Assembly: GCF_964355755.1 (NCBI RefSeq)
Contig: NC_092670.1
Coordinates: 31,855,795-31,919,794 of the forward strand
Direction of reading: 5' to 3'
Length of the DNA stretch: 64,000 nucleotides
DNA from: Antedon mediterranea
Taxonomy: Eukaryota; Echinodermata; Crinoidea; Comatulida; Antedonidae
The position numbers and the translations under genes are program-made. The notes under the pieces were generated by a model, which saw only the letters and a list, made by a program, of their open reading frames with translations, was not told the origin of the DNA and searched no databases. Positions within the stretch are counted from its first letter, which is position 1, and the number at the start of each line of letters is the position of its first letter. Of this stretch, positions 1 through 64,000 are shown in pieces.

Positions 1-2322
1 CTTACTGTATATATAATATCATTTTAATATATCATTATTATTCCATGATTATTTATGAAATAGTAATTGAAATAAAGTGATAATTTTTCCTAATAAATGT
101 ATTTCTCTACTAAACTCTTTCAAATTATTCCAATTATACATTTAGTTTAGTTATTTTGACCTTATTTTCTGGTAATTCTGTTTTTATAGCAGGATGTTTT
201 CCTTTTTTATTAGCCTATTTTGATCATATTTGTTCCTGCTGATACTATTCAATAGTAACCAATACAAAAAATGAAATTGTTAGTAATGAATTATTACTTT
301 ACTGGTTTATATACAAAACACATAACAATAGTCAAAATGCACAGTAGGGCCTTCATATACAGAGAAATAATTGATAGGCCGGGGAGATATTTTACATTTT
401 GTTGGTGATAGTTACGGTATGTCATTACTACCGTCATGTTTCTGTATTGTGTTCAGGGGATAGCTGGGCATCAACAATCGTGACGTCATCTTTTTTCCTC
501 AGCTCTATCCACTAAGTCCTATAGTTTCATCAAATACGTTGGTTTGTAGAGTATAACAGATTAAGATCATTATAGCTCCATGATTATCAGTACTGTATTT
601 GATTTAACCATTTGTTCCTTGCCATCTTCCTTAAAGCTTGGTTCCCACTAGCGACGCAACGTAAGAAAATGCCAATAATTGTGTTTGACCCCGCCTGCGT
701 GATATCAAACCTGCGATGTTTTCAGCACTGGTGCATCGTCGGTTCCCACTTGCGCAATAACAATTACGTTGTAGGATGAATTATTTATTTCTAAATAGTT
801 CCTCCTCCTACTAATATTAATGAAGAGAAACAACTTATTTGTTACAAAAAGTTCAATAGGCCTACCGATATAAATCGTCTTGTAATTCGAGGAAGAAATA
901 TTATTTGTTGTTATTATTAGATAATACAGCATCTATTCTACTGTGTGCATGTGTTTTATTTATATGACGTAAACGTTTATGTTCTTAAAAATCGTCAGCG
1001 TGTATAAAAAACGTAGTATCTCCTTTAGGGACTATTACATTTAATAAATATATAAATATTGACTTAAATAAGTGACATTTTGCTCTTCCCTCGTGTTACC
1101 AAAAATACTGCACCAAGTGCGGGCACGTGAGGAACACGCCCAGTATTTCAGAATTGTTTAATTATCGTCTTGTAATTTGAAAACAAGGAAACATTTAATT
1201 GTAATTATAATTAGAAAATTTACGCCCACTATTTCGCAATTTGTTTTTGTGGTTTGAATTTCAAGGAAGTAATTTATGGAAAATATTGAAAAACGAAACA
1301 ATTTATTAACTAAAATTAGTAACAATAGATATTGTAATTCGAGAAAATGGAATAGCTTGATCGATTATGAGTATTAAACCATTTTCTAATTCGTATTACT
1401 TATAACAATTATGATTAGAAAAAAATAATAAAACACATTTTTGCAGAATATTTTTATTAACTTCCTTTTTTAGAAAAAAGCAAGTTTCCATAAACAACGA
1501 TGAATAAGAAGAATATTTTTTACAAGGACGTGTCAGTTTGATCTCCTTTGCGCGTGCGTATAATCCAGACCATAATGGTTCCTTCGAGGAAGAGGCGCAA
1601 TCCAATCGAGCCAATAGAGAATTAAAATTAACCTGTGAGTTTTTTTTATAGTTAGCTATTTAGTCGAAAAAATACATTTTACGGAATTGTTATATTATAT
1701 ACAATTTTATATTATATAGAATTAGGATATTTTAAAACATGTATTATATTTAAAGAATTTAACTAGCGCTGGTTTAGTTTATTAATTATGTACATTTAAT
1801 TTTATAGCCATATTATAGAAGTAATGTCAGAAGAAGTACCAATATGATAATATGAAAACATGAATCTGGTTTTTCTTAAAAATTATAGGCTAGGCCTATA
1901 CTTTGGTACTTGTTATTAACATGAGCAAAATTCCAATATTTGTACATTGTTTTCCTTAAGTTCTTTTTAAAAATGTAGTTATTTTCAATCTTAATAAGCA
2001 TTTAACTTAGCATATTTCAAACCAGCTATTGTTGTTAATAATAATAACAAGAATAACAATGGATGGTCTAACAAAGCTTTTCAGAAACGATTGATTGATT
2101 TCAGTAAATAATCATTGATGCTAAATGTAGGTCAATAAACAAAAGTGGACAAATAATAATCTATAATAAACGTATTAACATTAATTTGTTTATGTTTCTT
2201 AATTGTAATATATTATAATACTTAGACATACTTTACTTCATTTTAATGAAAAATTAAATTAAGTTACTTTATAAAATTATTTTTATTTATTTTTATTTAT
2301 TTTTATTTTATTTAATTTTCAG
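1..2322. other. AT-rich intergenic DNA, no gene seen
   Basis: I see no coding exon with splice sites here. A GGTTCCCACT decamer occurs twice, near 640 and 741, each followed by CG-rich bases and embedded in about 130 bp less AT-rich than its surroundings. This looks like a short decayed repeat. The last 40 bases are a (TTTTA)n pyrimidine tract that leads into a splice acceptor at 2322. Confidence 0.4.
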
Positions 2323-2488
2323 GCAAACATACATGACAACACAGCGGTGCAGCACCCTGAGGATTGCCATGAGTGCAAAGCACTATCGAGATGGCTCTCC
2401 ATATACTGCACTAGAACATATAAGACAAACATATACACAAGATGCTCTACATAGACAAAGACTTATTATTAAGCATGGAGAAAAATAG
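2323..2488 (+). CDS. Probable terminal coding exon of an upstream plus-strand gene
   Basis: A long pyrimidine tract ending in TTTTCAG (to 2322) is followed by an open frame that begins at codon phase 1 (first base G, then CAA). It runs 54 codons to TAG at 2486-2488. The frame contains an ATG at 2333, so it could instead be a very short ORF. Composition is less AT-biased than the flanks, and an AATAAA lies about 110 bp downstream. I do not recognise the peptide, which is basic and Tyr/His-rich and ends in KHGEK. It lies tail-to-tail with receptor A. Alternative: part of an old repeat. Confidence 0.4.
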
Positions 2489-2596
2489 AAATTGTATATG
2501 CCTAGGCGTTAAGATAAAAAAATATTTTCAAATAGGCATAGGCCTATTGTATTAAAGATGTATTTTCCCCCAACATATTAGGCCTACACATGACAA

Positions 2597-2602
2597 AATA
2601 AA
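2597..2602 (+). terminator. AATAAA polyadenylation signal
   Basis: Canonical hexamer about 110 bp after the stop of the putative terminal exon, in the right position to process that transcript. Confidence 0.35.
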
Positions 2603-2895
2603 GATGAATAACTTTGAATAGACCATTTCGTAGTTTTAGAAAAAAAAAGGTGCCAAAACAAGACAAAGTAAATATTTAAGAAAAAGTAAATATTTTACGA
2701 CGCTAATACTAATAGTATGTTACATTAAAATAACCTATTCAACGTTCAACAATATTTTAAAATTGTAAAATACATTCTGTACGGCAGCTTTAAAATACTT
2801 ACATTATTTCAAAATATTACTTGCGAAACTCTCTATTATTAGTATGTGTACAGTTGCAATATCTGTTGCTTTTGTTTATTTTATCTATCGTTGTC

Positions 2896-4587
2896 TTATT
2901 CTATAATTTCTAAGTATTCGACATTACTGTCATTGTTATCGGTACTGGTGATTGTTGTGCTGTATACATGGGTTGTTTTCGCGGGCTGTAAGTGGTTTTG
3001 TACCGCGTGTCCATCCAGTGGTTTGAAGGTTGTCGGAGATTCACTGTTGACATTCAATCTATAGCAATAACCTTTATTTGTAAACAACTGTTCGGTTTTA
3101 CTTGTGCTGTTTAAAGTTTGTGAGGGTGGCATATTTGCGTTTTCAGCTCTCACTATCTGCCCGCTTGTTGAAGGTATGTTTTCATCTGCAGGTTGTTTAG
3201 CTTTTGTATTTCTCTTTTTAGGTATTGGCGGTTTATTTTTTACTTTTGTAGCTTTCGCTGTAAGTTTCGCTTCTCGAGCTCTTGAATGTTTCTCATTGTT
3301 TCCTATGTCATGATAGACGTTTTCTTCTGGTCGTTCTACTGCAATCTGTACAAGTTTAGCTTCATTGTCGTGTTCGTTTGTTTGATCTTGCTGGCTTCTT
3401 GAGGTTTCAACATTACTGTCTTGCCTGCTACTTCGAACTTGTACTACATTGTTAGACTGTTTACCGTGTTTTCTTATAAGTAAGTGAATCAATACAAGTA
3501 CAATGATTAACAATATTCCAGATGTAGATACAAAAATTATAATGATTAAATCTTTTTTCGTTATATATTTATTGTACTTCCCTTCGTTAGTAGTTTCAGA
3601 AGTACAGATTGTGCAAAGAGATGCTTGTGTGGGTGCTTCTTCAATTTCTCCGTTGACATATATTTCATCAAAGCTGCGTTGACCAACAGAACTCACCAGG
3701 CATTTGATGGTGTAATTACAGGCTGCTATATTGGAGAAACATATTTCATTGTCATCATTGTAACTCTTTATCTCAGTCATGTCATGACTATCTACTGTCC
3801 AGTTATATAACTTATCACTTATAACTCCACCAGTAGCTACACATTTAAAGCAATGCTCACCAAAACGATGCTGCATTGTCTTGATTCTCACTGTTAATCG
3901 TGGATGAACATTTAGTATTTTTGTATAGCACCAATTCATAATACCGGCTTTCTGATCTTCTCTTGAAAGACAATAAAAGAATAGACCTTCTCCCCATTGG
4001 TAACCGTTGAAAATTTGATTAAAACGCACAGTCTCTCCGTTAGCATCTAAATCGTAAGTCTGTGTAGTACTATTTTTTCCTTGGATCCATCCAGTTTTTA
4101 TTTTCGAAATTTGTGTTTTTGATAATAAACGTTTCACTGTGCATGTAATGGTTACTTCTTCCCCTTCTATGATATAATTTACTAAATCTTCACACGCAAT
4201 TCTCCAACCGAAATATATTATATCATTCTGCTTAACGCTGCCTGAAGGAATCACAAAGTATTGATTGTTGATGTCTTGGCAGGTGTATATTCCATCTTCT
4301 TCTTCTTCTTGAGTAAGCCTATCGTAAGAAATGAATAGTTCACATTTGACTTTTATCAGATTTGGTGCAGAATGTTTTGCAAAATCAGTACAGTTATGAG
4401 TAAATGTATAATCAGATTTATATGAAACTGTATACTCCTTACTTAACGGTACAATGTTAAGAGGTTGTGACCAGCTTTTCATTGAATAATAATACACTTC
4501 AAAATCAACATTGTTTTCTTCAGCCCGACAATCTTTGACAATCATTAAGAAAAATATTACGATGAGATACAACATTATTTTCGTCAT
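2896..4587 (-). CDS. Receptor A: single-exon Ig-like type I membrane receptor with tyrosine-motif tail
   Basis: An uninterrupted 563-codon frame. Residues 1-22 are a signal peptide. Three cysteine-paired, Ig-like modules follow: D1 about 23-105 (C82, C103 in an IYTC motif), D2 about 125-228 (EGEEVTITC, then GWI and FFYC, the usual C...W...Y-x-C layout) and D3 about 230-312 (CFKC, YNW, CFSN, IKC). A stalk with several Cys/Thr leads to a membrane span at about 346-371 and a basic stop-transfer RKHGK. The roughly 190-residue tail has NVYHDI, a proline-rich basic patch (PPIPKK), HVYSTT and a C-terminal VEYLEIIE. That last box fits the ITIM pattern V-x-Y-x-x-I. There is no intron in the coding region, unusual for a multi-Ig protein. 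I know no named family with this exact layout; a recognition receptor is inferred. Confidence 0.85.
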   Translation of the reverse strand: MTKIMLYLIVIFFLMIVKDCRAEENNVDFEVYYYSMKSWSQPLNIVPLSKEYTVSYKSDYTFTHNCTDFAKHSAPNLIKVKCELFISYDRLTQEEEEDGIYTCQDINNQYFVIPSGSVKQNDIIYFGWRIACEDLVNYIIEGEEVTITCTVKRLLSKTQISKIKTGWIQGKNSTTQTYDLDANGETVRFNQIFNGYQWGEGLFFYCLSREDQKAGIMNWCYTKILNVHPRLTVRIKTMQHRFGEHCFKCVATGGVISDKLYNWTVDSHDMTEIKSYNDDNEICFSNIAACNYTIKCLVSSVGQRSFDEIYVNGEIEEAPTQASLCTICTSETTNEGKYNKYITKKDLIIIIFVSTSGILLIIVLVLIHLLIRKHGKQSNNVVQVRSSRQDSNVETSRSQQDQTNEHDNEAKLVQIAVERPEENVYHDIGNNEKHSRAREAKLTAKATKVKNKPPIPKKRNTKAKQPADENIPSTSGQIVRAENANMPPSQTLNSTSKTEQLFTNKGYCYRLNVNSESPTTFKPLDGHAVQNHLQPAKTTHVYSTTITSTDNNDSNVEYLEIIE

Positions 4588-4720
4588 AGTTCTTCATAAG
4601 ATAAAGTAATTCTTCAAATGTTTTATTGAGAGAATTAAAAACGTGTTGCTGCTAAGAATGATTGAATAACATTAACGGTTAGATCGAGAAGAAGGAAGTA
4701 AAAACAAAATCCATTTTTTA
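4588..4720 (-). promoter_or_regulatory. Conserved upstream block of receptor A
   Basis: The first ~130 bp upstream of the ATG resemble the equivalent regions of receptors B, D and E. Shared features are a stretch reading GAATGATTGAATAA on the plus strand and, farther out, AGAAGGAAGTAAAAAC with an ETS-type GGAA core. Promoter or 5'UTR function is inferred from this conservation; no TATA box could be fixed. Confidence 0.4.
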
Positions 4721-7117
4721 GATAACATTCTGATTTCAAATTATGTTCTGTAGGCCAATCTCATTAAGGAAAAAATCCAGTGACAAATTTCCTGGATTTT
4801 CTCTCGAATAGGCGTTTCCGATCGAATAAATCTGATATTTACCATAGGCTACGTGGTATTTCCTAATAATGATTTTCATTTGTGTTTTCTTTTGTTGATA
4901 CGGATATTGTACGTTTATAATAAAATAAGTTTATTTTCCATATGGACTGCGAAATGCTACTTAGAAAACTTATAATTCCTTTATGGGCGTTATTAATGTT
5001 TTCCAATTTTAAAAAGTTAAGTTGGTTTCTTCATCATTATTATCTTTCTCTTCTTTCTATTTTTTCATTCAATTGATCAATAATTGTCTTTTTTTTTTAT
5101 AGCGCTTAACCAAAATAAATTTTCTCTAAATCGCTACGACCACAAGGCTCGAAACAAGGTGGAAATTACGTCATTTCATATGCTATGCGAAAGAGATGGG
5201 TTTTCAGCCAATTGTTTGAAGATGTCAATAGAATTGGCATTCTTGATTGATTGTGGAAGAGTATTCTATAGGATGGAGCTACGCAAGAGAATGACTGGTC
5301 AGCAAAAGTATATCTGCGTGTTCTTGGTTGAAATAGTCGAGGCGAAGTGGTGGATGAATGACGAATATAAGTTTTCCTCAACAAAAGTAAATAAGACATT
5401 AACAATTAAGTAAAAAATATACAGTAAATATGTTTAATTTAAATTCATGTAAAAACTACAAATATATAAATATATATTTATATAAAAAGGTAAAACAGCA
5501 AAATTCATGAAATATAGATCAGTAATCATTAAAAAATATAATTTACAAAGATAGTTTCAAAAATACGCTGCATTAGATCGATTATTGTTAACATATATCA
5601 TTATACTCGAAAATGCATTGTGAGACAAATGATAATTGGTATCGTGTAGTTCTTATTCTAAGTCTACATCCAGTTCGATTAATAAGCATGAAAGACAAAG
5701 TCGAAAATTAGTTCTTTAGTTTTCGTAAAGTTGAATTCTAAAAGATTAACTCTACACCATTTTGCAAACCGGTTAACTTCATCAACTTTTGGCTCTTCAC
5801 ATAAATAGTCACTGGTATAGAGTGTGAATAAAAGTCGTTAAAGTACACAGTCTATTCCCACCCATCTCACTAAATTAATATCAGTATTCATTTTCCATTA
5901 AAATTCGGCTTATTGATATTAATTAATTAATAACAACAACAAATTAATGTTGTTTTTATCGGTGTTTTGTAGTATTGTGTAGTGGTTAAGGGGGATACAT
6001 CAATTACCTAGTAAAATCTCTTATCATAATTTACCGGTATAACAAATGTTAAAATAAAGAAGGATTACAAAAAAATTTCGGTTTCAGTTTCGTAGTCTAC
6101 ACAATCTAAACTGATACAATCAATCAAATTCGACAAAAAGTATTTTAAATGACTGTACTGTTATAAAAATTATTACCATATAAGTACAAAAAATATTCTT
6201 AATTTTTAGTTATTTTTCCTAGAAAGGATATTATTTTACAAACTTCCTTATGTAACAAGTATTAAGTCTAATGCTTTGTCGGGGTGTGGTTGACTATTTG
6301 TTTTCCATACTATTCAGTTTTTCATCGTCTATATCCCATTCGGCGACGAAGTTTTCAGTGTTTCGAAATTCGTATTTCAACGAATATATATTTTGTTTGT
6401 GAAAAAAACAATTTCACAACCAATATAAAATGTATCCCACATTCGTAATCAACCATGCGAAATAAAATAAAAAGCTCAGCTTTTATTCTTGTAATGGACA
6501 ATGATACAAAGATAACGAATATTTATGTTGGGTTCGCACAGCAGACATTAAATTGTTCTTATGGAAAACAATTGCTTTAATAAAAATTGTGCTTCACCTC
6601 AATTATCACTTTAAAAACAATGTACTTCATTATCATTTTGTAGATTTATACTTTTTAAACCTTAGACTGCCCAACTTAACATTTGTCGGACGTAACAATT
6701 TTTTTATAATCTATAAGTAGACTTAAAAATCTGTTGTGGTTAACCATCGCCTTTTTTCACTCAATATTTCATAAATAATAATTGCAGAATGTATGTACAT
6801 ACCGTATCCTACCCTTTTCGTTGATTTATGCTTTTTATCCTCTTTATAATATTATTTATAGTTTTAACTGTATAAATAGTATTATACTTGGACTATAAAT
6901 ATCATCTACCCATTACTAATATACATATTTTGTTAAATCGTATTCATATAATTATATTGTTTTGTGTTTAGCATAAGCAGTATAACATACATTCTGTTAA
7001 TTCAATTATTACAAAACTTGTTTTACTTTCCATTTTTTTTGTTAAACCATCTATTTACTAAACATGATTTAAACTTATTGTTATAAAATGCATAATATAT
7101 TTATAAATTATTTTTCT
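4721..7117. other. Intergenic: 5' flank of receptor A
   Basis: No gene is seen apart from the LINE relic listed separately. The block at about 6060-6310 (ends GGGGTGTGGTTG) is similar to 9590-9835 upstream of receptor B. The duplicated unit therefore extends well beyond the coding sequence. Confidence 0.5.
5083..5405 (-). mobile_element. L2-like LINE 3' end relic
   Basis: On the minus strand a frame with no recognisable start carries a degraded reverse-transcriptase C-terminus ending in a LKTHLFRIAY-type motif. It is followed by a 3' tail ending in GCGCTATAAAA, the 3' end typical of L2-like elements. The plus-strand 109-codon frame here is a shadow of it. It is 5'-truncated with no complete domain. 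Confidence 0.55.
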
Positions 7118-7255
7118 TAGCACTGAAGAAAAAGTGTGATGTTCCAAAATATGGTAGTGATATGCCCAAATATGGTAGTGATATGACATTATCGTGTCTA
7201 TATATGGGCACATCACATTTTTTCACATAACGTTTGATAGGTAGACAAAGCTTAA
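7118..7255. mobile_element. Short hairpin MITE (GTGATGTGCCC family)
   Basis: About 140 bp with inverted halves: AAGTGTGATG...TATGGTAGTGATATG on one side, ATATGGGCACATCACATTTTTT on the other. Two direct AATATGGTAGTGATATG units lie inside. A second copy is at 50087-50205 in BRCA1 intron 1, and both share the outer ends AAGCTTTGTCTAC and TATCAAAC. It lies immediately beyond the stop codon of receptor B. Confidence 0.6.
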
Positions 7256-7260
7256 CTGTA

Positions 7261-8593
7261 CTATGTCTCCAACACAAAATAATGAGGTGCTTCAGTGTCA
7301 TTGCTGTCACCTTCTAATCTATTCGCATTAATTATTGGATTTGTTCTTAACTTGTTATCATCCGTATTGTCTGTTTTAACATAGACATTCTCATCATTCC
7401 TATCTGTATTGCCAATTGTATAGTAAGCATCTTCTTCAGCAGCGGTCTGTGGAACATTAGACACATTCATATGGGTGTTTCTCTGATTACTTGCAGTAGG
7501 CCTTGGATTCTTGCCGGACTTTCTCTTAAGTAGATATAAGAAAATAAAAACCACTATCAACATACAGAATGTTGATGCTGCCAGTAACTCTTTGTAATGA
7601 TCTTCTTCAGTTGGACATTTATACATATCGGTACTTGCTTGTGTTGGCACAGTATATGTACACCCATCGTTGCTATCTACAACATCAACCTTAGTTGGTT
7701 TATCATCATTGACGATGAACTCTATTTCATCAGAGCTATATTGATAATAAGCACTCACCAGACATTTGACGACGTAATTACCAGCTGTTAAATTGTTGAA
7801 ACACATTGTGTTACCATGATCACTATCATTCTCGGTCACTTCCTGACTATTTAATGTCCAATTATAAATGTTTTCTTTACCAACTCCAGATGTAGCCACA
7901 CATCTAAAACAGTGATCACCAATATTTAGATGCATTGTTTTGACTGCCACCATTAATTGAGGGTGAACCTTAAGAATTAACATATAACAGCCTGTGGTAC
8001 TGTATGTAATGCAATAGAAAAAAATGCCTTCCCCAGAGCTGTAACCTTTAAATGTTTGGTTGAAACTTACTACCTCTGTGTCAGAATTCAAATCATATGA
8101 TTGCGTAATGTTATATTTTCTTTGTATCCATCCTACCGTTATTTTATAATTGATGTTCTGTGTTTGATATACGTTTCACCTTGCACGCAATCGTTACTTC
8201 TTCTCCTTCAATGATGTAATCCACCATATCTTCACATGCAATTTGGTAAATGAATTCTTCTACCGTATCCCGATAGACTCTATCCGAAGGAATCGAGAAG
8301 TATTTACTATCATCATATTGGCATGTGTATATTCCTATTTGTTGTTGTGTATTAAAAGATATGAAAAGTTTGCATTTTACTATTAACGTCTGTGATACAG
8401 TATATCCTACTTTGTTGCCTATCTCAAGCTTAATATACTCCTTACTTGACGGTATGATATCAATAGGTTGTGACCAATGTCTACTAGTGGAATAGTAATA
8501 GTGAAAACTGACAACCTTTTCTTCTGCCCCACCATCTCTGAAAATCATCAATAAACTGATCAAAAGAAGACAATTATTAAGAAACGGTATCAT
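7261..8593 (-). pseudogene. Receptor B: Ig-like receptor with a single frameshift
   Basis: The 5' part (about 8146-8593) encodes a signal peptide starting MIPFLNNCLLL, D1 (IYTC) and the start of D2 (EGEEVTIAC). The ATG at 8593 is chosen over the upstream in-frame one at 8698 because it aligns with the starts of D and E. Around 8144-8148 the frame changes by one base; translation continues as GWIQRKYN, D3 (CFRC, YNW, IVNDD), a membrane span (about 7540-7610) and a short tail (AYYTIG, ENVYVKTD, HYFVLET). The tail lacks the YLEIIE end and is about 80 residues shorter than in A or E. No GT/AG pair would remove the break as an intron. Either a pseudogene or a sequence error. Confidence 0.75.
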
Positions 8594-10249
8594 TTTCCTT
8601 AATTGAATCAGTAATGCTCCAAATAATAAGCGAATTTGTATAAGTGTTGTTAAAATAAAGATGAATGTTTTATTATTCGCTACACGGAAGTAAAACAATT
8701 ATTTGCGTTTTAAATTTAAACAACAACAAAAGTATTGTTTCCAACCTGTTACGTGACATAGTCACGTGCTTAGGACCTTATCGTCTGTTTAAAAACAGTT
8801 CATTTTCTGTCGAATGAAGTATATGATAGCGTTTGTTATCTTAGTAAGTTCTATAAAGTGTTCTAGATACTAAACAATAAGTAATTTTCCTTGCTAAGTA
8901 GTAGAGAACATTTTTAAGATAGACTTTTTACAAACCTCTCTCAACCTTCCAAAGCTTTATATGATTATAATTAATTATAATTGTTATTAGTTAATTTGCA
9001 AGCCAAGATAATGATGTAAACTTTTAGGCTGTAAACAGAATTCTCGTTTTGAGTTTTCCATAGATTGTGAAAGTCATTATAAAATAACTTTTCATCTGAT
9101 GATATCAAACCAAAGCCCCTGGGAATCAAATTTGTTTTAGTTTAGTGAAGTATTCTCAAACGTAATGAAGCAAAACAACCAATTGCATTGTCGTTCGTTA
9201 GCTTTTGATTTATGACAACATTAGGCAACTAATTGTTTCCCATTGTTTTGAGTAAGCTTATAATTAAACAATATGCTTTGTTGTTAAGAATGAGAACAGG
9301 AACTACAGTAAATAACTAAATATTAACGTATTAATTTGTTGAAATCTTTTTAACTTGTTCGTGGTGATTCTATTCATTAGAATATTATTAATGTAAGTTA
9401 TTACCTTCCACAGAAAATGAATTCTTTGTTTTTGTTTTTAGCACGTTCAAATACAGTATCACACAAATCTCTAAAATGATCAGTTACATCTTGATATTAC
9501 AGACGATTGTTATAAACAGCAGTAAATTAAACTGTGTTTATATTTGTTCATCATATCTAAGAAAAAAGATTTTTTTAATTCGAAAATCAATTTAGTAATA
9601 GTCGTACAATCAAAACTGATAGACTTATTATTAGGCCTATCAACAACATACAAGCTTCTAAAAGAAAACTGTTAAAATAACTATCAATACTATTAACTTA
9701 ACTATTCACAAATATTCTTTATTTTTTCTAAGTTTGGTTCTTTTTCCTAGAAAATATTATTTGATAAGTTTCCTTATACTCGTTAAAACAATAAAGAAAC
9801 AATTATTATGTGGTTTTGTCAGGGTGTGGTTGCGGAATCAAGGAAATAAAACAAGTTATTAACGTTTTAAGATGAAATAGCAACAACATTGATTTCCAGA
9901 CTGTTCTGTGTCATAGTTGTGTGCTTATGACATCATTTTCTATTTAGAAAAAAATAACAATTTACAATTCATAATATTATAATAAAAAAACACATTTATT
10001 TTTATACGAACCTTATTTCTAAACTTGGTCTGTTGATTTTATCTTCTTATTACAAAGTGTAGTGTGACATGAAATGGTTATGATGAAAACAATGGTAGGC
10101 CTACAGTTTATCGGAACCCTAACAAAATAAACTATTTCATAGAATAGTATTTGTGTTTTTACTTTCAGCAAGACAGTAGGATATGTAAAGACAAACTTTA
10201 CAAAATGTCGCGAATCGATTTTGAACAGGATCAGTGTCGTTCTGTTTAA
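8594..10249. other. Intergenic: 5' flank of receptor B and 3' flank of copy C
   Basis: The first ~110 bp resemble the upstream blocks of A, D and E, including ACACGGAAGTAAAACAA near 8685-8700. The stretch 9100-9240 (CTCAAACGTAATGAAGCAAAACAACCAA) is similar to 11870-11920 and 32430-32480. The stretch 10010-10240 resembles 3' flanks at 14930-15240 and 35600-35960. No gene seen. Confidence 0.5.
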
Positions 10250-11150
10250 ACTTAAACAAGGCCATATACATGGCTGCAGTCGCGTGGTCAAGTTAGTGTT
10301 TACCGACCGACCAACCAACCAACCGACCGACCGACCTACCGACAAAAATCTGCTGAACATGTTTAAGATTGTTGAAAATGTTTAAAAACATTTATATTTG
10401 TTAATTTACACGTGCATAGCCTGTCACTTTTGACGTGCTCGTATAACGTAATTTCGAGTTGGAAAGTGAATCAAATATGATGACATTATTAAAGAAAGGT
10501 TTTAAAACAGAAATCCTGTAAAAAGAGTGCGTATTAATGTTTAACGTGCAGTGCGCGTGCAAAAATTTGCGCACTCATTGCAATTTCTAAACGCTTACAA
10601 ATGCCTGAAACGTACTCTAATTTCATCGAAATTAAATTTGACAATTTTGAAAATTTTAAGCGCGCGTACGCATGCGTTATATGCGCTACGCACGTTATTG
10701 TATTGCCATAAGATGAAATATTACCTGAAATTTATGAGTACCAAATTTTATTTAATTGTGATTCATGCTTGTGAAAATATGATTACAAACGTGATTTCGT
10801 TAAATGGTGCGTAGACCGCGTCATTTTTGATTGCGCACCGTGAAAAACATCGAGTCCTGGCCATAAGGAATATACTCTGAAAAATTGAATTAGCTAGATG
10901 AAACTGATATCAAGACAATGCCATATACATATATATGACTTATACTACATATAAAATTAACTTTTTGTGTGTGTTTTTGTAAATTGTATTTTATATTTTT
11001 GTATTTTGCCAGTTTTCAAATCACATTTCTGTTTTTTAAATGGACAATAAAGTATATAATATGACTATGACTATGACTATGACTATAAGTTAGTGTTTAC
11101 CGACCGACCGACATAGTGAGCTGTAGAGTCGCGTTGCACGCGATTAAAAA
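10250..11150 (-). repeat. Dispersed GGTCGGT-ended repeat, copy 1
   Basis: A CpG-containing block unlike its AT-rich surroundings, with runs of CCGACC at about 10305-10340 and again at 11100-11115. The body shares long near-identical stretches with copies at 14090-14900 (opposite orientation), 34860-35425, 40755-41470 and 53505-54020. It has no coding capacity, so it is probably a non-autonomous element. A (GACTAT)4 microsatellite is at about 11063-11090. Confidence 0.75.
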
Positions 11151-11492
11151 TCTAGTATATTTAGTTATGGTATACACACGTATTTATTTCAATTTGATGC
11201 TTAGTGAAATAGTTATAATAATAATGTTTAATAATTACATACACAATTAAAAGGTAAAAGTAAATATGACAAAAAAAATCGCACACTTATATAATATTAC
11301 TTTAAACAATAGACAGTAGTATGCAGCAATGTACATAAAGTTATAATAAATCAGTTGTTTAGCTATTCAAATTTATGTGTTTATTTTATTCAATTGTTTA
11401 TAATTATTCAGCATATTTTTACAGCGTCAGATCTTTTAAAGCAGTTGGATCTTTGTCCTTTACATTATATATTCAAATATGTATGGCTGTGT
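11151..11492. other. Intergenic: 3' flank of copy C
   Basis: AT-rich, no gene. The wording near 11160-11230 and 11390-11470 (TATTTATTTCAA, CAGCGTCAGATCTTT) matches 3' flanks of D (15260-15620) and E (36220-36600). This is the decayed downstream region of fragment C. Confidence 0.45.
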
Positions 11493-11792
11493 TTAAAATG
11501 AATAAGAATCTCTTATTCTATTATTTCTAAGTATTTTTGAACATTTCTCGTCATTTTGGATATCATAATACAGTTTTTCTTCTGGTCTTTCTACTTTCAT
11601 ATCTTTGATCGGTGAATTGTGTAAACCCTCTTTGATGGTGTCTTCAGTTTCTGTTTGTTGGCTTCTTGAGGTTTTAACAATACTATCATTTCTGCTGCTT
11701 TGGGCTTGTTTTACATTGTTTGGCTGTTTCTCGTGTTTTCGTATGTAAAGCAATACAAGTACAACAATTATTAATATTCCAGATGATTTCAA
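11493..11792 (-). pseudogene. Receptor C: TM and tail fragment with internal deletion
   Basis: The fragment begins inside the membrane span (SSGILIIVVLVLLYIRKHEK, close to receptor E) and runs through the first tail box EKLYYDI at about 11548-11570. It then jumps out of frame into the last codons of the family. The bases at about 11519-11540 encode YLEIIE plus TAA in a different frame. So about 130 tail codons were deleted, and the frame used now ends in unrelated residues. The ectodomain is absent; the upstream junction at about 11786 joins directly to 5' flank-like DNA. Confidence 0.8.
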
Positions 11793-12039
11793 ACCCTATG
11801 TGACTCCAACCCTGAGAATTGTTATTTTAAATTTCAAATTTGTTTAGAAGTTTAATGTAGCTCAAGTTTGGCAAATATTCTCAAACGTGATGAATCAAAA
11901 AACAACCAATCGTCTTTCGTTTGTACATTTTAATTAGCGATGAGCTAAGACCTATAGTTACGTCCTGTAAATTCATTGTGCGCATGCGGAGATATCGGGA
12001 TTGCGCGTCCTCACTCTCGATTCATAGAAAGAGTTGTGG
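11793..12039. other. Remnant receptor 5' flank joined to fragment C
   Basis: The sequence GATGAGCTAAGACCTATAG...GTGCGCATGC...GATTGCGC at 11935-12010 aligns with 32490-32570 upstream of receptor D. The ectodomain of copy C was therefore lost by deletion between its 5' flank and its membrane span. Confidence 0.6.
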
Positions 12040-12050
12040 TGATCTGTTGA

Positions 12051-12297
12051 ACCCACAAATGTGAAAACGCCCACAAATGTGAAAACAACCACAAATGTGA
12101 AAACGCATCACCCACAAATGTGAAAACAACCACAAATGTGAAAACGCATCACCCACAAATGTGAAAACAACCACAAATGTGAAAACGCATCAACCACAAA
12201 TGTGAAAACAGCGCCCACAAATGTGAAAACGATCATCGCCCACAAATGTGATAACGCCCACAAATGTAAAGAAAAGAGAGACTTTTTCGCCCACAAA
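12051..12297 (+). repeat. CACAAATGTG decamer array, left arm
   Basis: About 12 tandem units, each with the CACA-AA-TGTG dyad plus a spacer alternating GAAAACGC, GAAAACAA and GAAAACGCATCA. This is a clustered-dyad array of the kind that can form cruciforms or bind a protein. Its mirror copy is at 13701-13956. Confidence 0.85.
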
Positions 12298-13700
12298 TGT
12301 AAAAAAAATCAGATCAAATTTAATGCTAGATTCAGACAAACATTATATCATGATTGTATTGAGTTGTTTGTTCACGATACGTCTGTAAGGGTCGTCGTTA
12401 ACACGTTGGATTATTATCATTTGCTGCTCATGCGCGCGATATTTGCACGTTAACTCGTTTGTTTAATGAACGTAATAGTTCAAGAAAATATTTGTTATTT
12501 GCTGCGCGCGTGCACCATACTTCAAGGTCAAGGCCATGTTATATCATTGTTGCTTCTAGTGTGTGGTTGTTGGCTTACTATTATGTACGTATAGTTATAA
12601 GTCGATGTTCGTTATTTTTTTTGCGCGCTCACACGATACAACAAGGTCAAGGTTAAATTGCTACTTGTATGTAGTGTGTGGTTATTAACTCGTTGGCTTT
12701 CTGTTATGAACGTATAGTTTCAAGTCGATGCTCGATTCGATGTTTTTGGGCGCGTACACGATACCACAAGGTCAAAGTCATATATACTATTGCTACTTGT
12801 AAGTGTTAACTCGTTGGCTTATTGTTATGTACGTATAATTCCAAGTCGATGGTCGATTCGATGTTTTTTGTGCGCGTGCACGATACTACAAGGTCATATA
12901 TCATTGCTGCTTGAAGTGCAGTTGGGTTTACTATATTAGTATTATGTACGTATTATAGCTCCAAGTCGATGCTCGGTGTACACGATACTACAAGATCAAT
13001 GCTATACTCGTCGTTCAGTTATTGACCTTGTAGTATCGTGCAGTTATTGACCTTGTAGTATCGTGCACGCCCGCAAAACATCAAACTTCGACTTGAAACT
13101 ATACGTTAACAACCACACACCACAAGTAGCAATGGTATACAAGTCATGACCTTTGTAGTATCGTGCACGCGAACAAAAAACATCGAATCGAACATCGACT
13201 TGGAACTACACGAACATAACAATAAGCCAACGAATTAACTCCACAAGTAGCAATAGTATATTATGAACTTGACCTTGTGGTATCGTGTACGCGCACAAAA
13301 ACATCGAAGCGAGCATCGACTTGAACTATACGTACATAACAGTATTAAGCCAACGAGTTAATAACCACACACTACATACAAGTAGCAATTTAACCTTGAC
13401 CTTTTAGTATCGTGTGCACGCGCAAAAAAACATCGAACATCGACTTATAACTATACGTCCTATACGCGCGCAGCAAATAACAAATATTGTCTTGAACTAT
13501 TACGTTCATTAAACAAACGAGTTAACGTGCAAATATCGCGCGCATGAGCAGCAAATTATAATAATCCAACGCGTTAACCACGACCCTAACAGACGCATCG
13601 TGAACAAACAATTATTGAAACAACTCAATACAATCATGATATAATGTAGTACCTCGATCAAAATTGTTTGAGTCTAGCATTAAATTTGATCTGATTTTTT

Positions 13701-13956
13701 TTTTACATTTGTGGCCGAAAAATTCTCATTTTTTTTACATTTGTGGGCGTTATCACATTTGTGGGCGATGATCGTTTTCACATTTGTGGGCGCTGTTTAT
13801 TACATTTGTGGTTGATGCGTTTTCACATTTGTGGTTGTTTTCACATTTGTGGGTGATGCGTTTTCACATTTGTGGTTGTTTTCACATTTGTGGGTGATGC
13901 GTTTTCACATTTGTGGTTGTTTTCACATTTGTGGGCGTTTTTACATTTGTGGGTTC
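13701..13956 (-). repeat. CACAAATGTG decamer array, right arm
   Basis: Reverse-complement of the left-arm array, also about 12 units (CACATTTGTGG on the plus strand), in the same order of spacer variants. Confidence 0.85.
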
Positions 13957-14089
13957 AACATGATCTCTGTGTCAAGAGAATGGCCAAAAACACAATATGA
14001 TAGTTGTTGCAAATAGAAACCTCCCTCTCAGATTAGGTTTTATTACAATTCATAATTTAACAAATTAAACTAATTATAGGCCTAGTTAT

Positions 14090-14169
14090 TTTTAGTCGCG
14101 TGGAAGCGACTCTATAGTTCACTATGTCGGTCGGTTGGTTGGTCTGTCTGTCTGTCGGTCTGTCTGTCG

Positions 14170-14204
<35 letters not shown>

Positions 14205-14900
14205 AGTCCGGTATCACTATGCGTTTTATGGCTTTATGACCTTATCTTGATATCAGTTTAATCTAGCTAAGTCAATTTTTCACAGAATATTCCTTATGGC
14301 CAGGAATCGATGTGGTTATGTTTTCACGGTGCGCAATAAAAAATTACGCGGTCTACGCACGATTTAACGAAATCACGTTTGTAATCATATCTTAACAACC
14401 ATGAATCACAATTAAATAAAATTTGGTACTCATAAATTTCAGGGCATAAATCATCATATGGCAATACAATTACGTGCGTAGCGCATGTAACGCATGCGTA
14501 CGCGCGCTTAAAATTTTCAAAATTTATTTTCGATGAAATAAGAGTACGTTTCAGGCAATTTGAAGCGTTTACAAAATTGCCATAAGTGCGCAGATTTTTG
14601 CGCGCGCACTGCGCGTTAAATGTTATTGCGCACTCTTTTTGCCCGATTTCTGTTTTCTTGACTTACTTTTCAACTCGAAATTACGTTATACGAGCACGTC
14701 AAAAGTGACAGGCTACGCACGTGTAAATTAAAAAAATATAAATGTTTTTAAACATTTCAACATTTTTAAACATGTTCAGTAATTTCGGTCAGTATAGTTC
14801 ACTATATCGGTCGGTCCGTCTGTCTGTCGGTCTGTCTGTCTGTCGGTCTGTTTGTCTGTCGGTCTGGTATCACTATGCATTGTAGCACGCGACTTAATGG
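14090..14900 (+). repeat. Dispersed GGTCGGT-ended repeat, copy 2, with (TGTC)n microsatellite
   Basis: Near-reverse-complement of 10250-10930. Tetranucleotide tracts (TCTG/TCGG)n occupy 14125-14210 and 14810-14870. The body (ATGGCCAGGAATCGATGTGG onward) matches copies at 34865, 40875 and, reversed, 53965. Confidence 0.75.
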
Positions 14901-16109
14901 CTGTTGGCCTTGTTTATTTTAACCTCGTTTCCAAACTACTGTATATGGTGATTTTGTCCTAAATGTCCTTTGTCCTTTTTACTATGACAAAGTACAATGT
15001 GACATGAAATGATATGATAATGATAGTACAGCAAAAATAAACTGTTTCATTTTTGTTATCCAATTACATTAAAATAAACTGTACTTTGTTCGTCATTTCT
15101 GTTGACATTATGCAACTTTCTATATCAATACAAGGAGACAGTAGGATATTTAAAACAAACTTCACTCTTGTTTTTACGGGAGCACTGTTGTTTCTGTAAC
15201 AAATCGATTGTATTTTTATTGATAATCTAATCAAAATAAAAATCTTGTTATTTTGAGTTATACTCGCATTTATTTCAACTGATTCTTAATGAAATAGTGA
15301 TGATAATAATGTTGATAAAATTATTGGTTTTTACAATAGGTGATGTAAGATACAAAATAAATATTGCACACTTAATGCATATTTCAATTTTGATATTTAT
15401 TTTAGTGTTTAGAATTTTTTGTTAATGTTTTAAAGTTTATGGAAACAAATAACAATCATAGCAGATGAGATTACACAACTTTAAAAAAGATAGTAGTAAT
15501 TATATTACAAAAATTAAACAATACTAAAGTTATATATTTTGTCAGCTATTGTATTTTGAATAATGAATTGATTCAATTATTTCTTATCATTTCGACACAT
15601 TTTTCCAGCGTTAGATCTTTGAGTGTAGTTTAGTCTTTCTTCAAAGTTCTTTGAGTTTAAAACGCTTAAAGATGTATTGTCTCCCTGAAAAAATTGTTTT
15701 TGTTGTTGAATATGCCAATTTAATGTCGCCTAATACTTTGACCAAAAATTGGATAAAAAAAAATGTATTTACCTAAAAAAACTTTAATTTAAAGCAAAAA
15801 TTAATCAAATTTGCTGCCAATCCACCCATTGAATTGGGTCGTTGGTTGAATTAAACCATTTATTTTTTCATTTTATAAGTGAAAACATTAATTTGTTCCG
15901 TTTTTTCAACGAAAGTGATTCACTTTATTAAAACTACAAAATGATATTTTAAAAGTCTGATTTTATTCATCTTCATTTTTCATGTTTTTAGTCTACAGCT
16001 CACTTATGTCGGTTGGTTGGTGGGTCGGTAAACACTAACTGCAGCACGCAACTGCAGTCATCTATATGGCCTTGTTTGGGAACAACACATCTTTAAGGAT
16101 GACCTTAAT
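14901..16109. other. 3' flank of receptor D with a small insertion
   Basis: The stretch 14930-15620 is similar to the 3' flanks of C (10010-10240) and E (35600-36600). A ~340-bp insertion-like block (15650-15985) begins GATGTATTGTCTCCCTGAAA and resembles a MITE, but I could not define its ends. At 15990-16078 an internally deleted copy of the GGTCGGT repeat keeps just the two ends. No gene seen. Confidence 0.45.
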
Positions 16110-17605
16110 TTACTCTATTATTTCCAAGTATTCATTATTACTGTCAATATCGATGATATCCTTACTGTGTGGATGTCTTGTGATAGGCTGTAAGTAATCT
16201 TCTACTGTACCCAATGATTTGTCATTTATTGGAGCATTGCTGACCTTAAAGCTAAATCCGTAACATTCATTTGTAAAAACCTCAACATGTTCTCTTTTAT
16301 TTGCACTAGGTCTATTTACTTTATGCGATGGAAATTCCATATCTGCGTGTACCACATTCATTTGCGTACTTGTTGAAGGTTGATCATCATTGCTAATGTT
16401 ATAATATATCTCTTCTTTTGTATTTTTCCTCGTAGAAGTGAACGGTTTATTGCATTTTTGCTTAACACTCACAATACTGTTCAATAACCACTTTGTTGAA
16501 CTTTTCTCTTCGATTTCAAACTGCATTTTTGCTTCTGTTTTTTCTAATTTCATCATTTTGATCTGAGAAGAGTGTATAATATCTTTGACGTTATCTGTCT
16601 CATTGGGTCCTGTTTGTCGACTTCTGGAGGTTTCAAAAGTACTATCTTGTCTGCTGCTTTCAATTGGCATTGTATTGTTTGGCTGTTTATCATGTTTTCG
16701 TTTAATCAACAATAGTACAATAATTATTAGAATTCCGGATGTAGTTGCCAATATTATACTTACCGGTATTAGATATTTACAGTCATTCACTTGGTTTGTA
16801 ATTTGAGAAGGCCTGCCATTGGCTATTGTATTTGAAATTCCTGCTTCAGTAATTGGCACAGTGTATACTGAACCATTGCCACCTTCTCCATATTTTTCAT
16901 TTGTATTATCTTTTACGATGAACTCTATCTCATCAAAGCTGTGTTGATCATTCTTACTCACCAGACACTTGGCCACGTAATTACCAGCTGTTAAATTCTT
17001 GAAACATCTTTCGTTGTCACAATCCTTATTATTTTCTATCAGTTTTTTATTATTTAGTGTCCAATTATAAAATTTGTCATCACAAAATCCACCTGTAGCT
17101 ACACATTTATAACAATTTTCACCAACATCTGCGGTCATTAATTTTATCTTCACCATGAATTGAGGATGAACCTTTAAAACTAGTGTATAACAATGATTCG
17201 TTGTAGATAAACTTTCTATTGAGATAAAATTTGTTTTTCTATAAATATTGTTCGTTTTTAACATTCGTTTCACCTTGCATGACATTATTACTTCTTCTCC
17301 TTCTATGATGTACTCTACTAAATCCTCACATGCAATTTTCCAATCAGAGTATATTATATTATTTCTACGGCTGACACGGTCCGAAAGAACTACAAAGTAT
17401 TTATTGTCGTTATTTTGACATGTGTATATCCCTTCTTCTTCTTGTGTATCAAAAGAAATGAATTGTTCGCATTTAACCGCCAATTTTGATGCAGAATATT
17501 GTTTGAAAGTGTGCTCAACAGTCAATTTACCGTACATTAACGTAAGATCATACTCTTTACTTACCGATATGATGTTTATAGACTCTGACCAATCTCTACT
17601 GGAAG
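16110..17605 (-). pseudogene. Receptor D, main part (interrupted by BEL/Pao element)
   Basis: About 498 receptor codons, open throughout. They carry D1 with IYTC, EGEEVIMSC, a shortened D2, D3 (CYKC, YNW, CFKN, AKCLVS, FIVKD), a membrane span near 16680-16770 (TSGILIIIVLLLIKRKHDK) and a tail with IYYNISND, NECYGF, DYLQPI and terminal NEYLEIIE. The frame runs on past 17605 for 19 codons, but these lie in the transposon LTR and are not receptor sequence. The true N-terminus is at 31880-31987. D2 has lost about 45 residues in frame, including the GWI and FFYC strands. The interrupted gene can no longer make a secreted-signal protein unless the LTR supplies a new start. Confidence 0.85.
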
Positions 17606-18337
17606 TGTGCTGCCCTCGATAACGGTCGCGTCTTCTAGACAGCCAGATAACCAAATAAGACACTAGATGTACATATAGGTAGAGTTTCGTTACTAACGTT
17701 TATTATGCGTCGTATCGTAGTATATTATATTGGTAAAACTGTGGAGGATTACAAAGAAAAACATTATCTAGACTACATTAAAAATAGCAATACAGCGTAC
17801 AAACATTGTATTTAGCTGTTTAAGCAAAAAAGGTAACGTAAATGATAATCATATATAACTGCTATACTAACCTAAATTAATTAATATCTTTAATTGCTAT
17901 AACATTTCAACAAAGGTTTAGGCATCAATGGTAAAATTATGCCTTATATGCATTAAGACTAGGAATGAATTAACAATAAATCATCGTCCTAGATTGTAGA
18001 CTGTAATTATTAAAATAGATACTGTACATATATAGCCAGTACTATATAAAGTAGTAACTTGATTAAATAGTATATATGGACCTATATATGGCCTAATTAA
18101 AAGTTAAAATAACAATCATAAATTAACATGTACTCACACACTGTGATTCTCAAATAGAGGCACGTAAAAGGTATAAAAAGAAATGAAACTTGTAAACGAA
18201 AAGCATATAAAAGCTTGTGGACTTCTCTCGGTGAATGCTACTGTATTACTAATACTTTATACTGTACAATGTACAAATTAAGTCAATGCATTGGAATGTC
18301 CAAATCCAAACAAGTGCCTTAATGATAATACAGTGTG

Positions 18338-18696
18338 CGAGGAAGGAACAAGATAGAGTAAAGGCTACTGAAGTACTTAATTTTCTGAATGTAAATACGA
18401 CAATATCAAAACCGATTAGACTTGGAACTAAGCGAAATGATGAGAAACCACGATTGCTTCGAATAACTGTAGATGGAGTTGAAGTCAAGAGAGAAATTCT
18501 GAAAAAAGCTAAGGGCTTAAAGCAAGCGGTAAATAAAGGCTACGATAGAATATTCCTCACACCGGATCTCACACCATCTCAAAGAGAAGAAAGTAGTAAA
18601 TTGAGAGCTCAGTTAAGGCTACGTAGAGATAAAGGTGAGAACGTTATTATAAGGAAGAGGAAGATTGTATCAGTGCAATCCTTTCGTGACCACTAA
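18338..18696 (+). pseudogene. LINE ORF1 C-terminal fragment
   Basis: About 119 codons from the element, with the RNA-chaperone-like C-terminus seen in CR1/L2 ORF1 proteins: PRLLRITVDGVEVK, LTPDLTPSQREES and a basic end RRDKGENVIIRKRKIV. The first 17 codons of the open frame (18286-18336) are host LTR sequence. It overlaps the ORF2 frame, as usual in these LINEs. Confidence 0.7.
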
Positions 18697-21626
18697 GAAT
18701 ATAAATGAACCTAATCGCACAGCACCTTTATTTTTACAAGAAGATTTTGACTTAGAAGAAGATATTTCGTTCAGAGACAATACTTTTGTTGAACACGATT
18801 TTGAACTTGCAGCCCAAGAAGAATATTTAAGTTGTTTTTATACCAACGCAGAAGGGTTTTTGAACAAACGAAGCGAATTTTTTGTTTTGATAGAAGAAAG
18901 GAAACCGCACATAATTGGTATTACTGAAACATGGTTGAGCGATAATGTGCTAGACGCTGAAATAGCAATGAAAGGTTATAATTTGTTTCGCAAGGAAAGA
19001 GCGAATAAAGCGCATGGTGGATTGTTATTATATGTTAATGAGAAACTACATGTTACCATTTGTAATGAATTGTGTCAATTAAATCCTGAATCGCTATGGT
19101 GTACTGTGGAAGTTGATAAACATAATAAAGTTCTGATAGGTCTTTGCTATAGGAGTATGTACAACACACCTGATGAAAATGAGCAATTGTTTTACCAACT
19201 ACGTTTTATTGAATCGGTACAATCTGACCACGTGTTGATAATTGGAGATTTTAACCTTAAAGAAATTAATTGGAAGGATATGTTGGTTAATGCTAGCGTT
19301 ACACATCCATCAAACACTTTTTTTGAAATAATCAACGATTTATACTTGGTGCAACATGTCAAGAGTAATACGCGACACAGAGATGGACAAAGATCATCCC
19401 AATTGGACCTTATTATTACTGATGATGATTTTAAGGTATCTAACCTACTACATTTACCCCCTTTAGGGAAAAGTGACCACGATTGTTTGTTTTGGCAGTA
19501 CGTCTATAAACTTGATATTCCCAGTAAGGAAACCAAGTCATTTCACAACTACAACAAAGGCGATTATATAAGCATAAAGCGTGAACTGAGTAATATCAAT
19601 TGGTCCGATGAATTTGATAATCAAACTACCGATGAAATGTACAACAGTATTAATGAAGTATTGTGTAATATGACTGAGTTATATATTCCTACATTTGGAA
19701 GTACTCGTAGTAAAGGTCAGAATAAACCCTGGATGACATCAGCTGTTAAAAAATCAGTAAAAAAGAAATATCAACTGTACAAAAGCTTCAGAGAAACACA
19801 AAACGAGAGAGATCATATGGCTTACAAGAAACAGAACAATCGTACTAGGCAAGCTGTAAGGAACGCTCAAGCTACCTTCGAAAAAAAAATCTTGATGGAA
19901 TTCAAAAACAAACCAGAGAACTTTCATAAGTATGTTAGATCGAAACAGAAAGTAAAGACTGGAATAACAAAATTAGTAAATAATGATGGGCTAACCTTGG
20001 AAACTGACTACGAAATTAGTGAGGAACTCAACAAATGCTTCCAAACATTTTTCACCAAAGAAGATCCTGACGAAGACATAACCAATTTTAATTATGATAC
20101 TTGTGACAAATCAGTTGAAAATATTGAGTTCTCCCAAGAAGATGTTTTTAAGCAACTCCGAGGTTTGAAAATCGATAAAAGTCCTGGTCCAGACAACATC
20201 CATCCATGTCTACTTAACAAGTGTGCTGAGGAGTTATCAGAACCCTTGTACCTTTTATTCAAGAAGTCTACAGAGGAAGGTAAACTACCAAAAATATGGA
20301 AACGAGCTGATGTCTCTCCGATCTTTAAGAAAGGCAGCAAATCACAAGCGTCCAATTATCGACCGATAAGCCTAACATGTATTATTTGCAAGATCTTTGA
20401 ACATATTATTCGTAACAACATACTACGACATGTTAAGAACAATGCAATACTAACAACAGAGCAACATGGTTTTGTTGAGAAGAAATCATGTCTGACAAAT
20501 CTTTTAGAATTTATGGAAGATGTTACTAAGGCCTTGGATGACAACAATAATGTTGATGTCATATTTTTGGACTATAGTAAAGCTTTCGACAGCGTTCCTC
20601 ATAGGAGATTACTCATGAAATTGGAGAGCTATGGAATCAAAGGTCAATTGTTATTATGGATTAAAGATTTTCTTGATAACAGACAACAAAGAGTCAAAGT
20701 GCGTCATGCTTCTTCCAGTTGGGCTGATGTAATTAGTGGAGTTCCACAAGGCGGTGTTGGGCCCTACATTGTTTGCATTATATATAAATGACCTACCAAA
20801 GTATGTGTCTAGTCATATAAAGCTATTTGCTGATGATACAAAGATCTACTCAGTAGTTAACAACAGAAATGATGGGCAATTATTACAAGAATCTTTAAAC
20901 AATGCACTGCAGTGGAGTAAAGAATGGATGTTGGGTTTTAATAAAAGCAAATGCATGGTGATGCACTTCGGGCATTCAAATGTTCATTTTAAATACCAAA
21001 TAGATGAAGTTGAACTGGAAACAGTTGAGAAAATAAAGGACCTAGGAGTACTAATTACTAATGACTGTAAACCAAGCCAACACTGCGCCAAAGTATCTCA
21101 GCGGGCCATGAACTGTTTAAGAAGCATCAGAAGGACTTTCGTATATATGGATAAGGATTGTTTTAACGTCATCTACAAGCATTATGTACGCCCACATCTC
21201 GAATTTTGTGTTCAAGTATGGAATCCGTATCTTCAAAAGGACATAAATGTAATTGAAAGAGTACAACGTCGTGCGACTAAATTAGTTCCATGTATCCGTT
21301 CATATTCATATGAAGATCGTTTAAAGTTTCTTGGCCTAACAACCTTGTATGACAGAAGAATTCGAGGTGACCTGATTGAAGCATATAAAATTGTTAAAGG
21401 TTTCGAGGGTGTAGCCAAGGATGACTTTTTCCAAATGAGAAGTAACATTAGCAGAATTACTCGAGGGCATCACCTGAGATTTTTCAAGCCGACTTTCCAT
21501 AAAGGATTGAACTGTAGAAGACATACCTTCTCGCAACGAGTAATTAACCATTGGAACAGTTTACCAGCCGACGTTGTCAATTCTGAGACCGCTAATACCT
21601 TCAAGAATCGCATCGACACAATGTAG
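18665..21626 (+). pseudogene. LINE ORF2: APE endonuclease and reverse transcriptase, one frameshift
   Basis: The endonuclease lies at about codons 60-280: NAEGF, GITETWL, GDFNLKEINW, LDLIIT and KSDHDCLFW. The reverse transcriptase follows: KSPGPDNIHP, YRPISL, EQHGF, FLDYSKAFDSVPH and GVPQG. At about 20750-20757, within the GVPQG...LGP motif, the frame changes and continues as LGPTLFALYINDLP with the catalytic FADD box (about 20826-20837), the thumb and the C-terminal QRRATKLVP region to the stop near 21626. The frameshift separates palm motif C from the rest, so this copy cannot make active enzyme. Confidence 0.85.
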
Positions 21627-21856
21627 TTGATATGGGGTTTAAAAAGGCACATCGCCTAAACTTTCCCATTATAACTAAACTAAACTAAACTCCAGGTCAA
21701 AACTAGGAGTAACCATGGTAACAATTAAAGTTGCAATAAATTCAATAGTGTACTGACTACATTTTATATTTAGGATAACTATACTAAATAAATTTGTAAG
21801 GAAATTTATTTGGAGACAAAATACTCCTCGTCTGGCATAACTCATGTCATAACTAA

Positions 21857-23228
21857 CTATTCGGATACAAGAACCACCAGATCTGAAATTGGTCTTGAAT
21901 ATTTTTTCATTCCATCTCCCTTCTGCGTTGTCAGTTCAACGTGCCTCACTAGGCCATCTGTACCAAGAAAAGCTTTCACCACTCTTGCAATCTGCCATTC
22001 GTTTCGATGTGCTTGCTTGTCTTTAAGCAACACAATATCCCCTTTCTTAATTGATTGCTTGGTGTCTTGCCATTTAGGTCGACGTTGCAAGTTTGAAATG
22101 TAGTCTTGCTTCCAACGTTTCCAGAAAGAATTCGCCAAACTCTGGACATGTCTCCACTGGGAAGTGTAAGATGTATTTGCGTCAAAATGTCCTAGGGGTG
22201 CACAATTTGTATTTGGTTTTTGCGTAAGCAACATAGAAGGTGTTAGGATTGTTGGTGCATCAGGATCAGTTGAAACCGGTACCAATGGTCTGGAATTAAT
22301 AATGTCCACGACTTCTGCCATCAACGTTGTAAGAATGTCATGGGTCAGTCTTGCTTGTTGATGTTGATTCAACATGGAGTCGAGAATGCGGCGTGCAATT
22401 CAAATCATCCTCTCCCAGGCTCCTCCCATGTGGGACGAATGAGGTGGGTTGAAGATCCATTTGCATCCTTTAGACTGAAGAAAGTTCTTAACATCATGCG
22501 TTCCTATCTGAAGGTTGAGTTCCCTTACCGCTCCAACAAAATTAGTTCCTCTATCGGATTGAATAATTCTTGCTGGTCCCCGAAGTGCAAAGAATCTGCG
22601 AAGGGCGTTGATTAAGCTTGAAGCTGTCATTGTCTCTAGAACTTCAATGTGCACGGCACGAGTCGACATGCACGAGAAGATTACCGCCCATCGTTTGCTA
22701 TTGGCACTTCCACCCCTGGTACGTCTAGAAGTCACATTCCAGGGTCCAAAGACGTCTATGCCCACACTGGTAAACGGAGGTGATGGTGTGATGCGGTCTA
22801 GTGGTAAGTCTGCCATCTTCTGTGTCGCAGTTTTGCCTCTTAATTTTCTGCAGGTCACACACTTGTATATCATTGTTGAAACAAGCCGTTTTCTTCCAAT
22901 AACCCAATATCCACCGGATCGTATTGCTCCTTCAGTTATGTGACGACCTTGATGGGCCACTCTGCGGTGATGATACCTAGCAATCAAGGTTGCCACATGG
23001 TTATCCGCTGGTAGAATTATTGGATGTTTTTGGTTGTAATCTATCTCTAGATTTTCAGAGCGCCCTCCGATTCTAAGTAGCCCGTCGTCTCCCAAAATAG
23101 GATCTAAGTTTCGAAGAGTGCCGGTCTTTGGTAATGGACGTCTCCTTTTTAGACATGCAATTTCATCTAGGTACGTCTCTTCTTGGACCGCCTGCACCAC
23201 AACGATTCTGGCTGCGCTAATCTCCTCT
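21857..23228 (-). pseudogene. BEL/Pao integrase with one nonsense codon
   Basis: Zn-binding H2C2 domain (HHRRVAHQG...CVTCRK), then a DDE catalytic core: GIDVFGPW, QSDRGTNF and GGAWERM. A C-terminal region with WKRWKQDYI, KKGDIVLL and WQIARV (the DUF5641-type tail of Pao integrases) follows. The core and tail are in the same frame but separated by a single TGA at 22397-22399, just after the catalytic Glu. The upstream junction with the RT frame at about 23225 is a frameshift in a G run. Confidence 0.85.
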
Positions 23229-24788
23229 AGTGTTATCTGGGAAGTAAACATTCCCCCATCCGTTGTTCTTTTTCAACTTGAACGAAGCTGCCAGTTTTAC
23301 CGAAGTTTGTACATAACATCTTGGTACCTTAAGATTTTCCATGTGGACTAGTGACTGTTTCCAACTGTCCCACTCTTCTTTGTATTCTGGATTAAGAGGA
23401 GCGTCCCAATCGACAGTTCCGGAGCTTAACTTTCTCACAAGGATTTTCCCTTGTAGAGTGATTAGTGATACAAGACCTAATGGGTCAAATAGGCTGTTGA
23501 CCACAGACAAAACTCCCCTTCTAGTGTATTCATCATTCTTTTGTGCTGATATCTTGAAGTTGAAGCTGTCTGTTTCCAAGTCCCATGATACCCCGAGACT
23601 TCGTTGGCATGGTGGAATTTCGCTTTTCAGATTGATGTTTTGTAAGTCTTTGGCCTTGTCTGCTTCGTCCAAAGCAGCCATTACTTGTTCACTGTTGGAC
23701 GCTATTTTGTGAAGGTGTAAGTTGCTTTCTGCAAGCATTGCCTTCGATTTTTGTATTAAGGCAATTGCTTCTACTGCAGTAGGTAATGATGTTAGTCCGT
23801 CATCAACGTAAAAATTACGCAAAATATATTGACTTGCTTCCGAACCATATTTTTGTTCGTATTCTTTTGCTGTTCTGCCCATACAATAGATAGACATTGA
23901 TGGTGATGGGGTGTTACCAAAAACGTGGACTTTCATTCGGTAATCAATTACTTCGTTATCCATGTTGTTGTCCTTGAACCACATGTATCTAAGATAGTCA
24001 CAATGATCTTCTCGAACATTGAAGCAGTAGAACATCTGTTCAACATCAGCTGTCACTGCAATTGGTTCTTTCCTGAATCTCAAGAGGACACCCAGAAAGG
24101 AGTTGTTGAGGTCAGGACCACTCAACAGAACTTTGTTGAGAGATACACCTTTCCACTCTGCACTTGAATCAAACACCACCCTTATTTTGCCTGGTTTCTG
24201 TGGGTGATAAACTCCAAACATGGGGAGGTACCATCGTTCTTTTCCTTCTTCCATAGGCGGTGCTGCTTCTGCATGTTTGTTTTTTACCATGTTTCCAATA
24301 AATTCAATGAATTGTTTCTTCTGTTCCGGTTTTTTATTTAAGGTTTTGCACAAACTATTGAATCTTCGTTGAGCCAGATCACGATTGTCTGGTAGAGGTT
24401 GTTTTAACGGCTTGAATGGTAGAGGAGCTACCCAACTACCCTTGTCATCCCTGAATGCATTATTGTCCATTATGTTCATGAACTGATGATCCTCAACAGA
24501 CATTGCAGGCTTATCATCGTTTTCTCCAACATTAAATACTGTTCGTCCTATTTCAGGCTCGTTGTCGTTTTGCTCGATCAAGTGGATTGCATTAGGGCAG
24601 GTTGGAAACTGTGTGACGTTCGCCTTATATACATTGGTTTGCTCCAGCGGCAACTGAACTTCGTCTAAACATGTTTGGCCGACAATTACCAAACCTAGAT
24701 CGAGTCGTTGAGCGTAAGGAGCATTGTCTGGGCCATTTATCTGCTCTCTGACTTTTTGCGCTTGTACTACATCTCTGCCAATCAAGAG
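23217..24788 (-). pseudogene. BEL/Pao reverse transcriptase, RNase H region largely missing
   Basis: Characteristic Pao RT blocks: WYLPMFGVYHP, KIRVVFDSSA, LLSGPDLNN, TADVEQMFY and the catalytic NFYVDDGLTS (about 23812-23841), then SLGVSWD, GVLSVVNSLFDPLG and VPRCY. After VPRCY the usual RNase H segment is missing. The frame passes within about 20 residues to a KKNNGW motif that in complete elements lies far downstream, implying a deletion of roughly 200 codons. The first ~160 codons (24305-24788) are one copy of a 484-bp tandem duplication. Confidence 0.85.
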
Positions 24789-25272
24789 CAATGAATTGTT
24801 TCTTCTGTTCCGGTTTTTTATTTAAGGTTTTGCACAAACTATTGAATCTTCGTTGAGCCAGATCACGATTGTCTGGTAGAGGTTGTCTTAACGGCTTGAA
24901 TGGTAGAGGAGCTACCCAACTACCCTTGTCATCCCTGAATGCATTATTGTCCATTATGTTCATGAACTGATGATCCTCAACAGACATTGCAGGCTTATCA
25001 TCGTTTTCTCCGACATTAAATACTGTTCGTCCTATTTCAGGCTCGTTGTCGTTTTGCTCGCTCAAGTGGATTGCATTAGGGCAGGTTGGAAACTGTGTGA
25101 CGTTTGCCTTATATACATTGGTTTGCTCCAGCGGCAGCTGAACTTCGTCTAAACATGTTTCGCCGACAATTACCCAACCTAGATCGAGTCGTTGAGCGTA
25201 AGGAGCATTGTCTGGGCCATTTATCTGCTCTCTGACTTTGTGCGCTTGTACTACATCTCTGCCAATCAAGAG
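24305..25272 (-). repeat. 484-bp tandem duplication inside BEL pol
   Basis: CAATGAATTGTTTCTTCTG occurs at 24305 and again at 24789, and the following 484 bases repeat with only a handful of substitutions. Because 484 is not a multiple of three, the duplication shifts the reading frame between the protease and RT halves. That explains why two long open frames overlap here. Confidence 0.9.
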
Positions 25273-26265
25273 CAAGATTGGTATTTGGTGATCAACCTCT
25301 TCCATTTGATTTGCGATTTCGTTTAGATGAGGGTGATGAAGAGCAATATCAGGGGATGGTATTTCTTCCATGTTACCGGGAATCATTTCACATTCTCTTA
25401 TGTACGGTATCTTTATCAATGTTTTGCCGTCCATAGATCGAATACACATCTTGTTGGTTGATCTTCCCAACGTTTGAACACTTCCTGAGCAGGTACGTAA
25501 GGTAAAGGAAGTAGGTTTTGATGTGTTCCGGAAGTGGTCGAATAATTGTGGTTTTGCCAGTGTCCCATTACTCTGATCGTCAATGACTGCATAAACCACA
25601 AGCGCTTCAGCTTCACGGTTTTCTGGGAAAATCAGTAACTTGCAAATTTTGGAACACGAACGTCCGCCAGGAATGTTTTTGCACACTTGAGTGCAAAGCG
25701 GTGAGAGTGAAGGTTTGACACCATCTTCTCTCTCCTCGCCGTCTTGTTGTGAGGTTGAAGCAAGAGCATCTTGCTGTGGAGGTGATTCTTGGACTGCAGT
25801 GTTGTTTGAAGTGGCGTCTGGATGCATGGCGGTGATATGCCTCTTGCTTTTACAAACTACACACTCAATCGCTTCTTTGCAGTCACGGGCTTGATGTGTG
25901 TTTGATGCGCAGCATTTGTAACAAAGGTTACACTCCTTCAGCAGAGCTTTCCTCTCTTCTATTGGTTTCTGCTTGAAGGAACGGCACTTTGCCAAAGTGT
26001 GTCTAGCTTTGTGTATCGGACACCAATTATTCAGTCTCTCTGCAGTCTCTTTTTTGCCATGTGGCATTGGGCCAACATTTGTTCTATTCACGGCAAGTGA
26101 TCTTGGGGGTGGTTTGTTGTTGCGTGCAGGCTTCTCTGACACAGGTGATTGGAAACTGGGGTCATTTCGCATATCCGCCTGATTGGTTACAAAATCCACA
26201 AAAACTTTGAATGGAGGGAAGGTGACCTTCTTTTCCGTCTTATACTGTGTTCCCTTGACATCCAC
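24625..26265 (-). pseudogene. BEL/Pao gag C-terminus (zinc knuckle), protease and pol linker
   Basis: Cys/His knuckles (CYKCCASNTHQARDC, then CVVCKSKRHITAMH) are followed by a Ser/Gln-rich spacer. The DUF1758-type aspartic protease region comes next, with VIDDQSNGTL in the active-site position, LLIGRDVV, LDLGWVIVGE and the linker into RT. The frame ends prematurely at the 484-bp duplication junction. The start at 26265 is not real: an upstream frameshift separates it from the gag frame. Confidence 0.8.
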
Positions 26266-27338
26266 CTTTCTTGAAGGTTATAAGGCAATTTTGTAACTAT
26301 CGGATTTACACCATGTGCTGAGTCCAGTGACAGTAATCCGGAGTACAGTCCTTCTTCTTTTGCACAGTTTACTTCAAGAAGAAGGTGTTTAAGCTCACGA
26401 AGCTTCAGGTGGTCCCTGAGTTGGAACTTTGGAAATTCTTCAAGTCGTTGAAGTAGGTCCCTTTCAATGACTTCTGGAGCACCATACGTTTTGTCCAGAT
26501 TTTCCCATACCATGTGTAAACCTTTTTCGGGATTATTTACATTGATGGCTCTAAGAGGCATCACAAGTTGTAACGACTGCTCCCCTAACCACTTTGTAAT
26601 TAGATCGAGTTCTTGAGACGATGACAAGCGCAGGTCATTGGTGACTCTCTTAAACGATGCCTTCCAAGGTCTATAGTTGGCTGTCTTGTCATCGAATTTA
26701 AGAAGACCTGACGCTACAAGCTCTTTCCGCATAAGATGATTTGTCAATGCATCAACTGCTGGAAAACTGGAATGGTCGACAGGTTGAGATGTTGGTAACT
26801 GCATTGATTGCCGTTGTGGTTCTTCCTGAGGGATGGGTGTGAAATGTCTGGTCACATAGTTTTCCATGCGTTGAGCTGAATTCTGAGGAGGCGGCAGGCC
26901 TAGCCGGTCAGATAAACTTGTGTTGTGGCTCGGAGGCCTAAATTCAATTTCATTATCTTCGTAGGCTGCCGCTTCTGCTGTTGCCATGGCGGCTTCTTTT
27001 TCAGCTTGAAGAAGATAGAAGTCTGCTTGTTGTTAAGCCTTTTGCCTTTCCAGTTCGGCTTCTTTGCGCATAATTTCTGCTTCTCTTCGGGCAAACTGGA
27101 GTTTGGCTTTAGTAATTTCAGCTCTTGCACGTGCTCGTGCAGAGCTGGTTGTTGATGATTGAGTATTGACATGATCATCTTCTGGAGACTGTCGTTGTGC
27201 ATGTAGCAATGGATGCTGTTGGTGACTTGTCACGATAGATGCAAGCCTTGGTTCCAATGCTGATAGTCGATTTATTCTGTCCAATCGACGATCTTCTTGA
27301 CTACCTAAGTTGTAGTTTCTTCCGGATCTTGTAGACAT
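26187..27338 (-). pseudogene. BEL/Pao gag (DUF1759-type) with nonsense codon
   Basis: It starts 25 bp inside the LTR at MSTRSGRNYNLGS. An Ala/Arg/Glu-rich coiled-coil stretch follows, broken by an in-frame TAA at 27033-27035. The same frame resumes and carries the DUF1759-like core (LLKFDDKTANYRPWKASF, LITKWLGEQ, YGAPEVIERDLL, LPYNLQERW). A frameshift at about 26265 then moves into the zinc-knuckle frame. Confidence 0.8.
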
Positions 27339-28270
27339 GTTGTAGGTTGAGTAGTGTTTTTACTGTGCTGCCCTCGATAACGGTCGCGTCTTCTAGACAG
27401 CCAGATAACCAAATAAGACACTAGATGTACATATAGTTAGAGTTTCGTTACTAACGTTTATTATGCGTCGTATCGTAGTATATTATATTGGTAAAACTGT
27501 GGAGGATTACAAAGAAAAACATTATCTAGACTACATTAAAAATAGCAATACAGCGTACAAACATTGTATTTAGCTGTTTAAGCAAAAAAGGTAACGTAAA
27601 TGCTAATCATATATAACTGCTATACTAACCTAAATTAATTAATATCTTTATTTGCTATAACATTTCAACAACGGTTTAGGCATTAATGGTAAAATTATGC
27701 CTTATATGCATTAAGACTAGGAATGAATTAACAATAAATCATCGTCCTAGATTGTAGATTGTAGACTGTAATTATTAAAATAGATACTGTACATATATAG
27801 CCAGTACTATATAAAGTAGTAACTTGATTAAATAGTATATATGGACCTATATATGGCCTAATTAAAAGTTAAAATAACAATCATAAATTAACATGTACTC
27901 ACACACTGTGATTCTCAAATAGAGGCACGTCAAAGATATAAAAAGAAATGAAACTTGTAAACGAAAAGCATATAAATAGGCATGAAGCTGAGGTGGATTT
28001 TTGTTTCATTTCGTGACCACCAGAAAGGGATTTGACCAAATTGACATGATTATTACTAAATATATATAATAAAAGTATTGTGAGTTTTCACAAACATATT
28101 GCTTGCACATTAGTTTACAATCTCATTTTTAAAACTGATAAAATAGTTTTTTACAACCTCGTACACTACAACCAATCAGAAACATCGTATAAGCACCTGC
28201 TTGGTTACTTCTTGTATTGACCAATCAGAGATGATGTATTATCACTGTTTGGGCATAGTGCAGAGTAAAG

Positions 28271-28513
28271 ATGGCAGCTTACATGTCAGATGGGGATCAC
28301 CATTTGCGATGTTTTATGTGCATTTTTCCAAGCAAAAAGTCTTCAGTAGTAAAATTTAATGACAAGACATGGCCAACATTTTTAGAATATGTCACCAAAT
28401 GGAAAAATTTAGAAGGAAAACAAGCAGAAATTGCCAGAAATTACATCGCGAAATGTCAAGAAGGCCTGCAAGTGCCAACAACCATCATGCAAGACGAACA
28501 AGGTTCAATCTAG
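28271..28513 (+). CDS. Zinc-finger-like first exon of an element protein
   Basis: An 80-codon frame with HHLRCFMCIFPSKK (C-x2-C), FNDKTWPTFLEYVTKW and CQEGLQ. After about 28500 the sequence turns into TAGTAG-rich noncoding DNA, so the coding part probably ends at a donor near 28504 (CAAGGTTC). Function unknown; carried by the nested DNA element. Confidence 0.4.
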   Translation: MAAYMSDGDHHLRCFMCIFPSKKSSVVKFNDKTWPTFLEYVTKWKNLEGKQAEIARNYIAKCQEGLQVPTTIMQDEQGSI

Positions 28514-29170
28514 GCCTAGGCTAGTACTAGTAGTAGGCCTGCTGTGTGTGGAATTTCTATATGTGCTGGCTTTCATCAAGTTTGTTATTCTAGGTTTACT
28601 GACAAGCAGAGAGTTGAGAGAGTGCAAAAGAAAGTACAATTTGAAGCTAGCATTGGTAAGTTGATAAATATAAAAATTAAAATATTAAATTATTATTATA
28701 ATATTATTATAGGCCTAGGCTAGCCTATATTAATTAATAATATAGCATGCCCTACCAGTACTAGTAGTAGTGGGCTAGTAGTAGTAGGAGTATAGGCCTA
28801 GCCTAACTAAGCTACTATATTACTATTAAGGCCTACTAGTAGTACTACTGTCTGTAATATACCTAGCCTAGGCTAGAGAGAGGCCTAGCTTGGATTGTTA
28901 TATTTTATTACGTTTCATATTAAAAGTGCTTTCCTTTAAGTAGACCCCTGGCCAATTAAAAAAAAAAAATTGTTAGATGTTTTAGCTTGCCAATCCACTT
29001 AAGATGATTTTAAATTAAACCGATGGTAATTGTGCAAAAATGTATACTTGCTATTTTGACTCCTGGCCATTTGTTCATAGTATATAAATATGTTTATGCT
29101 TTTGATAACTTATAATTAAATTACTGAAAATCTAAAGCATAATAAGCAGTTATTATAGTGATATCTCTAT

Positions 29171-29695
29171 TTTTTATTGTATGCTTTAGCATCAACATCA
29201 ACTAATGAATCTGCTATCAACATGGAAGAGACAGATGATGGTATTTCTCGACCACCACCAATCAAAACACGATGTCTACGTTCAAGCACAGATTTATTCA
29301 AAAGTAAAGGCAAAGCCAGGTCGCACTGTGTATTGCCAAGCATCTGTGTTCTGTATTATTCTGTGTAAAAAAGACAAAAGCATCACTTGTCGAATAACAA
29401 GAAAAAGTGTTCGATAATAGAAGCACGTAATCTAGTTCAGGCAGCCAAAGACAACAACAACACTGAACTACTTCTTAAAATTCAAGGTAAAGACTGTGTT
29501 GCTATCGAAGTGCAATACCACCCTACTTGTTATAAGAACTTTACTCGGTATTTGGGTAAGCCCAATGAAGCAAGTACTTCTCTGGACACAAAATATTCTG
29601 AAGCGTATGATGTATTTTGTACCACAGTAAAAACAAATATTATTGACAAAAAGGAATTTTACAGGCTGACAAAACTCAATCAATCAAACAGATAA
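29171..29695 (+). pseudogene. Second decayed exon of the nested element protein
   Basis: Coding signal passes through three frames: EETDDGISRPPPIKTRCLRS, then a C-x2-C-K-K-D-K stretch near 29350, then KKCSIIEARNLVQAAKDN and VQYHPTCYKNFTRYLG. The last pair gives a plausible second zinc ligand set (H and C in YHPTCY). At least two frameshifts are needed to join these, so this copy is dead. Confidence 0.45.
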
Positions 29696-29886
29696 AGACT
29701 TCCTAGATAAACAATTGCTTCATGAAGAAATGTACAATATACTGTAACTGATACAGGAACAGACACAAATGTGCCCAATGTTGAAGATCATCACAGACAT
29801 AATACACCTTACACCATGAAAGAATGTAATGACAGTACCTCCAGAGACGCATCTGAAGATTCTAGAAATTTCCCAAGACATTGTTT

Positions 29887-30957
29887 ACCCCCTACCCCAT
29901 TATTGTCAACGATTACTAATGACGAACAAGTTTATTTATAATGCACAGCATATTCAATTTTGAAAAAATGTTAAATTCAGTTTTCTTATTTATTGTGTCT
30001 ATAGGTTTAAGAAAACATTAGTTTGCATAAGATATCTTGTATTTTTGTGTTTAAAATTGAAATTTATAAGCTAATTTCGAAGAAATTGCATTTTTTATTA
30101 AAGGTCAGTGACCGTTTGACCTCTGAAGATGTCAATAAATGTTGGATTCATTTTTTAAAAGGTATATTACAATTAGGCAATCTATACACTACATACAGAA
30201 AAATGCAAATCTGTTAAAATTGTAAGTTATTCACAAAAATGTTACCCCCTACCCCATAATTGTAAATGATTACAAATTACTAAAAACAACAAATTTCTTC
30301 ATAATACATAGCATATTCATTTTTTGTTAATCTTTAATTTCAATTTTCTTGTTTATTGGGTCTATATGTTTATGAAAACATCAGTTTCCATATTATCTAT
30401 TGTATTTTTTTTTGTTAAAGTTAGAAAAAAATTCATTTTTTTATTAAAGTTCAATGACCTTCTGACCTCTAATGTTGTCAATATTTGTTGGATTTATTTA
30501 GAAAAATATATTAGGCTTAAGCGTTCTATACACTACATTCTGATACCAAGAAAATGTAAATCTGTTCACTCAATCCCAAGTTATTAGCAAAAATGTTACC
30601 CCCTACCCCAAAATTTTGTGTTGCATATTTTCCGTAGGCGGTGTTATATAATCTTAAAAAATGACTATTAAGCTGTACAATTGGCATTGCTATCATGGAT
30701 TTCTGAAAAGTAGACATGCTAAGCTTTCCAAAAATGTATGATAGCGTTTGCCACCAATTTGATACTGAAAAAATGTCTGGCCCATGTCTGCTATGTATGT
30801 ATAGATATACTTACATAGACAGCTTCATTATAATATGTGTTTTTGATGGTTCATGCTGTAATTACAGGGTAATTGGTTTATTTTATAGCTTTTAAAGTTC
30901 ATTAATTGTATTTCTGATGCAAGAAAACATATAATTAGACATCAAAATCACTGAAAT
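29887..30957. repeat. About 355-bp tandem repeat, two and a half copies
   Basis: The marker ACCCCCTACCCCA occurs at 29887, 30244 and 30598 (spacings 357 and 354). The intervening units share a GCATATTCA / GAAAACAT.AGTTT / GTTGGATT order but are diverged. Noncoding. Confidence 0.7.
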
Positions 30958-31428
30958 CTAATAATGTTTTCTGTATATTTTGCATATGATAAAGATAAAA
31001 GTTCGTTGACCTTTGAACATTTTTGGTGATAACACCCTCATGTACGATTTGATGCATACCAAACTATATATTTTTGGATTCTTTGCATCCAGCCGAGTAT
31101 TTTGATATATAATTTGCCATAAATGGACTATTTTTCATATTTGACCTTAATTGACCTTAAAATCTCGCTAACGAACAAGTTTTGAGCTTGTGAAAAATAA
31201 TATGTTGTTCGTATGATCCTACTGCTCCATCATACAAAAAATTACGAAATCCCTAGGTGGTGGTCACGAAATCGAAAAACTAATTGCATATAAAATGCCT
31301 ATGGCCTGCTGTCTAAAAAGCTTGTGGACTTCTCTCAGTGAATGCTACTGTATTACTAATACTTTATACTGTACAATGTACAAATTAAGTCAATGCATTG
31401 GAATGTCCAAATCCAAACAAGTGCCTTA

Positions 31429-31723
31429 GGGTATGTTCAGACCTACGGATCAGCTTGGCTATACGATGAGGAGCACATGTCACGATGTGATGTGGCGAAT
31501 ATTGTAATTTGATTGGCTAGATATCTAACCTAGGTCATATTTATCGATGCGTGACTTTCGTATTGTAAGCGACGTCCACTAAACTCATACCTTGAGCTTT
31601 CGTAGCGTACGAAATATCAGTGTCGTACGAGGTGGCTTCCACTAATCTTTTCCTGGTTCAGACCTATGGACTTGTACGCCGCGTACAATACGAAAGCATA
31701 ACTCCGTAGGTCTGAACAGGCCC
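31429..31723. mobile_element. PIF/Harbinger-type MITE, 295 bp
   Basis: The ends GGGTATGTTCAGACCTACGG and, reversed, GGGCCTGTTCAGACCTACGG form inverted repeats. They are flanked by TTA on both sides (31426-31428; 31724-31726), the 3-bp TWA duplication typical of PIF/Harbinger. The left BEL LTR shows the empty site with a single TTA. No coding capacity. Confidence 0.85.
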
Positions 31724-31879
31724 TTAATGATAATACAGTGTGGTACTCCAGGTCAAAACTAGGAGTAACCATGGTAACAATTAAAGTTGCAATAAATTCA
31801 ATAGTGTACTGACTACATTTTATATTTAGGATAACTATACTAAATAAATTTGTAAGGAAATTTATTTGGAGACAAAATA

Positions 31880-31987
31880 GGAAGAATAATAGTAATGAAA
31901 CTCAATTATTTTGTCTTCTGCCTCAACATTTCTGACAATCTTCAATAGACAAGAAATTACCAGAAGACACGTATTAAGAAACGACAT
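31880..31987 (-). pseudogene. Receptor D, detached N-terminal 36 codons
   Basis: On the minus strand this reads MSFLNTCLLVISCLL, a signal peptide matching receptors B and E, then EDKIIEFHYYYSS. It stops exactly at the BEL target duplication. Counting the GGAAG duplication once, it joins in frame to 17605 at SSRDWSES, matching the STSRHWSQP / SSRHWSQS of the paralogues. The receptor D promoter and start codon are now about 14 kb from the remaining coding sequence. Confidence 0.9.
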
Positions 31988-32640
31988 CTTTCTAAAATTT
32001 CAATTAGAATTATATAGTAATATTATAGTATATAATAATATTATAATATATAATGATATTATAGGCTTAACTTTAATGTTTTGAGTAAGCGAATTTAAAA
32101 GTACTTGTTGCTGTGAAGAGTAGTTGAATAAAACTGAATGTTTATTTTTAAAAGAAGGAAGTGTAAACTGTTTAAATTCGCAAAACTGTTTACTGTACAA
32201 CGTACTGATTTTAAACATGTTCTGTGAGAGTGAAACCTCAAGTTTAAAGAAAATTGTAGACAATTAAAGAGTGCGCGACAAAATGAAACAATGTTTAAAC
32301 ATTGGTTGTGTCTTTTCAACATAACTTTTTATCTGACATAATTTCAAAACCAAGGCGTTGAGAATGTAGTTTCAATTCAAATGTGTGTTAAAAGTCCAGT
32401 CCAGTTCCCTTTTTTCCGAAAATATTCGCATAATATAAACTTAATGAAGCAAAACAACCAAAATCGTTCGTTAATGAAGATTTCGACTTGTGATGACCTA
32501 AGACCTATGAACTAGCTATGTTAATTTATTGTGCGCATGCTGAGATATCTGGACGATTGCGCTTCCTTACTCGATTCATCGACACATACGGACGCTATGA
32601 CAAGGCGATGACCAGCATCACAGTGTGCATAGCTTCCCGC
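31988..32640. other. 5' flank of receptor D
   Basis: Upstream block homologous to A, B and E, including AAAAGAAGGAAGTGTAAAC near 32150-32170. Farther out, 32339-32600 matches the 5' flank left at copy C (11793-12030). A (TAATATTATA)n patch lies at 32015-32065. No gene. Confidence 0.55.
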
Positions 32641-32798
32641 TCTTAAGACCCATTTACACTAGGACGATAACAATCGACGATAAATATACACATATGCATT
32701 TATCATACATAAAATAAAAGAAATATAAAAACTGTTCATTCCAGAACTATAGAATAACCATATATGCTTCCTTTTATGAAAATTATATTTTCACACGT

Positions 32799-32874
32799 CC
32801 AATCAAATGACGTCATGATATAATTAAGTGAGAGCAATAATATCGTGACATTTATCATCACGTCATTTGATTGG
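32799..32874. repeat. Perfect-stem hairpin around TGACGTCA-type ends
   Basis: CCAATCAAATGACGTCATGA at 32799 is complemented by TATCATCACGTCATTTGATT ending at 32874, forming a ~20-bp stem with a ~30-bp loop. Probably the core of a small MITE (32645-32930). Confidence 0.55.
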
Positions 32875-32937
32875 AATTTCAAAAATATTGTTTTTATCAA
32901 AGACAGCATAAATAAAGTAATTTACTAAAATGTCAGG

Positions 32938-33480
32938 TCAATTTTGATAAATAGCAGTTTTTAAAGTCCTCACTCGCTTTGATGTTACGCTAGGCCTAGG
33001 CAGCCAAGCACCAAGCAAGTCAAAAGCCTTTGACCAGTCAAGAAAAATTGCATCGATACGGGGTGGATTGCGACTATCCAAGCATTCTGCCCAATTATGA
33101 AAAATAGAGACAAGTTGGGTAATGCAGGAAACCGTGTTGGGATTGGGGTATGATACCATGTTTATCAGTGTGAGCTAGCAGATGTTTCGCAATAAGTCGC
33201 TCAAGCACTTTAACAACGGATGTAAGGGATATGGGTCTATAGTTGAGGATATCAGTTAGCGGGCCAGACTTATGGATAGGGATAATATGTGCATGTTTCC
33301 AATCAGAAGGAACTTCACCCAGAGTCAAAAATATGTTAAAGATTTTGGTTAAAACAGGAATAACAGAGAAAGAAGAAAGTTTAAGCAAACGAGCAGAAAT
33401 TCAATCAGGTCCAGGGGATTTAGAAGCAGCCAGAGAAGCAATTACTGATTTCACCTCATCCTCACGAACCTGTTATGTTA
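32938..33480 (-). mobile_element. LINE reverse-transcriptase fragment
   Basis: The minus strand reads SKSPGPD, a stop, then ISARLLKLSS, VPSDWKHAHIIPIHKSG, NYRPISLTSV and SQHGF. In another frame it continues with TQLVSIFHNW and AIFLDWSKAFD. These are RT motifs 1-4 with at least one stop and one frameshift. Truncated at both ends. Confidence 0.75.
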
Positions 33481-33674
33481 TGTAATTGTTTCATGATATC
33501 AACACCAGGATGACAACAGAACTCAGAAACAGGAGGAACAAAAGGTGGGTCGAGATTAGGAGAGAAAGTGCTTTGGAGCACACATGCTAATTTTAAATTA
33601 TTATAATATTGTCAATAAAATGTAATATTTGTACAAATATTTTTAAAAACCCCTAATTTTAAAAACTCATTCAG

Positions 33675-34018
33675 CAAAATTTGATGAAGCATTTTATAAG
33701 TATGGAGTGGAAAGTGGCTATGACTGGATAGACATAGGACCTTCAGACCCAAGCGATGAAGAACCAGATGCCTGGGTGAGACAGAGAGCTATCACCCAAA
33801 GATTGACAGCTCAGGCTGCTATGAAATCATCGAATATTACCCCTGGTAAGTTTATTTTTATTTTTAAAAGCTGATTTGTCGTTTATGCTTTACAAATTCT
33901 TCCCTATTAGTTGGGCCTCATGAGTACTAAAAATATTCATTCATTTTAATGTTTAGACCAACACGAGCTACTAGACGTCGACAATGATGAGGAAACAAAT
34001 TGCCGACCAATAGACTGA
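33675..34018 (+). pseudogene. Two short exons of unknown origin
   Basis: Exon 33675-33845 (acceptor TTCAG, donor G|GTAAG) reads KFDEAFYKYGVESGYDWIDI...EEPDAWVRQRAI. Exon 33957-34018 (acceptor TTTAG) joins in phase as DQHELLDVDNDEE and stops at TGA 34016-34018. The splice phases agree, so this was once a real acidic C-terminus. Surrounding DNA is repeat-like, so it may be the tail of a transposon gene rather than a host gene. Confidence 0.4.
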
Positions 34019-34855
34019 CATGACAGCTGGATGATGATCCAAATTACTTAACCGATCATGATGCTACGATAGATCAATACAATTACTGAATACTTTAATC
34101 ATATTTGATAATCATAATTTCATATTTTCTTTTTGTAACAATTCACTTTACCTGATGATGTGCTACGCCAAAAACATGTTTTAAGGCAGAGTTAAAATTT
34201 TGTTTTTGATTTTATCTACAGTATTCATATACTCTGCCTATGCAGCTCTTTGATTTTTAAAATGTTCAATAATTTAACTTACTTCCGAGCATTTTAGGGC
34301 AAACTTTTGTATTAGACTAAATAGAAATGTATATGTTCCAAACAATTTGACACCAAAAGTAACGCTATACGATAAATAGTTCTTGAGATACGGTAAAGAT
34401 ATATGAATAGGTCAATAAGAGGTCAATAACCTCACTTCCGGTCATTTTGGGATAAAATATTTCATTACACCAAATAAAAATATGCATGCTCTGAACAATT
34501 TGGGCCTAATCCCAATTTTCTATGATAAGCCATGACCGAGATATGATAAGACCAGGTCAAAGGTCAAACTGCCAGAAACTGCAGTAGCGACCATTTTTTG
34601 ACAAAATGTTCTGTTAGAGTAAATAGGAATGTATATATCGTGAACTATTTGACACGAAAATCAATACTCTACGACAAGCGGTTACAAAGTTATAAACTAA
34701 TTAAAATGGCAGCCATTTTGGACGCCATCTTGAATTTCTCGGAGAGCACAAGGAGGATTTTTCAGGACTTTTAGTATGATGTTCCTATCATAGTTCTGGA
34801 CCTTTCCTGAAAAAATTAGCTTGTTACCAGAAATGTCCGGGTCAAACCCTAATGC
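34019..34855. repeat. Diverged GGTCAAAGGTCAA-type repeat units
   Basis: Loose ~150-bp units with CAATTTG, GAGATATG and AGGTCAAAGGTCAAA. They resemble the subrepeats of the long inverted-repeat element at 42600-43400 and 46050-46900. Likely a relic of a related element. Confidence 0.4.
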
Positions 34856-34859
34856 TCTT

Positions 34860-35425
34860 GGACTATTATGGCCAGGAATCGATGTGGTTTTGTTTTCACG
34901 GTGCCCAATAAAGAATTACGCGGTCTACGCACAATTTAACGAAATCACGTTTGTAATCATATCTTTCTCAACCATGAATCACAATTAAATATAATGTGGT
35001 ACTCATAAATTTCAGGGCATAAATCATCATATGGCAATACAATTACGTGCGTAGCGCATGTAACGCATGAGTACGCGCGCTTAAAATTTTCAAAATTTAT
35101 TTTCGATGAAATAAGAGTACGTTTCAGGCAATTTTAAGCGTTTACAAAATTGCCATGAGCGCGTTAAATGTTATTGCGCACTCTTTTTGCCCGATTTCTG
35201 TTTTCTTGACTTATTTTCAACTCGAAATTACGTTATACGAGCACGTCAAAAGTGACAGGCTACGCACGTGTAAATTAAAAAAATATAAATGTGTTTAAAA
35301 ATTTCAACATTTTTAAACATGTTCAGCAATTCGGTCAGTTGATAGGTTGGTCGGTCGGTTGGTCGGTCGGTCGGTAAACACTAATGAGCACGCGACTGCA
35401 GCCATCTATAATTATGGCCTTGTTT
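34860..35425 (+). repeat. Dispersed GGTCGGT-ended repeat, copy 3
   Basis: Starts ATTATGGCCAGGAATCGATG and ends with (GGTCGGTT)n at 35335-35375 followed by AACACTAA...GAGCACGCGACTGCAGCC. Long, nearly exact match to 14290-14790. Confidence 0.8.
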
Positions 35426-36628
35426 GACACAGTTTTGCGGACGTCATGTCCACGCGATATGGTGATGATCACAATGTGAATAGCTAATTCTAGTTTATAG
35501 TCCAATAGAAATGAGAACAAAATATTCTTGTCTTAGCTTAGAATTAGATCTTTTATTATAATTATTAATATTAAAAAACTGTTATTTTTTATTCCAACCT
35601 CATTTCTAAACTGATGTGGTGATTTTATCCTAAATATTTTTCAAAAGATTCATTAAAGAAAGAAAGAAAGTAATTTCTTTTATTTATTTATTTATAAACT
35701 TATTTTACATAGATGACATTTTCATTAAAATTTATGTTCTTACAAATGGTCCATGATTAAAGAAATGCATGCATAATAGTCTGTGAATAGTCATAAGTTA
35801 CAAACATTTTTGTTGTTGTTTTAGATTATAGAAATACATACAAGTACAATTACATTTTAAATACAGATAGAGAATTAATAATAATAATAAACAGTTAATG
35901 TGTAGTGTGAAATGAAATGGTTATGAAAATAATAGTACAGAATCGGAACCATAACAAAATAAACTATTTCATACAAAAGGTCAGAGCAATAGTATCGGTG
36001 TGTTGTGTTATTTTCTATCCAATTAACTTTCAAATAATTTGTACTTCATTCGTCATAATGTTGTTTTACTTTTCAACTTTCTATTTAAACACACATTTTC
36101 ACTTCTATTATTACGACAGCATAATAGCGAATCGTCAGTGTCCTGTTGTAAACTTGTCGTTTATTGACAATTTAACCTACATAAAACTCAAGTTGTACTT
36201 GTCAGGTATGCATGTATACACGCGTTTTTATTTAAACTTGATGCTTAGTTGTATTTTAGTATAGTATATTTTGTGTCAAACAAAAAACAATAATATGGAA
36301 CAGTTAAGAGAAAACTACTTAACAAGAGATATACAGTAGTAATTCTTTTACAATGCAACAATTTTCATAACTTTATAAACTTATATAATTGTAGTATAAG
36401 TATGAAACGCTATATATACCAAAATATGTATGTTCTTACTAATATTCCGGTCCTGAACCTAGACTAATAAAGTTATTTTTTCAGCTATTGTAAATAATGT
36501 AATTGCTATATTCAATTATTTCTTATTATTTCAGCATAGTCTCCCAGTGGAAGATAATTATGTAAGTGCAGTTGAATCTTTTTAGACATTTTCAATATAT
36601 TCAAATATGGATAAAAATGACTTATCTC
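35426..36628. other. 3' flank of receptor E
   Basis: Homologous to 14930-15620 (D) and 10010-10240 (C). An (AAAG)n/(TTTA)n patch lies at 35655-35695. The plus-strand open frame in 35917-36264 has no recognisable domain and falls in conserved noncoding flank. No gene seen. Confidence 0.5.
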
Positions 36629-38359
36629 TTATTCTATTATTTCTAAGTATAAATTGTCACTGTCATTATTATCATCATTGATGATTTCATTGCTGTATAG
36701 ATGTGTTGTTGTTATAGGCTGTAAGTAGTCTTGCAGAGTATCCAATGATTCATTAATGACATTGAAGCTACCACCATAACATTCATTTGTGAAAACCTCA
36801 ATATGTTCCGTTTTGTTTTTACCAGCCCTGTTTACATTTTGGAAGGGAATTTCCATATCTTCGTGTGTATCTCTTACTACTTCTACCTGCTTACTGGTTG
36901 AAGGTTCATCATCGTTGCTAATGCTATAATATACCTCTTCAGCTTGTTTTTTGTCTATCGTATTTTTCCTTGTAGATGTGAACGTTTTATTTTGTGTCTT
37001 CTTAGCCTTCTTTAGCAAATTTGTTGAACTTTTCTCGTCATCGTCGATGTCATAATAAAGTTTTTCTTCTTCTGGGCGTTGCTCTAGTTTAATCGTTTTT
37101 ATAATGTGTGAAGGTTGTACAATCTCTGTTATGCTATCGGTTTCTTCAGTTGTTAGGCTTCTGGAGGTTTTAACAATACTACTTCTTTGAATATGCATTA
37201 TATTGTTTGGCTGTTTCTCATGTTTTCGTATGAAAAGCAATACAAGTACAACAATAATTAGTATTCCAGATGTAGTTGCTAGTATTATAATTACTAACTC
37301 TTTGTTGGCTATATCTTTACTGTTCTTCACTTGGTTGCTGAGTTGAGAAGTACTAGTTGTATGCAAAAATGATGTTTGTGAAGGTGTATAACCGGTTAAG
37401 GCGTTTGTACTTACAATCTCCGTTTGTTGTGATGTATCATCTTTAACTATGAAATCTGTCTCACCAAAGTTGTACTGATCATCTGTACTCACCAAACATT
37501 TGACATTGTAATTCCCAGCTGTTAAATTATTGAAACAGATTTTGTTTCCGCAATCACTATCAGTCACCTTGTCACTATTTAATCTCCAATTAAACACTTG
37601 TTTGCCATATCCATGTAAAGCTAGACATTTAAAGCAATTTTTATCAACATTGTTGATTGCCACCATTAATTGTGGATGAATCTTAAAAGTCAATGTGTAA
37701 CACCGATGGATTAGACTATCGGGGGTTAGGAATAAGGAAAGACAATAAAAGAATAAACCTTCTCCCCTTTGAAAACCCCTGAGTGTTTGATTAAAACTTA
37801 CAGTCTCAGTGTCCGTATTACATTTAAACGACTGTGTAATGCTGTTGTTCCCTTCAATCCATCCTATGGTCATTTCATAATTGCGGTAATGTTTGGTTGA
37901 GAATGATATAAGTTTGCATGCGATTGTTACTTCCTCTCCTTCTATGAGGTACTCCACTAAATCTTTACAGGAAATTCTCCAATCGAAATAGTTCTGTATG
38001 CCTGTAGTTTTTAGGCTGACGCTGTATGAAGGAATCACAAAGTATTGGTTATCATCGTCTTGACACGTGTATATCCCTTCTTCTGACTGTGTATTATAAG
38101 AAATAAATACTTCGCATTTGACTTTTGTAAACTTTGATCCCGAACGTTTTTGTAAAACTTTGTCGTTAACAGTAAAATTACCATAATATGAAACGCGAAA
38201 ATCATATTCTTTACTTGATGATATGATGCTCAAAGATTGTGACCAGTGTCGACTTGAAGTAAAATAAAAATCAAACTCAATAATTTTTTCTTCTGCACCA
38301 ATATCTTTGACAATCATGAAACTGACAACCATAAGACACGTATTTAGAAACGGCGTCAT
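36629..38359 (-). CDS. Receptor E: intact single-exon Ig-like receptor with tyrosine-motif tail
   Basis: 576 codons, uninterrupted. Signal peptide 1-22 (MTPFLNTCLMVVSF). D1 about 23-105 (C82, C99 in IYTC), D2 about 128-225 (EGEEVTIAC, GWIEGNN, FFYC), D3 about 227-308 (CFKC, FNW, CFNN, VKCLVS). A Ser/Thr-rich stalk spans about 309-353. Membrane span about 354-378, then RKHEK. The tail has KLYYDI (Y435), VYYSI (Y477), NECYGG, DYLQPI (Y545), LYSNEI and terminal LYLEIIE (Y571). It is the cleanest member and the best reference for the family. N-glycosylation sequons (e.g. NNSIT, NNLT) are present in the ectodomain. Ligand and pathway unknown; SH2-recruiting signalling is inferred. Confidence 0.88.
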   Translation of the reverse strand: MTPFLNTCLMVVSFMIVKDIGAEEKIIEFDFYFTSSRHWSQSLSIISSSKEYDFRVSYYGNFTVNDKVLQKRSGSKFTKVKCEVFISYNTQSEEGIYTCQDDDNQYFVIPSYSVSLKTTGIQNYFDWRISCKDLVEYLIEGEEVTIACKLISFSTKHYRNYEMTIGWIEGNNSITQSFKCNTDTETVSFNQTLRGFQRGEGLFFYCLSLFLTPDSLIHRCYTLTFKIHPQLMVAINNVDKNCFKCLALHGYGKQVFNWRLNSDKVTDSDCGNKICFNNLTAGNYNVKCLVSTDDQYNFGETDFIVKDDTSQQTEIVSTNALTGYTPSQTSFLHTTSTSQLSNQVKNSKDIANKELVIIILATTSGILIIVVLVLLFIRKHEKQPNNIMHIQRSSIVKTSRSLTTEETDSITEIVQPSHIIKTIKLEQRPEEEKLYYDIDDDEKSSTNLLKKAKKTQNKTFTSTRKNTIDKKQAEEVYYSISNDDEPSTSKQVEVVRDTHEDMEIPFQNVNRAGKNKTEHIEVFTNECYGGSFNVINESLDTLQDYLQPITTTHLYSNEIINDDNNDSDNLYLEIIE

Positions 38360-38520
38360 GATTGTAATGTTTTCAGTAAGCTGATTTTTAAATGTGCGCC
38401 TTGTTGTTAAGAATGATTAATTAAACTGAATGTTTCATTCCATAACAGGAAACTAAAACCAAAGTAAAACGCGTTCATATTTTAAACCTTTTTGTATTTT
38501 GTTCGTGGTGATTCTATTTA
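38360..38520 (-). promoter_or_regulatory. Conserved upstream block of receptor E
   Basis: Shares with A, B and D the order (plus strand) GTAAGCTGATTTTTAAA, TTGTTGTTAAGAATGATTAA, TGAATGTTTCATT and ACAGGAAACTAAAACC. Likely 5'UTR/proximal promoter; transcription start not determined. Confidence 0.4.
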
Positions 38521-38527
38521 TGAAATT

Positions 38528-39870
38528 GAAAGTTTGCATCAACATAAATGTCAACGTTGATTCAACGTAGAAATTATCAATGTTGAAACAACGTAAAAAT
38601 AAGTAAAACGTTGAAATAACATCAGAAAATTGTTGAAAATGAAAGTTTGCATCAACATAAATGTCAACGTTAAATTTAACGTTGAAATTATCAACATTGA
38701 AACTTGAAACTTATAGTGTGTGGGTACAAATTACAGGCTAATTTTCCTCTTGTGACTAACAGTCAGTTATGCTGCAAAACACAGAGTGGTACTAAGGTTC
38801 TTTTTTTAACCAATTTTCCTTCAAAAACGTTTACAGATGGTGCGTTTACTAAGTCATATGGCAATGCGTTCCAGTGATTTATTATTCTCAAGCTAAAAAA
38901 AGTGTTTTTTCAGTTCCAAACCCTTCTTCATTACAGGCTTATATAATTTTAGATTATGTCCACGGGTAATGCTATCCGTATGTAGGCCTAAGGTAAAACA
39001 TATTGAAGAACTTATATCGACTTTTCCTGTAAGTATTTTGTACGTTTCAATTAGGTCTCCTCTTAACCTTCTGACTACTAGTGGGTAGATATTTAATTCT
39101 TGAAGCCTCAATTCGTATGGTAGATCTTTGATACCACGTACAAGCTTGGTGGCTCTTCGTTGTACATTTTCCAACAATTGGATATCTTTCTTTTAGTATG
39201 AGCACACAATTTTCCAAATGAGGTCTAACATAGGATCTAAATAAAATGTGAAATGATTCGCAATCAATCAATTCAAAGGTTCTTCTAATAATGCGTAGGT
39301 GAGTCATTGCTTTCATGCTGCTTTTGTACATTGGGTGGAAACTTTACCGTCGTCTGAAATCCAAACTCCAAGATATTTTTCTTCCTTTTTTCAGACCATT
39401 TATGAAATTTTTGTAAGATCATCTTGCAATTTATTAAAGATAAGGCTATTTGTATATGATTGAAAGTATAGATTAGCGTAGTGTCATCTGCAAACAAGTG
39501 TATCAACATCATCCAGTAAATCATTGATATAGATCAGAAATAACAATGGGCCAATTACTGAGCCCTGCGGCACTCCACTCGTTACATCCAACCGCTTTGA
39601 CTGACCTTCTACAACTATAACTTGTTGTTTTATACCTGTCATTGATTCAATGTTGAAATTATTACCGTTGAAACTACGTAATAATTTAGTTGAATATGAA
39701 AGTTTGCATCAACGTAAATTTCAACGTTGAAATTATTAATGTTGTTTTAACATTAAAATTATAAACGATGAAATAACTTCATAATTTAGTTGAATATGAA
39801 AGTTTGCATCAACGTAACTTTCAACGTTGCTTCGACATATAAATTACCAACGTTGATTTAATAATGTAAA
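38528..39870. repeat. GAAAGTTTGCATCAAC minisatellite, split by a LINE fragment
   Basis: Units of about 100-115 bp begin GAAAGTTTGCATCAAC at 38528, 38641, 39698 and 39798 and are full of CAACGTTGA dyads. The middle (about 38740-39640) is the LINE fragment listed next, so the retroelement landed in an existing array. Confidence 0.75.
38840..39640 (-). mobile_element. CR1-like LINE ORF2 C-terminal relic
   Basis: The minus strand reads the GVPQG-type motif and FLIYIND near 39520-39590, then [53 protein letters not shown] and RRLRGDLIETYKIL. Several frame changes. It resembles the C-terminal half of the LINE at 18338-21690 but is much more degraded. Confidence 0.8.
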
Positions 39871-40754
39871 AATATTATACTTAATTCAATGTTATCCGCA
39901 AACGCAATGTATGATATTAAATTATTAATTAGATTAGCTTGTTTCTTGTGTAATTTTAATTGTACAAGTTTCTTTTTATTTTATATATCAAACACGAGAT
40001 CGGCGAGAACGTCCAAAAAACTATTAGAATTGTTTTGCGTAATGTTTTGTAAATTTATGAATACTTGTTTTTATAGTATTTATAGAATTGCATGGCCATT
40101 AAAAACCTGATCTAATGTTGCAAATATTTTAGAAGTAAGTTAGTTTGTGATTAATTATATCTGCTCATCATAATATCATGCAATAATAATGCCAAAAGTC
40201 TTTTTGTTTGTTTTGAAAATCACTTTCTAATCTGATAGAGACCTGCCATAATTATACAAAACCTCTACAACCCCTATTCAGGTGTTGTAACCTTTCTGTA
40301 AGGATGTTACTATAATCATTATAATGAAACTATATGAAGACAATGTTACAACAAAAGCAATTATACACAAATTACGCAGAAAAAATATCGTTTGATAATT
40401 AAGTTTACTACCATGGAGCTTTACATTTAGAAATCTAGGAGAGGACACATTGAGCTCGCCTTGCCAAAATAGGAACTCATAACAGTCCTTTGATCTTACG
40501 CCAGGCTGCGACTAATACCAACAGTACTACTAATATATACTGTACATATTCTCCACACCGGGCGATGTCTGTTAAGGAGGTTAATATTTGTTGTTAGATT
40601 GTCTTGCTTATACACAGTAAAGAAATAATGCAGTTTTGATTTTGTCAGCGTGTTGATTTTTCTCTCAAAATATTTATTTTATCTTATATTATTTTATATT
40701 AATTGAATTTATTATCTAAGTTATAGTACTTTAAACTGATCGTAAGATGCATGT
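39871..40754. other. Intergenic, contains a block duplicated at 41940 and 48930
   Basis: The block 39900-40140 (ATGATATTAAATTATTAATTAG ... ATATCAAACACGAGATC ... GAACGTCCAAAAAA) recurs in two pieces, at 41940-42050 and 48940-49130. No coding sequence is convincing; the 73-codon plus-strand frame lies inside this repeated block. Confidence 0.45.
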
Positions 40755-41470
40755 ACCATTACTTTACAGCTCACTGTGTTGGTCGGTTGGTTGGTTGGTC
40801 GGTAAACACTATACTTGTATATGACCTTATTTTGATATCAGTTTAATCTAGCTAAGTCAATTTTTCACAGTATATTATGGCCAGGAATCGATGTGGTTAT
40901 GTTTTCACGGTGCACAATAAAAAATAAAAATGTTTAAAACGGAACGGTGCCGTCTTCCGTTGCGCGAAACGGAACAGGTGTGAATGCCCCTTTACGCGGT
41001 CTACGCACGATTTAACGAAATCACGTTTGTATCATATCTTCACAAGCATGATTCACAATTAAATAAAATTTGGTACTCATAAATTTCAGGGCATAAATAA
41101 TCATATGGCAATACAATTACGTGCGTAGCGCATGTAATTTTGTTTCGATGAAATAACAGTACGTTTCAGGCAATTTTAAGCGTTTAAGAAATTGTCATGA
41201 GTGCCCTGATTTTTGCACGCACACTGCGCGTTAAATGTAACACGCACTCTTTTTGCCCGATTTCTGTTTTCTTGACTTACTTTTCAACTCGAAATTACGT
41301 TATACGAGCACGTAAAAAGTGACAGGCTACGCACGTGTAAATAAAAAAAAAAATAAATGTTTTTAAACATTTTCAACATTTTTAAACATGTTCAGCAATT
41401 TCAGTCGGTTGGTCGGTCGGTAAACACTAACTTGAACACGCGAATGCAGCCATCTATATGACCTTGTTCT
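40755..41470 (+). repeat. Dispersed GGTCGGT-ended repeat, copy 4
   Basis: Begins AGCTCACTGTGTTGGTCGGT and ends GGTCGGTAAACACTAACTTG...GCAGCCATCTATATG. It contains a ~60-bp insertion at 40930-40990 absent from the other copies. Full-length, so useful for defining both ends. Confidence 0.8.
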
Positions 41471-42099
41471 TAGCACAATTCAATTTAGGTTTGTTTTTTT
41501 TTTAAACTAATTTTGGACTGCAACATTATTTAACCACTATAATTATAAGCTTTCAATAGAACTAAATTCACTTCATTTTTCAGTTACGTTATGATATTCA
41601 ACTTTAAATGTACGTAGCCTACAAGCCAAGAGACAAAAGGTTATGTAAAACAAACTTTACTTCTGTTGTTATTACGAGAGCACTAATGTTTCTTTCTGCG
41701 AATCGACTTTGGACAGGATCAATGTCATTTTGTTTAAACTTGTTAGGGTGTCATTCGTTTCTTATATATATTTATATATAAGTCAATTATTTCAACTTGT
41801 TATTATAGTATTAGTTGTTAATACAAAATTCCTAAATTAAAGGTAAAGGAAGATAAAAAGAAAGATCCCATATAGTATAGGCCCTAGTATATTTTGAAGA
41901 TTAAATTTATTATATATTTTGAAGACTAACATTTTGTTGTCTGATATTAAATTATTAATTAAAATTAATTAGCTTGTTGTTTTTTTTTTTTTTTTTTTTT
42001 TTTCAATTTTGTACAAGTTACTTTTTATTTTATATCAAACACGAGATACTTTTATTTGTATTACTGTATTGCGTCGGGGAGTGTAATTGCGAGTAAATA
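41471..42099. other. 3' flank of receptor F relic
   Basis: The stretch 41480-41830 (GTAAAACAAACTTTACTTC..., GCGAATCGACTTTGGACAGGATC) matches 10170-10250 and 15120-15220, the flanks downstream of C and D. A T-run of about 29 bases lies at about 41975-42003. Confidence 0.5.
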
Positions 42100-43504
42100 C
42101 CGTAAATCTTCTAATTGTAACCCTGGGTTATTATTCTTTGATTGTTTTTTAGGGTGGGTTACTATTAGGAGAGGGGTTACTATTAGAGTAGTGGGTTACT
42201 ATTACTAATTTAGGCACCTGGAAATAGTAACCCACCCCCAACTTTTCCGGTTAGCAACTCATAGCAAAATAATAAAAGTACGAATAAACAAATTTGTTTG
42301 AACTCTAACTATACTTTAAACACCCCTTCCCCCCACTCTCGAGATCAATATGCATTATTATTCAAAATACGGCCGCATCATAAACGATCAATAGTTTTTG
42401 TGACTGTAATAGTAATAGTCTAGTAGGAAGGAGGGGTTACCGTGCACCCCCATGATGTATTTTTTTAATGTACATTTTTGTAATCCTGAATATATGTAAT
42501 TAACATTTTTTGATGTTCCCAAGACGAAATATTGTCCCATGGGGTTTTTTTGGGGCCATTTTGGTGGCCATCTTGGATTTATCAAAATCATAAATATAGA
42601 CGGTACTTGACAAAGACTGGTCATAGAGGTCTGATTTTGGTCTTAAATTGTTCAGAATATGCACATTTCTATGTACTATAATGAAAAGTTTTCATTCAAA
42701 ATGGCCGTAAATGCCACTTTTGACCTTTGACCTTGTTTTTACATAAGGGTCATATCTTGGTAACCCCTGGTCATAAAGATTTTATTTTTATCTTAAATTG
42801 TTCAGAATATCCATATTTATATTAGCTTTAATGGAACATATTTTTGAAATTTGACGAGAAATATCATGTTTGACCTTTGACATTATTGCATAACGATTTT
42901 CGCAATAATTTAGACTATTCTTGTATTTGATCTATATCTTGACAACGAGTGATCGTAGAGGTTTGATTTTGGTCTTATATTGTTCAGAATATGCACTTTC
43001 CTATGTACTATAATAAAGCATTTTCATACAAAATGACCGGAAATACAACTTTTGACCTTTGACCTTGTTTTTACATAAGGGTCATATCTCGGTAACCAAT
43101 GGTCATAACGATTTTATTTTTGTTTTAAATTGTTCGGAGTATCCATATTTATATTAGCTTTAATGGAACATATTTTTGGAATTTAGCGGGAAATATCACT
43201 TTTGACTTTTGACATTATTTCAACCCGAGGGTCATATCTCGGTTACCCCTGGTCATAAAGACTTTATTTTTGTCATAAATTGTTCAGAATATCCATATTT
43301 ATATAAGATTTAATGAAATACAAATTTTGACCTTATTTTCACCTGAGGGTCATATCTCGGTAACAAATTTTGTCTTAGATTGTTCAAAACATACATATTT
43401 CTATCCACTCTAATGAATATTTATTTAAAACAATGATTTATAGATGAGGGCGTATCAATTTGATCTCTGGTGGGCGTGCGTACAACTGAGGACTAGTTGT
43501 GTTC

Positions 43505-43560
43505 CAACCGTACCACGCCGACGTTTCGATCAATATGCTTTGATCGTCCTCAGGAGTGAG
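43505..43560 (-). ncRNA. Hammerhead-like hairpin of a Penelope-like element (tentative)
   Basis: On the minus strand CTGAGGAC is followed by GATCAA-loop-TTGATC and then GAAACGTCGG. The CUGANGA...stem...GAAA order is that of a hammerhead core, reported from Penelope-like retroelements, and a Penelope-like RT fragment lies on the same strand nearby. One extra C between GGA and the stem departs from the minimal motif, so activity is doubtful. Confidence 0.3.
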
Positions 43561-43686
43561 GACCTCAATTTTCACAGAATTCTTATATAGTAAGAATTTG
43601 TCTGTTTTCAAAATAAAACTATGTATATGTAGGTCTACATAAACTACTCATTCAAAACCCATTTATCAAGTTACTACAATAGATGT

Positions 43687-43842
43687 TCAGTCATCGTCCA
43701 CCTCAAATTCAATTTCTTGTTCCTCATCTTCATACTCTTTCAACTCCATGGCCGTTTTCTCAACTAGATCAATAAGATGGGCTGAAAGAATAGGACCGCA
43801 TGACCAGACTATCCTGTCACCATGCCCTTGTAGTTCATTCAT
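43687..43842 (-). pseudogene. Acidic C-terminal peptide of unknown gene
   Basis: A 51-codon open frame, from ATG at 43842 to TGA at 43687, reading HGDRIVWSCGPILSAH, then an acidic end (EDEEQEIEFEVDDD). Composition is protein-like and less AT-biased than the flanks. It may be the last exon of a gene once carried by the inverted-repeat element. Function not recognised. Confidence 0.3.
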
Positions 43843-43934
43843 ACTAGTGTGATCTTGTTTTAATGATTAAATGACAGTTTGGCACGCCATACATCAGGAC
43901 ATTTCCAAATAAGAGGAAGTGCCTTCATCTAACC

Positions 43935-44475
43935 CTCTAAGGTCAAATGTATAGAGGACATATTCCTGGTCAACTTCATGATATACAAATTTATGTTTCT
44001 GTCAAGCCCCGTCAGACTGAGATTCTGACCGCCGTAAAACGTTTAGAAGCATGCACTGCTGAGATTAGGACATGGATGGCCTTAAACTTCCTCAAGCTTA
44101 ATGAAAAGACCGAGGCGATCGTATTTGGAGTGGAGTTGCGTGTTCAATTTAAGATACTGCTGGTGCTCCGATGCATAACTAGTTGCGCCCTCAAATACCT
44201 CTCAGAATGATCGACAATCAATAAGAGAAAGCGGGAACTAAGATCTAGTCATCAGGTGCTACTGGACATTCAGAGGCGCAAACATAGTTGGGGAGATCGG
44301 ACTTTCAGTATTGCTGGACCTACAGTAGGTTCTGGAACAACCTATCTTTGAACATTAAACAAACATCATTATTGAGCACCTTTAAGGCACTACTCAAAAC
44401 TCACATTTTCTGATATTTTTGGTAGCACCATGAGCAATGACTGTTGGAATGGCGCTATATAAATCGAGGGAGGGC
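43935..44475 (+). mobile_element. L2-like LINE 3' fragment
   Basis: The plus strand reads IYVSVKPRQTEILTAVKRLEA, AEIRTWMALNFLKLNEKTEA and VFG. In another frame, WGDRTFSIAGPTV, NNLSLNI and LSTFKALLKTHIF follow. It ends in GGCGCTATATAAAT, the L2-type 3' terminus. Lost pieces and frameshifts throughout. Confidence 0.7.
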
Positions 44476-44559
44476 CTACAAATGGGGATAGCATAGCTGA
44501 GTGAGGTACCACTCAAAATTAATGCCAAATGAACAAGTTGTGTTCATACAATACTAAAT

Positions 44560-45005
44560 GGGTAACGACAGACTAATTGTCTGCTGCACCGCAAGTGCCA
44601 GACACCCTAAAGTTCGACTAGAGACCCCCTTCCCACAACTGGCCTAGATTAGATATTGTAGATACCACCAGCAGCCAATGTTATAATTTAGCACATTGTA
44701 AGAAATACCAAATGACCTATTACAGACTATCTGTACACTGCCTTGGCCCTGGCAGACCCCTCTAAAGTTCGACTAACGACCCCCTTCTTCCAATTAGCCT
44801 AGCTTAGATATTGTAGATATCACCAGCAACCAATGTTATATGATTTAGCACATTGTAAGGAATACCAAATGACCTATTACAAACTATCTGTACCCCGCCT
44901 TGGCCCTGGCAGACCCTCTAAAGTTCGACTAGAGACCCCCCTTAGTATACCATACGTAACCTTAGATATTGTAGACCACCAGCAATCATCAATGCCAACA
45001 TTAAA
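44560..45005. repeat. About 155-bp tandem repeat, three copies
   Basis: TAAAGTTCGACTA occurs at 44608, 44763 and 44919 (spacings 155 and 156). Between them lie AGATATTGTAGAT..CACCAGCA and AATACCAAATGACCTATTACA blocks. Noncoding. Confidence 0.85.
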
Positions 45006-45037
45006 AGTCTTTCGGAGCTTATGGCCTTGTGAAACAC

Positions 45038-45420
45038 TCATCCACTAAATGTAAAAATTTGGGTCCGATATTGGTCTTTATGTTCTTGCTGTACAGAGGA
45101 TTGAACCAAATGATGTTTCTGTTCTGTTTCGGGTTTTCTTTTTGGTTGCTTGTTCAGGTGTAGCTCATGTTCATATCCATTATTTCTAAGTGCTTGTTGG
45201 TACTGAGGTATTGCTGCATTAAACGAATTTTCATCGGATGAGATGTTTGAGAGTCGTTTATTTATTGCTAGTGGTATATTGCGTAATTGATGGCCGATGA
45301 TTACTTTCACGGTGTACATATAATGGCGTATTGTTTGGTTTGGTGTATATGGGTGGAAGGTACCTGTCCTCAGATCGAGTGTCAAGTCAAGTCAAGAATA
45401 CCATCCACGTGTAAAATACA
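45038..45420 (-). pseudogene. Penelope-like retroelement RT fragment
   Basis: The frame reads TLDLRTGTFHPY, IRHYMYTVKVIIGH, NIPLAINKRLSNIS and FNAAIPQYQQALRNNGYEHE. From memory this order (LDL..G.F.PY, then the P..I..RLS.IS block, then YQ.AL...GY) is that of Penelope-like elements downstream of the RT core. No GIY-YIG domain is visible. Fragment only. Confidence 0.6.
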
Positions 45421-46953
45421 ATTATCCCCTTTTCTTTCCCTAAATTTTCCATTATTTAATGAAGAATAGAATTTGATTAGAATGTATTTTTGTAGCCGTC
45501 TATCAGAACTGTTTCCAAAATAAATTAAGATTATGAAGATGTTGACATTAATTTTGTTATTGTCTCTTCCAATTGGACAATAAACACATTCTATTGGATA
45601 AAAGTTGTTTGCAGGCCTAAAAGTAGCCACCTTTAATTATGAATAATTATGTAATGAAACGTGTTATCAGACACTTTTTTTTAATTATTTATCAGATACT
45701 TTACATTTTACCTTTTTGTTTGACTTTTTTCTAATTTGAGAATTGTTAAGAATTCTCGCATTATATGTAAATTATAATTAGATAGGGGTCAAAGGTAAAA
45801 AAGGGACATTTATTCTCAGTTTTTGAGGATAAATCATCATTAGAGTGGATAGCATGTATATTCAACAGTTTTTTATAAAGTCTGTAATTTTCCCTTTTTC
45901 TCAGCATGTTGTTATTTTATTTTAATACATCTTTTAAATTTATTTTTACTTTAAAACAGAAAAAATTCTTACTGTATGAGAATTCTGTGGAATGTGTTAA
46001 ATGTGACAATTGATACGCCCTCATCTATAAATCATTGTTTTAAATAAATATTCATTAGAGTGGATAGAAATATGTATGTTTTGAACAATCTAAGACAAAA
46101 TTTGTTACCGAGATATGACCCTCAGGTGAAAATAAGGTCAAAATTTGTATTTCATTAAATGTTATATAAATATGGATATTCTGAACAATTTATGACAAAA
46201 ATAAAGTCTTTATGACCAGGGGTTACCGAGATATGACCCTCGGGTGGAAACTAGGTAAAAGGTCAAAAGTTGTATTTCCTGCCAACTTTCAAAAATATGT
46301 TTCATTAAATCTTATATAAATATGGATATTCTGAACAATTTATGACAAAAATAAAGTCTTTATGACCAGGGGTTACCGAGATATGACCCTCGGGTTGAAA
46401 TAATGTCAAGGGTCAAAAGTGATATTTCCCGCTAAATTCCAAAAATATGTTCCATTAAAGCTAATATAAATATGGATACTCCGAACAATTTAAAACAAAA
46501 ATAAAATCGTTATGACCATTGGTTACCGAGATATGACCCTTATGTAAAAACAAGGTCAAAGGTCAAAAGTTGTATTTCCGGTCATTTTGTATGAAAATGT
46601 TTTATTATAGTACATAGGAAAGTGCATATTCTGAACAATATAAGACCAAAATCAAACCTCTACGATCACTCGTTGTCAAAATATAGATCGAATACAAAAA
46701 TAGTCTAAATTATTGCGAAAATCATTATGCAATAATGTCAAAGGTCAAAAATGATATTTCCCGTCAAATTTCAAAAATATGTTCCATTAAAGCTAATATA
46801 AATATGGATATTCTGACCAATTTAAGATAAAAATAAAATCTTTATGACCAGGGGTTACCAAGATATGACCCTTATGTAAAAACAAGGTCAAAGGTCAAAA
46901 GTGGCATTTACGGCCATTTTGAACGAAAACTTTTCATTATAGTACATAGAAAT

Positions 46954-47910
46954 TAGTCTGGGCTCCAGACGGAGTTTTGTCTTAATATTAGGAAAAATAT
47001 AAATATTTTTGCACATATGGCGTTTCATACGTGTATTACTTGAGTTTGGATACTCCGTCTGGGGAAACACGCACAAGTCACGTGGTTTGACACCAAGAAT
47101 TCTTGGTGCATACGATTATCCGGTTGACTAGTTTCAGCTGCATGTGATTGGCTACTCACTCGTACACTGTTTTAATATTCATATTTCAGAATTTCAAAGA
47201 CTCAACATCTAAGCATGCGCTATATTACGTTTAGACAATGTGCACTTTGGGTACATTGATGACAGTTTCTGAAAGCTAGAAACGATTTTATATGCCTAGT
47301 AGTCTGGTAAACATTTGATGGGATTTTTCCCAAGAACATGAAAACTCGTCTTGATATGATAGGCTAGCTTCTCCGCAAATCAAACATTGAATGGATCATT
47401 TATTATGCGGAGATAATTTAATTTATTTCCCACCCAGCCATACCCTGTCCTGTTCTGTGTGGTGGTGTAGCCCTGTTGTGTGCCGGTCGGTGGTGGTATG
47501 TACTTTATTGGCGTTCTATTTGGCAGGTCATACGTACGAGTTGAGTATCCCTACGAAGGAGGCCTAGGCCAGGACTAAACAATTAATAAACAAAACAACT
47601 TGGCAACACGATTTTATATTTCAACAGTTGTTCAGTCTCGATCGTACATTCAGCACTGTACGTACTCTATCTTTTTCATTTTGAAACAAAATGATCATTG
47701 GTTGATTCGAAATCCATATTTACATACCGCCCGCCCCATATAGCCAAATACGGTATGATAACCTACGTCATTCTTATCGGATGTTTGCGGTCTCCAAATC
47801 GATTTCGATACGTGTTTCACAAGTCTGTATTTTCAGAGAAAAATCGCGGTCGAAATAAAAACAAATAAATATAAAAAAAAGACAATAAATACAGACTTGG
47901 GGCAAGTCTA
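46954..47910. mobile_element. 957-bp insertion in the right arm, MULE-like target duplication
   Basis: Comparison with the uninterrupted left arm shows an insertion flanked by CATAGAAAT on both sides (46945-46953; 47911-47919). Ends are TAGTCTGGGCTCCAGAC and, reversed, TAGACTTGCCCCAAGTCT, each itself a short palindrome. A 9-bp duplication is typical of Mutator-like elements. No coding capacity. Confidence 0.7.
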
Positions 47911-48479
47911 CATAGAAATGTGCATATTCTGAACAATTTAAGACCAAAATCAGACCTCTATGATCAGTCTTTGTCAAGTACCGTCTATATTTATGATTTT
48001 GATAAATCCAAGATGGCCACCAAAATGGCCCCCAAAAAACCCCATGGGACAATATTTCGTCTTGGGAACATCAAAAAATGTTAATTACATATATTCAGGA
48101 TTACAAAAATGTACATTAAAAAAATACATCATGGGGGTGCACGGTAACCCCTCCTCCCTACCTTACTATAACACCTAGGTTACTATTAGAGTAGTGAGTT
48201 ATTATTATAGATTGACTCATAAAAGGTGGGTTACTGTTAGAAGGGGTGGGGGGTTACTATTAGAGTGTGGGTTACTATTAGAAGATTTACGGCGGTAATA
48301 CTATTGAGCATAACAGTCAAAAGGGATATAATCGTTATATTTTACAATATCTGTATATATTTTACTTTAACCGTGTAGGTCTAGTCTTTAAGCGACAGAT
48401 ATCAAAGTGTTAGATATTGTAAGTTAAATATTTGTGACATAGGCCTATAGGCCTAGTTTACATTAGGCCTATGCTCCAA

Positions 48480-48850
48480 ATGAATTCTATTATTTTATTA
48501 TTTATCACTTTTATTGATGATGTTCTTGCTTTTTGTTGTTGTTATACTATGAGTAATCTTGCACTGTATCTGATCATTTGTCATTTGTCAGAGCATTGGT
48601 GATATTGAAGCTAATTTATTTGTGAAACCTATGTTCCATTATTGTAAAAAGGCTCTTCCTCTGAGAGGAGGTTCATATCTTCGTACCGTGTGTAGGTCTA
48701 AATGTCATAACAAATTATTTCTTCAGGTTGTTTGTCTTTTGTATTTTTCCTCGCAGTTGAATGACAGTTTATTGAAAGACCACTTCTTGGGCCGGTCTTT
48801 AATTAGAGTGATCCAAGGCTACTATAAAAGTGAAGTAGACCCCTGAATCC
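48480..48850 (-). pseudogene. Receptor F: decayed tail relic
   Basis: Plus-strand wording follows the E tail (36700-37010) in order: GAGTAATCTTGCACTGTATC, GGTGATATTGAAGCTA, ATTTGTGAAACC, TTCATATCTTCGT, TTCTTCAGGTTGTTTGTC and TATTTTTCCTCGCAGTTGAA. That is the coding strand of the DYLQP, NECYG and YYSI boxes read backwards, with many indels. No ectodomain or membrane span survives. It is the last detectable array member before BRCA1. Confidence 0.65.
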
Positions 48851-49796
48851 GGAAACCTTTCAAATTTACTGTGCGAGTGGAGAGATCCAACTTAATTAGC
48901 GCCCTCTATAATTGTTTATCTATTGCGCGCGGCGGCGGCGGGAACGTCCAAAAAATTAAGAATTGTTGAGGCTAGGCCTAAAGAGGCTATAAAAAGAAGC
49001 TTTAATAACTACCGAAATTAACTTTTGTGATTAGCTATTGCAGCAAAATTAGCATGCGTAATGTTTTTTAAATTTATAAATACTTGTATATAGTTAAACA
49101 TTTATTTTTAAAGGTAAGTTTTTTTAAATAGATTTCTAGGCCCCAGCCAGCCAGACCTAACTGCTTTGCTGCTGCTGTAGCAAAGATTGTGTGTAGAGAG
49201 GACAGCGTAGTAGCGGCGGCATAACATTAATACAATCTTTGACTGTGTAGCAGCCGTTAGGTGGGAAGAGGAGGCTAGGTAGGTTTACAGTAGTATATGC
49301 AGCCACAGCGTTTTTGTAAAAGGGAGTTTCTTATTCTTTATTGATTGCCAATTATAAAACAACAAACTAATAACTACAAAACAAATAAAGTAAGTGGCAG
49401 GAAACACAAACAAAAGGGAACTAGGGAACTATAATATAGCATTGTAATAAATAATTCGGAAAATATCCACACAAAAAATATCAAAAAACTAGGCCTAGGC
49501 CTATTCATAAAAATACAAAAACAAGCAGAGAAATAAAAACACTTTTCTCCGAATAGAAATTCATTTTGAGGTTAAACAAAAATGTTGGGAAATTATCCAT
49601 TAAAAATGAGTCCTTGACTTTCTCTTGGCTTCGTTGTAAATCTACTTAAAAAATATCATTTTATGTCATAAAACCTTACAGCGTTGATTAGTATGACCTG
49701 AGAATGACTGACGGTGATAAAAAACATGTTATTATTAGTCATATATTTCAATTAATTATTCATGTTTGTGTTTCTTTTTCTCCTAGATTTTTAACT
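48851..49796. other. BRCA1: Region upstream of BRCA1 coding start
   Basis: A GC-rich run GCGCGCGGCGGCGGCGGG lies at 48925-48942, but it belongs to a block repeated at 39990. A second GC-richer patch (GTAGTAGCGGCGGC, 49207-49221) is a candidate promoter or noncoding first exon. The CTCCTAG at 49790-49796 is the probable acceptor of the first coding exon, implying an upstream noncoding exon. Confidence 0.35.
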
Positions 49797-49808
49797 TCTA
49801 CTGCAAAG

Positions 49809-62132
<12,324 letters not shown>

Positions 62133-62297
62133 AATATATACTGGTTATATATATATGGCTATCGGCACGGTCAAGTAATTATTAGTTATTTAATTACTAT
62201 TAGCATTGCCTAATTCTCTGTCCCGATAGACAATAGAGTAAATTCCCTTTGTCGAACTTTCCGATGAATACATACATTATATTTTAAATAGCAATAG

Positions 62298-62303
62298 AAT
62301 AAA
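62298..62303 (+). terminator. BRCA1: AATAAA, likely BRCA1 polyadenylation signal
   Basis: First canonical hexamer after the stop, 166 bp downstream. Confidence 0.5.
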
Positions 62304-63793
62304 AGATATAATAATTCTTGATAGTTGGTTATGGTCCTATTATTATACTATCAATCATTTTTAGATTTTATTCTGTATGTAGAAATACTAACACATTTTA
62401 GAAGACCCATGTTGTATATATTAAAAACAATTTAGAATTGTATGCAATGTAAATATCTTTTTTAAATTGAAATTAAGGATACACTTATAGCATTAAACTA
62501 AAAATAGATTTGATTTAAAATATTCACTGCATTTATTTTTTAACTTGGAATTCATTCTGAACACCTCAAACTAATATGTTCCCCTTAATGGAATGGATCT
62601 GTCAATTTACTAAGAAAAAAACACTTTAAAATGATTTTAACATACCTATATACATGGGAATCAAATATATATTAGCAATAATATAAAACGGTTTGAGAAC
62701 GTATTGGCGATGCTTAGTAAAGCGGAACAAAATAAGAGTTTTGGAATATGTTTTTTTTTCGACCTGGTATTTCACAACTTTTACTAAAATGTCATTATAT
62801 TTATAAAATATAATTTTTCCACCTTATTTCTTTTCATACAAGTCAACTTTTGTGACAATAATTCATAATACAATTTACTTTTTTAACAAGTCAAAGAGGT
62901 CTGGATTGAAATGACAATATTTCATTTATATAATTTCTTGTTTTATGCTAGTAATTATATTATATTCCTATGCAATATATAATTACGATTATATATAAAA
63001 GGTGTATCAAACTTTGAGCAATAAACGAGGTGGTTTCTTAAAGTTAATCTGTTGTGTTGGTCATAATATTTTGAATATTATTATTATTATTAATATACAG
63101 TAAGGGGTTGTTTGTACATTGTTAGAAGTAAATTAGATTAATATAGTCAATTGTCATCACTTTTTCACTACCCATCCCAGTCCCCCAAAACAGATCGTCA
63201 TATTTTATATTAATAATTATACTTAAAGCACCCTTTTCTCGTCTGTTTTTAACATCTCGATACGGCATTGGTCTTCAGTTAGTATCCGTATTTCGCTTCA
63301 AATTAAAATAAAATATTTTAATTACTTTGGTGACTTTTTTCATGAAATTTTGAATTGATCAGTCCACGCAGAGAATATTTTATAATACAGTACTGTTGGT
63401 ATTTGTCGCAGCCAGTCATAAGATCAATATCTTAAGACGAGGCTCAGTGTCCTGTTAGATTGCCTAGATTCAATCCATGCCTTTCATATACACACCGTAT
63501 AAAGTGCAGCGTTATATATTATAACAACAAAAGAAATAAAGAAGACAACAAATTGCACATCAAATCAGTTTATTAGATGAATCAATTGCTGATGTTAGAT
63601 TTTTAGTCAGTCAACATTAAAAATTGCACATATTTTTAATTGCAAATATTCTATTTTATTACGATTTAAAGTTGAACTTAAGTGATTAATTTCAGTTGTG
63701 CCCACGCATCCATGATTTGACAAGAGAAGGTAATGGATATAAATAATTTACTATAGTTTTAAGGTTTGTGTATTCTCGTTTTGGATATTTGAT
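62304..63793. other. AT-rich intergenic DNA between convergent genes
   Basis: No coding sequence seen. On the minus strand an AATAAA-equivalent (TTTATT, about 63567) lies about 225 bp beyond the stop of the convergent exon. Confidence 0.4.
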
Positions 63794-63979
63794 TTAGTGT
63801 CTAAATCTTAGTGGAACGAATGCCTCGAATGCGACATCATCAACATCAGCTGCGATCTTCTCAGAGCTTCGTCGTCCTCGATTGGTGCTGCTGCAAAGGT
63901 TTCTATTATCTTTTAGATCTTTACAAGCTGAGCTGGACTTGCCTGGCTTACATGCGAACATCTTGCATTTTACCATTAC
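63794..63979 (-). CDS. Probable last coding exon of a convergent gene, unknown product
   Basis: About 62 codons, noticeably GC-richer than the flanks, ending DVAFEAFVPLRFRH then TAA. TTGTTAAG just upstream could be a splice acceptor (exon from 63979), and the gene would continue beyond the window. The peptide has four Cys (FACKPGK, SACKD, NLCSS) and a GRR tribasic-type site (NRGRRSSEK) that would fit a processed secreted peptide precursor, but this is a guess. Confidence 0.4.
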   Translation of the reverse strand, partial: VMVKCKMFACKPGKSSSACKDLKDNRNLCSSTNRGRRSSEKIAADVDDVAFEAFVPLRFRH

Positions 63980-64000
63980 CTTAACAAATATACATTATAC

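Follow-up and report, generated by a model that had tools for sequence, protein, structure and literature searches.

Single acidic YxxL/I half-motifs signal in the hemITAM receptors CLEC-2 and Dectin-1, which are type II C-type lectins, and the Alr genes of Hydractinia are multi-exon. The Alr genes constitute an expanded invertebrate Ig-like family, for which ITIM/ITAM-type motifs have been reported (cited in PMC12065747). The FcoR receptors of Botryllus combine a V-Ig and a sushi domain with two C2-Ig domains; they possess canonical ITIMs, have partner fester genes and swap their motifs by alternative splicing (PMC12065747). The hallmark of the vertebrate paired receptors, such as SIGLEC11/16, CEACAM, KIR, SIRP and CD300, is the combination of common ectodomains with different tails (PMC3533184, PMC5701461, PMC5112662), and the similarity of SIGLEC11/16 is maintained by gene conversion (PMC5701461).

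The receptor family described here, met as an array in a window of 64,000 nucleotides (G000:C1:31855795-31919794), is like the vertebrate paired receptors in its clustered Ig genes, near-identical ectodomains with different tails, fast turnover and pseudogenes, and unlike them in the one-exon coding region, the chance level of ITIMs and the hemITAM-like motifs of both main tail classes. It shares with the Botryllus FcoR (PMC12065747) an invertebrate multigene type I organization, a length of ~520-610 aa, Ig domains, YxxI/L/V and hemITAM motifs and the distribution over several chromosomal groups, but has three modules and swaps its parts at the genomic level. The likeness to Hydractinia Alr is one of description, namely that of expanded invertebrate Ig-like receptors with tyrosine motifs, and the acidic single YxxL/I unit is common with the hemITAM receptors, although the members here are type I Ig proteins, often with several such units. 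The literature search returned no match for intronless invertebrate Ig families, nor for ambulacrarian ITIM/ITAM families. The family probably represents a large lineage-expanded set of intronless Ig-superfamily type I receptors with recombining tails and a recognition role.

The receptor array in the window

Open frames and tblastn revealed five family members in the window, all on the minus strand, confirming the related genes A, B, D and E and the fragment C that the earlier note had proposed. Receptors A (2896-4587, 563 aa) and E (36629-38359, 576 aa) are intact single frames with LONG-type tails, and E matches A at 46% over 570 aa (E-value 8.5e-100), far above chance. The predicted layout of a signal peptide, three cysteine modules, a membrane span and a tyrosine tail was borne out. 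On the minus strand of receptor E it comprises D1 (38000-38296), the most variable and an atypical Ig-like module; D2 (37679-37999) and D3 (37436-37678), both Ig-like with a Cys-Trp-Cys pattern and an extra cysteine pair, D3 being the least variable; the membrane span (37229-37297) with the sequence LVIIILATTSGILIIVVLVLLFI; and the cytoplasmic tail (36629-37228), which carries LYYDI, VYYSI, NECYG, DYLQP and YLEIIE.

Receptor B (7261-8593, minus strand) is read in two overlapping frames with one frameshift, inside D2, and its SHORT-type tail is placed amid the LONG-tailed A, D and E. The tail end YLEIIE, which had been taken as common to the copies, does not extend to B, whose different tail reads EDAYYTI...APHYFVLET. 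Fragment C (11535-11786, minus strand), found by tblastn, consists of the membrane span and the proximal tail only and is 65% identical to E over 83 aa (E-value 2e-14).

Receptor D is severed by an insertion of 14.3 kb (17606-31879), in which an LTR element of the Pao/BEL type and a LINE-like one are found. The body of D (16110-17605, minus strand) runs from D1 to a LONG-type tail, with ~55 residues of D2 absent in frame, and its open frame starts within an LTR. The head (31880-31987, minus strand) codes for the signal peptide and the first ~36 residues, including the start codon and the start of D1. The five-base target-site duplication GGAAG stands on both sides of the insertion, the left copy at 17601-17605 and the right one at 31880-31884, where it opens the head piece, and the host flanks joined without the insertion give a single open frame of 532 aa; the head at ~31.9 kb is therefore assigned to D. 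A sixth copy, claimed as a relic at this place, is thus the severed head of D. The Pao/BEL-type element lies on the minus strand, with Peptidase_A17 and integrase matches and two LTR stretches (17606-18211 and 27364-27976) that are almost identical; the LINE-like element, on the plus strand (18653-21626), adjoins the first LTR. The copies do range, as had been noted, from intact (A and E) to fossil, B, C and D being broken by a frameshift, reduced to a fragment and split, respectively.

Between 38.6 and 48.9 kb of the window, tblastn gave no family-like match. The same part of the window holds an inverted repeat (42665-43327 and 46291-46953) with 663-nt arms, 98% complementary, a spacer of ~3 kb and internal 150-nt repeats. 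Farther on, a plus-strand gene (54600-60277) has very long open frames of 1372 and 269 aa; its last exon ends in a BRCT-like stretch of 19 residues suggestive of BRCA1, for which the Pfam and PDB searches gave no support.

Copy number and ectodomain architecture in the genome

The paralogue count suggested by the earlier note proved large: with three protein queries against the genome (354 Mb, 18 contigs), ~100 loci were located, which form 16 groups (three being single copies) on contigs C1, C2, C3, C7 and C10. These numbers are approximate, the match pieces being merged by distance and the search scoring the best candidates only, with ~40 loci known from match rows alone. Over the ectodomain, ~70 loci keep an open frame of at least 350 aa without interruption, and many copies are frameshifted or fragmentary. 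In the intact members, the ATG, signal peptide, modules, membrane span, tail and stop are all in one exon, a statement that covers the coding region and leaves room for an intron in the 5' UTR.

Upstream of the ATG, an ACTTCC/TTCCTT motif, ETS-like by eye and often at about -90 to -120, was seen in many members (15-18 of 37 genes, with ~2 expected in shuffles); since shared descent could account for it, no regulatory claim is made. On C2 (G000:C2 17551783-17553729), a part of D3 (query residues 200-225) is repeated in tandem as short copies, at a spacing of 84 or its multiples. The genome also contains an ordered Hox cluster of Hox1-8, 9/10 and three 11/13 genes, with the homeodomains assigned by inspection, and a Dlx-like homeodomain on the same contig; this Hox complement suggests an ambulacrarian host. 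In the two enteropneusts of PMC11175523, by contrast, the Hox cluster and distalless lie on different chromosomes. A COX1 search directed at the identity of the host gave no match; a pterobranch or a crinoid would be a suitable, if speculative, candidate.

As had been anticipated, no named family was matched in Pfam or among the PDB sequences beyond weak generic Ig matches. A profile of nine diverse ectodomains aligns in register to Ig1-3 of NCAM2 (E-value 4e-6), which is still matched by one of 24 diverse members (6.6e-5); Pfam Ig_3 is matched by 11 of the 24 (best 7.5e-5, below Pfam's own cut-off wherever shown), and the Pfam sandwich family Y_Y_Y by 15 of them (best 1.6e-7). The residues C126/W145/C184 of D2 and C223/W236/C266 of D3 are invariant across the 24 members, and each of the two modules carries one extra cysteine pair. 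In D1 the YxC motif of strand F is present, and the other invariant cysteine stands just 17 residues earlier; D1 is therefore atypical, and the canonical Ig disulphide is absent from it in the 24 members. The variability declines from D1 to D3.

The claim of three Ig-like modules is supported for D2 and D3 by the profiles, by the spacing of Cys and Trp and by a D3 model of fair quality, whereas D1 is atypical. The D3 model (pLDDT 72) resembles Ig domains (Z 8.7), among them nectin-like proteins, contactins and CD33, with PKD folds tied at 8.3, and the whole-ectodomain AlphaFold model, built from the window rows only, is poor (pLDDT 47). The Foldseek and VIA matches of the latter, to complement, transglutaminase and macroglobulin sandwiches, were given no weight.

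Exchange between ectodomains and tails

The main new result, as read from the sequences, is a modularity of these receptors, an ectodomain/tail exchange not visible from the window alone. In four paralogue sets, spread over three clusters, the ectodomain coding DNA is 91-98% identical and then diverges abruptly into different tails, the divergence point falling in the stalk or membrane span in all four. The identity between L010 and L016 stays at 97-100% from the beginning of the retrieved DNA up to the end of D3 and is at background afterwards, and the same pattern is seen in L013/L018, L022/L025 and L028/L065, the last being the weaker set because its tails are still 66% alike at the DNA level. 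The new tails are joined in frame directly after D3 or the membrane span. The reverse case, with nearly identical tails on more different ectodomains, is given by L010/L015 and L003/L005, and on the ectodomain tree at least five changes between the LONG and SHORT tails are placed.

Assembly errors or unresolved haplotypes might in principle produce such shared ectodomains, and L010/L016 and L022/L025, whose identity of 97-100% extends over more than 2 kb and takes in the upstream DNA, look as mis-joined repeats could look; but four sets in three clusters change always in one and the same functional segment, every tail type is met again in further, clearly separate members, and in two sets a divergence of several percent has accumulated, so that we regard this explanation as very improbable. 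The idea that a single gene uses the tails as alternative 3' exons was also considered and rejected, as no long tail turned up on the downstream side of those short-tailed genes that were examined. In L010, which belongs to the clearest pair, the distal tail is frame-shifted relative to L013 by a difference in the length of an adenine run near locus base 3085; an intron as the cause of the split tail was ruled out by this homopolymer difference. A second tail relic is situated ~0.9 kb downstream of the L010 tail.

Under the preferred reading of a recombining receptor family, its members would multiply by tandem duplication together with exchange at the stalk/membrane segment, which would fit one ectodomain to different tails and create paired-receptor-like sets, and the tails would gain and lose tyrosine cassettes.

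The selection estimates, which are simple pairwise ones, do not single out the tail. Mostly, dN/dS is 0.5-0.9 for the ectodomains and 0.4-0.9 for the tails; for the three genes A, D and E the ratio is 0.41-0.48 for the membrane span with the tail and 0.50-0.58 for the ectodomain, at identities of 41-63% and 47-50%, respectively. The strong constraint that had been ascribed to the conserved C-terminus was not upheld by this comparison, the tail and ectodomain values being similar. High tail identity as a sign of constraint was likewise rejected on L003/L005, whose tails are 98% identical at a dS of 0.018, the ectodomain dS being 0.209: tails that are strikingly alike are also low in dS, which points to recent exchange. 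Diversifying selection is unsupported, since the ectodomain dN/dS is mostly below 1.

Values near 0.5-0.9, together with the many broken copies genome-wide and the broken B, C and D of the window, would also suit a decaying family of mostly passive duplicates, whose tail differences arose by random breakage. Against such decay, ~70 loci retain a single frame of at least 350 aa, the cysteines and tryptophans are invariant in 24 diverse members, and the new tails join in frame just past D3 or the membrane span, and we judge it quite improbable.

Tail motifs and a possible recognition role

The LONG tail class is defined by YYSI cassettes, NECYG, DYLQP and a YLEII end, and the SHORT class by YYTIxDT and an HYFVLE end; further classes carry NYSITIANTS, YYEIK or, on C7, tandem YVSS cassettes. 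Acidic YxxI/L/V (hemITAM-like) motifs were observed 24 times, in 16 of 46 tails, as compared with a mean of 1.4 and a maximum of 6 in shuffled tails, a test that ignores the common descent of the motifs. The ITIMs were not enriched in the tails (12 observed vs 11.7 shuffled), and tandem ITAMs were absent from them. The hemITAM-like motifs occur in both main tail classes, and the sequences, with one type of motif common to the two, therefore give no sign of opposite signalling.

A receptor of the recombining family would expose its three modules outward at the cell surface, where they would bind a ligand; the tyrosines of the acidic YxxI/L/V motifs would be phosphorylated, and SH2 proteins would be recruited to them, most likely in the hemITAM style, and two tails borne by one ectodomain might signal differently. 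Judged from the motifs, hemITAM-style signalling by the tails is likely. The role of the family may be immune or lie in self/non-self or allorecognition.

The form YxxI/L/V by itself also matches that of endocytosis signals. The tail tyrosines could serve YxxPhi trafficking or cytoskeletal adaptors in receptors of non-immune adhesion, neural or gamete recognition, and adhesion molecules, namely NCAM2, nectin-like proteins and contactins, come nearest among the solved structures in profile and fold. The acidic context preceding the tyrosine is strongly enriched, however, and the copy number, the clusters with decayed copies, the rapid sequence change and the repeated exchange of tails are seen more usually in families of immune or allorecognition receptors, which makes the adhesion alternative unlikely in our estimation.

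The four sets show what is known from paired receptors, neighbouring loci whose ectodomains are very similar and whose tails differ, and hemITAM or core YxxI/L/V motifs in a long tail are found as in FcoR. The opposite ITIM and ITAM/adaptor-binding elements of paired receptors were not detected in the tails, and no sushi domain was matched in the family members by Pfam at E-values up to 1 or 0.1. The tails give no evidence of an activating/inhibitory pair, since the ITIMs are at chance and both main classes are hemITAM-like; the family is assigned to neither paired receptors nor FcoR because it lacks the opposite motifs of the former and the domain set of the latter. Tentatively, and without holding it the likelier case, we propose that this is an independently evolved invertebrate paired-receptor system, in which stalk/membrane recombination would supply one specificity with alternative tails and cassettes would tune the valency. 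The joining of an ectodomain to different tails is already known from the vertebrate paired receptors, and the closest invertebrate parallel found, FcoR, uses splicing; if the proposal is true, ~100 intronless genes swapping tails genomically outside chordates would mean that the same solution has arisen again. The natural tail-swap pairs permit a direct test of the tail role with the ligand-binding part near constant.

On C7, at 2.0 Mb, the tails of L027, L078 and L081 are built from a unit resembling QTDYVSSDTVIENKRLQNARNENRETAE, repeated many times in tandem, and the number of tyrosine units accordingly differs among these three paralogues.
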